Source of the DNA: a virus
Length of the DNA: 49,223 nt
Strand: one strand, 5' to 3'
IMG/VR virus record: IMGVR_UViG_3300027985_000505
Span: 1 to 49,223 of that record
Shown here one piece after another: positions 1-49,223 of this stretch (within the stretch, counting starts at the first letter, position 1; the number at the start of each line of letters is the position of its first letter). The notes under the pieces are model-generated. The model did not search any database, had not been told where the DNA came from, and saw only the letters and a list, made by a program, of their open reading frames with translations. Made by a program: the position numbers and the translations under genes.

Positions 1-144
1 GTTATAACTGCACCGATAAGCATTTGTAACCATATCGGCATACCCCATGGTATAACTTCATTTATTAACCCATAGGATATGAAGCATAATGCACCAAGAA
101 AAAACATACTCCAATGCGAAAACCCTCGTCCAAAAAGTTCAATA
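1..144. repeat. Terminal direct repeat, left copy (circular closure)
   Basis: The first 144 bases are identical to bases 49080-49223. Joining the two ends restores an uninterrupted membrane-protein gene, so the repeat is an overlap from a circular or circularly permuted molecule. It does not look like a biological long terminal repeat. The unique length is 49,079 bp. Confidence 0.95.
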
Positions 145-212
145 GTTACATAAGTTGCACCGCCGAAATAGAAAAGAAATGAATATTTTTTAAGCAATTT
201 TAAAATCATCAT
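1..212 (-). CDS. Putative ABC-transporter type IV-like membrane protein, N-terminal part (continues at the right end)
   Basis: This is the N-terminal portion of a gene cut by the linearisation point; the rest is at 48857-49079, giving 144 residues in total. The start is the ATG at 212, preceded by a good GAGGTG ribosome binding site that overlaps the end of the upstream tail gene by 23 bp. The joined protein begins MMILKLLKKYSFLFYFGG and has about four hydrophobic helices. The pattern matches the CmpB-like 'putative ABC-transporter type IV' membrane family, often found next to phage lysis genes. Its role is unknown; a holin-like or membrane-modifying function is inferred from its place between the tail and lysis modules. 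The two part-entries describe one gene. Confidence 0.8.
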   Translation of the reverse strand, partial: MMILKLLKKYSFLFYFGGATYVTIELFGRGFSHWSMFFLGALCFISYGLINEVIPWGMPIWLQMLIGAVI

Positions 213-834
213 AGCTCACCTCAATTTTTGCAACATCGTCTAAAGTTATACAAGCATTTATTTGTGTCTCCAAATGCCTTTGATGAGCGACAACAGGGGC
301 GACATACGCTTTTATTTGTAAAGCCAGAACTGTTAATTCCTCTTCCGCCCATTCGACGCATGATTCGCCAGATTCGTTCCACATTAGCGTATCTGGAACG
401 CCAGCTTGTTTAGCTAGAGAATGTACCAAGAAAACATTAGCCAACTCGGTTTGTTTACTTTTAGTTACAGTGTAACACCCAAGCTTGCCACCATGACAAT
501 CTGAAAACAAAGGGTTTTCGGATAAATGTTTTTCTAACATAGTATTTGATAGGGTTATTTTTTCAAGCTTGGCCTTTTTAAGGGCAGTATCAATTTCTTC
601 GTCAGAAACAATTGTATCTATAACTTCTTGGGGTTCAACTGGCTTTAGAACAAACGCCCCATCTATATAAACCATATTTTTTAAATCGTCCTCTTCCGAT
701 ACGTCCTGCTCAATTAGTATAAAATTTTCGCTGGAAAATGATGAATCGTTAAAAATATAATTACCATTCAGCAACTCTATTTCATTACTAGTAACGACCA
801 CGCTATTCGATATTTTTTCAACTAAAATTTTCAT
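190..834 (-). CDS. Tail fibre assembly-like protein (DUF4376-like C-terminal domain)
   Basis: This 214-residue protein is encoded right after the putative fibre gene, with a GAGGAGG ribosome binding site before the ATG. The C-terminal half (about residues 110-214) has the tryptophan- and glutamate-rich layout of DUF4376 domains (W...CVEWAEEEL, then a helical segment ending TLDDVAKIEVSYDDF), which are typical of phage tail-fibre assembly or fibre-associated proteins. The N-terminal half is acidic and unrecognised. A chaperone or accessory role for the fibre is inferred from family and position. It is the last gene of the tail module before the membrane/lysis genes. Confidence 0.65.
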   Translation of the reverse strand: MKILVEKISNSVVVTSNEIELLNGNYIFNDSSFSSENFILIEQDVSEEDDLKNMVYIDGAFVLKPVEPQEVIDTIVSDEEIDTALKKAKLEKITLSNTMLEKHLSENPLFSDCHGGKLGCYTVTKSKQTELANVFLVHSLAKQAGVPDTLMWNESGESCVEWAEEELTVLALQIKAYVAPVVAHQRHLETQINACITLDDVAKIEVSYDDFKIA

Positions 835-2232
835 TTATATTTCCTCCTCTAAACCAAATACGTTGACATCTACCGGTCTCCAAGTGGTGCCTTCCTGCCA
901 AGATACTGTTAATGTATCACCGGCATTTAATATTATTGGGCTATTTGGCAACAACGTTGCACCGCCCGTACTATCGGTGCTTGATAAAACGGTCATGTTT
1001 AACGGCGTACCATTAATCCTAATTTGAAAAGCTGTTGATGGCACGGTATTTGATACGTTTTTTAAAGGGTAAATGTTTGACCCCATATATATACTGGCTA
1101 TTTGTATCTGTTTATCAGTATTAACTATTAATTTGTAGAAATCACCATTATATAGTTTAAGCATCGAGTTTAAGGTGCCTTTAACCAAGCCAACCCCGGT
1201 TACAGACACAAATTCTCCTACAACGCCGTCTATGCTTTGCCCAGAGACAAGGTTAGTAGAAATTGTCGATAGGTCAGCCATACGTAAGGACGTGCCACAA
1301 ATATATATTTGGCCATTATGTTTAAATACAGGTTGCCCAATTATTGCATAACTACTGAGTGAGAGGTAGCCCTTATACACGACTGATGTTCCAGATATGG
1401 TATAAACATAAAACGAACCATAGTTATCAGAACCTTGAAGCATCGTAACCGTGCCATCACCGTTATATATAAACTGGACAGGGCCTGCTTTGGTATATGA
1501 CACTTGGAAAAAACCGTAGTAAACAGTGTTACCAACATTTATAGCCGTATCCGTTTGTGTGTACGCTGAAAGGCTTATTAAACTTACCCCTGATAGGGTA
1601 CAGCTTTTAGTATATGTTAACCCGCCCGTGGTTATATAGTAGAATCTTACACTCGTGTTGCTATAAAAAGCGGCCCCCAAGAAAGCACTATGTGCCATAT
1701 CAGTGGTTGTGACAGTTAAAATAGTCCCCACAGTTAATACGGTGTTAGTGGTCGGGCTGTATACGCATAAGGCATAAGCATTATATGGGTTAGATGCCGT
1801 AACAAAAGTTATAACTGCTTTCGAATTATCTGGCGACACTGTTAAATTATGCAGACTTCTATCCGACGTAATAGCATAAGAATTTCCAATACTAACTGCA
1901 TTATTATACACAGAAAGCACTTGCGCCGATAACATTCTACCCACACCATCACTGGTCCCAACCATAATTATTGAGTCTGAATCCAATCTTCTTTTTACAC
2001 ACCAGTATGCAACTTGGGGTGGGAGCGCGCCAACAGCTACTGAAGCAAGGGTTGTTTTGTTAAATACTTCATACCCATAACCTTCAAAATGCACTATATA
2101 ATTGTTTAGTTCTATAGTTTGGGCTGGGGTATATAGTTCTCCAGAATAGTTATTTTTATAACTCAAATTATATGGTTTAAAAACATTTGATAAATCTATT
2201 TGATTTATAAATCTTTTAGCAGTTATAGCCAT
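835..2232 (-). CDS. Putative tail fibre / receptor-binding protein with beta-propeller-like repeats
   Basis: The protein has 465 residues and no cysteine-rich or enzymatic motifs. It is dominated by short beta-strand segments rich in Ser, Thr, Tyr and Val, with recurring blade-like units (for example the LHNLTVSPDNSKAVITF stretch), suggesting a beta-propeller followed by a C-terminal beta domain. It lies between a baseplate-like protein and a fibre-assembly-like protein, where receptor-binding proteins sit in Gram-positive siphophages. An AGGAGG site precedes the ATG. Function is inferred from position and composition. Genes of this kind are usually the fastest-evolving of a phage, so exact homologues may be few. 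Confidence 0.6.
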   Translation of the reverse strand: MAITAKRFINQIDLSNVFKPYNLSYKNNYSGELYTPAQTIELNNYIVHFEGYGYEVFNKTTLASVAVGALPPQVAYWCVKRRLDSDSIIMVGTSDGVGRMLSAQVLSVYNNAVSIGNSYAITSDRSLHNLTVSPDNSKAVITFVTASNPYNAYALCVYSPTTNTVLTVGTILTVTTTDMAHSAFLGAAFYSNTSVRFYYITTGGLTYTKSCTLSGVSLISLSAYTQTDTAINVGNTVYYGFFQVSYTKAGPVQFIYNGDGTVTMLQGSDNYGSFYVYTISGTSVVYKGYLSLSSYAIIGQPVFKHNGQIYICGTSLRMADLSTISTNLVSGQSIDGVVGEFVSVTGVGLVKGTLNSMLKLYNGDFYKLIVNTDKQIQIASIYMGSNIYPLKNVSNTVPSTAFQIRINGTPLNMTVLSSTDSTGGATLLPNSPIILNAGDTLTVSWQEGTTWRPVDVNVFGLEEEI

Positions 2233-2233
2233 A

Positions 2234-2881
2234 TTAAATTCCTCCTAAACTCATTTTTTTTATTTTGTCGGAACAGTTTTTATCGAGAGTTTCTATTCTG
2301 ATAAGCAATGCGGCAACGGGGTCTTCTGCCGACATGATATTTTTAAGCTTTAACCATTCCGCCTCATACTGAGCAAAAACCCCAGTCGTATTTATCTTTT
2401 GTCCAACACCGTACACATATCCACAAACATCAGAATCTCCTCTAGTGTCTGTTATCATATCTTGGGTTATTGATGTGGTGCCTGCAGTAATATAAACAGT
2501 TGCTAGACCTTTATCATAATTGGTGCCATTACGAACAAGATCTGGTGCGACTGGATTATCGGATAATAAGCCTTTAACAATAATAACGCCGGTTGTATTA
2601 TCTGATAAATTTTCTCTCACCACCACCCGGTCTATTCTGTGTAGTGAGCCATCTGCAGCGTCAAACACCATATTTAGATCACTTGTATTTTTAGTAAACC
2701 GACCAGAAGGAAACCATAAAAACCCCGGTCTAATGACACAAGTCATATTTGCGTGTTGTTTTACTTGGAAACATTCTGCGATTGAAGCCGACGCACCGTC
2801 ACCTATTAATCCAGAAATCATCGTATTAAACGTATCAGCCGTGTAATAGACATCGTTAAAAAAGCCACTCTCTATTGCCAT
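2234..2881 (-). CDS. Baseplate / tail appendage protein
   Basis: The protein has 215 residues. Its N-terminus (MAIESGFFNDVYYTADTFN, then a SGLIGDG segment) matches the pattern of baseplate upper or appendage proteins that link the tail tip to receptor-binding proteins in Clostridia phages. A beta-rich middle (residues 55-165) follows, then a short helical tail ending in a charged segment. It is followed after one base by the fibre gene and preceded by the tail endopeptidase-like gene, consistent with a tail-tip operon. The AGAGGTG ribosome binding site fixes the start. Confidence 0.6.
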   Translation of the reverse strand: MAIESGFFNDVYYTADTFNTMISGLIGDGASASIAECFQVKQHANMTCVIRPGFLWFPSGRFTKNTSDLNMVFDAADGSLHRIDRVVVRENLSDNTTGVIIVKGLLSDNPVAPDLVRNGTNYDKGLATVYITAGTTSITQDMITDTRGDSDVCGYVYGVGQKINTTGVFAQYEAEWLKLKNIMSAEDPVAALLIRIETLDKNCSDKIKKMSLGGI

Positions 2882-2892
2882 TTAATCACCTC

Positions 2893-3927
2893 TTAATAAT
2901 ATTGTCGGGGTACACCGAAAGTCGGTGTCGCGGTCATATAGCCATCTGTATATACTTCAGTAATTTCTGTAATTTGTCGATTGATTGCTATTGCCCAATC
3001 ATCATTAAATATAGTAACAACATCCCCTAAATCGTAGTCATTTTTATATTCGCTGGATATTTGGACGTCACCCTCAAAATTTTCTTGTTGTGGTATTAGC
3101 GCTTTTTCAGCCTCCACTTTCATGTTTTCTAATGTGGTGTTGTAGTCAAGATAGGTTACCGTTATACTCTCGCCTTCTGAAATTGGCATCTGTACGTCGT
3201 ATGTAACCGCGTCAACTAAAACATACGCCTCAAAACGTTCAACGCCCTCGTCGGGTATGATATTATAATATGGTGGCGTACAAGGAACAACCCCCGATGG
3301 AACATTGCATCTGGCGTACACGGTGTTAATTGTTCCGTAATTAGAATTAAAATACTCACAGCTTTGTAGGGTTTCATATTCTTGAGAAAACACAACCACG
3401 GGATTGTCTGTTTGGTCATTACTTCTATCAACGCTATTTAGCATTTTAAAGACTAAATTATTAGTAATTTTGTCAACAATAACTTTATATCCAAAATTAT
3501 ATGTTTTTGCTAAAAATTCAACTACTTCACCTAGATTTTTACCCACAACGTCTCCGTTGATTGGTATAGTTCCAAAATCATCGGATATCACGATATTCAG
3601 ACCTCGTAAATTATTTTCAATTAAACTTTTAAGATCGTTTGCCGACAGTAGTATAACTCGTTGTTTTAATTTTGCACTGTAAAAAGCACCATTTATTTTT
3701 ACGTACGTATTATTATCGTCGTCTTTTGTGATATTAATAGTGTCAATAAATGCGACTTCGTCGTCATTATCAATTTTTATAATGTTAAACGTCATGATTA
3801 AACTATTAATTGGGGTAACAAGTTCGAATGTTCCATTTTGAAAAAATCGTCGAATCCAAATCAAACTTGTGTATCCGTCGACGATACCTAACGGGGTTAA
3901 TTGATCATCAAAAATATTAATATCCAT
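2893..3927 (-). CDS. Tail-associated protein, Gp37-like / prophage tail endopeptidase family
   Basis: The 344-residue protein starts MDINIFDDQLTPLGIVDGY and continues with the segment around SLIWIRRFFQNGTFEL. This matches the 'Siphovirus ReqiPepy6 Gp37-like' family, the counterpart of the tail-associated lysin (Tal) hub in Gram-positive siphophages. Such proteins form the trimeric hub that closes the tail tip below the distal tail protein. No clear peptidase motif is visible, so a structural hub role is the safest call. The gene follows the distal tail protein gene directly and has a GGAGG site 5 bases before the ATG. Confidence 0.75.
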   Translation of the reverse strand: MDINIFDDQLTPLGIVDGYTSLIWIRRFFQNGTFELVTPINSLIMTFNIIKIDNDDEVAFIDTINITKDDDNNTYVKINGAFYSAKLKQRVILLSANDLKSLIENNLRGLNIVISDDFGTIPINGDVVGKNLGEVVEFLAKTYNFGYKVIVDKITNNLVFKMLNSVDRSNDQTDNPVVVFSQEYETLQSCEYFNSNYGTINTVYARCNVPSGVVPCTPPYYNIIPDEGVERFEAYVLVDAVTYDVQMPISEGESITVTYLDYNTTLENMKVEAEKALIPQQENFEGDVQISSEYKNDYDLGDVVTIFNDDWAIAINRQITEITEVYTDGYMTATPTFGVPRQYY

Positions 3928-4803
3928 TTAAACTCCTCCATATAAGCTTTCCCATTTAACCGTAGTTTGTAAACCTGTTGGATTAATGTCAGCATCATAT
4001 TTTAGATAATTATCACCAACATGTAATTTAAAAAACCTAAAAGAACTGTCTTTGTAGTTGAATATGTTTGCCAGTATATTTCCCGAATACAATATAATAC
4101 TTTTTTGTCCTTTTCGAGTGTCAATTACTACCTTGTCTCCGGCGGTTAATGTTATATTTATTTTTGCTTTTTCATAAGTATTGATGTTCATTATGGATGG
4201 GTTGGTTAGTTCGGTTTTTGCTAAAAATTCAATAATTGGATAAACCTCAACGGAACTATCATTTATAAAATTATCGATCACAGACATCCGTCGCTCAGCA
4301 AATTTAAATTGAGTCTGTATTTTAAACGGAAACTTAAACCGTGGTTGAATAGCGGCCATCATTAATGAATTATAGGTAAGACTATTAAAGTATGGGTCTG
4401 GGCAAATAATAGATATTTGAGAGCCTTCTTGTTGACTGAATATATCTATTTCATTTGTTTCTACCACACCTTTAATCTTATATGTTCGATAATCAGTATC
4501 AACAAGTATGGTAATTTTGTGAGCTACTTGGAAATATTTATAACATTTTTGACGAACAGTTTCAATAGACTCTTTGTTTTCGGTGTCGACAAACGTTATG
4601 TTAAAAACTATATTTCGTTGTTCTTTTTTGACGGAATTTATTAGCGTCCCGTCGCTATACGAATTATCCGTTGTGTTAATGGTAGCGTTCGTTGGCGTTA
4701 GCCCCGCAACAGAAGTAATTAAGAAGCCCGATTGCTCAGGCCTCCTAATATCTAAATTAATACTTTCGCCTAAATGATTTATAATCGTAAAAGATTTTAT
4801 CAT
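3928..4803 (-). CDS. Distal tail protein (Dit-like, siphovirus tail component)
   Basis: The protein has 291 residues. The N-terminal layout (short strand, LGESINLDIRRPEQSGFLIT, then the KEQRNIVFNITF segment and the PDPYF motif near residue 135) is that of the siphovirus tail component / phage tail protein family, whose hexamers form the ring joining tail tube to tail tip. The start codon overlaps the stop of the tape measure gene (ATGATAA), suggesting coupled translation. Position directly after the tape measure gene is the standard synteny. Confidence 0.85.
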   Translation of the reverse strand: MIKSFTIINHLGESINLDIRRPEQSGFLITSVAGLTPTNATINTTDNSYSDGTLINSVKKEQRNIVFNITFVDTENKESIETVRQKCYKYFQVAHKITILVDTDYRTYKIKGVVETNEIDIFSQQEGSQISIICPDPYFNSLTYNSLMMAAIQPRFKFPFKIQTQFKFAERRMSVIDNFINDSSVEVYPIIEFLAKTELTNPSIMNINTYEKAKINITLTAGDKVVIDTRKGQKSIILYSGNILANIFNYKDSSFRFFKLHVGDNYLKYDADINPTGLQTTVKWESLYGGV

Positions 4804-7800
4804 TTTCTTATCAATCCTTTCACAGCAGATAATTGATTTCTTGTCTGTCTGAATATTTCGGGACTAGACAACGCCTTAGGCGAATTATTATATTGCTTAT
4901 AGTTAAGAACGATCCCACCAGAGCCGGATGACACTTCATTTTGATTTACATCGACAGCCCGTTGGCGCATAGATGAACCAATAGACATAGCCTGTTGTTG
5001 ACTAAATAACGCAGTCATCCTTTTAGCGTTAGATTCAACATTTGATAAGTCTAATACTGGGCGGATTGTAGGTTGAACGTCAATGTCGCCATTAATAAAG
5101 TCGGTTACTTTTGATATTGCATTAACGAGACCTTCTTTAGCGGCGTTGGCAATCCCAGAACCAGCTTGGTACGCATTTGCTCCATAATCACTAAAAGCGT
5201 TTACAAAACCTTGCCCAGCGTATCCGCCTATCGCATAGAACACTTTTGATGGCGAATGTATATCCAGTTCTTTTTTGGCGGCGTCAACTGCTGCCAACGC
5301 CATAGCCTTTGCTGTCGCAGCGGCTTTATACGTGTTAGCGCTAATACCAGCCACGAAACCGTTTACCATGTTACCACCCACAGCGACAAAATCAACGTAT
5401 TTATACGACATATCGTACAAAGCTAATTTGAGCATGGCTACTAATGTGGTGCTTACTGTATTGCCTACGGATTTAATACCTTTTATAAACTCGTTAATTA
5501 CCTGATTGCCACTAATATAAAAAGTCGATTTTTTTTCGTCAAAAGACGTTAGTGCAGTACTGATTATATTAGTTATTGTTAATTTGATATCGTTCGTTTT
5601 AGCATTAATTCCTGAAACAAAGTTACCCACAAACTCTGACGCCGCTATAATAGCTCTGTTTTTTGCATTGGTGAACGTGTTTATAAAATCGGTAATACCT
5701 TTTTCTCCTACCGACGCCAATGCTTTTCCGAATGAGCTTAATGTTTTTGTATTTATCTCACCCATTCCCTTAGCCATTGCGACCAAATTATTTGTTTCGG
5801 CGATAACACCAGATAGCGTGCTCGTGTTGATATTACAAATAGATTCATAGTATTTACCAAAATAAGACCCAAAAGAAGACATATCTTTTCCAAAGTCTGC
5901 TAAAGTGGCATTATCTACAAACCATCCACCTTCTTTTGGGAGGCTTTTTTGTAGTGTTATAATAGAAGCCGCCGCGTTAGAAGTCGCGGTAACTATATTT
6001 GAATCTACCGTTTTCATGTCGTTAGCATATGTTGCAAAATTTTGACCAAATGAAGTGAGATTGGCTCCGAATTTAGCAACGTTGTTGTCACCAGTAAATA
6101 AACTAACTAGACCTCCACTATTAGGTATCTCTCTAGAAAACGCTATTAATGTTTCTGCGGCCTTTGACGAATTAATGACCACGTTTGAGTCTAGACCCAT
6201 TACGCTATCTGCATATGCTTTAAGATTTGGTCCAAATACTGCCAGTTCTTTTCCGAATTTAGAAATCTTATTGTCCCCAGTAAATAAGCTAATTAATCCG
6301 CCACTATTAGGTATCTCTCTAGAAAACTCTACGATTGTTTTGGCTGCATTTGCCGAGTTATTAACCACGCTCGCGTCTAAACCCTTTACACTATCAGCAT
6401 ATTTTTTAAGACTTGGACCGAACTTCACTAAATCATTCGAAAATTTAGAAAGAGTGTTGTCTCCGGTAAATAAACTGATTAATCCGCCACTATTAGGGAC
6501 CTCTCGAGCAAATTCTATAATAGTTTTAGCAGCGTTTGCAGAGTTAGTGACTACGCTCGCGTCTAACCCCTGTACGCTATCAGCGTATTTTTTAAGACTT
6601 GGCCCGAACGCCACAAGTTCGTTAGCAAATTTAGAAAGAGTATTGTCTCCAGTAAATAAGCTTACTAACCCACCACTATTCGGAACCTCCCGAGCAAATT
6701 CAGCAATAGCTTTTGCCGCGTTAGCCGAGGCTTCTACGACAGAGCCGTCCATGCCTTTTACCGAATCATAATATTTTCTAAAATATGGACCAAATTCAGA
6801 CAATTCTTTTCCGAATTTAGTAAGAGATGAGCCACCGGTAAACCACGAGGTCAGCCCCTCAAGGATGTTGGCCGCAGTTAAAATAAGAACAATTTCGGCT
6901 AGTGCTTTAACCCCTGCCATTGCTGACTGGTCTATGTTTTTTGCTCCGTCCACAAAAGGTTGAATGTTAGTCATGAAATTAGATAAATCGGTTCCTATTT
7001 TTGGGAACTGAGCAGATATCCCGCCCATAACGCCGCCAATTATACCACCTATAAATGAGCCTATGGCAGTACCAATGTCCTGCATGAATTTTCCGCCTTC
7101 ATTTATAAGCCAAGATAAACCTGGGATTTTAGATATAGCTCCTATAGCCGCTAAAACAAGAGCTAATTCGGCTATAACTCCGCCCATACCAAGAACGCCG
7201 AGCATTGCCCCAGGGACTAAAGCTGCCACCGCAGATAACGCAATCATTATACCAGATAATAAACCGACTCCAACAAGACCTTTTAAAAGTATGTTAGTGT
7301 CTATACCTTTTAACGCGTCCACTACTCCGCTGAAAAATGCCATAACGACTTTTACAGCTGATTTAATTAACGCTGGTAGATTTCGTGCAATACCATCAAG
7401 AACGGCAATCAAGAATTTAAACACTGAATCGACTATTTTTGGGGTGTGTTTTACCAACGCAACAAGTACGCCTTCTACTATTTCTAATACGCCATCCACT
7501 ATTTCTGGGACGCATTTTGATAATACTTTGACTGTTGTTAATATAATTGCTTCAACAGCCTTACCGATAGCCGGTATACCTTCGGTAATTGCTTTTGCTA
7601 ATTCAATTATTCCTTCGCCTATTTTTCTACCAATTGCCGGAATTAAATCAATTAACCCCATTATAATGATGGATAATGATGCCACTATTCCGGTTGCACC
7701 CGCGGCTACCGCCGCTGACAACGCCGTAATACCAATAGCAATTGCGGATAATCCAACCCCGACAAGAAGTAATCCTGCGCCAAGAGCCACTACACCAACG

Positions 7801-10800
7801 CCCAATAAGGCTAATGCCCCACTAAGAGCTAATATGGCTGGTATAACTGGCGTTAACACAAGTCCTGCTACACCTAGAATTACAAATACGCCGGCTATAG
7901 CGGTTAACCCTTTAGCGATAGACTTCCAACTCATGGCGCCTAAAATACTCAACACTGGTGTTAATATAGCTAACGCAGTGGCTGCTACTAGTAACGCCGC
8001 TGAACCAGAGAGGGTCCCTTTCATAAAGTTTAATCCAATTGCTAAAATGGCAATAGCTCCGCCTAAAGCGGTTAATCCTTTTGCAATTTCTGTCCAACTC
8101 ATGTTACCCATGGAACTGAGCGCTTTAGATAGTATAAGTAGTGCTGTCGAAACTGCAATTAAACCAACGCCAAGACCTACCGTATTTTTTGGCATAAATC
8201 TAAGGGCTATTGTTATGGCGGTTAAAGCCCCAGCCATACTTAAAAGTCCCTTACCTATTTGTGACAAGGATAGCGACGCAAAGTCTTTTAGTGCTGAAGC
8301 TAATATTTTCATGGCGGCGCCAATCGCTATTAACGCGACACCCGTAGAAACCACGTGTTTAGCATTGCTTGTAAATCTGGTGAATAGGGTTATTTCGGCA
8401 AGCAGTACCCCGATGGCACCCAAACCCTTAATTATTTCTTTAACGCTCATTTGAGCGAAGTCTTTGCACGCCGAACCCAGTATTTTGATTGCCGCGGCTA
8501 ATATAACAATACCAGTAGCGGTAGCGACTGATTTACCGCTAAATTTAGCAGTCCTTAAAAATAAGGAAATTTCGGTTAATAAAACACCAACCCCTATTAA
8601 ACCCTTTGTTAATTCTTTATAATTAAGTTTAGATAAATCAGTGCATGCAGAAGCTAATATTTTTATAGCCGCTGCAAATATAACCATCTGGGTAGCCCCT
8701 TTTATCACGGTTCGTTTTCCACTACTAATAATTTTAGCAGAAGCTACCATAATACCGGATAAAACCGCTATACCGACAAGCCCCTTTACTAGTTCACCAG
8801 TATCAAGACTCGCTATGTTTTTTAAAGCGGCTGATAATATAAGTATTGCAGTGGACATTAAAACCATTGAAGCGCAAGCCTTAATTGCGCCTTTAACATT
8901 AGTGCCTATTTTTTGATATAATGCCATCGCAGTTATTAATTCGCCAAACAATACACCAATAGCGGCTAATGACTCGGCTAATTTTTTACTGTCTATTAAT
9001 GAAATAACTACTAACGACGCTGTTAAAATACCGATAGCTATTGCTATTTTGAGTAAAACGCCAGCTTTCAGTTGAGCTTGATATGCTTTGAACGTGTCTT
9101 TAACACTGTTTAAAATACCATTAATATTTTTGCCTATCCCACTAAGACTATCTAACGGACCAGAAAGACTTTTGATAAAATTACTTATAGCAAAACCGAT
9201 CGCACCTAGAGATATCCCAGCGACTGCGTCAATAGCCCCGCTAAAATCGGTGTTACCTAGTTTTTTAACAAAACCCCCGACTAACCCACCTAATATTTTT
9301 GATATACCGCCAACAATTGATGTGACGCCTTTCCACAAAGTTTCTAATAATGTAAAGAATTTACTCTTTTCAAGAGCGTCCCCCATAGCTGTTATTGCTA
9401 CTGTCGTGGCTGATTTCATGCCACCGGCTGCGTCACCAATACTCGACATTCTATCATGCACTCTTTCGAGCATGGCATGTAAAAATTCTATTCCCGGAGC
9501 TTCTATTTTTGCTTTGATATTTTGAATAAAATCTTTTATAGCCGTCGCAATTCGTTTTATTGTTTCTACTATCGGAGATAATATTTTATTAAACAAGTCA
9601 CCCTTTTTAATGGTTTCGTCTAGTTTTACTAACCAGTCTCCCCACGACGCTGTTATTCCTAATATTCCTCCACCAAGTTCTGACACCCCGCCAAACAATG
9701 GTTTTATAGCGTCAAACACCGCTGAAAACGCTTGTTTAGCAATATCTAAAATGGCAAAAACACCTTTAAAAGTTCTTTTTAATTTATCAGCGGTTTCATT
9801 ACTAATTTTTAATTTTGAGGTTAATACTTTTAAACCCTCTGTAAACGCCACCAATTGCTTTGCCGTGGTTGGAGGAAAAATTTCACGAAACGCCTCTTTA
9901 ATAGGTGTTATTATTTTTATGACACTCTCAAAGGTATTTCGGAATGAATCTATTAAAGCGGTTCGCCCACCAAGTTTCCCCCATTCGGTGAGCAATTCAT
10001 TACGAGCATCAGCAGAAGCCCCAATCATTCCACCTATAACATTTGAAACATTTGTCAGTAGACTTTTAGCTTCTTCAAAGTTTCCTATGATTAATTCCCA
10101 AGATTGTGACCAACCAGATTGAGCCGCTTCTTTGAGTGTATCCCACAACTGAGTAAATGTCTTAACTTTTGTTGCGGCATCTTCCATAGCGGTGGCTTCT
10201 TTTATAAGAGCGTCAGCTTGTTTTTGAGTCCATTTTCCAGACTCCATCATACTTTTTGCGTAGTTTGTGGCTCCATCAACTGTAAAATTATTAAGCGTCT
10301 CGTTAAGAATATCAGCTGTTATCCATCCTGATTGCAGTGAATCTCTGAATGAACCACTATCTTTAATTATTTTTTCGACCGCCACACCATGACGTTTAGC
10401 GGTTTCTTTCAAAGCATTTTGAAATTTTTCACCACCCATACCGGCGTTTATCACGGAGTTCCAGTCCATAAGCTTAACTGTACCGGAAGCCAATGCTTGG
10501 GAAAGTTGATACATAGCAGTTGAAGCTTGTTGAGAGTTTGAACCTGAGCTAGCAGCTAAATTTGCGATGCCCTGAATAGCTTTAGCTGATTTATCTAAAT
10601 CAATACCAGCTGCTGTAAACGTACCAACGTTACGGGTCATCTCGGCAAAATTATAAATTGTTTTGTCGGCATATGTATTTAACTCTCCAATTACTCTAGT
10701 AACATCGGCCATGGTCGTGCCTTTGCTAGATGTGTTAGATAGGATTGTTTGAATGGAGTTAATTTTTGTTTCATATTCCGAAAAACCAGTTTTAATTGGG

Positions 10801-11111
10801 TCGATTGTTAGAGCCGAAACTATTCTTTTACCTGCGTTAACTGCTGAGTTGGTTATATTTGCGAGCGCTGTAATAGACATTACTTCTAGTGCTGAAAACT
10901 TTAATCGCACGGCTTCTATACCGTTGGTTAAGCCAGTAAAAGACATTTTATTAGCTGTGTCACCAATGGCCGTTAATCCTTTTGCCGAGTCCGAGAGGTT
11001 TAATCCTTTTTTAAGCTTTTCTAAGGTAGACAAACTTGTTTGAACGTTATTTTCGAATTGCTTGTTGTTAAATTGCATCTCGACAATTTTTTGGTCGATT
11101 TCGGTACTCAT
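4800..11111 (-). CDS. Tail tape measure protein
   Basis: At 2103 residues this is the largest protein encoded. The N-terminus (about 1-450) is helical and coiled-coil prone and carries the MQFNNKQFENNVQTSL and GTMADV-type segments seen in Clostridia tape measures. The middle (about 650-1250) has strongly hydrophobic glycine/alanine-rich repeats of roughly 60 residues. Residues about 1430-1790 hold a second set of 62-residue repeats. The protein sets tail length; at about 0.15 nm per residue the tail would be roughly 300 nm, a prediction from the family rule. It overlaps the upstream tail completion gene by four bases (ATGA). Confidence 0.95.
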   Translation of the reverse strand: MSTEIDQKIVEMQFNNKQFENNVQTSLSTLEKLKKGLNLSDSAKGLTAIGDTANKMSFTGLTNGIEAVRLKFSALEVMSITALANITNSAVNAGKRIVSALTIDPIKTGFSEYETKINSIQTILSNTSSKGTTMADVTRVIGELNTYADKTIYNFAEMTRNVGTFTAAGIDLDKSAKAIQGIANLAASSGSNSQQASTAMYQLSQALASGTVKLMDWNSVINAGMGGEKFQNALKETAKRHGVAVEKIIKDSGSFRDSLQSGWITADILNETLNNFTVDGATNYAKSMMESGKWTQKQADALIKEATAMEDAATKVKTFTQLWDTLKEAAQSGWSQSWELIIGNFEEAKSLLTNVSNVIGGMIGASADARNELLTEWGKLGGRTALIDSFRNTFESVIKIITPIKEAFREIFPPTTAKQLVAFTEGLKVLTSKLKISNETADKLKRTFKGVFAILDIAKQAFSAVFDAIKPLFGGVSELGGGILGITASWGDWLVKLDETIKKGDLFNKILSPIVETIKRIATAIKDFIQNIKAKIEAPGIEFLHAMLERVHDRMSSIGDAAGGMKSATTVAITAMGDALEKSKFFTLLETLWKGVTSIVGGISKILGGLVGGFVKKLGNTDFSGAIDAVAGISLGAIGFAISNFIKSLSGPLDSLSGIGKNINGILNSVKDTFKAYQAQLKAGVLLKIAIAIGILTASLVVISLIDSKKLAESLAAIGVLFGELITAMALYQKIGTNVKGAIKACASMVLMSTAILILSAALKNIASLDTGELVKGLVGIAVLSGIMVASAKIISSGKRTVIKGATQMVIFAAAIKILASACTDLSKLNYKELTKGLIGVGVLLTEISLFLRTAKFSGKSVATATGIVILAAAIKILGSACKDFAQMSVKEIIKGLGAIGVLLAEITLFTRFTSNAKHVVSTGVALIAIGAAMKILASALKDFASLSLSQIGKGLLSMAGALTAITIALRFMPKNTVGLGVGLIAVSTALLILSKALSSMGNMSWTEIAKGLTALGGAIAILAIGLNFMKGTLSGSAALLVAATALAILTPVLSILGAMSWKSIAKGLTAIAGVFVILGVAGLVLTPVIPAILALSGALALLGVGVVALGAGLLLVGVGLSAIAIGITALSAAVAAGATGIVASLSIIIMGLIDLIPAIGRKIGEGIIELAKAITEGIPAIGKAVEAIILTTVKVLSKCVPEIVDGVLEIVEGVLVALVKHTPKIVDSVFKFLIAVLDGIARNLPALIKSAVKVVMAFFSGVVDALKGIDTNILLKGLVGVGLLSGIMIALSAVAALVPGAMLGVLGMGGVIAELALVLAAIGAISKIPGLSWLINEGGKFMQDIGTAIGSFIGGIIGGVMGGISAQFPKIGTDLSNFMTNIQPFVDGAKNIDQSAMAGVKALAEIVLILTAANILEGLTSWFTGGSSLTKFGKELSEFGPYFRKYYDSVKGMDGSVVEASANAAKAIAEFAREVPNSGGLVSLFTGDNTLSKFANELVAFGPSLKKYADSVQGLDASVVTNSANAAKTIIEFAREVPNSGGLISLFTGDNTLSKFSNDLVKFGPSLKKYADSVKGLDASVVNNSANAAKTIVEFSREIPNSGGLISLFTGDNKISKFGKELAVFGPNLKAYADSVMGLDSNVVINSSKAAETLIAFSREIPNSGGLVSLFTGDNNVAKFGANLTSFGQNFATYANDMKTVDSNIVTATSNAAASIITLQKSLPKEGGWFVDNATLADFGKDMSSFGSYFGKYYESICNINTSTLSGVIAETNNLVAMAKGMGEINTKTLSSFGKALASVGEKGITDFINTFTNAKNRAIIAASEFVGNFVSGINAKTNDIKLTITNIISTALTSFDEKKSTFYISGNQVINEFIKGIKSVGNTVSTTLVAMLKLALYDMSYKYVDFVAVGGNMVNGFVAGISANTYKAAATAKAMALAAVDAAKKELDIHSPSKVFYAIGGYAGQGFVNAFSDYGANAYQAGSGIANAAKEGLVNAISKVTDFINGDIDVQPTIRPVLDLSNVESNAKRMTALFSQQQAMSIGSSMRQRAVDVNQNEVSSGSGGIVLNYKQYNNSPKALSSPEIFRQTRNQLSAVKGLIRK
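5760..6845 (-). repeat. Tandem 186-bp (62-residue) repeats inside the tape measure gene
   Basis: About six degenerate units share an FGPSLKKYADSV...LDASVV...NAAKTI core and an NSGGL-SLFTGDN core. The latter recurs near 6080, 6268, 6453 and 6645, a spacing of about 186 bp. The repeats are strongest in the middle units and decay at both ends. Unit gain or loss would change tail length in steps. Confidence 0.85.
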
Positions 11112-11485
11112 GTTCTAATAACCTCCCTCCAGGCGTCTTTTGTTATTTTATCAAAAATAGGTTGAATTGCGGGGTTAATATAATCTCGCCCTTGAACATA
11201 ACCGCCATTACGAGTCCCATGTCCGTATTGTAATAATATGGCTATCGGGGCTCCGTTTTGGACGTTCGAGTTGTAGAAAGATATTGTGACCGAACCGGCT
11301 TTTCTCGTTATTTTATAAGACCACGAACTAGCCGTTAAGCCTGACTCCACAGGGGTTGCAGACGAAAGGGCGGCTACTCCTTCTTGACCGTATTTGTCCA
11401 TATTAATTTTGGACATTGCTTTTTTTGAGCGTTCTAACATTTTTATGGTTTTGGAGAAGTCCCCCTTTCCCCTAAAACTTATCAT
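11108..11485 (-). CDS. Tail completion / HK97 gp10-like protein
   Basis: This small basic protein (about 125 residues) begins MISFRGKGDFSKTIKMLE and contains the LLQYGHGTRNGGYVQGRDYINPA segment typical of HK97 gp10-like tail-component proteins, which cap the head-proximal tail end. An upstream ATG at 11491 is possible but lies too close to the AAAGGA site; the ATG at 11485 has normal spacing. The ribosome binding site overlaps the stop of the preceding gene, and the 3' end overlaps the tape measure start. In many phages this gene lies before the tail tube gene; here it sits after the chaperone genes. Confidence 0.7.
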   Translation of the reverse strand: MISFRGKGDFSKTIKMLERSKKAMSKINMDKYGQEGVAALSSATPVESGLTASSWSYKITRKAGSVTISFYNSNVQNGAPIAILLQYGHGTRNGGYVQGRDYINPAIQPIFDKITKDAWREVIRT

Positions 11486-11491
11486 AATCAT

Positions 11492-12034
11492 CTATCCTTT
11501 AGTGTTTAATTGTTTTCTACGAGCTGCATTTAGGGCAGCGTTTTGACTCAGTAACTCTCGCTGACTACGTTTTTTTGGAGGGTTGTTTTTAAAGTCGCAA
11601 ACTCGAATTAGTGTTAGTAGTCTGTTTAAATGCCATTTTTCACATTTAAGTGGTATGTTCAAACTTATCATCCAATAATAAATTATTTCGGAAGTCAAAC
11701 TATCTTTAGCACCCACCGAGTTTTTAATGATCGGTATGCGCGTGGCAGTCATTGGCTCATCAATATAACTATTAATACTGTCTATGTTTTCTGGAGTTAG
11801 TCTAGTATAGACATCTGATTGAACATTTTGGGTTATGGTCATGCATCGTATATAATCCATTATTTCGTCCGTTGTTTTATTATTATTTGAAAGGAATGTT
11901 TTTTGCCAGCGACTTTCCCATTTTGAAATGGAGACTAGCGAATGCTCCAATTGTATCGTTTGGGGGTTTGTATTTATAAACTCTTCGTTTTTTTCGTCCC
12001 AATATTCCATTCCGGGAATTATTACTTGAAGCAT
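11492..12034 (-). CDS. Tail assembly chaperone, second gene (gpT-like position)
   Basis: This 180-residue protein lies between the gpG-like chaperone gene and the tape measure region. It has a conserved-looking helical core (ITKWESRWQKTFL-type segment, then KTTDEIMDYIRCM) and a lysine/arginine-rich C-terminus. In Clostridia siphophages the gene here is regarded as the second tail assembly chaperone. It has its own GGAGGTGG site and is separated by 20 bp from the upstream gene, so no ribosomal frameshift is needed. Function is inferred from synteny. Confidence 0.65.
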   Translation of the reverse strand: MLQVIIPGMEYWDEKNEEFINTNPQTIQLEHSLVSISKWESRWQKTFLSNNNKTTDEIMDYIRCMTITQNVQSDVYTRLTPENIDSINSYIDEPMTATRIPIIKNSVGAKDSLTSEIIYYWMISLNIPLKCEKWHLNRLLTLIRVCDFKNNPPKKRSQRELLSQNAALNAARRKQLNTKG

Positions 12035-12054
12035 TACGCCACCTCCTTGTATAA

Positions 12055-12471
12055 TTAATTAACTGACTCGCTATTGTTTTGGATAATTGGTTTCTCGATG
12101 GTACTAGCCGCTTTATGGGCTGGTATTACCCCATTAATAAATGCTGCTCCGGCTTCAGCGTCTCTTGATAGTTCCATAAATAATTGAGAGTATGCCTCTG
12201 TTTGAGCAAAACCAATCGACAGTTCTTCGGATTTGATAAACCTTTTACCGTCAGGACTTTTTTCACCATAAGCCTTGAGAATTACATCTTTGAATATCTT
12301 GATAATTGTTGGTTGATCTTGCGTTGAAATGATTTTTTGTATCATTTCTGCTAAACCTCCAGAAACACTGAGTTCCATTTCCATAATTTCAGCTTCTGAT
12401 AAATTGAAATGGAAATCCTCCGTTCTTTGATTTCCGTTATAGTCAGTATAAGTTATTTGCTTTTTTAACAT
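12055..12471 (-). CDS. Tail assembly chaperone, first gene (gpG-like)
   Basis: This acidic helical protein of 138 residues starts with a short beta hairpin (KKQITYTDYNGNQRTEDFHFNLS, in two parts) and continues with a NLSEAEIMEMELS helix. This is the recognisable N-terminus of gpG-like chaperones in Clostridia phages. These proteins bind the tape measure and recruit tail tube subunits. The gene sits right after the tail tube gene and behind a terminator-like hairpin, which would reduce its expression relative to the tube protein. Confidence 0.75.
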   Translation of the reverse strand: MLKKQITYTDYNGNQRTEDFHFNLSEAEIMEMELSVSGGLAEMIQKIISTQDQPTIIKIFKDVILKAYGEKSPDGKRFIKSEELSIGFAQTEAYSQLFMELSRDAEAGAAFINGVIPAHKAASTIEKPIIQNNSESVN

Positions 12472-12487
12472 ATTTTTCTCCTTTCAA

Positions 12488-12522
12488 AAGTAAAAGGACG
12501 CGATTAGTATTACCGCGTCCCT
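12488..12522 (-). terminator. Attenuating terminator after the tail tube gene
   Basis: A perfect 7-bp stem GGACGCG / CGCGTCC (12496-12502 and 12514-12520) with an 11-base loop is followed on the minus strand by TTTTACTTTTG. It lies in the 74-bp gap between the tail tube gene and the chaperone genes, and fits stepping down expression after an abundant structural protein. Confidence 0.75.
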
Positions 12523-12545
12523 AATTTAATATATTATTTATGCGA

Positions 12546-13205
12546 TTACCCTGCTGGGAACAAGCTTGCAATTTCTGCTGGGAGGGGTAGTCTTGGATCC
12601 GCAGATTCTGAACCATATAAAATTGTTTCCAAAGCCTCTAATTTTGACGCGTCAACTTTAGTTGAGTCAATAGTTATTGAAGCCGATGGTTTAAAACCTT
12701 CAATAGGAGCAGGTGCAGTAGTTGTAATTTCCCATGACATAGTCATAGCTTCTGGGCTATCATTGACTGTTTGATACCCTTTTTCGGAAGGAGCTGCCAA
12801 ACCGCCATAAACAATATGGAGTTTGTATCCATACTCCTCGGCGTCAACATCGTTTCCTAATTTGGTTTGATACGATAACCCAAAAGGTTTTCGTCTCTGC
12901 TGTCCAATCATAACCCCTGTAGCTATTTCTGCTGAACCATCACATTCTGCAAATTCGTCAGGATATGTATATGCTTCAATCGATGCTCCAAAATCTTCTG
13001 CTGATATAAGATTTAAATACTTACCATTGTCAGCATATAGAGGGGATGCTTCTGCCCCAGAAGGGCTTTCAGTAACAGATATTAATCCATTCCAAGGAAC
13101 CCCTTTTGGGTATGTCCCATCGGACGCTTGTGGATATAGTACGCATTTATCTACACCGGTTTCGTATTTACGGGCGCCGGTTTCGCCCCATATAATTTTA
13201 GACAT
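12546..13205 (-). CDS. Major tail tube protein
   Basis: The protein has 219 residues. The N-terminus (GETGARKYETGVDKCVLYPQ), the central AEDFGASIEAYTYPDEFAECDG segment (in two parts) and the GVMIGQQRRKPFGLSYQTK stretch fit major tail proteins of Clostridia siphophages. It would polymerise as hexameric rings around the tape measure. The position (head-tail connectors upstream, terminator and chaperones downstream) is standard. The AAGGAGG site is strong, as expected for a highly expressed structural gene. Confidence 0.85.
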   Translation of the reverse strand: MSKIIWGETGARKYETGVDKCVLYPQASDGTYPKGVPWNGLISVTESPSGAEASPLYADNGKYLNLISAEDFGASIEAYTYPDEFAECDGSAEIATGVMIGQQRRKPFGLSYQTKLGNDVDAEEYGYKLHIVYGGLAAPSEKGYQTVNDSPEAMTMSWEITTTAPAPIEGFKPSASITIDSTKVDASKLEALETILYGSESADPRLPLPAEIASLFPAG

Positions 13206-13218
13206 TTACTAGTCCTCC

Positions 13219-13524
13219 TTAATAATATAATGTAAAAACGTCGTGACTCAGATACTCTGAATTAAAGTGACGGTCGTGTCTACAGTTTTGTAGTGTTAAT
13301 ATTATATCCACTAATTCACTATCGGGGTCACTAGTTATTACGGTTAATTCATATACCGTTCTACGGGAATATGTCTTGTTATTAGCAAAAACGTTTTCGA
13401 TGTTTTTACGAGTATATACAATTGCCGGGTATGTCATTTTGACGGTTGCCGGGGGTTGATAATATACATTTCGACTGCCTAGAAGTTCTTCCAATGTTGT
13501 CTGTAGGAGCAATCTATTACCCAT
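13219..13524 (-). CDS. Tail terminator / head-tail connector protein
   Basis: This 101-residue protein has a KMTYPAIVYTRKN segment and a YELTVITSDPDSELVDIIL segment, a beta-alpha-beta layout seen in tail terminator (gpU/gp17-like) proteins of siphophages. It overlaps the upstream connector gene by 8 bp and precedes the tail tube gene. A role in joining tail tube to connector is inferred from position and size. Confidence 0.6.
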   Translation of the reverse strand: MGNRLLLQTTLEELLGSRNVYYQPPATVKMTYPAIVYTRKNIENVFANNKTYSRRTVYELTVITSDPDSELVDIILTLQNCRHDRHFNSEYLSHDVFTLYY

Positions 13525-13831
13525 TGTATATCCCCCCTATAGTAAGAATAAGTCTAGGGGGTTTAACTTCGACATTCGTAATTTTCCATTTAGCTCCCAT
13601 AAACTCTATGTAGCGCATAGAATGAAAATTATTATTAGTAAAAGGGTCTGATATAATGCTTACTTCATTTGCAACGTTGATATTATCATTCATATTTTCG
13701 GATGATTGAAGCTTACGGCTATTGCGAATTAATTCGCCGTAATACTTTCGCTCCGTAATTACTTCTTCATAAATACCGGGCGTTGTTTCCGTAAAAGTCG
13801 CATATCCTATTGACCCATAAAACTTTGCCAT
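13517..13831 (-). CDS. Head closure / head-tail joining protein
   Basis: This 104-residue, beta-rich protein has an RKYYGELIRNSRKLQSSENM segment and a C-terminal MGAKWKITNVEVKPPRLIL strand set. This matches small head-closure (stopper) proteins encoded just after the major capsid protein in related phages. A GGGGG-type ribosome binding site precedes the ATG. The function is inferred from family pattern and synteny. Confidence 0.65.
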   Translation of the reverse strand: MAKFYGSIGYATFTETTPGIYEEVITERKYYGELIRNSRKLQSSENMNDNINVANEVSIISDPFTNNNFHSMRYIEFMGAKWKITNVEVKPPRLILTIGGIYNG

Positions 13832-13854
13832 TTTAATTTCCCCCTTAGTGGTTA

Positions 13855-15546
13855 CTAACCTACAGCTGCTTCAGACTCAATGAGTTCCAATGCAATTGCT
13901 GAGTAAGGTTTTGTTAGGGCTCCAGAACAACGAGTTTCGATTAAATATTTTTGTGCGTTGTAATCGATATCAAAATCGTCAAACATGTTTACCGCCCCGC
14001 CCTTATCTGCGCCGACATTATAATCTTTTAGATTTAATATTAGCCCTTGTAGAGTTCTTTCTTTTCCGTCCGTATCAGTTCTCGTCTGCTCTTCCATTAC
14101 TGGAACAGTGACAATATCTACAACGCGGAGTGCCGCCTTCAACTTGTCAATTGTGTCATAAATTACTCGACCCTGTTTATCTTCCATTAATAGACAGTCT
14201 GTTAGCACATCTTCTGTTGTGAACAGAGTTGGTTGACCAGAACCCTTGTATTCTTTTCGTGATTTAACCGCAGCTCTGATAAATGCCTTGGCTTTTTCAT
14301 CAGTAGTAGCTGTAGGTGATACAACAACAGGTGTTTTAATAGTGTATAGATCATCGTCTTTCCAAACCGGTCTAATGTTCAATTCACTTATTTTATCGTT
14401 ACTTGAGCCAGGTCTACCATCAGAAATTAGAATAGCGCGTGCTAATTCTTCGTCAAGCATGTCTCGCATTTCTAATTTAACAAACCCAACTGCATCAAAA
14501 TCAGTAATATCAACAACGTCGTCTCTGTCTAATTTTTGTTTCTTGTAAATTGTCGTTGGAGTAGTTGTTCGTTTAAGTAAGGTGAATACTTCTTCAAGCT
14601 TCATGTTGCTTTTAATGTATCCTTTTGCTCTTGCATCGTCTGCTGTTATGTCGGCATGTATTGATTTGATTCTTGAAAATGGTGTTCTATGTACAGAGGT
14701 CATAACTTTTCCAACCCAACCATTGTCTCTTCGGATAAAAGTTGGTGTTGCGTCAACATTTTGTGCATCTGGAAATAGGTATCCAATTTCCTCGATACCG
14801 TGAGCTATTGCACTCTCTTTTAAAGAACCATAACGTTTAATGTCAGTAAACACGGCTTGTGTGTCCGCGTGTGATAATGAATCGTTTCCGTTGTCGTTTT
14901 CAAATGCGTTGTGTTTCATATTTTCATCTCCTTCATTGTCGTCATCGTTAGATAACGCTTGTCCAATAAGTGCATAGACTACTGTTTTTTGTTCTTCATT
15001 AAGTGTATCAAACACGTCTTGAACAGTTTTTTCAGAGTCTGGTTTTGCGTTTGGGTCGCCGTTTTTCATTTTTGAGCCCTCCTCATTTTCTGAATGTTGT
15101 AATGATAATAATTCTCCTGTAAAAATATAAGCTGAACCATCTTCGTCGTCGCCGTGTAAAATTACGTCTTCGATAAATGCGCCTGGATTAGCCCCAGCTA
15201 AAACCAAACTCACTTCTTTAATTGAACCGTGAACAACATTTGTAAGATTATGTTTAAGATGGTTGGCATATATAGATAAAGATGTTATATCCCCATGTTG
15301 AACCGCGGTCTTAATTGCGCGCGCAGATTCGGAATCATTAAAGTACCCATAAGTATAAATACCCTCTGGTCTATTCTCCAATTTAGCATGTCCTAGAACG
15401 TTAAATGGTTCTGCATGCCCGTGATTCCACACCAAGGGCACTGTTGTGCCATCATTGTGTTTAAATGCATCTGGCATGATTACTCGGCCATCAGAGCACT
15501 TAACGTTGTTTCGAGTGGCCCAGCCACAAAAATCGTATTTCTCCAT
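13855..15546 (-). CDS. Fused prohead protease - scaffold - major capsid protein (HK97 type)
   Basis: The 563-residue protein has an N-terminal HK97-type serine protease domain (1-about 150), with candidate catalytic His in VPLVWNHG (His42) and Ser in DITSLSIYA (Ser89/91). An acidic helical linker (about 155-215) resembles the scaffold delta domain. A major capsid protein domain (about 215-563) follows, with KRYGSLKESAIAHGI and RDDVVDITDFDAVGFVKLEM segments. Fusions of protease and capsid protein are known in HK97-like phages. Here two internal ATG codons, each with a good ribosome binding site, sit exactly at the domain borders (15069 and 14919), so separate products may also be made. The protease should cleave the linker during maturation. 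Confidence 0.85.
   Translation of the reverse strand: MEKYDFCGWATRNNVKCSDGRVIMPDAFKHNDGTTVPLVWNHGHAEPFNVLGHAKLENRPEGIYTYGYFNDSESARAIKTAVQHGDITSLSIYANHLKHNLTNVVHGSIKEVSLVLAGANPGAFIEDVILHGDDEDGSAYIFTGELLSLQHSENEEGSKMKNGDPNAKPDSEKTVQDVFDTLNEEQKTVVYALIGQALSNDDDNEGDENMKHNAFENDNGNDSLSHADTQAVFTDIKRYGSLKESAIAHGIEEIGYLFPDAQNVDATPTFIRRDNGWVGKVMTSVHRTPFSRIKSIHADITADDARAKGYIKSNMKLEEVFTLLKRTTTPTTIYKKQKLDRDDVVDITDFDAVGFVKLEMRDMLDEELARAILISDGRPGSSNDKISELNIRPVWKDDDLYTIKTPVVVSPTATTDEKAKAFIRAAVKSRKEYKGSGQPTLFTTEDVLTDCLLMEDKQGRVIYDTIDKLKAALRVVDIVTVPVMEEQTRTDTDGKERTLQGLILNLKDYNVGADKGGAVNMFDDFDIDYNAQKYLIETRCSGALTKPYSAIALELIESEAAVG
14917..14933 (-). promoter_or_regulatory. Internal ribosome binding site and ATG at the capsid domain border
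   Basis: Within the protease-capsid fusion, AAGGAG (14928-14933 on the complement) lies 8 bases before an in-frame ATG (14919). Translation from here would give a 354-residue capsid protein without protease or scaffold. It looks like the retained start of a once separate gene. Confidence 0.55.
15067..15082 (-). promoter_or_regulatory. Internal ribosome binding site and ATG at the scaffold border
   Basis: Inside the same fusion, GGAGG (15078-15082 on the complement) lies 8 bases before an in-frame ATG (15069) that would start a scaffold-plus-capsid product (MKNGDPNAK...). This site and the one at 14919 both fall at inferred domain borders. Confidence 0.5.
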
Positions 15547-15561
15547 TTTGAAAATTCCCCC

Positions 15562-17376
15562 TTACTTTCTTTTTCTTGTTTTTAAGAAAGACGAATTACT
15601 TTTGATTTTATCTAGCTCATTGACATATTTTTCATCATACTCATTTTTTAAAGAAGTTTTAGTAGTTTTAAAAACGGTTTTTAATTTTTCTCGAAGCATC
15701 TTATTTGACTCTCTAAGACCTAATATTTCAGATTTAATAGCGTCTTTGTTTTTTTCTTTATCACCTGACTCCATGTTTTTAAGTTTTTCTCTTAGTAAGT
15801 CAATTTTAGATTGCATCCGCTCTTTTTCGCTATTTATTTGAGCGTTAGTCGTTTCTCGTTTATTGTCTACTTTATTTTTTCTTTCGCCCGTGAGTCGATC
15901 TTTTACATAACTTGCGGCTTCTTTTCCAGCATCATTTAATCTAGCTGTCGAAGTACGTCCCCGTAGTTGTTTAGTGCGCTCATAATATTCGTGGGCTTTT
16001 ACTGGGTCATAATATTGACTACTATAATGGGTTAGTTCGTCATCTAAAAAAATAGATTCAAGATCGTTAATTTGAGCATCCATATCATCAATATCATCAA
16101 TACTTTGAATATATTGCGACTCGGTTATCCCATTGTCGGAACCACTAGCGTCAACATCGTCGTTACCTACGGTCGGTTTTTCTTCATTAGCATCAGAACT
16201 AATATTTTTGTTTTTCAATTCGTCAGCTTTTGGGTCGGACGACGGTTTTCTTCCAGTAATCTCTCTAATTTCATTGGACGACATTATTTCGTTTCGTGTA
16301 AACTTATCCGCAATTTCAGCAAGTTCGGATAACGGAACTAATCTGAATGGGTCTTTAAAAAACATTATTGAGTGCCGTTGAATTCGAGCAGCTTTAGTTA
16401 GAAAAGATCTTTTCATTTCGTCGACAATAGCTGATATTATAGGTTCTATAGTGCGACTATAATAGTTGAGCATGGTCTTTTCATCGGCAGTACCATCTAA
16501 CACACTAGCTGAAATACCTAACTGGCTATATAGCATGCTCGTTAAATATTCTATTTGTGTCATCAGATTATTGTTTACGGGTCGATTGAGTTGTGTTATA
16601 CGCTCGGTACCGTCGGTATATGCGACACCATATTTAGTATTTGATAGTTGTGTTTCAACATCAAGTCGTCTTTTTTCAGCTTGCGCCCGTCTTGCCTCTG
16701 ATTTTATAGCAAATGGTAATTGTATTATTAAGTCTAATTTACCAGAACCACTCTGCTCATCGACAGCATCTAAAAGATTTAATTTTCTTATAAGACGTTG
16801 CATGGTTGAATTTGGTTCGTTAATTACTGAATATAAAGGGTTTTCGATTATAGCAGTGGTACTTTTTGGTACAACTATATCTTCTTTAATCCCCTTCCGT
16901 TCGTTGTAAGCTTTCACTTTAACCATGTTTGGGTACCATTCTAATATCTTACCAGTCCGCATTGATTCAACATCAAATCCCAATGGTGTGTTGTCGTTGA
17001 CATCCGTGTCAATCGGAACGACCGCCACGCACCCTTCGTCCAACATTGACATCACTACGTCTTGTATAAACGCTCGACCGGTTTGGTCTACATTTGCTTC
17101 CAAAGTCAAACACGTGTTTAGACCAGAATTAACATACGATAAAAACCTGTCATTTTCGTCCAATATAACATGCTGAATGGTTATACTCGCTACGTCCAAA
17201 GCTATTCGGTTATATACTGACGTGACTATCGACCGTTCGTTCCCACGAGTCAAACGAGGTCTGTCTGGTCTGTATGAATAACCATAACCAGAATCCATAT
17301 AATCATGCGTTGGGTCTTTGTTAAGAAATACGTTCCAAGCTGTTTTTAGCCTAGCGCCAAAAGGTAAGTCACTCAT
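15562..17376 (-). CDS. Portal protein with C-terminal scaffold-like extension
   Basis: This protein of about 604 residues has a portal body in roughly the first 390 residues (SIVTSVYNRIALDVASI, EWYPNMVKVKAY, QLGISASVLDGTADEKTMLNYY split across two strands, ending near EIREITGRKP). Its C-terminal 210 residues are acidic then coiled-coil, with a YYDPVKAHEYYERTKQLRGR motif around residues 455-475. That motif is usually found in separate minor head or scaffold proteins of Clostridia phages, so it may act as an internal scaffold. The ATG at 17376 is preferred over one overlapping the terminase stop at 17397, because GAAGGAG lies upstream of it. Confidence 0.85.
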   Translation of the reverse strand: MSDLPFGARLKTAWNVFLNKDPTHDYMDSGYGYSYRPDRPRLTRGNERSIVTSVYNRIALDVASITIQHVILDENDRFLSYVNSGLNTCLTLEANVDQTGRAFIQDVVMSMLDEGCVAVVPIDTDVNDNTPLGFDVESMRTGKILEWYPNMVKVKAYNERKGIKEDIVVPKSTTAIIENPLYSVINEPNSTMQRLIRKLNLLDAVDEQSGSGKLDLIIQLPFAIKSEARRAQAEKRRLDVETQLSNTKYGVAYTDGTERITQLNRPVNNNLMTQIEYLTSMLYSQLGISASVLDGTADEKTMLNYYSRTIEPIISAIVDEMKRSFLTKAARIQRHSIMFFKDPFRLVPLSELAEIADKFTRNEIMSSNEIREITGRKPSSDPKADELKNKNISSDANEEKPTVGNDDVDASGSDNGITESQYIQSIDDIDDMDAQINDLESIFLDDELTHYSSQYYDPVKAHEYYERTKQLRGRTSTARLNDAGKEAASYVKDRLTGERKNKVDNKRETTNAQINSEKERMQSKIDLLREKLKNMESGDKEKNKDAIKSEILGLRESNKMLREKLKTVFKTTKTSLKNEYDEKYVNELDKIKSNSSFLKTRKRK

Positions 17377-17396
17377 TTTGATTTTTTCTCCTTCCA

Positions 17397-19142
17397 TTAT
17401 TCAAACGCGTCTTTGTTTCTCTTGTATGCTATATATGCGTCCATCATAGATGCTACTGGGTCAATTTTTTGGTCATACCTAGTTTTTAAAAGCTTACGAT
17501 TACCGTTATTATCCTCTAATGTAATACAGTTGCCCATGGCGAAAGACATTATATCTTCGTCAAACAATAGCATTCTTTCTTCTGAATACTTCTTTAATTC
17601 ACCTAAAGGAACGGATTCGGTTTTAGATCCTTGTATTACTTTTTCAACTCCAAAAGGGCCATTATCAGTGGCCCATCTCGCAACGAATTCTTTTGCATTA
17701 TATGGGTCATACCCGAAACACCTAATGTCGTAATCGCACTTAATTATATGAGCGTCAAGGTCGTCATACACATCATCCATATCCAAAACAGTACACTCTA
17801 GAACCACCAAACTGCCTTCTTCCATAAACTTATCATATTTAGTTCTCATAGCTAATGGTAATTTCGCCAAGGTTAATGATGAAATATAGTTTCTGGTTTT
17901 TACCCCAAAACAACCATCCGAGAGCGGAAATAAAAAAACAAACGCACAGAAATCATCCCCTTGAGAAAGGTCTGCTCCCATTGCGCATGGCATCTGCCAA
18001 TATTCTCGTTTTCGATGAGGTTGTATTTCATCATATGTAAAGTAATAAGTATACCCTTCCATAGGAAGTCCAAATCTTTTAGCCAATATATCGTTTCTGG
18101 CGGCTGGAGTTTTTTCAGCTCTTTCAACGTCAAGTTGATATGTTTCATAACTTACCGTCTTACCAATATTTGGGTTTGCCTTGAGCCACATTTCAGGGTT
18201 TGAAACCTCGTCAACAGAATCTAGCTTATACCACCATATAGACACATGTGGGTTAACATATTCACCTTTAAGAATATTCATTAACTCCATTTTGATTGTG
18301 TCACCACTACCATTTCGAACAGTACCCTCAGAGCTTGTAGCTACAATTAGATAATCATTGATTTTAGATGCGCCTTGTTCTATAGCTCCAATAACGTCTT
18401 CTCGAACGTCACCAGAAAGCCATTCATCGACCGTGGCAATTTTACATCTAAGCCCCTGTAGTTTATCAATACTCATGGGGCGTATTTCAATAATGGAATT
18501 TGTCAGAAAATTTTCGATTCCTTTTTTTGTGGACGTTAATTTTACTCGTTTAGCTTTTGATCCCGTTGTATTTTGAATTGAACCGGCTGTTAGAAATTTA
18601 AACAAGGGGCCTCTTGCTCTGGTTATGGCTGTTCTCAATGGTGATAATACTTCGTCCGCTAGTTTCATAGTTGGGGCGGTAGTAATTTGTTGTGTGGTCG
18701 ACGTATCTATGTTTTGAAAGTATGATTGAATGCTAGAATCATATAAAGATTTAGCTGCGCCTCTACCAACAATTAAATATTGTTTGTTGATTAATCGTTT
18801 TTTTATTCTTTTTTTTACATAGCGTCCACCATGCCCGTCTTCGTTTGGTTCATATACACTTCGTTCCACAAAATAATACCAACCAAGAGCCTGTTCCCCC
18901 CATAGTTTAAAACTATCTAACAACTCTAAATCAGAACCGTCAGTTAAGGTGAGTTCGTTTTCGCAATACCGCACCCATCCTTCCACTGCTTCGCTGTCAT
19001 AAAAAATACCAGGATTAGCAATTAACTCGTCAATCCGATTCATTTCCATAGACACTTCTTTATTTACTGGGATTAAACCGCTCGTTACGGCATCTCTGAA
19101 CATGCCGTAATATTTTGGAACGGCAGTGTTTGATAACGCCAT
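17397..19142 (-). CDS. terL: Terminase large subunit
   Basis: The 581-residue packaging motor has an ATPase domain with a deviant Walker A (VGRGAAKS, residues 125-132) and a Walker B ATVDEW (residues 236-241). The nuclease domain has its first aspartate in MGADLSQGDD (Asp391) and a second acidic site in the FGYDPYNAKE region. It cuts concatemers and pumps DNA through the portal. The gene directly precedes the portal gene, with overlapping stop and start (TAATG). The ATPase motif lacking the usual GKS/GKT is common in this terminase family. Confidence 0.93.
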   Translation of the reverse strand: MALSNTAVPKYYGMFRDAVTSGLIPVNKEVSMEMNRIDELIANPGIFYDSEAVEGWVRYCENELTLTDGSDLELLDSFKLWGEQALGWYYFVERSVYEPNEDGHGGRYVKKRIKKRLINKQYLIVGRGAAKSLYDSSIQSYFQNIDTSTTQQITTAPTMKLADEVLSPLRTAITRARGPLFKFLTAGSIQNTTGSKAKRVKLTSTKKGIENFLTNSIIEIRPMSIDKLQGLRCKIATVDEWLSGDVREDVIGAIEQGASKINDYLIVATSSEGTVRNGSGDTIKMELMNILKGEYVNPHVSIWWYKLDSVDEVSNPEMWLKANPNIGKTVSYETYQLDVERAEKTPAARNDILAKRFGLPMEGYTYYFTYDEIQPHRKREYWQMPCAMGADLSQGDDFCAFVFLFPLSDGCFGVKTRNYISSLTLAKLPLAMRTKYDKFMEEGSLVVLECTVLDMDDVYDDLDAHIIKCDYDIRCFGYDPYNAKEFVARWATDNGPFGVEKVIQGSKTESVPLGELKKYSEERMLLFDEDIMSFAMGNCITLEDNNGNRKLLKTRYDQKIDPVASMMDAYIAYKRNKDAFE

Positions 19143-19168
19143 GTGTTTTCTCCTTATTCTGGTATGAT

Positions 19169-19573
19169 TTACCCCTTCTTTAATTGTTTTATAGCTAGTG
19201 CTATTGCTACTGACGATGCTCCTATAGCCGTTACACTACCCCCGATTTCCAAAGCGTTTCGAACATTTTGGCGACCTTTAGAGATTGGTGGCTCGGTTAA
19301 TCGAGCATAGTTTTGTTCTAGATTCAGACGGGCGACTTTAGCTTTTAATTCGTCATCACTCATGTGTTTAAAGTCCGTTCTTGTTTTTGACGAGCTTTTA
19401 TATAAGGCCTCGTCTAGATCTTTTAAAGACTTAATTAGCTTACCAGTGTCGTCTAACGCCGACTTTGTCTTGTTCAGGTTTATTCTTTTTCCAGATGCTG
19501 AATTGGTAGATGGGGATCTTCTCTTACCCCACTTCATACCTATAATGCCATAATGGTATAGCTGATTATTCAT
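19169..19573 (-). CDS. Minor head protein with YHYGIIGMKWGKRR motif
   Basis: This 134-residue protein has an N-terminal YHYGIIGMKWGKRR motif, a hallmark of minor structural proteins in Clostridia phages. A helical middle (DDTGKLIKSLKDLDEALYKS, SDDELKAKVARLNLEQNYAR) and a C-terminal transmembrane helix (about residues 108-130) follow. The function is unknown; the motif probably serves as a capsid-targeting or assembly signal (inference). It lies between the head-tail connector and terminase genes. A related HYGVPKRSGRYPWG motif opens the RNA polymerase-like protein at 21680-24433. Confidence 0.7.
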   Translation of the reverse strand: MNNQLYHYGIIGMKWGKRRSPSTNSASGKRINLNKTKSALDDTGKLIKSLKDLDEALYKSSSKTRTDFKHMSDDELKAKVARLNLEQNYARLTEPPISKGRQNVRNALEIGGSVTAIGASSVAIALAIKQLKKG

Positions 19574-19586
19574 TATGTTTCACCTC

Positions 19587-19919
19587 TTACTTATCTACGT
19601 AGTCTTGGATTCGCCATTCCAACTCAGATATAGCTCGGTTAATAGCCTCAATTACCGATGCGCTTGACGGTGGGTCAAACACCAACTTTACTTTTAAATA
19701 TACGAATTGGATTATTAAAGCTAATAATTGGTTATCTAATATATAGTCAGACCATTTTTCGTTGCTAGATTGTATAAAAAAAACACCACTAGTAGTTACC
19801 CCTAGTTGTGTTAATATAGATAAATTAGTATTGATGTGCATTATAATATCATCATCAAAACTATGGTCGTCTTCCGAAATGGTAATTAACTTTTTTATAG
19901 ATGATAATATACTATCCAT
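19587..19919 (-). CDS. Head-tail connector protein (gp6-like adaptor)
   Basis: This all-helical protein of 110 residues has a DDDIIMHINTNLSILTQLGV segment, a helix around LLALIIQFVYLKVKLVFDPP and a C-terminal AINRAISELEWRIQDY helix. This matches the DNA-packaging/connector adaptor family (HK97 gp6-like), which forms a ring under the portal. Lying upstream of the terminase is a little unusual but recurs in Clostridia phages. An AAAGGAG site lies 3-4 bases before the ATG. Confidence 0.75.
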   Translation of the reverse strand: MDSILSSIKKLITISEDDHSFDDDIIMHINTNLSILTQLGVTTSGVFFIQSSNEKWSDYILDNQLLALIIQFVYLKVKLVFDPPSSASVIEAINRAISELEWRIQDYVDK

Positions 19920-19928
19920 ACTACTCCT

Positions 19929-20384
19929 TTACTTTTGAATCTCGATATATTTTTTCATACAGAAGCCCGTCATGTTTTGCTCAGTTACAACTTTGTAAAA
20001 ATCAGTGTGATCGCTCTCAATAATATTAAGTCTCGCTCTGGATTTAACGACAGCCATAATGTTAGAATTTGTTGATGGGTATTTACGTACATTTAGTACT
20101 GAACAATTTACCACTATACCTTTTTTTGGTCCCGATGGAGCATCCTCGATTTCATGTAATGTCTCCTTAGTCTGTCTATCAATATCGCCCTCTGATAACG
20201 TTGGAGTGGAATTAATAATTGTTTCTGTTTGGATTTGCTCGCTATCTTGTTGTTCTTCGCTAAATATATTGTCTGGGATAGACTCGTTAATGGTGGTTGT
20301 CGTACTTCTAACCCCCCACTGTTCTTCAGCGTTAATGTGCTGATTATAGATTTGACTAATATTGCGGTTTAGGTTGTTTCCCAT
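19929..20384 (-). CDS. SH3-domain protein of unknown function
   Basis: The protein has about 151 residues. Its C-terminal 60 residues form a bacterial SH3-like domain (VNCSVLNVRKYPSTNSNIMA ... GFCMKKYIEI). The N-terminal part is acidic and glutamine-rich without a signal peptide. The ATG at 20384 has an AAAGGAG site 6 bases upstream and is preferred to an upstream start at 20447 that overlaps the HNH gene. SH3 domains bind peptidoglycan peptides in many lysins, but no catalytic domain is present. A structural or wall-binding role is possible, not shown. Confidence 0.6.
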   Translation of the reverse strand: MGNNLNRNISQIYNQHINAEEQWGVRSTTTTINESIPDNIFSEEQQDSEQIQTETIINSTPTLSEGDIDRQTKETLHEIEDAPSGPKKGIVVNCSVLNVRKYPSTNSNIMAVVKSRARLNIIESDHTDFYKVVTEQNMTGFCMKKYIEIQK

Positions 20385-20406
20385 TTTTACTACTCCTTTA
20401 TAAAAA

Positions 20407-20820
20407 TTATTTAATCCAAGGGCAGGTGTCGTTCCTAACCCTATCAATCGGATTTTTACTTAATAATTGTGCGTCACCGTAATGGATCGCATTATGCGTG
20501 TCGAGTGTGGTTGATATTAGGTATTCTGGGTCTAATAAATATTCGTTTACTTCTTGTATGTCCGATAACTTAATCGGGTTCATATGGTGCACTATTATTT
20601 TACCAACTATTGGATACCCACTTACACCTAAATCATCGCCATTATCACGGACTATCACATGGTCGCGAACGCGTTTCCATTCCGCTGACTTATAAAACTT
20701 TTGATTAAACATTCGGTCAAAACCAAAAGTATCAACCCCGACTTGTCCGTTAAGTTTTAAATAATTATACTTTTCTTCGAACGTTAAAAAATCTAGTAGC
20801 CGAGAATATGTTTTAATCAT
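20407..20820 (-). CDS. HNH endonuclease
   Basis: The 137-residue protein has a W-x-x-R-x-x-VIVRDNGDDL start, an IIVHHMNPI His-His-Asn motif (about residues 88-96) and a C-terminal TLDTHNAIHYG segment, the beta-beta-alpha metal fold of HNH nucleases. HNH genes beside terminase genes are typical of cos-type siphophages, where the HNH protein assists terminase in cutting cos. The start overlaps the end of the small terminase gene by 8 bp, suggesting coupled translation. Confidence 0.85.
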   Translation of the reverse strand: MIKTYSRLLDFLTFEEKYNYLKLNGQVGVDTFGFDRMFNQKFYKSAEWKRVRDHVIVRDNGDDLGVSGYPIVGKIIVHHMNPIKLSDIQEVNEYLLDPEYLISTTLDTHNAIHYGDAQLLSKNPIDRVRNDTCPWIK

Positions 20821-21148
20821 CGTTGTCAGATACCCCGCTATACGACCTCATTGCGGCTAAAACCTCTTCATACATTAGTTCTTGTTTATCTAAAGAATTT
20901 AATGCTTTAGTTTTAGCGTCTAAAAGTTTGGCTTGCTTCTCCAAAATATCTTTTTCAAGTCGGTCTTTGGTTGAGCCAATTTTTAAATAATGTGTTATTA
21001 CTTGTGATGAGGCGGTTCCATTTCTTAACTGTTCTTCAGCAAGATCCACAGCATATGATACTAACTGATTTTCTCGTGCCTCTGGGGTAAGGGCGGGTCT
21101 AGTTTTTCGTGAAGCCCCAGAAGAAGTGTTGGTTTTACTTTTAATCAT
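20813..21148 (-). CDS. terS: Probable terminase small subunit
   Basis: This basic, helical protein of 111 residues has a PALTPEARENQLVSYAVDLA segment, then AEEQLRNGTASSQVITHYLK and a coiled-coil KDRLEKDILEKQAKLLDAKT. This order matches proteins encoded at the terminase small-subunit position in Clostridia phages. It is upstream of the HNH and large terminase genes and just downstream of the cos-like region. DNA recognition at cos is inferred; a classic helix-turn-helix is not obvious. Confidence 0.6.
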   Translation of the reverse strand: MIKSKTNTSSGASRKTRPALTPEARENQLVSYAVDLAEEQLRNGTASSQVITHYLKIGSTKDRLEKDILEKQAKLLDAKTKALNSLDKQELMYEEVLAAMRSYSGVSDNDD

Positions 21149-21184
21149 TTCTACTGTCCTCTCGATGTAATTAAAAATCGTTGC

Positions 21185-21282
21185 TAGTAGACTTATATCG
21201 CCGGTACAAAGTCGATTATATTTGAAAGGAGAAATATAAAACGTGAAAAAGGGTTCATAATACCGGCGATATAAGTCTACTA
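21185..21282. repeat. Perfect 22-bp inverted repeat with 54-bp loop, upstream of terS
   Basis: Bases 21185-21206 are the exact reverse complement of 21261-21282 (core GACTTATATCGCCGG). The loop holds, on the plus strand, a good AAAGGAG site and a five-codon frame starting GTG at 21243 and ending TAA at 21258-21260 (peptide MKKGS). The arms are GC-richer than the surroundings. It may be a terminase-binding or cos-flanking element, or the footprint of a small mobile element. Confidence 0.9.
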
Positions 21283-21299
21283 AAGTTAAAAGTTTCTAC

Positions 21300-21385
21300 A
21301 AAAAGCACCCCCGGGGAATTTTTAAGGAGGGTCGCGAAGAAGTAGGGGGTGTATAATTTAGCACCCCCTCCCCCTTATTAAAGAA
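21300..21385. other. Candidate cos (packaging) region
   Basis: In an AT-rich gap beside terS, this stretch is strikingly GC-rich. GCACCCCCGGGG (21305-21316) is followed by AGGGGGTG ... CACCCCCT, which can form a hairpin (about 21342-21368). The AGCACCCCC string occurs twice. GC-rich cohesive-end sites beside terS and an HNH gene are normal for cos phages. The exact cut site cannot be read from sequence alone. Confidence 0.5.
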
Positions 21386-21433
21386 ATAATAAATTAAAGT
21401 TAAACACAGGTTTATTAAACATATACATTTAAA

Positions 21434-21673
21434 TTATTGATTAGAAATTTTCTTATATATATTTCTAAAATCATATTTTATTATCTCATCAATTGCTCTT
21501 TCTATTTCTAAATTGTTTTCTTCTTCTGATAATTGTTCCGAGGTTCTAGCAATTCTTCCTAGATAAGAGCATGAATTATAACCTTTTTCTGTATCGAACA
21601 TAAACCAAGAAGTGAATTCGGTAAATGGATTATACGGATTATCAATGGTGGTTATCATAAAAGTGTGGTCCAT
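21434..21673 (-). CDS. Conserved small protein beside the RNA polymerase-like gene
   Basis: This 79-residue protein is rich in aromatic residues (TTIDNPYNPFTEFTSWFMFD) with an acidic helical C-terminus (EIERAIDEIIKYDFRNIYKK). It begins 6 bp after the RNA polymerase-like gene, with an AAAGGAGTG site, so it is probably co-translated and may be a partner. From memory, the same small protein accompanies the same large gene in related phages. The function is unknown. Confidence 0.65.
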   Translation of the reverse strand: MDHTFMITTIDNPYNPFTEFTSWFMFDTEKGYNSCSYLGRIARTSEQLSEEENNLEIERAIDEIIKYDFRNIYKKISNQ

Positions 21674-21679
21674 TTATAC

Positions 21680-24433
21680 TCACTCCTTTCCATTAATGTA
21701 TTTAGATACGGTGGCCGACGAAACGCCTAGAGCGGTAGCTATTTCTTTTGTGCTGTAATTAGAAGAGCTCATGTGTTTTATCTTGTTAATTTTAGCATCA
21801 CTTAAAGTTGTAGACGAACGAGGTGTCGCTCTTTGTCGTAAACTATCAATGTCAGCATGATTAATAATTGTACTAAGTTGGTTTTCGCTTATTGCTCCTG
21901 ATTGAATAGCTTCCCATTCTTTATCTGTGATGTTTATTAATTGTCTTTGCGCCCCTACAGTAGTTCTAGCGGTGGTTAGCGCTTGTTGTTTTATTTTCTT
22001 TAATTCGCTTTTGGTCAGATCCGGATTACTTTGCTGTTTAGCAGTTACTATGCCGTTTGCCATTATTTGTGCTTGTCGTTCCCTAGGCGCGTTCTTAAGA
22101 GACACATTAAGCTTTGATAATAAAGAGGATACTTCATCAGCATAAATTGTTTTAGCAGATGCGTCGTACTTCATGTTACCAGTGCTTATCATCTCTTTTC
22201 GCGCCTGGTTAGCAAGTGATTTCATCTTATTAGCATAATTAGCATATACTTCTTCCTGGGGGGTACCTGATGATAACAGGTGGGCGTCTTTTACTTCTGC
22301 CATCTTAGTGCTAGCTTGCATACGAGCAGTCATTGTTCCTGTTTTTTTATTAAAATATTCCTCGTGTACTTCCTTATAACTAACTTCACCAGTCTCTTTA
22401 TCAATTATAGGGCTACCTTTTCTTTTTAACACAGAGGTTTCAGATTTAGCCCTAGAAATTAATGTGGCCGCCCCTTCATGATATTTACCGTCATTGTCGA
22501 TAGTTCCTTGATATTTCTTTTTTAATGATGCTATATTATTATCAGACGCACTTTGTTTATAATCTAGATTATGTTTAGCGGCATCAATAACCACCATACT
22601 ATGTCTAACGGCTCTTGCTAATTCGTCTTGGGTTGCTCCTTTTAAAGTCATATCGGTAATTAAATTAGAAATTTTACCCATCTCAGTTTGAGTGTTTTTC
22701 ATTACTTTAAAAGACCCCTCTTTTTTACCACCATATTCAAACTTCGGGTCAAAACCTTCAAGACCTTTTAATGGAGGGGTTGATGATATTTTAATTTTGT
22801 TTCCGGTTGGAATAACCATAACAGTGTCCCCATCAAAGTCTGCCCCGGAAAGCCTTTCTGCAACTTTACCGTTTATACCCACTGCGTCAGTCGACGTATT
22901 TCCTAATACTTTTCTCGAGTCGGTATGTTTGTTATTTACTGTTAATATGGGGATTTCAAAAGTACCACCATGAGGGTAACGAATAAGAGCTACTTTTTCG
23001 CCATTTTCATAATTAGGAGCATATACTTCATTATCTTTTAATGACGGAATAGGTATTATTACTTGATATTTTTGTCTAGGTAATGCTGCTGCTTGTAAAT
23101 GGACGGCTGCCGCATCACAATCATCAGAAAAAGATTTTAATAACGCTTTTTTTACAGTCGGATTTGTTAATGAGCATATTTCATCAAACTCCGCTTGTTT
23201 ATCAGCTTCAGATAAACCAAGTTGTTTTTTTATAAGAGTTATATTTTGTTTTGAAAGAAATTGAGATGGTAATTTATCGCTCCAATCATTCCAATCTCCT
23301 TCTTCAGCTCTCTTATTAATTAGGGAAAGTTGTTTTTTACCGTTTTTATCATAATAATAACTTTGACCACCAGTTGTTTTTATAGGGTCGTTCGGGTCTA
23401 CTACGCCTTCTTTAATTAGTGAACCAAAAGGATTATCAGGATCATCACTTATTTTTTTTAAAACGTCTCGTTTTTCAACATTCTTTTTTTTATTAGTATT
23501 AAAAACAATATCTACACCATCTGGTAAATTATCCGAATACACAGCCATCCCTTTTATATATCGGTCATTATCAACTAATATACGAACTTGAGCATAACGT
23601 GATTTACCTAACGAAAGATCGTCGACGCCTCTTCGAATTTCTACTAATCCGTCTTTTTCAACTCCGCCGTCTTCGGCATAACGAATTTGTAAGCGTTTTG
23701 AATCCATACTTTTTGGGTATACAAATTTTGGGTCGAAGGTTTCTCCTCCATCATGAGACACATAATCTCTAACCGATTGTATGTTCGGGTTATTGAATAT
23801 TTCTTTATGTTCTGTTCCAGGAGGACAAAGAACCTGAATGTTTGTCTGTTTACCAGGATTAGTTACTTGCGGAACTCCTCCACCGTAAACCTCATATCCG
23901 TCCAAATATAACATATATAAAGCTTGCTTCATTTTTTCTTTGGATACACCTAGTTCTTTTTCGACTCCCACACCAACATCAATCATGCCTTTTTCGTCAA
24001 CTTGTTTTTTTAGAAATTCAGCTGTCGTTTTAGCTTGGTTCATACGAGCTTCCGAATTATCGTTTAACAAAGACCGAACCGAGGAATCATTATCATAACC
24101 CATTTTAGTAGCAATATCTTGTAGACTATATCCTTTTTCACGAAGTCCTTTAGCAGTAGCAACTTCTAAAGAACGACGTTCATCTTTAGCCAAACTTAGT
24201 TGCGTTCTCAACTGAGTGGTAGACAAACCCATTGTTTTAGCAATTGCAGTGTCGCCTCGCCAAACTTTACCATCATCGTCTTTATATGTGGCGCCTTGTT
24301 TTCTAAGTTCTTCGACTCTACTTAAGAAGTCCCCGCTATGTTGGTATGGACTATCGCCAGACCCCCAAGGATAACGACCAGAACGTTTTGGTACACCATA
24401 ATGTAATAAGTAATCTTTTTCGAAAGGACACAT
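21680..24433 (-). CDS. DFDGD-type (two-barrel) RNA polymerase-like protein
   Basis: The 917-residue protein has GADFDGDTVMVIP at about 530-542, the metal-binding signature of two-barrel RNA polymerases (cellular beta-prime, YonO of SPbeta, crAss-like phage RNAP). It is preceded by ALIRYPHGGTFEIPIL (482-497), comparable to the beta-prime segment before NADFDGD. Helix-turn-helix-like segments lie at about 60-82, 100-125 and 890-915 (STKEIATALGVSSATVSKYI). The N-terminus (HYGVPKRSGRYPWGSG) resembles the motif of the minor head protein, hinting at packaging in the virion. A role in transcribing phage genes is inferred. The gene lies between nuclease genes and the cos/terminase region, in a transcription unit headed by a repeated phage promoter-like element. 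Confidence 0.7.
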   Translation of the reverse strand: MCPFEKDYLLHYGVPKRSGRYPWGSGDSPYQHSGDFLSRVEELRKQGATYKDDDGKVWRGDTAIAKTMGLSTTQLRTQLSLAKDERRSLEVATAKGLREKGYSLQDIATKMGYDNDSSVRSLLNDNSEARMNQAKTTAEFLKKQVDEKGMIDVGVGVEKELGVSKEKMKQALYMLYLDGYEVYGGGVPQVTNPGKQTNIQVLCPPGTEHKEIFNNPNIQSVRDYVSHDGGETFDPKFVYPKSMDSKRLQIRYAEDGGVEKDGLVEIRRGVDDLSLGKSRYAQVRILVDNDRYIKGMAVYSDNLPDGVDIVFNTNKKKNVEKRDVLKKISDDPDNPFGSLIKEGVVDPNDPIKTTGGQSYYYDKNGKKQLSLINKRAEEGDWNDWSDKLPSQFLSKQNITLIKKQLGLSEADKQAEFDEICSLTNPTVKKALLKSFSDDCDAAAVHLQAAALPRQKYQVIIPIPSLKDNEVYAPNYENGEKVALIRYPHGGTFEIPILTVNNKHTDSRKVLGNTSTDAVGINGKVAERLSGADFDGDTVMVIPTGNKIKISSTPPLKGLEGFDPKFEYGGKKEGSFKVMKNTQTEMGKISNLITDMTLKGATQDELARAVRHSMVVIDAAKHNLDYKQSASDNNIASLKKKYQGTIDNDGKYHEGAATLISRAKSETSVLKRKGSPIIDKETGEVSYKEVHEEYFNKKTGTMTARMQASTKMAEVKDAHLLSSGTPQEEVYANYANKMKSLANQARKEMISTGNMKYDASAKTIYADEVSSLLSKLNVSLKNAPRERQAQIMANGIVTAKQQSNPDLTKSELKKIKQQALTTARTTVGAQRQLINITDKEWEAIQSGAISENQLSTIINHADIDSLRQRATPRSSTTLSDAKINKIKHMSSSNYSTKEIATALGVSSATVSKYINGKE

Positions 24434-24435
24434 AC

Positions 24436-24996
24436 TTATAATGCCTCCTCTAATTTTATTTTTGTTATAATTTTATCAAAGGTTATAATTTTATCCATAA
24501 CTGGAACTATGTCTTCGGTAGTAGGATTACAAACTATAATCCCATCGTTTTGATATATTCTTAATTCTATTTCAATATCAGATGGTTTAATTTTATATTC
24601 TAAACAAAACAACGCTGTATAAATAATTAGTTGTTTTATATTTGCCGGAGTAACCCCGGACTTATAATCGTGGATCCGAAGCACTCCGTTCCTGAAAGAA
24701 ATAGCGTCAGCGGTCCCAAAACAATTTTCTGAATAATATAAAACTTGTTCTGGTGTCATCTTAAACCCAATAGCATCGTTAATATACATATTTAAGGTTT
24801 TTTGTGATTTTGGAAGTTTTTGTCTTAATTTAATACAGCGAGCTGCAAAATCATGAAGTTCAGTGCCTTTTTGAACTGCCAATAATTTTGAAAAGACATC
24901 GGCGACTTTTTGTTCATCATAATTTATCCAATGATATTTACTTGCGCCGAGAAACGCGTGTTGTCCTTCGAGGTTGAAATGTTTGTTGAAGTTCAT
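24436..24996 (-). CDS. PD-(D/E)XK nuclease (RecB/Cas4-like exonuclease)
   Basis: This protein of about 186 residues carries the RecB-type motif set: an early helix with His (KGTELHDFAARC), then FGTADAISFRNGVLRIHDYK with the catalytic Asp and the D-x-K pair, followed by KQLIIYTALF (the Q-x-x-x-Y helix). It probably acts on phage DNA ends in replication or recombination. The ATG at 24996 has AGGAG at good spacing and makes a 59-bp overlap with the VRR-NUC gene; a longer version from 25050 is less likely. It ends 2 bp before the RNA polymerase-like gene. Confidence 0.8.
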   Translation of the reverse strand: MNFNKHFNLEGQHAFLGASKYHWINYDEQKVADVFSKLLAVQKGTELHDFAARCIKLRQKLPKSQKTLNMYINDAIGFKMTPEQVLYYSENCFGTADAISFRNGVLRIHDYKSGVTPANIKQLIIYTALFCLEYKIKPSDIEIELRIYQNDGIIVCNPTTEDIVPVMDKIITFDKIITKIKLEEAL

Positions 24997-25267
24997 ATAA
25001 TATCTCCTCTTCATTTTCGGGACATATAAATCTTGAAAATGACATCTCATTCATACGCCCTACATAGAATTCTTGATTTGGTTGTTTATTAGCCACTTTT
25101 GTTTTTTTACATTCTAAAGAAGCCCAATTTTTATTATGAAGAATTAGTAAATCCGGAATACCTTGTATCTGGTCCATTTTAAATACCATACAATCGGGGA
25201 ACATTATTTTTAAACGTTTAACAAGCCTGTCTTGAAACCCGCTTTCTAACCTAGAACTTCTAGCCAT
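24938..25267 (-). CDS. VRR-NUC domain nuclease
   Basis: This protein of about 109 residues starts MARSSRLESGFQDRLVKRLK and carries QGIPDLLILHNKNWASLECK with the PD...E-x-K catalytic pattern of VRR-NUC nucleases. Stand-alone versions in phages act as structure-specific endonucleases in replication/recombination modules. The ATG at 25267 has AAGGAG 8 bases upstream; the 34 residues in frame before it are encoded by leader and terminator sequence and are not a real extension. It is the first gene after a promoter-like element and an attenuator hairpin. Confidence 0.8.
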   Translation of the reverse strand: MARSSRLESGFQDRLVKRLKIMFPDCMVFKMDQIQGIPDLLILHNKNWASLECKKTKVANKQPNQEFYVGRMNEMSFSRFICPENEEEILYELQQTFQPRRTTRVSRRK

Positions 25268-25295
25268 ATTTGAGCTCCTTTCTTTTTTAATAAAA

Positions 25296-25340
25296 ATAAA
25301 AAAGAGAAAGTAATATAGTGCATATTTTAACTTTCTCTTC
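25296..25340 (-). terminator. Promoter-proximal hairpin (attenuator or short RNA) ahead of the VRR-NUC gene
   Basis: An 8-bp stem GAGAAAGT / ACTTTCTC (25304-25311 and 25330-25337) with an additional AATAT/ATATT inner stem is followed on the minus strand by TTTTTTATTTTT. The 5' arm begins 3 bases after the -10-like TTTTATG of the upstream element, so a transcript starting there would be a terminated RNA of about 40 nt unless read through. Confidence 0.65.
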
Positions 25341-25364
25341 ATAAAAGGGCATGTTTTTTTCGCG
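25341..25364 (-). promoter_or_regulatory. Repeated phage promoter-like element, copy 1 (TTTTAT variant)
   Basis: Minus-strand CGCG (25361-25364), exactly 14 bp, TTTTAT (25346-25341), then G. It has the same geometry as nine other copies and heads the nuclease/RNA polymerase-like operon. Confidence 0.6.
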
Positions 25365-25365
25365 T

Positions 25366-25398
25366 GCAAAAAAACAGAGACACACTTCAGTATCTCTG
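25366..25398 (-). terminator. Terminator after the PASTA protein gene
   Basis: The minus strand reads CAGAGA - 12-base loop - TCTCTG followed by TTTTTTTG (stem arms 25375-25380 and 25393-25398). It separates the upstream gene from the promoter-like element that begins two bases further on. Confidence 0.75.
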
Positions 25399-25414
25399 CT
25401 TAATAAAAATATTT

Positions 25415-25927
25415 TTAGACTTTGTTTTTGGTTACTGTTTTTTTCAATATACCCGAAATGAATTTTTTATTATTTTTTAATTCGTATTTTGTTAGTTTAT
25501 TTTCTTCATATTCTGTAAATAAGCGAATACTTTCGTCAATAACATCACGAGTCACATATTTTAAATGCACTCTTGTTCCAGGTTCAACTTTTTTATTTTG
25601 GCTCGGGTGAGAAGAAACCACTTGATTATCAAAACAATCTTTATATTTAATATTAGCATCTTTAACAAGAACTGGTGAGGGGTCTGGTCTTAAACCGACT
25701 TCTTCAATATTTGTAATAGCTTGTTCTAGAGTTTTCGGATAATCCTTTAAATATGTTTCTGGTACTTTAACTAGTAGTCTTTGTTTTTCATTATGTGATT
25801 CTATTTTTTCACCTATTGGTTCCGCAAAGACTGCGACAGAGGCAGTGACAGCGGTCACTAATTGTAATAATGTATTTGCGCCTTCTATACCCTTACCTAT
25901 ATTTTTTATGACATTCTTTTTTGCCAA
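25415..25927 (-). CDS. PASTA-domain protein
   Basis: The 170-residue protein has a short membrane-proximal N-terminal part (LLQLVTAVTASVAVFAEPIG, a possible TM helix at about 17-36). A PASTA-like domain (about 55-130) follows, with LEQAITNIEEVGLRPDPSPV and VVSSHPSQNKKVEPGTRVHL, and then a lysine-rich C-terminus. PASTA domains bind peptidoglycan fragments in serine/threonine kinases and penicillin-binding proteins. The start is a TTG at 25927, chosen because GGAGG lies 8 bases upstream and no ATG is near. A 117-bp stretch of this gene is repeated exactly inside the ssDNA-binding-like gene at 30938-31528; it completes the PASTA fold here, so this gene is the likely source. Confidence 0.65.
   Translation of the reverse strand: MAKKNVIKNIGKGIEGANTLLQLVTAVTASVAVFAEPIGEKIESHNEKQRLLVKVPETYLKDYPKTLEQAITNIEEVGLRPDPSPVLVKDANIKYKDCFDNQVVSSHPSQNKKVEPGTRVHLKYVTRDVIDESIRLFTEYEENKLTKYELKNNKKFISGILKKTVTKNKV
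25547..25663 (-). repeat. 117-bp exact repeat, copy A (within the PASTA gene)
   Basis: All 117 bases are identical to 31133-31249 in the same orientation and reading frame, encoding 39 residues (starting KDANIKYKDCFDN and ending RVHLKYVTR). Flanking sequences differ from the first base outside. Here the segment is an integral part of a PASTA domain. Confidence 0.97.
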
Positions 25928-25970
25928 ACAAATCGCCCTCCGTTCTAAAATTTATATAAAAATATTGTTT

Positions 25971-26300
25971 TGCCCAAAAACCCACTTTTTTTTGCTTATT
26001 TATATATAAATAAATATTTTTTTTCACATTAATTAAGAATAAAAGTGGGCAAGTGGGCTTTTACACCCAAAATATACCAAATATAAACGTTTTTGTTTAT
26101 ATTATACACATTTTTAGCCTTTTTTAGCCTTTTTTAGCCTTTTTTCAAGCCCACTTTTGTTCCTTGAAAGTGGGCAAAAACCCACTTTTTTTGGGCTTTT
26201 TAATAAAAATAGTATAAAAAACACAAATTTAAAATCATAAAAACATACAAAATCATAAAAAGCCCACTTTTTCAAAAAGGAAAGTGGGCAAAAACCACTT
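25971..26300. repeat. AT-rich gap with GCCCACTTT inverted repeats and TTTTTAGCCT direct repeats; candidate replication origin
   Basis: This stretch has no gene. The core CCCACTTTT or its complement occurs at about 25981, 26041, 26051, 26149, 26167, 26181, 26262 and 26281, forming hairpins such as 26149-26157/26167-26175 and 26262-26270/26281-26289. CCCACTTTTT at 25981 and AAAAGTGGG at 26041 flank a 50-bp run of nearly pure A/T that could be an unwinding element. TTTTTAGCCT is repeated three times in tandem (26111-26140). Iterons around an AT-rich core beside replication genes suggest an origin; the last hairpin also follows the lipoprotein gene and may terminate it. Confidence 0.6.
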
Positions 26301-26317
26301 ATAATTTATTATTATTT

Positions 26318-26737
26318 TTAATCTTTAGGCGACTCAATGGTAATATCCATCAGTTTAGTGTCCTCATTAAACATTATTTGCACGCGATATTTATCGTTAT
26401 TATAAGCGGAATACAGATATGAAGTCTTGTGATAATCAACACTAAACCCTTTTTTAAAGCAGTTATCAACGTACGTATCAAACTGTTGTTGTGAATATTC
26501 GCCAACGTCAATCATAATAAATTCGGAAGTTTCTAGAGTTACCTCCCCTTTATTCGATTCGGGAACGGGTAACATAGCGCCCAAAGTACTAGTCGGCCAA
26601 GTAAACTCCTCATAAACGACAGCCTCCGTTGTTGAAACGCTATTGGTGTTCGTACCCACCTTTTTATCACTACACGCAGTATACAACAACATTACACTTA
26701 ACAACATAATTATTACTAATATATTTTTTTTCAACAT
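26318..26737 (-). CDS. Lipoprotein, DUF6591-like (probable lysogenic conversion gene)
   Basis: The 139-residue protein has a type II signal peptide: positively charged MLKKN, a hydrophobic stretch, and lipobox LYTAC with the lipidated cysteine at about 22. The mature part (EFTWPTSTLGAMLPVPESNK, then a DVGEYSQQQFDTYVDNCFKK segment) resembles DUF6591 lipoproteins encoded by Bacillota chromosomes. It would be anchored on the outer face of the membrane. It has its own perfect consensus promoter and is followed by hairpins, so it is an independent unit probably expressed in the lysogen. The role (surface change, superinfection exclusion or other host benefit) is unknown. Confidence 0.75.
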   Translation of the reverse strand: MLKKNILVIIMLLSVMLLYTACSDKKVGTNTNSVSTTEAVVYEEFTWPTSTLGAMLPVPESNKGEVTLETSEFIMIDVGEYSQQQFDTYVDNCFKKGFSVDYHKTSYLYSAYNNDKYRVQIMFNEDTKLMDITIESPKD

Positions 26738-26771
26738 GATATTTGGATCCTTTCAACTGTTAATAATATGA

Positions 26772-26800
26772 ATTATAACTGTTAATTTTTTATTTGTCAA
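26772..26800 (-). promoter_or_regulatory. Consensus sigma-A promoter of the lipoprotein gene
   Basis: The minus strand reads TTGACA (26800-26795), 17 bp, TATAAT (26777-26772), both hexamers perfect. The ATG lies about 35 bp downstream. It is the strongest host-type promoter seen in the window, and unlike the phage-specific elements it should be active in a resting lysogen. Confidence 0.9.
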
Positions 26801-26807
26801 TCTCAAT

Positions 26808-26963
26808 TTATAAAATCCAGTTTTCTTTTGTTATAAATAGAGGGCCTCCAATTATTAAAGTAAATAGTAAAAAAGTCCCGTCGCCATTAATTAAAGAACT
26901 GAAACCTAATATAATAAGCATTACGGCAACCACTTTATTTTTAATTAATTTTTTATTAAACAT
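26808..26963 (-). CDS. Small membrane protein (51 residues)
   Basis: This short minus-strand gene reads MFNKKLIKNKVVAVMLIILG and continues with a second hydrophobic helix, ending KENWIL. Two transmembrane segments separated by a short GDG turn are visible. A GAGGACG site precedes the ATG at 26963. It lies between an early gene and the lipoprotein promoter. The overlapping plus-strand frame is a weaker candidate. The function is unknown. Confidence 0.6.
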   Translation of the reverse strand: MFNKKLIKNKVVAVMLIILGFSSLINGDGTFLLFTLIIGGPLFITKENWIL

Positions 26964-26978
26964 ATTTTTACGTCCTCT

Positions 26979-27314
26979 CTAATTTATGGTTTTAACTTCT
27001 ACCTCCATTTCTTTTTCCAAATCAATATCTAATGTTTTTTTAACCCAATCGACGCAGTCTTGTATACCAAATGATACACCTAAAAAGCCGGTTCGCATCA
27101 ATTCAAAAGTTGATTTTAAGTCATAAAATTCCTGTTTAAGCTTTGCGGTACTAATATTAGTGTTTATAAATTTAGTGTATAGAATAGCTGAAATAAAACC
27201 TACTGAAAAATTTTTAGCATGCTCGTCTCTAGTTTTCTCATATTCCGACTCGACAACCGCTTGTATTTCTTTTTGACTTAAATTTGAAAGATTTCTAGGA
27301 ACGCGTGCTTTCAT
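26979..27314 (-). CDS. Unrecognised early protein (111 residues)
   Basis: This basic, mostly helical protein begins MKARVPRNLSNLSQKEIQAV and ends with an acidic ...DIDLEKEMEVEVKTIN. One weakly hydrophobic stretch (SVGFISAILYTKFINTN) may lie in a helix bundle. An AAAGGGG site precedes the ATG. It is part of the leftward early operon with 27349-28946. No family is recognised. Confidence 0.6.
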   Translation of the reverse strand: MKARVPRNLSNLSQKEIQAVVESEYEKTRDEHAKNFSVGFISAILYTKFINTNISTAKLKQEFYDLKSTFELMRTGFLGVSFGIQDCVDWVKKTLDIDLEKEMEVEVKTIN

Positions 27315-27348
27315 ATATATACCCCTTTTTCAAATAGTTAAGAGTTTA

Positions 27349-27537
27349 TTAATATATCTTATTTCGCATAGAAAATAAATCTAAATGTGGTGGCGAAACA
27401 GTTGCTGTGTTGTTAAATGTGTTTTCACCGATGATTCCAATACGCTCGCCAATTTTAATAAGCCGATTTCTATCGGCGGTTGTTAAACAATCTTTAACCG
27501 CACATTGAATAATAAAGGCAGATTCCTCTTCATACAT
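27349..27537 (-). CDS. Unrecognised small protein (62 residues)
   Basis: A short soluble protein (MYEEESAFIIQCAVKDCLTT...) with a GGAGG site (the end of the upstream gene) before its ATG. It follows a small membrane protein gene by 2 bp and is probably translated from the same mRNA. No motif is recognised. Confidence 0.55.
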   Translation of the reverse strand: MYEEESAFIIQCAVKDCLTTADRNRLIKIGERIGIIGENTFNNTATVSPPHLDLFSMRNKIY

Positions 27538-27539
27538 TT

Positions 27540-27722
27540 TTAATTACCCTCCATAAACACCACTTTAATTAGCAATAATAACATCCATAGCGATAAAAAT
27601 ATATCGACCGCCATAAAAAATAATTCGCCTCTTTTGAAATACAGTATACTGTTTTTTAAAAACCCAGCCCCTAAAAAAATAATGATAATTGGTAGTACAA
27701 TACCCATAATAAGCACGTCCAT
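27540..27722 (-). CDS. Small membrane protein (60 residues)
   Basis: Two hydrophobic helices (IMGIVLPIIIIFLGAGFLKN and FFMAVDIFLSLWMLLLLIKV) are joined by a short basic loop. Its start overlaps the stop of the membrane-anchored glucosaminidase gene (27722), so the two are likely coupled. A holin-like or accessory role for that hydrolase is conceivable from topology and context only. Confidence 0.6.
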   Translation of the reverse strand: MDVLIMGIVLPIIIIFLGAGFLKNSILYFKRGELFFMAVDIFLSLWMLLLLIKVVFMEGN

Positions 27723-28354
27723 TATTTATAACCCTCCATAATTTTGTATTGTTGGTCGCTCATAATACTTAATAACGTGTAAACATAATCCTCATTTGGG
27801 CAATATCGTTTACATACGTCTGCTATATTTGTACCGACGCGATCCTTATATTTGCTAGATAACTTTGACGCCACATATAAAATGCACTCGTCAACACTAT
27901 TAAATTCCATATATGAGCCGTCAACCCTTGCCCAACCAGCAACATTATTTTTACCAGATGTGTGCGTACACCACCCGCTTTCTAAACCAATTTGGCACAT
28001 AAAATATAAAGCATTAACTCCGTATTTTTGTTCTGCTTCAAGAAAAGTATTTATATATGGTAAAATATTTTTATAATTACCTTTTGAAAAAGCACATACC
28101 AACTCTTTTTTTGTAAATGGACACGCCTTTAATATATCAAACTCAATATCCATTTCTTGTAGCGAGAAGTCAGCTTGGTAAGGATTATTAACACTAACTA
28201 CATTTTTATAATACTGGTCTGCGCAGTCGTCAATATAAAACACAAACTCCGGTGCGTTTATTATATCTTTTGGTTGATTAAAATATAATAAAGTGACGGT
28301 TGTAATATTAACCGCCATCAATAAAATATTTAAACTTCTAATAATTTTAAGCAT
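27722..28354 (-). CDS. Membrane-anchored glucosaminidase-like protein
   Basis: The 210-residue protein has an N-terminal signal anchor (IIRSLNILLMAVNITTVTLL). Its C-terminal domain (about 95-210) has the ALYFMCQIGLESGWCTHTSG motif, with the likely catalytic Glu125, and VAGWARVDG, as in GH73 / mannosyl-glycoprotein endo-beta-N-acetylglucosaminidase enzymes that cleave peptidoglycan glycan strands. It lies in the early/replication region far from the lysis cassette that carries a second GH73 enzyme. Its job may be local wall remodelling or exclusion, not lysis (inference). A two-TM protein gene follows with overlapping stop/start. Confidence 0.75.
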   Translation of the reverse strand: MLKIIRSLNILLMAVNITTVTLLYFNQPKDIINAPEFVFYIDDCADQYYKNVVSVNNPYQADFSLQEMDIEFDILKACPFTKKELVCAFSKGNYKNILPYINTFLEAEQKYGVNALYFMCQIGLESGWCTHTSGKNNVAGWARVDGSYMEFNSVDECILYVASKLSSKYKDRVGTNIADVCKRYCPNEDYVYTLLSIMSDQQYKIMEGYK

Positions 28355-28376
28355 GTAAAACCAATCCTTTTAATGA

Positions 28377-28778
28377 TTATTGTTTTTTACACTCCTCCTC
28401 TGAAAAATAACATAAAAACATAGCATTACATAAACAATGCTCAATATGTTTAAACCCAGATTCTTCATCAACTCCGTTTGGGTCTTTTAAATATGCGACA
28501 AAGTGTCTTATTAATGCTGCTCTATATCGTTCTGGTGAAACACCTTGCCAACTATTATCTTTGTATTTGCCAGCGCCATAAGTTAATATCCGACCCAAAG
28601 CCTCATAAGCAATTGGCGGAATAAGATCCATTCTTAATTTTCCTTCGTCATATTTTAAACCGTTACTCTGGTCTAAAATAATATCACCGTACTCTAATTC
28701 CTTTACTGCTCTGGGTGTTTTGGAGTACACATTTATAGCCGTTGTAACTGCATCATATAGTGTTTCTTCTTTACTCAT
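28377..28778 (-). CDS. dATP/dGTP diphosphohydrolase-like protein (DUF5664)
   Basis: The 133-residue protein has a GLKYDEGKLRMDLIPPIAYE motif and LTYGAGKYKDNSWQ, followed by a RYRAALIRHFVAYL helix and HIEHCLCNAMFL. This matches the DUF5664 / dATP-dGTP diphosphohydrolase family related to MazG-type all-alpha NTP pyrophosphatases. It probably adjusts the nucleotide pool during phage replication. It lies in the replication operon 6 bp after a small zinc-ribbon gene. Confidence 0.8.
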   Translation of the reverse strand: MSKEETLYDAVTTAINVYSKTPRAVKELEYGDIILDQSNGLKYDEGKLRMDLIPPIAYEALGRILTYGAGKYKDNSWQGVSPERYRAALIRHFVAYLKDPNGVDEESGFKHIEHCLCNAMFLCYFSEEECKKQ

Positions 28779-28784
28779 TCCAAC

Positions 28785-28946
28785 TCACCTAGCTTCCTTA
28801 AAATTAATCGGTTTATGCGAATAAGTATTTACTGGATTATTTAAACAGTCGTCACACGGTGTAGAGTCTTCAGAAAGGTCCTTATATTCGCATGCGGGAC
28901 AATATTGGTCAAAATATACTTCTTTATCTGAATTTATTTCGCTCAT
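28785..28946 (-). CDS. Small zinc-ribbon protein (53 residues)
   Basis: The frame from the ATG at 28946 encodes 53 residues with two Cys pairs, YCPACEYKD and CDDCLNNPV, then NTYSHKPINFKEAR, a treble-clef or zinc-ribbon layout. A GGGGGG-type site lies just upstream and the next gene starts 6 bp after its stop. From memory, near-identical small proteins precede the dATP/dGTP diphosphohydrolase gene in many Clostridia phages, which supports it as a real gene. Function unknown; nucleic-acid binding is likely. Confidence 0.75.
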   Translation of the reverse strand: MSEINSDKEVYFDQYCPACEYKDLSEDSTPCDDCLNNPVNTYSHKPINFKEAR

Positions 28947-28997
28947 TTCACACCCCCCCCATAAAATAAAAAAGAAAAGAGCCTATAGAAACGTTGA

Positions 28998-29339
28998 TCA
29001 TACAATTTTCACGGATTTTCTTTCGTTGTATTCGGTCTCATCAATCTCTTTCCAACCGTCTTCGGACTCTTTGAAGAATCGATTTATTTCTATTTTTTCG
29101 ATATCGGCCTTATTAGACTCTTCTCGTAATAAACATATAGCTATTGCATATAATATACCGACGGTATCAAAGTCCCCATTTTTTTGGTCTGTCAGGAAGT
29201 CTTCACAGTAAACTTTAATAGGACTTCCGGGGAAGTAAGGCATGGTGATAGGAAACATTTCATCTATGATTCTCTGCACGAGACCACTGTGATAGGGAGC
29301 TTCAATATTGTTTAAGTTAACAGTATATAACATACTCAT
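28998..29339 (-). CDS. Unrecognised early protein (113 residues)
   Basis: A soluble acidic protein with an N-terminal strand region (MSMLYTVNLNNIEAPYHSGL) and a helical C-terminus. An AAAGGATG site precedes the ATG. Its mRNA begins just after the terminator-like hairpin at 29370-29387 with no separate promoter visible, so it may depend on read-through. No family is recognised. Confidence 0.6.
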   Translation of the reverse strand: MSMLYTVNLNNIEAPYHSGLVQRIIDEMFPITMPYFPGSPIKVYCEDFLTDQKNGDFDTVGILYAIAICLLREESNKADIEKIEINRFFKESEDGWKEIDETEYNERKSVKIV

Positions 29340-29359
29340 AATTAATCATCCTTTCAAAA

Positions 29360-29388
29360 TAAAAATAAAGAGCCCTTGTTAAGGCTCA
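29360..29388 (-). terminator. Terminator-like hairpin of the TAACAAGG-loop family (copy 1)
   Basis: The minus strand GAGCC-TTAACAAG-GGCTC (29370-29387) is followed by TTTATTTTTATTTT. The TGA stop of the upstream 64-residue gene lies inside the first stem arm. The next gene starts only 31 bp downstream. Confidence 0.75.
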
Positions 29389-29580
29389 ATATTTTCCGGT
29401 ATAAGCTATACATTCACTTTTCATTCTAATATTGTTATTATCAACAATTTTTTCTGTTATTTTAGCATATTTCCAAACTTTCCAATTCATAATTTTTACC
29501 GCTTTTTGTAATGATTTAACGTTAAAAATAAATATAAAATTTCTTTTTGTCCAACAGCTAACACAATAAACTCTTTTCAT
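29386..29580 (-). CDS. Unrecognised small basic protein (64 residues)
   Basis: The gene follows a copy of the repeated promoter-like element and has an AGGAGG site. The product is basic with a YCVSC Cys pair near the N-terminus (MKRVYCVSCWTKRNF) and another cysteine near the C-terminus. Its stop codon lies in the arm of a terminator-like hairpin. Function unknown. Confidence 0.6.
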   Translation of the reverse strand: MKRVYCVSCWTKRNFIFIFNVKSLQKAVKIMNWKVWKYAKITEKIVDNNNIRMKSECIAYTGKY

Positions 29581-29617
29581 AATAATCCTCCTATAAAATA
29601 ATTGTTTTAGTTATTCC

Positions 29618-29641
29618 ATAATAGAAGATGTTTTTTTCGCG
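29618..29641 (-). promoter_or_regulatory. Repeated phage promoter-like element, copy 2
   Basis: Minus-strand CGCG (29641-29638), 14 bp (AAAAAAACATCTTC), TATTAT (29623-29618), GG. It sits just after the helicase gene stop and 38 bp before the next ATG. Confidence 0.65.
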
Positions 29642-29643
29642 TG

Positions 29644-30873
29644 TTAGTCTCGCCATTCGACATATTTACTTTCGTTAAAATTCTTTTTATTTTTTAATGC
29701 TCTACTAATAGCTAAATCAATCCCGCTACGAGATTTTAAATGATAGTAATATAAATCCGAGTAAGGCGTGTTAAGTCTATCAGTTCTACCAGCGGCTTGA
29801 GTCATGACTTTATATGAATAATTCTGGGAGTAAAAAATTATGGTGTCTGTTCGAATGCAATTCCATCCCTCACAACCAGCGTTATATTGAACCAAATATA
29901 CCCAACGTGTACTGTCTGGTATTGGCTGGTGTTTAAACCCGTTCCATTCAGCGATTTTTACATCATTACCATAATTAAGCTTTTTTAATAGGTCTAACTC
30001 ATAATTAAAGTTATAAAATATAATAACTCTCGGATGTGCTTCGAATATTTCCAAAACGGCAACTTGTCTGCTTTCATCAGTATTCACAATTTTCCGCCAC
30101 ACCAAACAAAGTCCAGATGCATTTATTATGGGTTCGTTTTTATAAGGATCCCAACGAGTTCTAGAAACGTCCTTATATTTTTCAATATCGTATTTAACAC
30201 TTATTTCTTCATGATGCGATACGGTATTCCTTTGAAACTCCATATTAACAAGGATCAAATTACGAAACCTAATTAACCGTCCAGTGCCAACATACCTATC
30301 AATTTTTGGAAATTTACTAAACCTACTATAAATTATGTGTTCATTTGTAAATTCGGTTTTGTTTTTATAAAACCCGTTAGCAATAAACACCGGAATATAA
30401 TCTTGCCACGTGTCACCTGGCGTAGCTGATAATAATATCCAATCGTTTAATTTGGTTATTTTTAAAAAAGATTTTACCCATGCCCCACTACCTATAACCC
30501 TTTGCTCATCAAATATAAAAAACGCGTTAACAACGTCTGAATATTTTTCAATATTATTCCAACTATCCACCACTACTTTGTTACTATATAAATTTACCTC
30601 TGGGTTAGTTGAAAGAAGAAAAGGAGCCAGTTCACCATCCCACTCAAAAGTATCTCTTTTTCTAGCAGTCGTAATAATATATAAATCTTTAGGAGGATCG
30701 TCCATTACGCAGTGCTCACCACCAAGCAAACTATCTTGATTACCTCCGTTCTGAAGATAATAATAGGATAAAGATGTTAGACTTTTTCCCGAGCCGACTC
30801 CACCACAAAGAATACACCCGGTTTTCATTTGATTAACCGCTTTTATTTGATAATCAAATAATTTTATAGCCAT
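29644..30873 (-). CDS. SF2 (DEAD/SNF2-like) helicase
   Basis: The 409-residue protein has motif Ia region and Walker A GGVGSGKSLTSL (about 23-34), a DEQR motif II (about 124-127), LSATPGDTW motif III and QAAGRTDRLN motif VI near residue 357, the complete signature of a superfamily 2 helicase/translocase. The length is short for SNF2 proteins, as is usual for phage versions. It is probably a replication or recombination helicase. It lies 64 bp after the ssDNA-binding-like gene in the replication module. Confidence 0.88.
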   Translation of the reverse strand: MAIKLFDYQIKAVNQMKTGCILCGGVGSGKSLTSLSYYYLQNGGNQDSLLGGEHCVMDDPPKDLYIITTARKRDTFEWDGELAPFLLSTNPEVNLYSNKVVVDSWNNIEKYSDVVNAFFIFDEQRVIGSGAWVKSFLKITKLNDWILLSATPGDTWQDYIPVFIANGFYKNKTEFTNEHIIYSRFSKFPKIDRYVGTGRLIRFRNLILVNMEFQRNTVSHHEEISVKYDIEKYKDVSRTRWDPYKNEPIINASGLCLVWRKIVNTDESRQVAVLEIFEAHPRVIIFYNFNYELDLLKKLNYGNDVKIAEWNGFKHQPIPDSTRWVYLVQYNAGCEGWNCIRTDTIIFYSQNYSYKVMTQAAGRTDRLNTPYSDLYYYHLKSRSGIDLAISRALKNKKNFNESKYVEWRD

Positions 30874-30937
30874 TTTTAAAATCCTTTCAAAGGGATAAGG
30901 GTCACTTAATACACAGCAACCCTTACCTATTTAATAA

Positions 30938-31528
30938 TTATTCTTCAGTTGACTCATCCGAATACCTCAACGCAAAACGGTCGACTACTTGGGTTACACA
31001 CATGGATTCTAAATATGCCGCCACTCCAGTTTTACCATTGACGTCATAGTTAAACGGTCTAATATCCAAATCAACGTTTGAAATATCAATATCATCCAGA
31101 ATACCTACAGTATCCTCGCCCAACTTAATCATACGAGTCACATATTTTAAATGCACTCTTGTTCCAGGTTCAACTTTTTTATTTTGGCTCGGGTGAGAAG
31201 AAACCACTTGATTATCAAAACAATCTTTATATTTAATATTAGCATCTTTTGCTGAACCGGTACGCAAATATATTGTAGGATTTAATCTTTTATACTCGTT
31301 GTTGTATTTGACTTTTACTGGAAGAAAACATAATGGTTCGTCGCCATCTTCTTTAGGCGGTTTTATTTTAACATTCCATCCATCATTTAAAAGTTGCTGT
31401 GCGACATCGTGATTATCAATAATTACCGAAAAGTTTCTGTCCCCCTCACGGTTAAATTTGCTAGCTTCTCCTGAAAAATTTCTGTGAATAATCCTAACGT
31501 TGTCCATTTTTAAAATTTCATTAATCAT
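30938..31528 (-). CDS. Putative ssDNA-binding protein interrupted by a 39-residue in-frame insertion
   Basis: The 196-residue protein begins MINEILKMDNVRIIHRNFSG and contains DRNFSVIIDNHDVAQQLLND and DVDLDIRPFNYDVNGKTGVA-type segments. This pattern is seen in phage ssDNA-binding-like proteins encoded between polymerase and helicase. Between ...YLRTGSA and MIKLGEDTVGIL it carries a 39-residue segment identical in DNA to part of the PASTA gene. Removing it would leave a continuous domain typical of relatives (from memory). Whether the altered protein works is unclear, though the frame is kept. Confidence 0.65.
   Translation of the reverse strand: MINEILKMDNVRIIHRNFSGEASKFNREGDRNFSVIIDNHDVAQQLLNDGWNVKIKPPKEDGDEPLCFLPVKVKYNNEYKRLNPTIYLRTGSAKDANIKYKDCFDNQVVSSHPSQNKKVEPGTRVHLKYVTRMIKLGEDTVGILDDIDISNVDLDIRPFNYDVNGKTGVAAYLESMCVTQVVDRFALRYSDESTEE
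31133..31249 (-). repeat. 117-bp exact repeat, copy B (inserted in the ssDNA-binding-like gene)
   Basis: It is identical over 117 bp to 25547-25663, in the same strand and frame, 5.6 kb away. The length is exactly 39 codons. The surrounding gene looks complete without it. Confidence 0.97.
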
Positions 31529-31555
31529 AAATAAATCTCCTCTTTTAAAATTATT

Positions 31556-34500
31556 TTAGAATGGTATTATACCATTACATTCCTTATCGTACGGTTGCTC
31601 AGAAACAAACCATTCAAAATCGCTATATTGATTAATTGCAGATATAGCATCATCGACCATTGCATCATAGTAAGAACGGTCTATATCAGACTCTTTATTT
31701 AACTCTCTTACCATTTCTGATTCTAACCAACGATAACCTTTTGTTCCACCGACAGCATAATATTTACCGTCTTTTTCTCGATAAAGAACACCTCCCCCAC
31801 AACCATCTTTAACCGGGCAGAATTGACCGACCTTACCCACAAAATGATAATCGTGGCCTTTAGCGACTATCTTTTCTAAGCGTTCCTTATCGTTAATATA
31901 TTGAGAATGCTCAGGTATATTTTTGAGATTTTTTAGTACTTTTTCAAGTTCTTTATCGTCTTGACTTACATCTGGAAGGGGTTCATTCATATCAAGATAA
32001 ATGGCACCAGTAACAGATTTGGTTTCACACATATCATCAAACGTTATTTCCTCTTTACTAAATAATGTCTTAAACACATACGGAACTTGAAATTGTGTAC
32101 CCGTCGCAGTCCACGTCAATTCTTTTTTATTATTATCGCCTGGAATATATCCATAGATATCCTCACATACTTTTTTTGAAGCATACTTAGCAATATACAC
32201 AGCTTCGTTTACAAGACACATTTTATCGTATGTAGCCTCGTGTTCAAAAGTATATCCATATCGTTCGCCATACTCCATAACAAATTGAATAATTTCTGGC
32301 GTTGCGTCCGGAATTTTGATAGAGTCTGTCTTAATATGAGCCACTTCAAAACCTCTTTTTAATACCTCATGTTTTAGGTTTATCATAAATAGAGCTCCGC
32401 GTTTAGCCACAATATTATCAACGTTTCGAGTATCTCTAAACGGATTTTCAAATTTTGCGGAGGTTAAACCATATACAGAATTAATAGCAGTTTTTAAGGC
32501 ATCTGCTAATTGTTTTGAGGACATTTCGCCATTAACAACCTTATGAACGTAAGGCGATAGTTTTCCGTCTAACATGGTGTTAACAATATCCCATGCTTCA
32601 TGTTTAATACTTACTCTACCATCAACAATTTCTTTAAATCGTCGGGTAAACTCAACACCAAACAATACCTCTGCCATCGCACTATGAGGATGCATGGAAA
32701 CAACGTCTAATAATGCTACTAAACCATAAACATAAGGTTTAGCGTGAACATAACCACCCTCGCCAACCTCTTCACCTTTATATATTGATTTTCCACGCTC
32801 GTATTTATATCCTGGAAAATAAGGTAATAAACTTTTAGCCTCGCCATGTGTTTTTTGCATCATTACAGGAAAGGATTCAGCAAGGAACTCAAAGGTTTCG
32901 TCATCTATGTCTAGTACTGGTTCGGCTAAATTTCGATAATTAAACTTAGCTTGTGGTTTCCGGTTCTTGTCAAATATGATTTTTGTAGTTAGGGTATTTG
33001 TAGTGTCGTTGACTGTCATCTCTGCTAAGTCTGCTAGAATTTGTCTTGCCGTCCAGTCAGCAGATAAATAATTAAAGGCCGCTTCGGTCGCTAACACGTC
33101 GTTATCACAGTATTCGGCTACTTTTATCCAAAGTTCTTCTGGAACAGGTTGGTTCCATGGAAGACCTAGTTCTTGGTGGTGTATACCCATTTCAATTTCA
33201 AGTTTTTTCAAGCTTTTTTTATTTCCAGCAGAAGCAAAATCATAAATATCAGTATATGATACATTATAAGCCTCACCAAAATAACAATTTGGGCTACCAC
33301 TAATTATTTTTTGTGATAAAGTATATAACTGCTCGTTCGTATAACCCATAAGCCTAGCATATAAAATGTGATTATCATATCGCCGACAGTTAAACCCGAT
33401 TAATCGAAACTGCATTAATTTTTCAATTTCGCTAGGTGTTGGATTTATCATTCGAACAACTGGTTTTTCTGCCCCTTCCAGTTTCCAATTAACAAGAAAT
33501 AGGTTAGGAAATACTTCAACATCATAATAAATTATTTTAGCTTCGTCATTTCTTATACTTTCAGAAAATTCTTCCGATTTAAATTTCATTTTTGGGATTA
33601 ACGATAAACAATAGTCCGCTTGATTTGTACTCCCAGCAGCAAACTCCACAATTATATTATACATGTCTGAAACATCATAATTTAATCCACTAGAATAAGC
33701 ATCGTCTAATATTTTATATATGAAATCTATACTCGGTTTGGTTCCCGGATGTATTTCCTTGTTTAGGTTTCTTTTTATGACTGTTCGAATCCCTTTTTCG
33801 CTTTTAATTCCTTCAAAATTTACCATTTTTTCTCCTTTCAATGGTAACCCAGAACTTATAGTCGCTATAGGTGAGTTATTACATTTTGTAAGTTTACGCC
33901 TTAATGCACTATTCCCACTTGCAATTTTAATTTCTATATGGTCGTCGTATACACGACTAAGTTTTGACACATCTCCTGTATAAATATAATGAAGATGTAT
34001 CCCTGCGCCGCTCTTACTAAGCTCGGCGTATGTAGGAGGCCATTTACTAGCCTCCCTAAGGTTTTTATCAAAATTTTTATTACCGGCTTCATCTGGAATA
34101 TCAAAATCAATAACTATATGATTTTCCGGAACCTTTACATAATGAAGTTTAGAGGTGTCTAATTTCGATAGAGTGGTATTTATGTTGTCCCATTTTTTAG
34201 ATGGGGTTTCGTACTCGTTCGCGTATTGAGCCATACAATCGGAGCAAACATTATCAAATATAGAAACTACCTCCGTAAATGTAATTACATTGAGTGGGTC
34301 TTTGTTTAGGGTTTTTTCCGACAACTTGGATTCTGGCTCAAATTTTTCAGTTCTGAAACCGGTATAATAACTCCTGACTCTAGTACCATCTTCAAAATTA
34401 AATCGCTCTTTATAATCCAAAAAGTAATTTTTAAGTTCCTCTTTAAATATGCGTTGTGAATACGGAAAAGAAACCTTTGCTTCGTCACAATATGTCTTAT

Positions 34501-35635
34501 ACATTTCCCAAGAAGCTTTGAGTGTCGTGCCATCTTCTTTTTTAAACACATAATATGCGTCTAATATAAAATTATAGAAATCATTAGACGCCCCAAGCAT
34601 AGATATTGGTATATAATCATCATATTTACAAGGGTTATCTAGGTATACGTTTAAACAATAATTAGCTATAGCGCCAAGCTCAAAACCAACTTGGTTTATA
34701 ACCGTTTTATATTCTTTTTGACTTAACTTATTACCAGAAGGCGACACGTCGATTAATCGACGTATAAGACCTGATTTTGCGTCGGTTATTTTTACAGGCT
34801 TGTTGGTTCCTAAAAATAAGAAGCTTTTAAAACTATTAGAATACGCAGATTTAAATTTTTCGTTAACGGTCATTAATTCATGAGAAACGAGACTATTGAG
34901 TCTGGTGTTATCTTCAATTCTAGATAAATCACCGTCGTGTTGAATGGCTACTAGAGGGTTTGTCTTAAATGCTTCAAGAGCAAACGAATTACTTGAAGAC
35001 CCAAGTGCCCTAGCGTCAAATACTGAATAATACCCTTCAAATAATTGTTGAATAATATTAAGAACTGTTGATTTACCAGTACCAGCTGCCCCATATAGAA
35101 CCATAAATTTTTGTAGTTTTTTAGATTCTCCAGATATAATAGAACCTATAGCCCATTCAATTTTATGACGCTCCTCAACCGAATAAAGAGTAGACATTAA
35201 TTTTTCGTAAGCGGATAAATCACCGGTTTCTAGTGGATAACTAAGCTTTTTACTGGCGTAGTCTTTTTTATTGGTGATGTTATTTGAAAACACGAGTTTT
35301 TCATCAAGCATATGGAACGAGTCTCTCATTTGTTTTTGACAGTATTTATGCCAAGAATCTATCATCCCTGTTTCTGCGTCCCACATATGCAGAACTTTAA
35401 CGTGGGAATCAAATTTGCTTTTATTTTCAGCAGCATACTTTTCTAATTCTCGGTCTATAAGCTGTAAGGCATCTTGTTCGTCCGTAGACCATAAACCACG
35501 TTCCTCAATCCAGATAGCATAAAAATCCCCACCCCTAATCATAAGGTCAGAGCTTTTTTTGATGATAAATTTAGGATAGATTTCTATTGTTCCACGCTTT
35601 GCACTACGTGTTGAAATCAGTAAAAAGTCTATCAT
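31556..35635 (-). CDS. SF3 helicase - primase/polymerase-like - family B DNA polymerase fusion
   Basis: The single 1359-residue protein has three parts. Part 1 (about 100-440) is a D5/P4-type SF3 helicase with Walker A GAAGTGKST (182-190), AIQHDGD and sensor LGTNKP (275-280). Part 2 (about 495-600) is an AEP-like primase/polymerase domain with VIDFDIPDE (508-516) and KSGAGIHLHY (541-550). Part 3 (about 700-1359) is a family B polymerase: exonuclease motifs YYDVEVFP (D705/E707), FNCRRYDNH and YCDNDVLAT (842-850); polymerase motif A LLDVVSMHPHS (D977), motif B KTAINSVYG (1048-1056) and motif C HIKTDS (Lys in place of the first Asp of DTDS, with the essential second Asp kept). It is probably the complete replicase of the phage. 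Confidence 0.85.
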   Translation of the reverse strand: MIDFLLISTRSAKRGTIEIYPKFIIKKSSDLMIRGGDFYAIWIEERGLWSTDEQDALQLIDRELEKYAAENKSKFDSHVKVLHMWDAETGMIDSWHKYCQKQMRDSFHMLDEKLVFSNNITNKKDYASKKLSYPLETGDLSAYEKLMSTLYSVEERHKIEWAIGSIISGESKKLQKFMVLYGAAGTGKSTVLNIIQQLFEGYYSVFDARALGSSSNSFALEAFKTNPLVAIQHDGDLSRIEDNTRLNSLVSHELMTVNEKFKSAYSNSFKSFLFLGTNKPVKITDAKSGLIRRLIDVSPSGNKLSQKEYKTVINQVGFELGAIANYCLNVYLDNPCKYDDYIPISMLGASNDFYNFILDAYYVFKKEDGTTLKASWEMYKTYCDEAKVSFPYSQRIFKEELKNYFLDYKERFNFEDGTRVRSYYTGFRTEKFEPESKLSEKTLNKDPLNVITFTEVVSIFDNVCSDCMAQYANEYETPSKKWDNINTTLSKLDTSKLHYVKVPENHIVIDFDIPDEAGNKNFDKNLREASKWPPTYAELSKSGAGIHLHYIYTGDVSKLSRVYDDHIEIKIASGNSALRRKLTKCNNSPIATISSGLPLKGEKMVNFEGIKSEKGIRTVIKRNLNKEIHPGTKPSIDFIYKILDDAYSSGLNYDVSDMYNIIVEFAAGSTNQADYCLSLIPKMKFKSEEFSESIRNDEAKIIYYDVEVFPNLFLVNWKLEGAEKPVVRMINPTPSEIEKLMQFRLIGFNCRRYDNHILYARLMGYTNEQLYTLSQKIISGSPNCYFGEAYNVSYTDIYDFASAGNKKSLKKLEIEMGIHHQELGLPWNQPVPEELWIKVAEYCDNDVLATEAAFNYLSADWTARQILADLAEMTVNDTTNTLTTKIIFDKNRKPQAKFNYRNLAEPVLDIDDETFEFLAESFPVMMQKTHGEAKSLLPYFPGYKYERGKSIYKGEEVGEGGYVHAKPYVYGLVALLDVVSMHPHSAMAEVLFGVEFTRRFKEIVDGRVSIKHEAWDIVNTMLDGKLSPYVHKVVNGEMSSKQLADALKTAINSVYGLTSAKFENPFRDTRNVDNIVAKRGALFMINLKHEVLKRGFEVAHIKTDSIKIPDATPEIIQFVMEYGERYGYTFEHEATYDKMCLVNEAVYIAKYASKKVCEDIYGYIPGDNNKKELTWTATGTQFQVPYVFKTLFSKEEITFDDMCETKSVTGAIYLDMNEPLPDVSQDDKELEKVLKNLKNIPEHSQYINDKERLEKIVAKGHDYHFVGKVGQFCPVKDGCGGGVLYREKDGKYYAVGGTKGYRWLESEMVRELNKESDIDRSYYDAMVDDAISAINQYSDFEWFVSEQPYDKECNGIIPF

Positions 35636-35641
35636 TACACC

Positions 35642-35854
35642 TTAGTCTCCTTTTGTTGTCCTTAACTCCTCAATAGCTTTGGTTAATTTCTTATTTTCAG
35701 CTTTTAAACGCTTAATTTCAGCATTATTGAGAATTGTGTACACCGCAATTCCAATCGTAACTAAATATAGTTTATTAATAGATTCTGAATTTTTAACGGT
35801 TTTGTTGAAAATGCTTAATTGGTTTGATGTTATTACGCTAATTATTTTATCCAT
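35642..35854 (-). CDS. Small coiled-coil protein with one TM helix
   Basis: This protein of about 70 residues has a hydrophobic helix (LYLVTIGIAVYTIL) followed by a lysine/glutamate coiled coil (KRLKAENKKLTKAIEELR). The ATG at 35854 overlaps the end of the upstream gene and has GAAGGGAG at good spacing, which makes it better than an upstream TTG at 35863. The arrangement resembles accessory lysis or membrane-scaffold proteins. Function unknown. Confidence 0.6.
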   Translation of the reverse strand: MDKIISVITSNQLSIFNKTVKNSESINKLYLVTIGIAVYTILNNAEIKRLKAENKKLTKAIEELRTTKGD

Positions 35855-36065
35855 CGCAACCAACTCCCTTCATTGATTTTAAGTAGCTTTCTATAGATTC
35901 AAATTTTAAGAATTTATTACCATCATGGGTAAATATAAATTCTTGACCATTTGACTGTCTAACTCTAATGCAGTTTTTTCCATTCGGAAACCACGCAGAC
36001 ACTTTATCGCCAGAATAACATGGAAAATACAGTTCAAACCATTTATAAACTTCATTATGACTCAT
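35847..36065 (-). CDS. Unrecognised small protein (72 residues)
   Basis: A soluble protein (MSHNEVYKWFELYFPCYSGD...) with several aromatic residues. It overlaps both neighbours by a few bases (ATG inside the stop region of the upstream gene), so it is translationally coupled. No family is recognised. Confidence 0.6.
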   Translation of the reverse strand: MSHNEVYKWFELYFPCYSGDKVSAWFPNGKNCIRVRQSNGQEFIFTHDGNKFLKFESIESYLKSMKGVGCDG

Positions 36066-36603
36066 AAATTTCTCCTTGTTCTAAAATATCGTCTAAATAC
36101 CAACACATTTGATACCAAATTTCGACATTTCTTAAATCTACTGTACAATATTTCACCTTGAATAAACCACCTTCACCGTTTCTTTTATATTGTCTATATA
36201 AGAATGTCGAAAGCACGTTGTCTATATAATCAAAACTAAAATTGTCGTCGGTCATGTTCCCCAGTCCTAAATTTGATATCATATCCCAAAACCATAAACT
36301 GGTCCTGTTTCCGACGTCTGGGTCAGTCATGATGTTTTCTTCGCAGCGAATTGCAAGGGCTACCATCATTTCTAAAACACTACAAGGATTACTATTCATT
36401 TCAAAAATAACATCCGAACCAACATAATTATTCTCATACACAAATCTTCTTCTAAGATCTATACCATCTTCAGCTCGATTACAATCTCGGTCCAATATAT
36501 AAATAAATTCAGCATCGTGTAATGTTTTTAAAAGAGAAGAATATATTATGTGTTTTTTACCACAAACCTTACTAAGCATCCATTTAAAATAATTTATAAG
36601 CAT
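36055..36603 (-). CDS. Unrecognised protein (182 residues)
   Basis: An acidic soluble protein with a conserved-looking helical core (CSVLEMMVALAIRCEENIM, then SLWFWDMISNLGLGNM and a C-terminal EIWYQMCWYLDDIL). AAAGGAGG lies right before the ATG. From memory, homologues occur in the same neighbourhood of Clostridia phages. Function unknown. Confidence 0.65.
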   Translation of the reverse strand: MLINYFKWMLSKVCGKKHIIYSSLLKTLHDAEFIYILDRDCNRAEDGIDLRRRFVYENNYVGSDVIFEMNSNPCSVLEMMVALAIRCEENIMTDPDVGNRTSLWFWDMISNLGLGNMTDDNFSFDYIDNVLSTFLYRQYKRNGEGGLFKVKYCTVDLRNVEIWYQMCWYLDDILEQGEIYES

Positions 36604-36631
36604 TCCTCCTTTCTCGTAAAATATAAAACAT

Positions 36632-37222
36632 TTAGTTTATTAAGTCATGCGGTTTCCTGTCAGTAACGTCACTATAAGTCCTTTGGTCTAAGAGTATTTC
36701 ATAATCACACTTTAGTGTGTCGTTTCGAACAAATACCGCGTCGTCTTCATATTCGCCGAATGTGGTTAATGATTCGTAGCCAATTTTATCAGCGATATCT
36801 TGAACAATTTCGTCGTCCTCGTCAGCAAGAATTTTGTCTGCGTAATACATTAAACTGATAGTGTCATAATCTTCGTTTTCCCCAAACTCATCTGGGGAAA
36901 TTGTGTACGGAGACTTAACGTGTGAAATCGGAGTCTCATTTTTCTTAACAGAATTAATGTTTGAATAATCGGTGTACCCATTTTCTTGTATCTTATTAAG
37001 ATACGTTGAAATATCGGGTTTTTCAGCTTTAGAAGATGCTATCCCATATTGGGGGTTAACATACTCTTTTAACTGGGATGCGCTAGAAAAAGTTTCTTTT
37101 ACGGAATTGATTTCTTCTTGAGTCAATTGCTCATACTTTTTTTTTATGTATTGCCAAGTTACAGCTGAGCCAGTAGCAACACCTAATATAAATATCATGG
37201 CATTTGTGATTTTACTGTTCAT
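36632..37222 (-). CDS. Membrane-anchored acidic protein (196 residues)
   Basis: An N-terminal TM anchor (NAMIFILGVATGSAVTW) is followed by an acidic domain with SPYTISPDEFGENEDYDTIS, LMYYADKILADEDDE and CDYEILLDQRTYSDV segments. From memory, proteins of this pattern usually occur near DUF6353-like genes in gut phages, as here. Function unknown; a membrane-bound assembly with those proteins is possible. The start overlaps the stop of the upstream gene. Confidence 0.7.
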   Translation of the reverse strand: MNSKITNAMIFILGVATGSAVTWQYIKKKYEQLTQEEINSVKETFSSASQLKEYVNPQYGIASSKAEKPDISTYLNKIQENGYTDYSNINSVKKNETPISHVKSPYTISPDEFGENEDYDTISLMYYADKILADEDDEIVQDIADKIGYESLTTFGEYEDDAVFVRNDTLKCDYEILLDQRTYSDVTDRKPHDLIN

Positions 37223-37385
37223 TATTACATTCTCCGTTCTTGATAGTCATTACCGTTAAGGCTAATCCTCCTAACAACATGGAAATACTTAAAAGAATCC
37301 CGCCAGTAATGTGTCTTTTTCGCTTTGTATTTAACATATAGTCAACGCTACATATAAAATTTTCCAATTGATCCACCTCTGTCAC
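37212..37385 (-). CDS. Small membrane protein with GTG start (57 residues)
   Basis: Translation from GTG at 37385 gives MTEVDQLENFICSVDYMLNT, a basic KRKRH segment and one TM helix (ITGGILLSISMLLGGLALTV). The GTG overlaps the TGA of the preceding 32-residue gene as GTGA, the classic coupling overlap, so this start is preferred to a longer frame reaching 37454. Function unknown. Confidence 0.65.
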   Translation of the reverse strand: MTEVDQLENFICSVDYMLNTKRKRHITGGILLSISMLLGGLALTVMTIKNGECNNEQ

Positions 37386-37480
37386 CCTTTTCCACCGGAT
37401 AAAACCGCCATACCACCTATAAAACATATACCAGCCAAAGCTGCTAATGTACAAGATACAAATGTTAATGCGTTGTTCAT
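37382..37480 (-). CDS. Very small membrane protein (32 residues)
   Basis: The frame from ATG 37480 encodes MNNALTFVSCTLAALAGICF and a short second hydrophobic part, ending SGGKG. The AGGAAGGAG site is one of the best in the region. The overlap with the next gene (GTGA) indicates a coupled pair. It is too short for family recognition. Confidence 0.55.
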   Translation of the reverse strand: MNNALTFVSCTLAALAGICFIGGMAVLSGGKG

Positions 37481-37501
37481 AGTCTTATCTCCTTCCTAAA
37501 T

Positions 37502-37542
37502 GGTAACCACCCTAAGCTTTATTAAAAGTTAAGAGTGGTTAA
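37502..37542 (-). terminator. Hairpin between the DUF6353-A gene and the next genes
   Basis: TAACCACCCT (37504-37513) pairs with AGAGTGGTTA (37532-37541) with one mismatch, and an inner CTTT/AAAG stem extends it. No long T-tract follows on the minus strand, so it may be a weak terminator or an RNA processing/stability element. Confidence 0.45.
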
Positions 37543-37560
37543 TAATTTTGACCCTTTTAT

Positions 37561-38478
37561 TTACATTAAATCCAATACGTTTCCGTCAACATTGAAATCA
37601 AGAACAACCACCGGTTCAAGTTCTCCGTAACCGTCCTCAATATAAGTCTCAAACATCCCAAAATCAACAAAATTATCTCCATTTGGATTTTTGGGATCAT
37701 AGACCCACCCAACAATTTGTCCAGCCTTTGTTCGAGGAATATCCAACCCGTCAAGAACGTCATTCAGAAACAAGTAACCGTTTGCTTTTAGTTTATTATT
37801 AGCGTGACTTTGTTGGGCTTTCAAAAACATAGCGTTATAATCCATAACGTCATCCCAATAACTGCTACTCTTGTCAAAAACACAAGCATAATCACTTAAA
37901 CCATTAGTAACGTTGATTGTTTTTGTGATTTTCTTTTCTTTACCGGTTTCGGGGTCAATTTCAGTGCCCCCAACTTTTTTAGCTTTTAAATTATATTTAA
38001 GTTCCTTGTCGACTTGCCCCCCAAATCTATTAACAACGTTTTCGCGGTATTCCTTGAAGCTCTTATTAACGGTAGCGTAAGCAGCCGCAAGAGCCATATT
38101 ACGCTTACGCAATATGTTATTTGATATTAACATGCTGCTAATTGACAGTACGCCAAGAGCGACCGCTGGAGCATAAAGCTTCACAAATTTTAAGCCTGTT
38201 TGAGCATAAACAATAGTTAAATCTTTTTTTGCGTCTTTTTCAGTGTATTGTTCGGCCAAAGCAGTATTTGATTGACAGTCATGTATTGACTTTATATCAG
38301 ATTTAGTATTTTCTAGAATTTCGCTAACTTTTGTCGTAGCTTTACAAGCCATAACTGTGCTTACGACTGTTCCTACAACTCCTGCGACGATAAGAATTTC
38401 AGGACTGTGTTTTTTGAGTTTGAACCCCATTTTTCCAATTGAAGATTTAACGGAGTTTACGATTTTTACATCTTTCAT
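37561..38478 (-). CDS. DUF6353-like membrane protein, paralogue A
   Basis: The 305-residue protein has two N-terminal TM helices: one follows KKHSPEILIVAGVVGTVVST, the second is at about 100-120, ahead of ILRKRNMALAAAYATVNKSF. A soluble C-terminal domain carries ANGYLFLNDVLDGLDIP and QIVGWVYDP. This is the recurring DUF6353-like family of gut siphophages. Two paralogues (39719-40489, 41895-42704) have the same architecture. Function unknown; membrane localisation with a cytoplasmic domain is predicted. An AAAGGAG site precedes the ATG. Confidence 0.8.
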   Translation of the reverse strand: MKDVKIVNSVKSSIGKMGFKLKKHSPEILIVAGVVGTVVSTVMACKATTKVSEILENTKSDIKSIHDCQSNTALAEQYTEKDAKKDLTIVYAQTGLKFVKLYAPAVALGVLSISSMLISNNILRKRNMALAAAYATVNKSFKEYRENVVNRFGGQVDKELKYNLKAKKVGGTEIDPETGKEKKITKTINVTNGLSDYACVFDKSSSYWDDVMDYNAMFLKAQQSHANNKLKANGYLFLNDVLDGLDIPRTKAGQIVGWVYDPKNPNGDNFVDFGMFETYIEDGYGELEPVVVLDFNVDGNVLDLM

Positions 38479-38501
38479 AATTAATTATTTCTCCTTTAAT
38501 T

Positions 38502-39107
38502 TTAGTTTATTGGCATAGCTTTTGGCATTTTGAGTATATACCCATCACGAGTTCTGACAGGAAGACACCTACTAATGTTAGTCCAGCCATACTTATTTGC
38601 CGTGTAGTTATCGGTGGATATATGTGCAAGGTCGTACAGGTCTCCTACGCTTACAACACCATATTGACTTATAATTTCAGACATTGCGTCTAGAACTAAC
38701 TCAGCATCCCCGCGACTTTCAAAGAGAATGTCCTCACAATCAAAGCCTCGTCTAGTTGACGGCGAACTGTAATTATATCTACGATCATTGTCCGATTCAT
38801 AAAAACTTCGGTATGACACTTTTGATGCTACTGTATTTTTTTTGGTTTTACCAGTCTCGCCATACAGAATCATATCAATACCATTAGTCACTATATCAGA
38901 AACGGCTTTTTTAATAGCTGGGACTAAAACGTCCAAAATAACATATGATTTTACGTTTTCAACGTCTTTAGAAATAAACACGTCTGTAATTTTTTGTAGA
39001 CCGCCTTTTTTTTTGGTTTTTGCGGTGCCAGAAATAACTTTCTGTATTTTCTTTTCAGGTAAAAACTCTTCTTTTGATTTATGAGAATTTGGTTTATAAT
39101 CTTCCAT
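38502..39107 (-). CDS. RRGFDCEDI-family protein, paralogue A
   Basis: This protein of about 201 residues has a lysine-rich N-terminus and an amphipathic middle. Its conserved C-terminal domain (about 125-201) contains RRGFDCEDILFESRGDAELV, ISQYGVVSVGDLYDLAHIST and DNYTANKYGWTNIS. The domain is about 80 percent identical to that of the gene at 41149-41637, so one copy arose by duplication. The ATG at 39107 follows AAAGGAT at good spacing. Function unknown; the domain looks like a small globular fold with a winged-helix feel (VSVGDLYDLA). Confidence 0.7.
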   Translation of the reverse strand: MEDYKPNSHKSKEEFLPEKKIQKVISGTAKTKKKGGLQKITDVFISKDVENVKSYVILDVLVPAIKKAVSDIVTNGIDMILYGETGKTKKNTVASKVSYRSFYESDNDRRYNYSSPSTRRGFDCEDILFESRGDAELVLDAMSEIISQYGVVSVGDLYDLAHISTDNYTANKYGWTNISRCLPVRTRDGYILKMPKAMPIN

Positions 39108-39124
39108 GCTATAAAATCCTTTCA

Positions 39125-39313
39125 TTAAACCGAAATTAGTTTTCCAGGTAACGTTATTTTTGAATTAACGGATTTGTTATTGTTCTTTTTAAATTGAAAA
39201 TTAAGATTACTTAAAGCTTTTTTTTCAGAAGCGGCATAAGTAGAAGCCGTCCATCTGTTGGTAATACACTTTTCAAATTCCAAAACTGGGCCGTCATATA
39301 AATATTTATTCAT
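39125..39313 (-). CDS. Small conserved protein (62 residues)
   Basis: A basic protein starting MNKYLYDGPVLEFEKCITNR and ending SKITLPGKLISV. From memory, this pattern is common in Clostridia phages as an uncharacterised early protein. The second ATG (39313) has AAGAAGGA at correct spacing. It starts right after a terminator-like hairpin, so expression may need read-through. Function unknown. Confidence 0.65.
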   Translation of the reverse strand: MNKYLYDGPVLEFEKCITNRWTASTYAASEKKALSNLNFQFKKNNNKSVNSKITLPGKLISV

Positions 39314-39329
39314 AAACATTCCTTCTTTT

Positions 39330-39371
39330 TAAAAATAAAAATGGAAAGTACCTTGTTACAGATACTTTCCA
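39330..39371 (-). terminator. Terminator-like hairpin of the TAACAAGG-loop family (copy 2)
   Basis: The perfect 8-bp stem GGAAAGTA / TACTTTCC (39343-39350, 39363-39370) has a loop containing GTAACAAGG, followed on the minus strand by ATTTTTATTTTT. The downstream gene begins about 30 bp later. Confidence 0.8.
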
Positions 39372-39390
39372 CCATAAGAACTAAACTTTC

Positions 39391-39642
39391 TTATTCGTCA
39401 TTTTCGTTGTCAACTTCATCATAATCAACGTCTTCAACTTCGTCAGGTTCGCAATTTTCGTTCTTTCTAGCCTTAAGTTTAGTTGTTATAGGTTTAACAA
39501 CAAACTTGTAAGTAAATATACCTCCAAGCGTTGCTAATCCTATAACGCCAGCAACTTTCATTGCTTTTCCAGAACCCGCATTTACAATTTCCTCCGCAGT
39601 TTCAATAACCTCGTTGTTTGTCATGATTTCCATAGTTTCCAT
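39391..39642 (-). CDS. Small acidic membrane protein (83 residues)
   Basis: The ATG at 39642, with AAAGGGG upstream, starts METMEIMTNNEVIETAEEIV. One TM helix (VAGVIGLATLGGIFTYKFV), a basic KLKARKNE stretch and a strongly acidic tail (EVEDVDYDEVDNENDE) follow. The gene is the first after a promoter-like element copy. Function unknown. Confidence 0.65.
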   Translation of the reverse strand: METMEIMTNNEVIETAEEIVNAGSGKAMKVAGVIGLATLGGIFTYKFVVKPITTKLKARKNENCEPDEVEDVDYDEVDNENDE

Positions 39643-39688
39643 TTTAATTTCCCCTTTCAAATTTAGAAAATTTTTAATAATGTTCTCC

Positions 39689-39712
39689 ATAATAGAAGAT
39701 GTGAATTTCGCG
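39689..39712 (-). promoter_or_regulatory. Repeated phage promoter-like element, copy 3
   Basis: Minus-strand CGCG (39712-39709), 14 bp (AAATTCACATCTTC), TATTAT (39694-39689), GG. It lies 7 bp after the DUF6353-B stop and about 47 bp before the next ATG. Confidence 0.65.
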
Positions 39713-39718
39713 TATTAT

Positions 39719-40489
39719 TTAATATCGTGCGTAATCATATCGAGGCTCCACACTATAATTAATAACAAGACACGGTGTCCCATCGGTAGCCAATTGGGAA
39801 CTAAAATCCAAATTAATAAAACCTTTGTTTATATTCCAACCAAGGTCATAACCAATATTCGTGTTGTCTAAATCAAGTAAATAATATAAATCATTTAATG
39901 ATACATATGATTCATTCATCATTTGTCTGTTTAATTCGTTTTCGGCTTTTTTAAGAGCGTCAATGTCGGCTTTAAAATATCTTCCTGATAAGGCGTCATA
40001 ACACAACATATCGCCTTTTTTAGTAATAATAACTTCTTTATTATTAACTGGGTTTTGATTTAGCTGGTCTTTAGCGATAGCGTCCCGAATAGTCTTTTCT
40101 TTTTTCTCTCCAAGTGTCTCAACCACCTTACCTCGATAATCTTTTAACGCGGTTTCAGAAAGAGTGTAAGCGGTAGCTAACGCTGCGTTGCGTCTTGCGT
40201 TTGTTGAACTAGCCCCTATTAAACAGGCGATAGATAACCCCCCAGTTATAACCGACGGAATATAACATTTCCATGTAGTTTTAACAGTTTCTACCGGTGT
40301 AAGTCTGTCAACGAGGTCGTCCTTTTTCTTATTATCGATAAGTATGAGGGCTTTTGGGGTTGCTTTTACAGCCATAATAGTAGTAGCAATCATTCCGGCG
40401 ATACCTATACCGGTAAGAATTTCAGGACTATGTTTGTTCACGGAGGCTTGTACCCGCTTAACAACGCCTGAAAAATATAATTTTCCCAT
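39719..40489 (-). CDS. DUF6353-like membrane protein, paralogue B
   Basis: The 256-residue protein is colinear with paralogues A and C. TM1 lies after NKHSPEILTGIGIAGMIATT, then MAVKATPKAL; TM2 is near VITGGLSIACLIGASSTNAR; the C-terminal domain has YVSLNDLYYLLDLDNTNIGY and DLGWNINKGF. GAAAGGAA precedes the ATG. It lies between the small helical protein genes and a promoter-like element. Function unknown. Confidence 0.8.
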   Translation of the reverse strand: MGKLYFSGVVKRVQASVNKHSPEILTGIGIAGMIATTIMAVKATPKALILIDNKKKDDLVDRLTPVETVKTTWKCYIPSVITGGLSIACLIGASSTNARRNAALATAYTLSETALKDYRGKVVETLGEKKEKTIRDAIAKDQLNQNPVNNKEVIITKKGDMLCYDALSGRYFKADIDALKKAENELNRQMMNESYVSLNDLYYLLDLDNTNIGYDLGWNINKGFINLDFSSQLATDGTPCLVINYSVEPRYDYARY

Positions 40490-40517
40490 ATTTTTACGTT
40501 CCTTTCAAAAATAATTT

Positions 40518-40829
40518 TTAACAATCTGACTTTTCAATATCATTACAAATATCAATAACATTTTCGCACAAATTTAGCGCCATTTTAAACATGTTCTTAT
40601 ATTTTGGTTTGTAGACCAACGTTTGTATCTTTATATAAAAATCCTCAACCGTTTCTATCGGTTCTTTATTGGGGCGGGCTAATATATATTGTGTTAATTC
40701 GTCCGCTGTCCATAACAAGCATGATTTCTCGTCAAAAAGACCATTTTTTTTATTGTTATAGGAGTATTCCGAAATATCAATATCATAAACTTGTTCTTGT
40801 ATGATAAGTATTATTTGGTCACTAGACAT
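40518..40829 (-). CDS. Unrecognised helical protein, pair member 1
   Basis: This protein of about 103 residues starts MSSDQIILIIQEQVYDIDIS (ATG 40829 with AAAGGAG upstream). Its C-terminal half (LLWTADELTQYILARPNKEP ... FKMALNLCENVIDICNDIEK) is related to the adjacent gene at 40844-41146 (SRWAVEEILELLINDPLTDP ... FEIAVDVCEDILSFI). The two are likely a diverged tandem duplication. Function unknown. Confidence 0.6.
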   Translation of the reverse strand: MSSDQIILIIQEQVYDIDISEYSYNNKKNGLFDEKSCLLWTADELTQYILARPNKEPIETVEDFYIKIQTLVYKPKYKNMFKMALNLCENVIDICNDIEKSDC

Positions 40830-40843
40830 TACAGTTAACTCCT

Positions 40844-41146
40844 TTAAATAAAGCTCAATATATCCTCGCATACATCAACCGCAATTTCAAATATATATCG
40901 ACATTCTTTAGTCTTTGATAACAACGAATAATGAATCATCCTATCTTCAAAATGGCTGATAATTATGAACGGATCAGTTAACGGGTCATTAATTAATAAT
41001 TCAAGTATTTCCTCAACCGCCCATCTAGAATACGAACGGCGATTAAATTCGGTTTTTGGCCAGCTGCGTCGAGGTTCAAAGAGATGCTCGTCTAAATAAT
41101 TCATAATTGTTATTGTTACTATTTCATTCATTATTATTTCACTCAT
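40844..41146 (-). CDS. Unrecognised helical protein, pair member 2
   Basis: This 100-residue protein is distantly related to its downstream neighbour. It lacks a clear Shine-Dalgarno sequence; its ATG follows the stop of the upstream gene by two bases (TAATAATG), so translation is probably by coupling. Function unknown. Confidence 0.6.
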   Translation of the reverse strand: MSEIIMNEIVTITIMNYLDEHLFEPRRSWPKTEFNRRSYSRWAVEEILELLINDPLTDPFIIISHFEDRMIHYSLLSKTKECRYIFEIAVDVCEDILSFI

Positions 41147-41148
41147 TA

Positions 41149-41637
41149 TTATTTAAGAAGGGTTGGTTTAAGTAGTTTTATTCGATACCCAGCCCTTGTT
41201 CTAACTAGATTTATATCATTGAGGTTAGTCCAACCATACTTATTTGCCGTGTAGTTATCAGTGGATATATGGGCAAGGTCGTACAGGTCTCCTACGCTTA
41301 CTACTCCGTATTGGCTTATTATTTTAGACATTGCATCTATAACCAACTCCGCGTCTCTTTGGCTTTCAAAGATAATGTCCTCACAATTAAAGCCTCGTCT
41401 ATTGGTGGGTTTTTGGTCCTGCATATCTCTATACCGCACACGTCCATCCCGATAACTTAAATTTTTTGGCTTATTATTTCCGTAAACCAAAACTATAAAT
41501 TTATTAGAAATCACATTGATAACGCTTTTGCGTATGATATCAGATTTCAAAGCAGTTTTTGTGATAATAACCCCGCCCGTTATAAACCCAATAACCGTAC
41601 CAATGATAAAAATAGTAATTTTTTTAAAACCATTCAT
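41149..41637 (-). CDS. RRGFNCEDI-family protein, paralogue B with TM anchor
   Basis: This protein of about 162 residues has an N-terminal TM helix (KKITIFIIGTVIGFITGGVI) and a C-terminal domain nearly identical to the 38502-39107 protein (RRGFNCEDIIFESQRDAELV, ISQYGVVSVGDLYDLAHIST, ANKYGWTN). The copy at 38502 has no such TM anchor, so the duplicates differ in predicted location. AAAGGAG precedes the ATG at 41637. Confidence 0.7.
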   Translation of the reverse strand: MNGFKKITIFIIGTVIGFITGGVIITKTALKSDIIRKSVINVISNKFIVLVYGNNKPKNLSYRDGRVRYRDMQDQKPTNRRGFNCEDIIFESQRDAELVIDAMSKIISQYGVVSVGDLYDLAHISTDNYTANKYGWTNLNDINLVRTRAGYRIKLLKPTLLK

Positions 41638-41668
41638 TTTATATTCTCCTTTCAAATATAACCATCTT

Positions 41669-41700
41669 CCTAAAAAGAAGAGTCCTTGTTAAGACTCTTC
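41669..41700 (-). terminator. Terminator-like hairpin of the TAACAAGG-loop family (copy 3)
   Basis: The perfect 8-bp stem GAAGAGTC / GACTCTTC (41677-41684, 41693-41700) with loop TTAACAAG is followed by TTTTTA. The TAA stop of the 52-residue gene lies in the loop. Confidence 0.8.
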
Positions 41701-41847
41701 TTTGTCATGTTCAGAAATAGCTTGATTAACTTTTGCCTCAATTTTTTCATCCATTTTTTTGTCGTTCACCCAATCGGTTACCAACGTTGCTGCCATCCCA
41801 ACTGCCGTAGCGGCAAATCCAAGAATTTTAATAATTTTAGTATTCAT
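41689..41847 (-). CDS. Small membrane protein (52 residues)
   Basis: This short gene encodes MNTKIIKILGFAATAVGMAA, then TLVTDWVNDKKMDEKIEAKV and an acidic end. It has one TM helix and a charged helix. GGAAGGAG lies 9 bases before ATG 41847, directly after a promoter-like TATTAT. From memory, small proteins with this sequence pattern occur in related phages. Its stop codon lies in a terminator hairpin loop. Confidence 0.75.
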   Translation of the reverse strand: MNTKIIKILGFAATAVGMAATLVTDWVNDKKMDEKIEAKVNQAISEHDKEES

Positions 41848-41864
41848 TTATAATCACTCCTTCC

Positions 41865-41888
41865 ATAATAGACGTTGTGTATTTCGCG
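41865..41888 (-). promoter_or_regulatory. Repeated phage promoter-like element, copy 4
   Basis: Minus-strand CGCG (41888-41885), 14 bp (AAATACACAACGTC), TATTAT (41870-41865), then GGAAGGAG, which is the Shine-Dalgarno sequence of the next gene. A start site 7 bases downstream would remove most of this ribosome binding site; a start at the first G keeps it. Confidence 0.7.
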
Positions 41889-41894
41889 TGGTGT

Positions 41895-42704
41895 TTACTC
41901 TTCCTCCAATAACAATAAATCAATAGGGTCCCATAATGCAGATACTATATAACACTCCATTCCGTCATCCATAGTGACAAGTCGATTTTCAAAATCTAAC
42001 CACATAACCCCTCCGGCCATAAGGTCATCTATAGACCACCCAAATACTTCTCCACGGTCAATTGGTTCTATACCTAGAAAAGTATAAAACTCATTTAAAT
42101 ATGCGTCGCCTCTTAAGGCTAAATTTCTGTTAAAATGATATTGAGCATTTATAACTGATGCCATGGTAGAAGTAAAATATCGTCCAGAATAATTGTCAAA
42201 GAATAATATTTTTTCACTTTCGTCTATGTTCGGGTCATACGTATGATAACCATCAGCCGAAACATATATATCTTTAGCCGCTTGTGCTGATATTTTTGAA
42301 TCTGCATCTTCCCCATATACTTTTTTAGCGGCTTTTCTGTATTTTTGGTACGATTCGTTAAGCAATGAATAAGCACTTACTAATGAAGCTTGACTACGTT
42401 TATTCAGAACATTAGCTCCAAATATACATAAAATAGTCGATAAACCTATAACCGTTGTTGGTATATAACATTTCCAACATGATTGTACCACTTCTTTTTT
42501 TGTAAAAGCGTACGGATCTCCGTCGTGATTAATTCTGCTATCGCGTTTAATTAACTCTACCGCTTTAGGGGTAGATTTTACAGCTAGCACTGTGGTTACT
42601 AACACCCCAACGGCACTAATACAAGTTAAAATAGTAGGGGAGTTCCTTTTTATAAACGAGTTTTTATTACTAAGCATCCCGTTTATGTTTGACCATTTGT
42701 TCAT
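41895..42704 (-). CDS. DUF6353-like membrane protein, paralogue C
   Basis: This protein of about 269 residues has the same two-TM plus soluble-domain layout as paralogues A and B: KRNSPTILTCISAVGVLVTT, VLAVKSTPKAVELI, then IGLSTILCIFGANVLNKRSQ and a C-terminal LRGDAYLNEFYTFLGIEP with GEVFGWSIDD. The second ATG (42704) is chosen because GAAAGGAG is too close to the first. It is the first gene of the DUF6353 group in transcription order. Confidence 0.8.
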   Translation of the reverse strand: MNKWSNINGMLSNKNSFIKRNSPTILTCISAVGVLVTTVLAVKSTPKAVELIKRDSRINHDGDPYAFTKKEVVQSCWKCYIPTTVIGLSTILCIFGANVLNKRSQASLVSAYSLLNESYQKYRKAAKKVYGEDADSKISAQAAKDIYVSADGYHTYDPNIDESEKILFFDNYSGRYFTSTMASVINAQYHFNRNLALRGDAYLNEFYTFLGIEPIDRGEVFGWSIDDLMAGGVMWLDFENRLVTMDDGMECYIVSALWDPIDLLLLEEE

Positions 42705-42724
42705 GTTCATTCTCCTTTCAGAAT

Positions 42725-42791
42725 AAAAAAAAGAGTGTAGGAATCGAACCTACTTACGCTATTAGCGGTAGCCCAGCAAAACTACTCTTTC
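42725..42791 (-). ncRNA. tRNA-like small RNA with its own promoter-like element and terminator
   Basis: The minus strand forms a 7-bp acceptor-like stem AAAGAGT / ACTCTTT (42790-42784, 42736-42730), a perfect T-arm GTAGG-TTCGATT-CCTAC (42753-42737), and either GCTA-CCGCTAA-TAGC (anticodon-like loop reading GCT) or CGCT-AAT-AGCG. Only 30 bases separate acceptor and T-arm, so the D-arm is missing or vestigial, and no CCA is encoded. Eight T residues follow directly, giving a terminator. The acceptor starts one base after TATTATG of a promoter-like element. This is not a normal tRNA; it could be a mimic, decoy, processed remnant or regulatory RNA. Confidence 0.6.
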
Positions 42792-42815
42792 ATAATAGTA
42801 CTTGTAAATTTCGCG
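42792..42815 (-). promoter_or_regulatory. Repeated phage promoter-like element, copy 5 (drives the tRNA-like RNA)
   Basis: Minus-strand CGCG (42815-42812), 14 bp (AAATTTACAAGTAC), TATTAT (42797-42792), GAAAGAG. It is identical over 31 bases (CGCG through GAAAGAG) to copy 7 at 43219. Confidence 0.7.
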
Positions 42816-42818
42816 TAA

Positions 42819-42847
42819 AAAAAGAAAGAGCCCTTGTTAGGACTCTG
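42819..42847 (-). terminator. Terminator of the TAACAAGG-loop family (copy 4)
   Basis: The minus strand reads AGAGTCC-TAACAA-GGGCTCT (42827-42846) followed by TTCTTTTTTT. The stop codon of the 62-residue gene is the TAA of the loop. Confidence 0.85.
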
Positions 42848-43025
42848 TCTTTTGACCTATAAATTTTTGCATTTCGTTTGTAAAATTTTGCATTACAACA
42901 CAATTATCCCATCCGTCGTTTAAGCCTTGTTTGTAGCTTTTTCGTCCCGCATACCAAGTGGTAGCTAGTCCGATAGCTCCTATAAGCCCCCCTCCGATTA
43001 TGTAAATAACCTGCTCTTTTTTCAT
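42837..43025 (-). CDS. Small membrane protein (62 residues)
   Basis: MKKEQVIYIIGGGLIGAIGL continues through one TM helix to a soluble tail (GLNDGWDNCVVMQNFTNEMQ). AAAGGATG precedes the ATG; a promoter-like element lies 32 bp upstream and the stop codon lies inside the terminator loop, making a compact one-gene cassette. Function unknown. Confidence 0.7.
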   Translation of the reverse strand: MKKEQVIYIIGGGLIGAIGLATTWYAGRKSYKQGLNDGWDNCVVMQNFTNEMQKFIGQKTES

Positions 43026-43056
43026 AATTTAAACATCCTTTCAAATTTTTATTTCC

Positions 43057-43080
43057 ATAATAGAAGATGCAAATTTAGCG
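43057..43080 (-). promoter_or_regulatory. Repeated phage promoter-like element, copy 6 (CGCT variant)
   Basis: Minus-strand CGCT (43080-43077), 14 bp (AAATTTGCATCTTC), TATTAT (43062-43057), GG. It directly follows the T-tract of the structured RNA at 43082-43218. Confidence 0.6.
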
Positions 43081-43081
43081 T

Positions 43082-43218
43082 AAAAAAAAAAAAGAAAGAG
43101 AGGCGGCTCACATAATTAACCATTAAATGTACTAACGTCCCTCGATAGCTGTTCGCTAAACCTTCAAGTTATACATACCTTTCTCAGATTATACCGATCC
43201 GTCATATAATCCTCTTTC
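43082..43218 (-). ncRNA. Structured small RNA, about 125-135 nt
   Basis: There is no coding frame in this gap. From the G after TATTAT (43218) the minus strand begins GAAAGAGG and ends CCTCTCTTTC followed by twelve T, so the two ends can pair and close the RNA. Inside are GATTATA-11-TATAATC (perfect 7-bp stem), TAGC-GAACA-GCTA, and ACAT-TTAA-TGG-TTAA-TT-ATGT hairpins. The same promoter-like sequence drives the nearby tRNA-like RNA. No known RNA family is recognised. Confidence 0.6.
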
Positions 43219-43242
43219 ATAATAGTACTTGTAAATTTCGCG
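43219..43242 (-). promoter_or_regulatory. Repeated phage promoter-like element, copy 7 (drives the structured RNA)
   Basis: Minus-strand CGCG (43242-43239), 14 bp, TATTAT (43224-43219), GAAAGAG. It begins 2 bp after the stop of the upstream gene. Confidence 0.7.
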
Positions 43243-43243
43243 C

Positions 43244-43603
43244 TCAGATATCCCTCCTGTCAAAAACCGTCTCCCAACGCTCACGCTTAATTGGTTTCAT
43301 TTTTAAACCCCACATAATTTGTCTAATTGTAACTGTAGGATATAAACCATCCGTACACTTTTTAGCACGATTATCAAAATACTCCTTGAATCTCGGATGT
43401 AAATATAAATCGTCGGTTAACCACGGGTCTACTTCGCCCCACCATGTGCTTTTTGTATCCGGATTAAATCGCTGTTGTATAATTGCTAATCCTTTTTTAT
43501 CTATTTTAAATAAAGTACATTGACCGTAAACCGGATGTTCACACGTATACAGTTTTCCGTACATTGATAAATAAATATGTGGTTTTTTATAATGATGTCT
43601 CAT
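43244..43603 (-). CDS. Conserved phage protein (119 residues)
   Basis: It starts MRHHYKKPHIYLSMYGKLYT and carries CTLFKIDKKGLAIIQQRFNP, STWWGEVDPWLTDDLYLHP and a C-terminal IKRERWETVFDRRDI. From memory, proteins with this pattern are strongly conserved in Clostridia mobile elements and phages, but their function is not known. The ATG at 43603 has GGAG 6 bases upstream; an in-frame TTG at 43615 is less likely. Confidence 0.75.
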   Translation of the reverse strand: MRHHYKKPHIYLSMYGKLYTCEHPVYGQCTLFKIDKKGLAIIQQRFNPDTKSTWWGEVDPWLTDDLYLHPRFKEYFDNRAKKCTDGLYPTVTIRQIMWGLKMKPIKRERWETVFDRRDI

Positions 43604-43611
43604 AATTATCT

Positions 43612-43641
43612 CCAAAAAAGAAAGAGCCCTTGTTAGGACTC
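43612..43641 (-). terminator. Terminator of the TAACAAGG-loop family (copy 5)
   Basis: The minus strand reads GAGTCC-TAACAA-GGGCTC (43624-43641) followed by TTTCTTTTTT. It separates the zinc-ribbon gene from the conserved 119-residue gene; the next Shine-Dalgarno sequence starts right after the T-tract. Confidence 0.8.
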
Positions 43642-43656
43642 CATCTTATAATAAAT

Positions 43657-43944
43657 TTAATCGTCAAATATTTTACAACTGATCATGCAGTTTGGGTAAG
43701 GTCCTCCGCACGCGATACAGCATTCGGGTTTATTCCCCTCTGGGTCTGAATATATTTCTTCGTAGTCATATGATGTAGCAAGCTTCACATAAAACTCTTT
43801 ATTCACAGAATCATATTCAAGACACCCTTCGGCTCCACAATTAGGACATTCCCAATCTAATAAACCGCCTATGTAATTCATTTTGCATCCACAATCATCA
43901 CAAAAGTACTCTTCGTGTTGATTATAGTCGTTTTCTTTGCTCAT
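43657..43944 (-). CDS. Zinc-ribbon protein (95 residues)
   Basis: Three Cys pairs are visible: FCDDCGCKM, WECPNCGAEG and ECCIACGGPYPNC, giving two zinc sites. The first two pairs make a classic zinc ribbon of about 30 residues, suggesting nucleic-acid or protein binding. AGGAGG precedes the ATG. The gene has a structured leader of about 100 bases after a promoter-like element. Function unknown. Confidence 0.7.
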   Translation of the reverse strand: MSKENDYNQHEEYFCDDCGCKMNYIGGLLDWECPNCGAEGCLEYDSVNKEFYVKLATSYDYEEIYSDPEGNKPECCIACGGPYPNCMISCKIFDD

Positions 43945-44046
43945 AAAATATTACCTCCTATTAATTTGAAAGATATTACATAAATTATATAATACTTTCT
44001 TTATTAAGTAAAGAGATAAAAGAGCTCTTTAAAATCTCCTTTCTCT
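43945..44046 (-). other. Structured leader of the zinc-ribbon gene
   Basis: About 100 bases separate the promoter-like element from the ATG. They hold AAAGGAGAT...ATCTCTTT (sequestering an AGGAG) around an AAAGAGCTCTTT palindrome, and a second stem GAAAG-T-ATTA / TAAT-AT-CTTTC. This suggests RNA-level control, but no known riboswitch is recognised. Confidence 0.4.
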
Positions 44047-44070
44047 ATAATATACCTTGTAAATTTCACG
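44047..44070 (-). promoter_or_regulatory. Repeated phage promoter-like element, copy 8 (CGTG variant)
   Basis: Minus-strand CGTG (44070-44067), 14 bp (AAATTTACAAGGTA), TATTAT (44052-44047), AG. It is the only copy with A at the predicted start position. Confidence 0.55.
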
Positions 44071-44106
44071 TGAAAAACGAAGAGACCATGTAAATTACAC
44101 GATCTC
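44071..44106 (-). terminator. Terminator after the 44125-44508 gene
   Basis: An 11-bp stem with two or three G-T pairs (arms 44096-44106 and 44082-44092, loop ATT) is followed on the minus strand by TTCGTTTTT. A promoter-like element starts immediately after. Confidence 0.75.
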
Positions 44107-44124
44107 ATCCGTTTTGAGTTGCTT

Positions 44125-44508
44125 CTAATTTTTATTTGTTGGTTTAAATCTGTTAAACAAACCTTTAAATGTCGTCGAAGTATAAGTACCAGTTTCTTCA
44201 AACTTAAATCCCTTACGCATCCATGTAGCATAGAAAATTAACGGCAATACAATACCCGCTGCTTCTATTCCCAACCTAAAATATCGGTCTTTAGCACGTT
44301 CTGCTAATTGGTTACCTAGATCTGCACATTTATTGCATTTATCCAAATAGTTCAATTCAGCATTAACGTCCTCCATTCTTAATTGGTATAGAGCAGATAG
44401 ATTTGCTATTGCTGCCTTTTTCTCATCGCTTCCGGATTTTAAGGTGGATAAATTTTGAATTTCTGCTTTTATCTCATCCTCCAACATCTTCTTGATTTCA
44501 TCATCCAT
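44125..44508 (-). CDS. Coiled-coil / membrane protein (127 residues)
   Basis: It starts MDDEIKKMLEDEIKAEIQNL (ATG 44508 with AAAGGAG upstream). A long helical part with a CNKCADLG Cys pair, one TM helix (LGIEAAGIVLPLIFYATWM) and a short basic tail follow. From memory, proteins with this layout are common in the early regions of Clostridia phages. Function unknown. Confidence 0.65.
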   Translation of the reverse strand: MDDEIKKMLEDEIKAEIQNLSTLKSGSDEKKAAIANLSALYQLRMEDVNAELNYLDKCNKCADLGNQLAERAKDRYFRLGIEAAGIVLPLIFYATWMRKGFKFEETGTYTSTTFKGLFNRFKPTNKN

Positions 44509-44545
44509 TTTTATTTCTCCTTTCAAAAATATTTATTGGCTTCCC

Positions 44546-44569
44546 ATAATAGAAGTTGTTATTTGTGCG
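44546..44569 (-). promoter_or_regulatory. Repeated phage promoter-like element, copy 9 (CGCA variant)
   Basis: Minus-strand CGCA (44569-44566), 14 bp (CAAATAACAACTTC), TATTAT (44551-44546), GG. It lies about 38 bp before the ATG of the coiled-coil protein gene. Confidence 0.6.
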
Positions 44570-44624
44570 TGGGATATTTTTTCCTTTATAAAAATAACAC
44601 ATTTTTCGGTAACCCACGTGCTGA

Positions 44625-44644
44625 TTTTTAATCTAGATTAAAAA
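44625..44644. promoter_or_regulatory. Perfect 20-bp palindrome with CTAG centre
   Basis: Bases 44625-44644 equal their own reverse complement (core AATCTAGATT flanked by T5 and A5). A near copy (16 of 18) lies at 45761-45778 beside the integrase promoter, so this may be an operator for one regulator. It also overlaps the T-tract of the terminator next to it. Confidence 0.6.
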
Positions 44645-44668
44645 AGAAAGAGCCCTTGTTAGGACTCT
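44641..44668 (-). terminator. Terminator of the TAACAAGG-loop family (copy 6)
   Basis: The minus strand reads GAGTCC-TAACAA-GGGCTC (44650-44667) followed by TTTCTTTTT. Its first arm starts four bases after the G that follows TATAAT of promoter-like copy 10, so a transcript from that element would be terminated after about 30 nt. Confidence 0.8.
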
Positions 44669-44671
44669 GTC

Positions 44672-44695
44672 ATTATAGGTTTTATTAATTTCGCG
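44672..44695 (-). promoter_or_regulatory. Repeated phage promoter-like element, copy 10 (TATAAT variant)
   Basis: Minus-strand CGCG (44695-44692), 14 bp (AAATTAATAAAACC), TATAAT (44677-44672), G. The CGCGAAAT part overlaps the last codons of the upstream gene. Confidence 0.55.
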
Positions 44696-45104
44696 TCTTG
44701 TTAAGTATCCAAAAGAAACGTCTGTATAATTTGTAATAAACATCTTTACAGCAAGGTATTTCTAATTTGGTTTTTAAGTGATTGTATGAAACCCCACAAG
44801 TTACTGCATTTAGAATATAACTATGTAAAATTGGGTCTGTTTCTATTGCAGCTTGTTCGACTAATTTCATCCTATCGGAATAAAATAGTAGTGCGTCTAC
44901 GCACTTATCGGTTGGGCTATTAATTAAATTGTTTTTTGACCTAGTTGTTAAGTCGACAGACCTTTTGCTCATACCATCAATTGAATTATAAGCCTTTTTC
45001 CAGATTGGGTACTGAAGACAAAAATGTCTTAATTCATAATAACGATGTTTCTCAATCCAGTATTCATTTTTCTCCGACAACTCTGATCTTATAGTAGTGG
45101 CCAT
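44685..45104 (-). CDS. Conserved early protein, possible DNA-binding regulator (139 residues)
   Basis: It starts MATTIRSELSEKNEYWIEKH (ATG 45104, AAAGGAG upstream inside the end of the preceding gene). The C-terminal part (AVTCGVSYNHLKTKLEIPCC, then CKDVYYKLYRRFFWILNKTR) has a helix-turn-helix-like spacing. In related phages it pairs with the upstream gene as the first two leftward genes (from memory). A regulatory role is suggested by position only. A longer version starting at 45185 is unlikely. Confidence 0.6.
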   Translation of the reverse strand: MATTIRSELSEKNEYWIEKHRYYELRHFCLQYPIWKKAYNSIDGMSKRSVDLTTRSKNNLINSPTDKCVDALLFYSDRMKLVEQAAIETDPILHSYILNAVTCGVSYNHLKTKLEIPCCKDVYYKLYRRFFWILNKTRN

Positions 45105-45105
45105 A

Positions 45106-45354
45106 TTAATACTTCTCTCCTTTCCATAAATAACCCGTTTCTTCCCACAAAAGTTTTGGTGAGATATAAAAGTTAATCCTTCCAAGTTTTGAGTTCATAT
45201 CCTCAATTTTTGTTACGAGTTCTCCGTTTCTAGTTGCTTTACCAATTGGTAGCCACCCCGATATGATGCCAGCCCTAATCCAAGATGCGTCTTTCCCGTA
45301 TACTCTTGCCGCTATTGAGACTGGGACTGACCCAGTAATAAAATTATCGTACAT
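45106..45354 (-). CDS. Helix-turn-helix / excisionase-like protein (82 residues)
   Basis: The segment FITGSVPVSIAARVYGKDAS, WIRAGIISGWLPIG and the following KATRNG resemble MerR/excisionase-type winged helices (helix, recognition helix, wing). It is the first gene of the leftward operon, with a GGAAGGAGG site, and lies close to the integrase, where excisionases are expected. It could be Xis or a transcription factor. A 24-bp imperfect palindrome lies 19 bp upstream of the start codon. Confidence 0.6.
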   Translation of the reverse strand: MYDNFITGSVPVSIAARVYGKDASWIRAGIISGWLPIGKATRNGELVTKIEDMNSKLGRINFYISPKLLWEETGYLWKGEKY

Positions 45355-45372
45355 TTGCTCTTACCTCCTTCC

Positions 45373-45396
45373 AGATACTATTCTAGGATAATATCT
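45373..45396. promoter_or_regulatory. 24-bp imperfect palindrome ahead of the leftward early operon
   Basis: AGATACTATT-CTAG-GATAATATCT agrees with its reverse complement at 20 of 24 positions. It lies in the leader just upstream of the ribosome binding site at 45354, so a bound protein would block the operon. It is a good operator candidate. Confidence 0.5.
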
Positions 45397-45432
45397 GCTA
45401 TTTGTAAAAACAACTTAAGTGGATAAAAATTC

Positions 45433-45747
45433 TTATTTTATTACCTTTATTTTTTGTAATCGCCAACGAGCCATAGTAATATCACAAGGATAATCCTCAA
45501 AACCAAGTGTATCCGAACATATTAAACCCTCCAGTACACCTTGTATTATTTCACTTTCATATTGTTTATATGGTAATATGTAGTCCGGTAGTTCTCTATG
45601 AACTGCTCCACAGCAACGGCAACGTAATCTACGTATAATGACTTTTGTCGTGCGCCTTCTTTTCGTTCGTACAATTCTTTTAACACTATCATAATATTTT
45701 AAATTTCCACCGCAATTAGGACAGTTAAATTCGTCAATGTTAATTAT
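45433..45747 (-). CDS. DUF6431-like zinc-ribbon protein lacking a standard start codon
   Basis: The minus-strand frame is open from 45762 to the TAA at 45433 and encodes IDEFNCPNCGGNLKYYDSV, a basic segment, RLRCRCCGAVHRELPDYIL and EDYPCDITMARWRLQ. This is the pattern of DUF6431-like proteins found near mobile elements in Clostridia, with two Cys pairs forming a zinc ribbon. No ATG, GTG or TTG is available at the expected start. An ATA at 45747 lies 8 bases after GAGG, so either a rare ATA start is used or the gene has lost its start and is decaying. Confidence 0.6.
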   Translation of the reverse strand: MINIDEFNCPNCGGNLKYYDSVKRIVRTKRRRTTKVIIRRLRCRCCGAVHRELPDYILPYKQYESEIIQGVLEGLICSDTLGFEDYPCDITMARWRLQKIKVIK

Positions 45748-45760
45748 GTATATCGCCTCA

Positions 45761-45778
45761 TTTTAATCTAGGTTAAAA
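45761..45778. promoter_or_regulatory. 18-bp CTAG-centred palindrome upstream of the integrase promoter
   Basis: TTTTAATCTAGGTTAAAA matches its reverse complement at 16 of 18 positions and shares the core of the perfect palindrome at 44625-44644. It lies just upstream of the -35 box of the integrase promoter. Confidence 0.5.
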
Positions 45779-45787
45779 ACTTACTAG

Positions 45788-45810
45788 TGTAGGAGTTGAC
45801 AATTCCTACA
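45788..45810. promoter_or_regulatory. Operator-like inverted repeat over the integrase -35 box
   Basis: TGTAGGAGT (45788-45796) and ATTCCTACA (45802-45810) form an inverted repeat that straddles TTGACA. The half-site TGTAGGAAT occurs three more times after the integrase gene (47191, 47216, 47379), so the integrase itself or its partner may bind here and control its own gene. Confidence 0.6.
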
Positions 45811-45824
45811 TTATGTTTTATGAT
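45796..45824 (+). promoter_or_regulatory. Integrase promoter
   Basis: TTGACA (45796-45801), 17 bp, TATGAT (45819-45824), with the integrase ATG about 37 bp further on. The -35 box is perfect and the -10 has one mismatch. Confidence 0.85.
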
Positions 45825-45860
45825 TATTTAAAAACAAAGAAATTATTTTAGGAGAAAAAT

Positions 45861-47099
45861 ATGTTGTTAAAATGTTCGGAATGCGAGCTACAAGTCAGTG
45901 ACAAAGCAATATCTTGCCCTCACTGTGGGTACCCATTGCAACCTAGTGTAACGCCACGCAAAATTCGTAAAACTAATAAAAGAAGACGGCTACCGAACGG
46001 ATTTGGTCAAATAAGCGAAATTAAAAATAGAAACCTCCGAAATTCCTTTAGAGCTATGGTCACGGTAGGAAAGACTTCTACAGGGAGACCTATTTGTAAA
46101 CCATTAAAACCTGAATCATACTTCCAAACATACAATGAGGCTTATATGGCTTTAGTGGAGTATAACAAAAGCCCATATGACTTAGAGCCCGCTATGACGG
46201 TACAGCAATTGTACGATAATTGGACAGAAGAATACTTTAAAACTCTTAACTCCGACTCAAGTGTCCGTACAATAATTTCTGCATGGGTATATTGTTCAGC
46301 AGTATATGATATGAGAGCGTCAGATTTAAGAGCAAGACACATTAAGGGTTGCATGGATGAAGGAACTGCTATAATCAAAGGGAAAGAACGTCATCCAACT
46401 GCTGGAATGAAATCTAGAATAAAATCTGTGTTTAATCTCATGATGGATTATGCGTTGGAATTTGAAATTGTTGATAAAAATTATTCGAGAACATTCAATG
46501 TGTCCGATGATATTATAAAGGAAAAAGAGGATGCTAAGCGAGGACATATCCCGTTTACCGACGCCGAAATCCAACTTTTATGGGAAAACGTTGAAAAAAT
46601 ACAGTACGCAGATGTTATTCTTATACAATGTTTTTCTGGATGGAGACCCCAAGAACTGGGTTTAATAAAACTTGATAATGTAAATTTAGATGATGGAACG
46701 TTTATAGGCGGTATGAAAACTGACGCTGGAACAGATAGGGTTGTGCCCATTCATTCAAAAATTAGACCTTTGGTGCAAAAGAGGTACCAAGAGGCTCTGG
46801 AACTTGGTAGTGAATATCTTATAAACTGTACTGATGCTAATACACATCGTAGTAGTATTATGTTTACTTATGATAAATATCAAAAACGATTTATCAAGAT
46901 TAGAGATGGTTTAAAACTTAATCCACAACATAGAGCGCATGACGGAAGAATGCACTTTGTAACTATGGCTAAAAAACACAATGTTGACGAATATGCTATA
47001 AAATACATAGTGGGACATGCAATTAACGATATTACTGAAAAAGTTTATACTAAGAGAGACCCTAATTGGTTAAAAAATGAAATTGAAAAAATAAAATAA
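45861..47099 (+). CDS. int: Tyrosine integrase with N-terminal zinc ribbon
   Basis: The 412-residue protein has a zinc ribbon at 1-26 (C5, C8, C19, C22 in KCSECEL...SCPHCGYPL), an arm/core-binding region (about 60-220, including a SAM-like segment near VQQLYDNWTEEYFK) and a tyrosine recombinase catalytic domain (about 225-412). The catalytic domain shows Arg in QCFSGWRPQELGL, a degenerate HDGRMHFVT in place of HxLRHT, GHAIND and the nucleophile Tyr in EKVYTKRD. It is the only clear plus-strand gene and defines the phage as temperate. AGGAG precedes the ATG. The zinc ribbon is an extra domain not found in lambda-type integrases. Confidence 0.92.
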   Translation: MLLKCSECELQVSDKAISCPHCGYPLQPSVTPRKIRKTNKRRRLPNGFGQISEIKNRNLRNSFRAMVTVGKTSTGRPICKPLKPESYFQTYNEAYMALVEYNKSPYDLEPAMTVQQLYDNWTEEYFKTLNSDSSVRTIISAWVYCSAVYDMRASDLRARHIKGCMDEGTAIIKGKERHPTAGMKSRIKSVFNLMMDYALEFEIVDKNYSRTFNVSDDIIKEKEDAKRGHIPFTDAEIQLLWENVEKIQYADVILIQCFSGWRPQELGLIKLDNVNLDDGTFIGGMKTDAGTDRVVPIHSKIRPLVQKRYQEALELGSEYLINCTDANTHRSSIMFTYDKYQKRFIKIRDGLKLNPQHRAHDGRMHFVTMAKKHNVDEYAIKYIVGHAINDITEKVYTKRDPNWLKNEIEKIK

Positions 47100-47126
47100 G
47101 ATGTAAAAAATATACTCAAAAAAAAA

Positions 47127-47188
47127 ATAAAACCGCCAAGTAGTATTAGTCGCCATTATGACGAAATAAATACCACGAGGCGGTTTTC
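47127..47188. terminator. Bidirectional terminator between integrase and lysis genes
   Basis: AAAACCGCC (47129-47137) and GGCGGTTTT (47179-47187) flank a region with further inner pairing (GTATT/AATAC). The outer stem carries A and T runs on both sides, so it can stop transcription from the integrase gene and from the opposite, convergent lysis operon. Confidence 0.7.
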
Positions 47189-47431
47189 AGTGTAGGAATA
47201 TGAGTGTATGAGTAGTGTAGGAATAATGCATGAATTATATACATTTTATCCATTTTAAGCACTTTTAACCACATCAATAAACCTATATAATACTTGAGTC
47301 TTTAATAATTATACACTCTTAGTCGTTTCTTCAACGGAAACATGAAACCCAGAAAAGACAGGACTTAATCCTCTAAAATGTAGGAATAGTCAATGAATAA
47401 ACTAATATTATATACATCGGAGTACTACGTA
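47189..47431. other. Candidate attP region
   Basis: This non-coding stretch after the integrase gene holds TGTAGGAAT at 47191, 47216 and 47379 (arm-type site candidates), ATTATATACAT twice (47234-47244 and 47407-47417; core-type candidates) and GTACTACGTACTAC (about 47422-47435). No gene is seen. The exact crossover core cannot be chosen without the host sequence. Confidence 0.5.
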
Positions 47432-47644
47432 CTACTTTTCTAAATCATCCAGTCTGTCGTTAATATTTTCGATGTCTTTTTCTACCAAAGGCATTCGCGA
47501 AGCAAAATTATTATGCTTATCGACTTTCTTTTCAAGCTGTTCAATGCGATAACAAGTCAATTTTGACGTTGTTATAATACCGCCAATTGTGCCAATAAAA
47601 GTGCCCATAAAGGCGATAGCCGCTACTACGATGTCGTTACTCAC
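47432..47644 (-). CDS. Small TM plus coiled-coil protein (lysis accessory)
   Basis: The 70-residue protein has an N-terminal TM helix (DIVVAAIAFMGTFIGTIGGI) and a C-terminal coiled coil (IEQLEKKVDKHN ... LVEKDIENINDRLDDLEK). It starts at a GTG (47644) that overlaps the holin stop (GTGAGTAA) and has AAGGAG upstream. Such membrane-plus-coiled-coil proteins accompany holins in Gram-positive phages (XhlA-like role, different order of parts). It is the last gene of the lysis operon. Confidence 0.65.
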   Translation of the reverse strand: MSNDIVVAAIAFMGTFIGTIGGIITTSKLTCYRIEQLEKKVDKHNNFASRMPLVEKDIENINDRLDDLEK

Positions 47645-47855
47645 TTTTATCTCCTTCCGAGTTTACTCTTGCTCCGTCAACCAAGCCTTCGCCGATAATA
47701 TACGCAACTAGAGTACTCAAACCGGTGATTAATGCCACGATCTGTTCGGTTGTAGGGTCATCAACTCCAAACGCAAACAACAGCGCGGTCACAAAACCAA
47801 TAACTGCCGCCCAAAACTTTCTTGAAGTTAATTTTTGCTTCCAATTAATACCCAT
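47637..47855 (-). CDS. Holin
   Basis: The 72-residue protein has a basic N-terminus (NWKQKLTSRKFW), two TM helices (AAVIGFVTALLFAFGV and VALITGLSTLVAYIIGEGLV) separated by a short acidic turn, and a charged C-terminus, a standard small holin. It forms membrane holes that release the endolysin. The start overlaps the endolysin stop at 47855, with GGAGGTG upstream. Confidence 0.8.
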   Translation of the reverse strand: MGINWKQKLTSRKFWAAVIGFVTALLFAFGVDDPTTEQIVALITGLSTLVAYIIGEGLVDGARVNSEGDKSE

Positions 47856-48538
47856 TATAACACCTCCAAATCTTTAATATTAATCGCCGCCGTAACATCT
47901 CCAATCATACTAGGCGCAATCACTACCCGTTGTCCTGTGATTTGTCGTACAAGGTATGTACCAGAATACACGAAACTAGCAAGTGTACCGTGAGTATTCA
48001 TATCTCGTGCTCCTTGCTTGACTTTAACCTTTGAGCCAATTCGGATATTAGATGATTTGGAAACTGGTTGTGGAATTGTGACTACGCTGTTCGTCTTTTT
48101 ATCGTACTTAGCAAGTCCATAACCTTCTATAATACCTACTAATTTTTTAACGTAGTTTGGGTCCGTTGCGTAGCCAGCATTTTTGATATTTTGGCAAGCT
48201 TTCCTATAATCCCATTCCCCAAACACGCCGTGTTTACGATATCTAGGGTTTCGTTCGAGGAACGCATAATATCCAGCAAAACTTTCAGCATAACTGTTAT
48301 AAACCTCAAACGAATCGGGTTTATTGACAAACTCTCCTTTTTCAAATTCAGTGGTCATGACTTCAAGCCCAATGCCCTTGACTCCAAATAATGCAAACCC
48401 TCCGATACAATGTTGCCCCCAGCCACTCTCAAGAATAGCTTGTGCAATTGTCATGCTTGTGCATACATCATGGGCTTGTCCGCCCTTAACCGCTAATGGC
48501 GCGATTTTATTAATAAAATCATTTTGAAATTTCTCCAT
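47855..48538 (-). CDS. Endolysin: GH73 glucosaminidase with C-terminal SH3-like domain
   Basis: The 227-residue protein has a glucosaminidase domain (about 1-150) with MTIAQAILESGWGQH (catalytic Glu37), ALFGVKGIG, YNSYAESFAGYYAFL and NAGYATDPNYVKKL, characteristic of GH73 autolysin-type enzymes. The C-terminal 60 residues (IRIGSKVKVKQGARDMNTHG ... YLVRQITGQRVVI) form an SH3-like wall-binding domain. It cleaves peptidoglycan glycan strands at the end of infection. There is no signal peptide, so release depends on the holin. Confidence 0.92.
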   Translation of the reverse strand: MEKFQNDFINKIAPLAVKGGQAHDVCTSMTIAQAILESGWGQHCIGGFALFGVKGIGLEVMTTEFEKGEFVNKPDSFEVYNSYAESFAGYYAFLERNPRYRKHGVFGEWDYRKACQNIKNAGYATDPNYVKKLVGIIEGYGLAKYDKKTNSVVTIPQPVSKSSNIRIGSKVKVKQGARDMNTHGTLASFVYSGTYLVRQITGQRVVIAPSMIGDVTAAINIKDLEVL

Positions 48539-48857
48539 AATTGTTACAATCCTCCGTCGTTTCTATTTCTTGTTTTTCTTTTGTAAAATCTCCATACAGA
48601 GCTTTTGATAAATTCTCATGCTTTGCTTTCCAAATATAAAAACCAGAAAAAGCACCGACTTCTATCCAAGCTGGAGGGACTATGTACGCAATAGCTGTAA
48701 TATCAATGTGGTCAGTGAAGGCCGAATACACCATAAGAGCAAATGATAATAAAGTTATAAAAACAACAAAAGCAACGTTAAATTTATATGCCGTTTTAGT
48801 AAATTCTTTTTTCTTTTTGTCGTTCTCTGTTTTTTTATTAACTATAATTTGTACTAT
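48519..48857 (-). CDS. Membrane protein of the lysis module with non-standard start
   Basis: The frame encodes a hydrophilic N-terminus (NKKTENDKKKKEFTKTAYKF), a TM helix (NVAFVVFITLLSFALMVYSA), a second hydrophobic segment (IAYIVPPAWIEVGAFSGFYI) and a charged tail. There is no ATG near the expected start. GGAGG (48870-48866) lies 8 bases before an ATA at 48857, while a GTG at 48868 and a TTG at 48908 are badly placed. An ATA start is therefore suspected. The gene overlaps the endolysin start by 20 bp. Its role is unknown, probably a lysis accessory. Confidence 0.6.
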   Translation of the reverse strand: MVQIIVNKKTENDKKKKEFTKTAYKFNVAFVVFITLLSFALMVYSAFTDHIDITAIAYIVPPAWIEVGAFSGFYIWKAKHENLSKALYGDFTKEKQEIETTEDCNNYGEISK

Positions 48858-49223
48858 TACCCCCACCTCCAAATTGTATAATGTGGCTTTTCCTCGCCGA
48901 AAAACCAATGTCTTAAATAATCATCAAGTACAATTCCTACACCCGAAAGCCAAAACCATATGAAACTAAATTGAGGGCAAATTTGACCTTTAAAATTAAA
49001 AGGAACGTCTGAATAATCCCACACGTTCCAACCAAGCTTCATATTTACTATGTACCCGACTATAAGCTCCAGTATGGTTGTTATAACTGCACCGATAAGC
49101 ATTTGTAACCATATCGGCATACCCCATGGTATAACTTCATTTATTAACCCATAGGATATGAAGCATAATGCACCAAGAAAAAACATACTCCAATGCGAAA
49201 ACCCTCGTCCAAAAAGTTCAATA
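48857..49223 (-). CDS. Putative ABC-transporter type IV-like membrane protein, C-terminal part (continues from the left end)
   Basis: This is the remainder of the gene that starts at 212. Visible here are membrane helices in the LGALCFISYGLINEVIPWG and LQMLIGAVITTILELIVGYI segments, followed by WNVWDYSDVPFNFKGQICP and a C-terminal FSFIWFWLSGVGIVLDDYLR. The WDYSxxPFNFxGxICP stretch is characteristic of the CmpB-like family. The last 144 bases duplicate the left end. The Shine-Dalgarno sequence of the next gene is encoded in its last codons. Confidence 0.8.
   Translation of the reverse strand, partial: IELFGRGFSHWSMFFLGALCFISYGLINEVIPWGMPIWLQMLIGAVITTILELIVGYIVNMKLGWNVWDYSDVPFNFKGQICPQFSFIWFWLSGVGIVLDDYLRHWFFGEEKPHYTIWRWG
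49080..49223. repeat. Terminal direct repeat, right copy (circular closure)
   Basis: This is identical to bases 1-144; see the left copy. It marks the point where the circular sequence was opened. Confidence 0.95.

Follow-up and report, generated by a model that had tools for sequence, protein, structure and literature searches.

The window, the whole stretch of 49,223 bases that was analysed, is a siphophage-type genome with a terminase, a portal, a protease-capsid fusion, a tape measure and a phrog_4210 DNA polymerase. A tyrosine integrase gene is located on the strand opposite to the head and polymerase genes, and its presence indicates that the phage, one of gut type, is temperate or descended from a temperate phage. 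The ORF under study (21680-24433, minus strand, 917 aa) matched the phrog_4291 profile over its full length (1310 bits, residues 5-916 against positions 8-908 of 909), and tblastn retrieved 251 matching GenBank phage records, almost all of them covering 80% or more of the protein. The carriers are mostly Arthrobacter, Gordonia, Streptomyces and Lactococcus phages, and the homologues go by various labels, among them hypothetical protein, putative RNA polymerase and HTH DNA-binding protein, 'HTH protein' and 'RNA-dependent RNA polymerase' being the usual names. The gene and its family, examples of which occur in FP_oengus, Lactococcus phage 1706 (orf75) and Mudcat (gp94), are already known and widespread and are not new; a literature search located no paper describing a virion role, promoter element or leader of the phrog_4291 family.

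An alignment of 80 diverse homologues with 45-77% identity to the query, from which those with stop codons near their ends were omitted or in which they were trimmed, confirmed the conservation of both GADFDGD and RYPHGGTFEIP, and demonstrated that R485, P487, D532, D534, D536, K294 and K315 are invariant (80/80), a result far above chance; K294 and K315 are candidates for the catalytic lysines of the other barrel. The ORF, RYPHGGTFEIP (residues 485-495) and DFDGD (residues 532-536) all proved to lie where the first-pass annotation had placed them. RYPHGGTFEIP presumably corresponds to the NRAPTLH region of beta', and a conserved MGKISNLITDMT..HSMVVIDA stretch, helical in the predicted structure, is situated in the putative bridge-helix/trigger-loop-like region. 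Three helix-turn-helix segments had also been proposed: the C-terminal one is firm (HTH_38), while one or two N-terminal ones are likely, the Pfam and PHROG matches being sub-threshold and the region helical in the model. In the HotFries homologue (gp56) the annotated start lies 3' of the HYG leader and tblastn similarity starts ~100 nt earlier; judged by sequence, that start was probably mis-called.

The polymerase gene shares an operon with an endonuclease and an exonuclease gene (Table 1), the true start of the former probably lying inside its listed ORF, and the 79-aa ORF directly 3' of the polymerase has counterparts in 1706 (orf76), Mudcat (gp95) and HotFries (gp57). Many homologous contigs end 300-430 nt past the polymerase stop, at ACCCCC...CAT, in agreement with where the deposited genomes of 1706, Mudcat and HotFries end. 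The cos overhang predicted from these shared ends would make the polymerase and the 79-aa ORF the last genes at the right end, and joining of the ends would bring both alongside the HNH, TerL and portal genes, all in one direction. Just inside the predicted left end, at ~21185-21285, is a 20-nt perfect inverted repeat (GTAGACTTATATCGCCGGTA / TACCGGCGATATAAGTCTAC), possibly a terminase or recombinase site.

Elsewhere in the window, an exact 117-nt direct repeat (25547-25663 and 31133-31249) corresponds to a PASTA-like coding segment of gene 25415-25927 that recurs in frame inside the ssDNA-annealing/binding gene 30938-31528, and represents either a recombination or an assembly chimera. Three membrane-protein-like genes are paralogous (37561-38478, 39719-40489 and 41895-42710, the first matching phrog_2152), and genes 38502-39125 and 41149-41655 have a common C-terminal half.

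Table 1. Features of the polymerase locus, the head module and the early region of the window.
Feature	Position	Strand	Basis or remark
Prohead protease/major capsid fusion	13855..15546	-	five conserved [LIM]-x-H linker sites: H131, H151, H212, H226, H249
Portal protein, C-terminal extension beginning DDELTHYSSQYYDPVKAHEYY	15562..17397	-	profile matches
Small head-module protein, adjoins TerL	19169..19573	-	HYGIIGMKWGKRR tag; Pfam DUF7211 1.4e-9
Predicted cos overhang CGCGACCCT	21328..21336	-	shared contig ends; ~340 nt past polymerase stop
Small partner ORF, 79 aa, directly 3' of polymerase	21434..21673	-	phrog_4303
Predicted single-chain two-barrel (DFDGD) RNA polymerase	21680..24433	-	phrog_4291 match, conservation, predicted fold
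C-terminal helix-turn-helix, residues 877-911	21701..21805	-	Pfam HTH_38 1.7e-7, above cut-off
Putative bridge-helix/trigger-loop-like helices 3' of DFDGD, residues 581-621	22571..22693	-	tentative assignment
Catalytic DFDGD, residues 532-536	22826..22840	-	invariant 80/80
RYPHGGTFEIP, residues 485-495	22949..22981	-	R485, P487, G490, F492, P495 invariant in 80
Region with invariant K294 and K315, proposed first barrel	23489..23701	-	conservation and model; barrel assignment putative
N-terminal helical/HTH-like region, residues 61-122	24068..24253	-	weak Pfam/PHROG HTH matches; helices in model
Leader/tag DYLLHYGVPKRSGRYPWGSG, residues 7-26	24356..24415	-	conservation; pLDDT<50
Exonuclease, same operon	24436..25050	-	phrog_3953; order kept in Mudcat and HotFries
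Endonuclease, first operon gene	24938..25369	-	phrog_93; order as in HotFries
Element heading endonuclease-exonuclease-polymerase operon	25336..25367	-	45.7 bits
Promoter-like element	29613..29644	-	35.8 bits
Promoter-like element	39684..39715	-	35.4 bits
Promoter-like element	41860..41891	-	32.8 bits
Promoter-like element, directly 3' of terminator-like hairpin	42787..42818	-	35.4 bits
Promoter-like element	43052..43083	-	29.6 bits
Promoter-like element	43214..43245	-	31.7 bits
Promoter-like element, directly 3' of terminator-like hairpin	44042..44073	-	21.7 bits
Promoter-like element	44541..44572	-	30.8 bits
Promoter-like element, weakest of ten	44663..44702	-	below refined-matrix cut-off

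Predicted fold of the polymerase

Searches of PDB sequences with phmmer and hmmsearch yielded no polymerase match, and fold comparison was therefore used. An AlphaFold2 model generated from the 80-sequence alignment had a mean pLDDT of 84.6, and all nine Foldseek matches in the PDB at E ≤ 1e-3 were single-chain two-barrel polymerases (Neurospora QDE-1, phage P74-26 gp62 and plant RDR2: 3.4e-7 for 2j7n, 5.4e-6 for 8f5m, plus RDR2 entries), cellular beta' subunits coming next in the list with weaker E-values. Global TM-scores were low (0.2-0.3), probably because the domains are posed differently, as in multi-domain proteins. The first-pass annotation had claimed a two-barrel polymerase and named structure prediction as the means of checking it; with two-barrel polymerases as the best PDB matches of the model the claim is supported, and a two-barrel single-chain polymerase fold can be regarded, on the strength of the model, as close to certain. 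The accompanying link to YonO and the crAss-like virion polymerase held in part: the two-barrel fold stands, but profile comparison with YonO (hhalign) gave a probability of 0.2 and hence no similarity, and the crAss-like polymerase was a weak fold match. Pfam RdRP was absent among the families matching the polymerase at E ≤ 0.1.

N-terminal leader and probable virion location

Residues 11-26 of the polymerase read HYGVPKRSGRYPWGSG, of which H11, G13, S18, G19, R20, G24, S25 and G26 are invariant in the 80 homologues, and the HYG...SGRYPWGSG leader is near-universal among them. It is predicted to be disordered (pLDDT<50), as fits a signal rather than a domain. When 11,082 ORFs were searched with the SGRYPWGSG leader pattern there were 215 matches, 214 of them polymerases, and shuffled ORFs gave zero. 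The one other match (L045:14365-14751, from a related phage) is encoded between the TerL and portal genes and shows distant homology (E 2e-8) to the tagged window protein 19169-19573, which has the GMKWGKRR form; in L045 the polymerase-type leader replaces the HYGxxGMKWG tag, so the two forms are found at equivalent positions of related head-module proteins. The resemblance first drawn between the polymerase N-terminus and this small window protein is thus borne out, HYGIIGMKWGKRR being present together with a DUF7211 match at 1.4e-9. Pfam DUF7211 (PF23847) gave no match to the polymerase leader itself, two of eight relatives reaching E 0.013-0.026, below the cut-off, and in a literature search neither the HYG motif nor DUF7211 was found described.

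In other polymerase-bearing phages the GMKWG form was located on head-module proteins, on a portal extension (L203) and on proteins that contain a papain-fold toxin domain (PF15644, Gln_amidase), a GNAT domain or DUF5662; in phage 1706 it is found on orf7, deposited as structural. A GMKWG-type tag lies downstream on the strand of the polymerase in 68 of the 73 loci having enough downstream sequence. As a separate observation, tagged head-module genes of related phages (L130, L136, L167, L126 and L230) are fused to the papain-fold toxin domain (PF15644), with an additional GNAT domain in L230 gp15; these fusions are candidate injected effectors acting on the host bacterium.

A possible connection with the prohead protease is provided by the [LIM]-x-H linker sites of the protease-capsid fusion, which are kept in 54-61 of 61 sequences and followed mostly by S, G, A or N. 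LxH occurs 400 times in such fusions against 151 expected from shuffles, the sequences being related and hence non-independent. The polymerase leader has its own L-x-H at residues 9-11 (24401-24409), with L or I two residues ahead of H11 in 79/80 homologues and D or E four ahead in 62/80; unlike the small residue usual at the capsid-fusion sites, the residue after H11 is Y. By analogy with the three-residue AXE cleavage motif of the SPN3US prohead protease (PMC10052503), and with the capsid-targeting leader of the T4 internal proteins and its cleavage by gp21 (PMC9958956), L-x-H may be the prohead-protease motif of this phage group.

The homologue in phage 1706, orf75 (1029 aa, with SLQHYGTKRHSGRYPWGSG near its start), was named 'structural protein' by the depositors of EU081845. 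Eleven orfs of the 1706 record are named structural, making 15 with the portal, the capsid and two tail proteins. A 2008 paper on phage 1706 reportedly found 15 structural proteins by LC-MS/MS, a count which makes it probable that the 'structural' label is experimental. Two small early-region ORFs, orf62 and orf71, share that label, and the 1706 structural set therefore possibly includes contaminants; mass spectrometry is not mentioned in the FP_oengus paper. The earlier suggestion that the polymerase is carried in the capsid gains support via these homologues, namely the deposited status of 1706 orf75 and the L045 head-module protein bearing the polymerase leader, and a virion location in the window phage is likely by sequence comparison.

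A promoter-like element in the early region

A sigma-70 scan of the whole window scored modestly above shuffles and exposed a repeated element. Intergenic comparison established ten copies of 32-40 nt with the consensus CGC[GA]AAAWWWACAnnnnCTWTTATGRARA, all on the minus strand and all between 25 and 45 kb, in the early half of the genome; they score 30-46 bits against a shuffle maximum of ~15, and a refined matrix, which gave the scores in Table 1, keeps nine of the ten. This promoter-like element, with its pattern of strand, position and co-occurrence, is what is new here. On sequence criteria its use as a promoter is likely, and each copy is treated as a candidate. For the promoter recognition earlier suggested for the HTH segments, the element is likewise a candidate target. 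TTATG is kept in the element but the -10 consensus is not, position 23 being T in 55% of copies, and from base frequencies and spacing a host sigma-A promoter was judged an unlikely identity for the element. TATG at -3 to +1 serves the non-virion polymerase of phiKZ (PMC7618050); the parallel is short and possibly due to chance.

Sigma-A-type promoters (12/12 and 11/12) precede the lipoprotein gene and the integrase. The lipoprotein-like gene (26318-26737), behind the 12/12 promoter at 26800-26772, is possibly expressed in the lysogen. Near-identical terminator-like hairpins (AGAGTCCTAACAAGGGCTCT plus a T-run) lie between early genes at 44668, 43642, 42846 and 29387 (minus), and some directly precede promoter-like elements. 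They were considered as N4-like hairpin promoters and rejected, those checked being located just 3' of stop codons and ending in T-runs.

Across 3.37 Mb of loci, which partly overlap so that sites are not independent, the polymerase-sense strand had 443 element matches and the opposite strand one. Of 145 distinct relatives, 127 had a copy ahead of the polymerase, at a median distance of 910 nt, compared with 0/167 antisense and 0/187 coding controls; the other 18, about half of them distant, had no above-cut-off element within 1.3 kb upstream. Of 200 genomes from the bacterial family to which the R. torques record belongs, six had the exact pattern and none a reversed control: five of five polymerase-bearing genomes had it, as against 1/195 without the polymerase (hypergeometric P 2.4e-9, the prophages not being independent). 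The exception, genome G059, has an exact copy on contig 38 (L345, ~1686, minus) with a serine-recombinase-like gene and no polymerase, and nine window proteins compared with the 6 kb around it gave no match; chance, a satellite, or a defence gene reading the phage polymerase are possible explanations.

Selection in the reverse sense gave a similar association, the polymerase being present in 20 of 30 viral records that had been chosen solely for the element; of the remaining ten, seven had the DNA polymerase of this group, two a TerL 71-81% identical, and one (G023) was remote. The matrix found nothing in phage 1706, where a version of its own, TTTACAnnnnCTATAGTAGA, was identified de novo; its 11 copies keep the same layout and lie on a single strand between 24 and 43 kb, in the early half, with none in the late half. 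Element variants are also present in Arthrobacter and Streptomyces phages, those of Mudcat and HotFries lying upstream of the polymerase operon. The element and the polymerase belong to one phage lineage, another gene of which could recognise the element.

Interpretation and comparison with known systems

The explanation that best fits the sequence comparisons and the model, to which we assign a probability of about 0.72, is that of a head-packaged single-chain RNA polymerase that would start early transcription from phage-specific elements. We infer that the ORF would encode an enzymatically active DNA-dependent RNA polymerase that consists of a single chain, with two double-psi barrels and additional HTH domains. 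Produced in the course of infection by the window phage, it would be guided into the prohead by its flexible N-terminal leader, where the prohead protease may clip it at L-x-H, and it would be packaged along with the DNA and then injected. In the new cell it would transcribe the early half of the genome, its own operon included, from CGC[GA]AAAWWWACAnnnnCTWTTATG, with no need of a host sigma factor. Counting against this explanation, prophages need a host-driven route to the first polymerase on induction.

That same need, together with the position of the gene in an element-headed operon with recombination nucleases, would suit a polymerase on the model of YonO or P23-45 gp64, expressed early by host RNA polymerase and thereafter transcribing the element-bearing genes, with some other role for the leader. 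We consider this improbable in view of the deposition of 1706 orf75 as a structural protein, of a leader both near-universal and common to a head-module protein, and of the window itself, in which no second polymerase was seen.

A poorer prospect is use of the element by host RNA polymerase plus a phage activator, the DFDGD protein making some other RNA (primer or regulatory). TATTAT in many copies does resemble a -10 box, and the element follows both the lineage and the polymerase gene; against this, the key -10 A is not kept at position 23, a -35 box is missing at 17 nt, phages of Firmicutes and of Actinobacteria alike conserve the element, and the integrase and lipoprotein genes have ordinary sigma-A-type promoters instead. 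An RNA-dependent RNA polymerase, as named by PHROG and RefSeq and as the solved-fold relatives QDE-1 and plant RDR2 might suggest, is very improbable in a DNA phage without RNA-silencing partners, given that HTH domains and a conserved DNA element point to DNA templates and that QDE-1 itself is described as using DNA too (PMC2950127).

A broader proposal can be made, tentatively and at somewhat less than even odds: that a Firmicutes/Actinobacteria siphophage group, temperate and lytic, has a shared head-loading system injecting both a dedicated early RNA polymerase and effectors such as papain-fold deamidase-like proteins, with LxHYG...SGRYPWGSG and LxHHGxxGMKWG leaders or tags tied to an L-x-H prohead protease, and that the polymerase, once injected, recognises a promoter class of its own, so that early infection does not depend on the RNA polymerase of the host. 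The familiar examples of virion RNA polymerases come from lytic phages (N4, phiKZ, crAss-like and P23-45). The present reading, if true, would add a compact stand-alone virion RNA polymerase in ordinary siphophages, including prophages of gut Lachnospiraceae, and in hundreds of genomes that list it as a DNA-binding or RNA-templated enzyme. The element offers a concrete candidate promoter and a means of mapping early genes, and might serve as an orthogonal tool for transcription in Firmicutes and Actinobacteria. The leader with its L-x-H pattern hints that cargo loaded into the heads of these phages carries a general signal.

YonO of the temperate phage SPbeta is, like the polymerase described here, a single-chain enzyme (~100 kDa; PMC5467207). 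It differs in that profile similarity to the window polymerase was not detected. We know of no virion role for YonO. The crAss-like phi14:2 gp66 (NC_021806) is a virion-carried polymerase of 2180 residues encoded beside other very large virion proteins, whereas the 917-aa enzyme of the window, with its HTH domains, belongs to a siphophage. The T4 internal proteins and SPN3US provide precedents for the short N-terminal leader on head cargo proposed here, from which the window leader differs in its L-x-H motif, in having its conserved part after the motif, and in a cleavage that is putative.

Closer parallels are found in the Thermus siphophages, where P23-45 gp96 and gp64 and P74-26 gp62, the last being the second-best fold match, are likewise two-barrel single-chain polymerases. 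P23-45 gp96 was found in virions (PMC10770324); it forms part of the tape measure protein, whereas the window polymerase stands alone with a short leader, and P23-45 deploys gp96 as virion and gp64 as non-virion polymerase where the window has the one enzyme seen. Closest of all are the phrog_4291 members, full-length homologues with the same leader and motifs from which nothing basic differs, those of 1706 and Mudcat also lying beside the genome end.

Follow-up and report, generated by a model that had tools for sequence, protein, structure and literature searches.

In a 49,223-nt stretch of viral DNA (the window), which encodes a single-chain two-barrel RNA polymerase, analysis revealed a rigid 30-base element, CGCGAAAWWWACA-N5-TATTATG-RRRRR, that very probably serves this phage enzyme as its promoter. 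Promoter function, and recognition by this polymerase via its helix-turn-helix domain(s), are candidate assignments. The co-occurrence of element and polymerase and the RNA features found at the conserved G support the original prediction that a polymerase other than the host sigma-A holoenzyme acts here.

A 30-column profile trained on other phages only identified 10 element sites in the window, exclusively on the minus strand, with scores of 19.2-41.3. The best non-element positions scored -0.2 (minus strand) and -0.3 (plus strand) with the same profile; the top score in 40 first-order Markov simulations was 10.5, and none is expected by chance. All ten minus-strand sites with rigid 14-bp spacing that had been claimed were recovered in place, well separated by the profile. 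The distance between the CGCG and TATTAT blocks is exactly 14 bases at 10/10 sites. CGCG is present at seven of the ten sites, with the variants CGCT (43057), CGTG (44047) and CGCA (44546), and TATTAT at eight, with TTTTAT at 25341 and TATAAT at 44672. The second block is directly followed by G at nine sites and by A at 44047. The earlier description of the blocks, each allowed a variant and with G in nine of ten copies, was thereby confirmed site by site. The 14 intervening bases are not free: AAA is kept at element positions 5-7, WWW at 8-10 and ACA at 11-13. Purines are kept at positions 25-30. Column statistics for the second block showed A at the second base in 70%, T at the third base in 99% and the final G in 98%.

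Table 1. Coordinates of the elements, associated RNA features and genes in the window.
Feature	Position	Strand	Remarks
Element 1, polymerase-operon copy, CGCGAAAAAAACATGCCCTTTTATG	25340..25364	-	profile score 41.3
Element 2	29617..29641	-	between helicase gene 29644-30873 and next small gene 29386-29580
Element 3	39688..39712	-	
Element 4	41864..41888	-	Shine-Dalgarno core starts 3 bases past conserved G
Element 5	42791..42815	-	tRNA-like RNA directly after
Element 6	43056..43080	-	CGCT variant
Element 7	43218..43242	-	
Element 8	44046..44070	-	CGTG variant, A replaces final G
Element 9	44545..44569	-	CGCA variant
Element 10	44671..44695	-	weakest (19.2); terminator-like hairpin 44649-44668 directly after
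Leader hairpin starting on conserved G (GAAGAGAAAGT...ACTTTCTCTTTT)	25301..25340	-	predicted fold and relatives
tRNA-like RNA, acceptor stem from conserved G, T run at end	42729..42791	-	comparative stems
Small late-region protein gene with DUF7211 tag	19169-19573		
Small gene adjoining polymerase, locus marker	21434..21673	-	phrog_4303
Single-chain two-barrel RNA polymerase, 917 aa, catalytic SGADFDGD	21680..24433	-	phrog_4291, E 0
Exonuclease-like gene, polymerase operon	24436..25050	-	phrog_3953, E 2.6e-81
Endonuclease-like first gene of polymerase operon, 109 aa	24938..25267	-	FP_oengus gp53, identity 49.5%

Comparative RNA features suggest that the transcript starts at the conserved G, one base past TATTAT. 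Shine-Dalgarno cores start 0-6 bases after this G in 44 of 343 copies and never before it. The leader hairpin of the polymerase operon, in which the stem is kept across relatives and the loops vary, starts pairing at +1 or +2 in 20/26 relatives, and the extended acceptor stems of the tRNA-like genes have their first pair on G (+1) in 24/28 copies. With a sigma-A start all three kinds of feature would be cut off, and a host start is therefore disfavoured. These features place the start at or upstream of G and not 6-8 bases downstream, in keeping with the earlier claim of a start at G. A T tract lies within 22 bases upstream of the element in 190/406 copies versus downstream in 41/406. The tRNA-like RNA of the window matched tRNA-Sec of Rfam only weakly (21 bits, under the cut-off), and ARAGORN called no tRNA at its position.

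RNA elements had also been claimed to begin right after TATTAT at five copies. This stood for the hairpin at 25341, the Shine-Dalgarno sequence at 41865, the tRNA-like stem at 42792 and the terminator hairpin at 44672, and fell at 43219, where the 'closing stem' in the predicted fold starts only at the seventh base. A hairpin at the start was rejected as a general rule, as 20% of copies have one at G, the same as elsewhere; the argument built on it is limited to the copy of the polymerase operon and to the tRNA-like copies and does not extend to copies in general.

No TTGACA was found at a normal distance from TATTAT at the ten copies, in agreement with the original prediction. The nearest -35 look-alike, present at some copies only, is TTTACG, 16 bases from TATTAT; it is formed by ACG together with the T tract before it, with no conservation at the TTG positions. 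A sigma-A -10/-35 reading was rejected, the hexamer pair being missing and the second-block statistics being unlike those of a -10; the comparative RNA features likewise do not place the start about 7 bases past such a hexamer. An N4-type hairpin promoter was rejected with complementarity around TATTAT not clearly above shuffled pairing. A perfect TTGACA-17-TATAAT at 26772-26800 was considered as a sigma-A promoter for the polymerase operon, but the gene that it precedes is lipoprotein-like and unrelated, and only one of the 30 relatives checked has anything comparable in that neighbourhood.

The claimed DFDGD RNA polymerase-like protein proved to combine an SGADFDGD motif with a predicted two-barrel fold nearest to QDE-1. 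Residues D532, D534 and D536 of its DxDGD motif (double-psi beta-barrel) are invariant in 33 sequences. By its AF2 model (pLDDT 78), the polymerase belongs to the two-barrel (QDE-1-like) RNA polymerase fold: QDE-1 is the best PDB match (E 2.4e-7, prob 1.00), followed by plant RDR2 and then by cellular large subunits, with low TM-scores (0.2-0.3) for these matches. The C end carries a helix-turn-helix (HTH_38, 1.7e-7) and the N end further helical HTH-like segments. The polymerase falls in phrog_4291, a different PHROG from the YonO family (phrog_8308); hhalign against YonO gave a probability of 0.2% and E 0.38, with an alignment around the DxDGD motif only. FP_oengus gp53, the relative of the first operon gene, is annotated as an endonuclease. 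In most clostridial relatives a near-invariant copy of the element lies about 0.9-1.4 kb upstream of the polymerase, and several other lineages also have a copy upstream of it. The polymerase N-terminus has a conserved motif, HYGxPxRSGRYPWGSG. This motif resembles the HYGxxGMKWGxRR N-terminal tag (Pfam DUF7211) of small late-region proteins that the same phages encode; no literature on the N-terminal tag was found.

A search with exact spacing found the element in more than 118 viral DNA stretches, versus 10 for a reordered control pattern and 0 when the spacing was lengthened by one base. All 28 polymerase-carrying records tested have the element: 219 copies lie on the main strand against 3 on the opposite one, and the control gave 3. 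In the opposite direction, the polymerase was present in 34/50 element-bearing records of at least 30 kb and in 0/9 control records, so that the co-occurrence in relatives proposed as a check was indeed observed. The other 16 of the 50 have no polymerase match, and all 16 also lack the adjoining phrog_4303 gene; where mapped, these records run out at the polymerase/phrog_4303 place, and no alternative DFDGD polymerase was found in six of them that were examined whole. Among the element records of at least 30 kb, no intact relative was found with the element and without the polymerase, the combination named beforehand as speaking against the proposal. The occurrence of the element is tied to the polymerase gene but is inseparable from the rest of the module. 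The polymerase occurs in 250 and the same-module DNA polymerase in 256 phage-collection records; since the two mark nearly the same phages, the association cannot single out the polymerase.

Isolated phages of eight host genera, actinobacterial and firmicute (two phyla), carry the element in lineage-specific forms (Faecalibacterium, Arthrobacter, Gordonia, Microbacterium, Bifidobacterium, Curtobacterium, Rhodococcus and Streptomyces). The second block is mostly CTTTATG in FP_oengus, the Streptomyces form is CTATAGTGAGACC, and Streptomyces HotFries has weak copies only. The form in Lactococcus phage P078 is TTTTAAGTTTTACA, in which the CGCG block is gone. The polymerases of Lactococcus 1706 and P078 (38-39% identical) are the most diverged of those compared and pair with the most diverged elements. 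Genome contigs gave 85 matches, of which about 30 are expected by chance (estimated from the length of the pattern and 257 billion bases); the scattered non-clostridial hosts were therefore left out of the evidence. No published description of such a motif in these phages was found in the open-access literature.

The two-block layout, with the upstream block some 30 bases from a classical start, and the position before many early genes would suit host RNA polymerase assisted by a phage activator, TATTAT serving as the -10 and a MotA-like phage protein binding CGCGAAA..ACA near -30. This is unlikely, as the classical start would lie inside the RNA features listed above, cutting Shine-Dalgarno cores, operon hairpin and tRNA-like stems; moreover, the statistics of the second block do not suit a sigma-A -10 (FP_oengus is without a -10 consensus), conservation of the element extends over hosts of two phyla, and neither an activator nor a sigma factor turned up in a Pfam scan of 20 early-region proteins, most of them without any match. 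Recognition of CGCGAAA-N-TATTAT by the host core with a sigma factor of the phage, or with an alternative one of the host, is very unlikely: the bipartite layout would fit and the phage does have a sigma region 4-type helix-turn-helix, though on the polymerase itself, but the proteins scanned included no separate sigma factor, and a start one base past the second block is unlike sigma-dependent initiation. It is highly improbable that the copies are plain host sigma-A promoters or chance repeats, given the exact-spacing control, the profile separation and the conservation across hosts, even if TATTAT resembles TATAAT and the T-rich upstream DNA provides weak -35 look-alikes.

Two further readings dispense with initiation at the element. 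Processing of longer transcripts by a cut ahead of the conserved G would explain why the RNA features start exactly there, and the polymerase operon contains an endonuclease-like gene. However, nearly half of the copies follow a terminator-type T tract, so that little read-through RNA would be available for processing, and such a cut needs no 25-base upstream block with rigid spacing; we consider this RNA-level signal quite unlikely. Repressor operators scattered through the genome, like the stoperators of cluster A phages, would also appear as many directional intergenic copies. We give this reading hardly any weight, as the copies follow terminators and precede transcription units, purine runs lie on the transcribed side, RNA features are fixed to G, and CGCG changes to CGCA with no partner half-site to match.

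Thermus phage P23-45 has two single-chain two-barrel RNA polymerases, gp64 (non-virion) and gp96 (virion), each associated with a separate DNA motif that precedes mapped starts, one AT-rich and one GC-rich, and the gp96 motif is absent from relatives without the gp96 polymerase domain (PMC10770324). The present phage is alike in pairing such a polymerase with a DNA motif. The starts were mapped in P23-45, whereas here they are predicted from sequence; phrog_4291 also differs in its C-terminal helix-turn-helix and in its phages, which infect Firmicutes and Actinobacteria. Bacillus phage SPbeta encodes YonO, a single-chain RNA polymerase with a DxDGD active site that transcribes late genes and whose promoter sequence was left open (PMC5467207). 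It is similar to the present enzyme in chain organization and active-site motif, and its phage is temperate and infects Gram-positive bacteria; it differs in family and in transcribing late genes. The SPbeta stretch examined, which lies upstream of yonK in the reported YonO start region, contains no recognisable copy of the element.

T7-type promoters are compact elements around the start, with a G start base and purine-rich first bases, and the Streptomyces form of the element looks like that of T7, CTATAGGGAGACC. The T7-type enzyme fold is unrelated to the phage two-barrel polymerase, and the likeness of the promoters would be convergence. T4 middle promoters have a MotA block near -30 before a TATAAT-like block and thus share the order of blocks; unlike what is proposed for the present element, they are used by host polymerase, which initiates some 7 bases past the -10 block.

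As a promoter of the phage polymerase, the element would span about -24 to +6. CGCGAAA, WWW and ACA would form the upstream recognition block, followed by a five-base spacer, TATTAT the melting/start block and G the start base (+1), with a purine-rich first transcribed stretch. Since one copy stands before the polymerase operon, the enzyme would drive its own synthesis; the other copies, often directly after the terminator of the preceding unit, would each serve a short early transcription unit. Before the polymerase operon, the one promoter-like element that is conserved is the polymerase's own, so a first supply of enzyme would be needed. Tentatively, the polymerase might be packaged in the virion, enter with the DNA and transcribe the early units and its own operon without host polymerase, a possibility that the need for a first supply and the likeness of its N-terminal motif to the tag of the late-region proteins would suit, but that we regard as rather doubtful.

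Little is known of the promoter sequences used by phage RNA polymerases of the two-barrel type. This study provides a defined 30-base candidate promoter with a predicted start base for a polymerase family that 250 sequenced phage records contain under the names RNA-dependent RNA polymerase, DNA-binding protein or hypothetical protein. Promoter recognition in the two-barrel clade can now be tested directly, using phage isolates that infect laboratory hosts, and, if the assignment is true, the element and its enzyme would constitute a promoter-polymerase pair unrelated to that of T7.

All ten minus-strand CGCG-N14-TATTATG sites of the original prediction were present in the window at the coordinates claimed for them. 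With a 30-column profile trained on other phages (427 sites, none of them from the window), they scored 19.2 to 41.3; the runner-up scores in the window were -0.2 (minus strand) and -0.3 (plus strand), the top score over 40 simulated strands with the same dinucleotide make-up was 10.5, and no eleventh element was found on either strand. The consensus of the 427 sites consists of CGCG (positions 1-4), AAA (5-7), WWW (8-10), ACA (11-13), five variable bases, T[A/T]TTAT (19-24), G at position 25 (98%; G25) and purines (26-30), and the preceding 20 bases are T-rich. Of 406 copies, 190 have a T tract no more than 22 bases upstream, compared with 41 that have one in a control stretch on the downstream side. 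A terminator-like hairpin directly precedes several window copies; many units thus read as terminator, element, short gene, terminator. In the viral collection, the pattern CGCGAAANNNACANNNNNTATTATG matched more than 118 stretches and a reversed-order control 10, while the spacer lengthened by one base matched none.

In isolated phages the element was found on the coding strand in every case: Faecalibacterium phage FP_oengus has 14 copies (mostly CTTTATG), Arthrobacter phage Mudcat has seven, and Gordonia, Microbacterium, Bifidobacterium, Curtobacterium, Rhodococcus and Streptomyces phages also carry it; HotFries has weak copies only. Forms differ by lineage, with CGCATATTTTACACGCCCTATAATGAGACCCC in several actinophages, ..CTATAGTGAGACCCC in Streptomyces phage Rima, and CACAAGTTTTACATATACTATAGTAGA and TTTTAAGTTTTACATACCCTATAATGAGAGG in Lactococcus phages 1706 and P078, the last two being low-scoring matches read by eye. 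The 1706 and P078 polymerases are the most diverged among those compared (38-39% identical).

Copies of the element (up to three mismatches) were present in all 28 of the viral records tested that carry the polymerase, with 219 copies on the main strand, three on the opposite strand and three for the reversed control. Conversely, the polymerase is encoded in 34 of 50 element-bearing records of at least 30 kb and in none of nine control records. The 16 element-bearing records without polymerase all lack the small adjoining gene phrog_4303 as well; the exonuclease is missing from 13 and represented by no more than a distant match in the remaining three. No other DFDGD polymerase was found in the six of them examined whole. 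In five of these six, the contig stops with the flanking genes, just where the polymerase segment would be expected to follow; in the sixth (G042) the structural module is of a different kind and the helicase sits close to the contig end. A refuting case, an intact relative with the element and without the polymerase, was sought and none was found; the polymerase-less records are fragments, which cannot prove polymerase presence. The phrog_4291 polymerase occurs in 250 sequenced phage records and the module's DNA polymerase in 256, nearly the same phages; which enzyme is involved therefore cannot be told from association by itself.

The window polymerase is a phrog_4291 member with the conserved active-site motif SGADFDGD and a helix-turn-helix match at residues 877-911, through which, at a guess, the element is recognised. 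Its AlphaFold2 model (mean pLDDT 78) matched QDE-1 best in the PDB (E 2.4e-7), followed by plant RDR2. Membership of the YonO family was rejected, as the PHROG differs and the profile match is not significant. The nearest functional precedent is the pair gp64 and gp96 of P23-45, phage enzymes of the two-barrel type; each is linked to a DNA motif, and the starts there have been mapped (PMC10770324).

Both a Shine-Dalgarno core and a downstream open frame are present at 343 copies. In 44 of these the core starts 0-6 bases past G25, and in none does it start before G25; these positions alone may also fit a start slightly upstream of G25. Most relatives have one near-invariant copy about 0.9-1.4 kb upstream of the polymerase. 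When the leader of this operon copy is folded from G25 it forms a hairpin, whose first pair lies at +1 or +2 in 20 of the 26 relatives; moving the start to +7 would on average cost 5.7 kcal/mol. Of 547 copies, 28 are immediately followed by a tRNA or tRNA-like gene, and G25 is the first paired base of the extended acceptor stem in 24 of the 28; eight of the 11 called by ARAGORN start at element positions 27-29, and a sigma-A start would lie downstream of these, at 31. The three results agree and rule out, for those copies, initiation at any point downstream of G25. The hairpin-at-start argument of the original prediction holds for these special copies but not for the others, which show no hairpin excess at G25, and is limited accordingly. 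The acceptor stems of these tRNA and tRNA-like genes exceed seven pairs, the anticodon loops are in many cases odd or short, and a T run closes the gene; decoys or regulatory RNAs are possible roles.

Coordinates of features observed in the window and in other records
Feature	Record	Position (strand)	Remark
Polymerase	window	21680-24433 (-)	N-terminal tag in 24376 region
GMKWGxRR tag form (Pfam DUF7211)	window	19169-19573 (-)	small late-region proteins
Lipoprotein-like gene	window	26318-26737	probably a cargo gene
Perfect sigma-A promoter, TTGACA-17-TATAAT	window	26772-26800 (-)	before lipoprotein-like gene; not conserved in relatives
Core GAGCCTTAACAAGGGCTC	window	29370-29387	similar to AGAGTCCTAACAAGGGCTCT hairpins
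DUF6353 (phrog_2152) paralogues	window	37561-38478, 39719-40489, 41895-42710 (-)	early region; FP_oengus likewise has three
tRNA-like gene after element	window	42729-42791 (-)	others e.g. in examined stretches L136, L099, L073, L145
Near-identical terminator-like hairpins, AGAGTCCTAACAAGGGCTCT	window	42827-42846, 43623-43642, 44649-44668 (-)	
129-aa frame, RSGRYPWGSG form of tag	L049 (another stretch)	15800	
TTTATG-purine stretches, yonN-yonK interval	SPbeta, NC_001884 (L340)	~60300-60700 (-)	several, ~100 bases apart, by eye; region of reported YonO start

In a -10 hexamer the second base is essential and the third normally loose. Position 20 of the profile is A in only 70% and position 21 is T in 99%, contrary to a sigma-A -10 reading of the second block, and FP_oengus mostly has CTTTAT there; this reading was rejected. 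The -35-like TTTACG at some copies is a T tract plus ACG, and the TTG positions are not conserved. The main rival is that the host enzyme reads the element with a phage activator, against which the start position speaks. Phage RNA polymerases that use promoters of their own were known before. On the best reading, the element would be a promoter read by the RNA polymerase that the phage itself encodes; transcription would start at G25, and one of the copies would serve the operon of the polymerase. What ties the element to this polymerase is association, fold and a start position incompatible with sigma. A description of the phrog_4291 family, its promoter or its start was not found in the literature searched, many subscription papers being outside its scope.

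No conserved strong sigma-A promoter precedes the polymerase operon in relatives. The polymerase N-terminus bears LxHYGxPxRSGRYPWGSG, which resembles in form the HYGxxGMKWGxRR tag (DUF7211) of small late-region proteins; no papers on the N-terminal tag were found in the literature searched. Should that tag be a signal for entry of proteins into the virion, the polymerase would come into the cell with the DNA.
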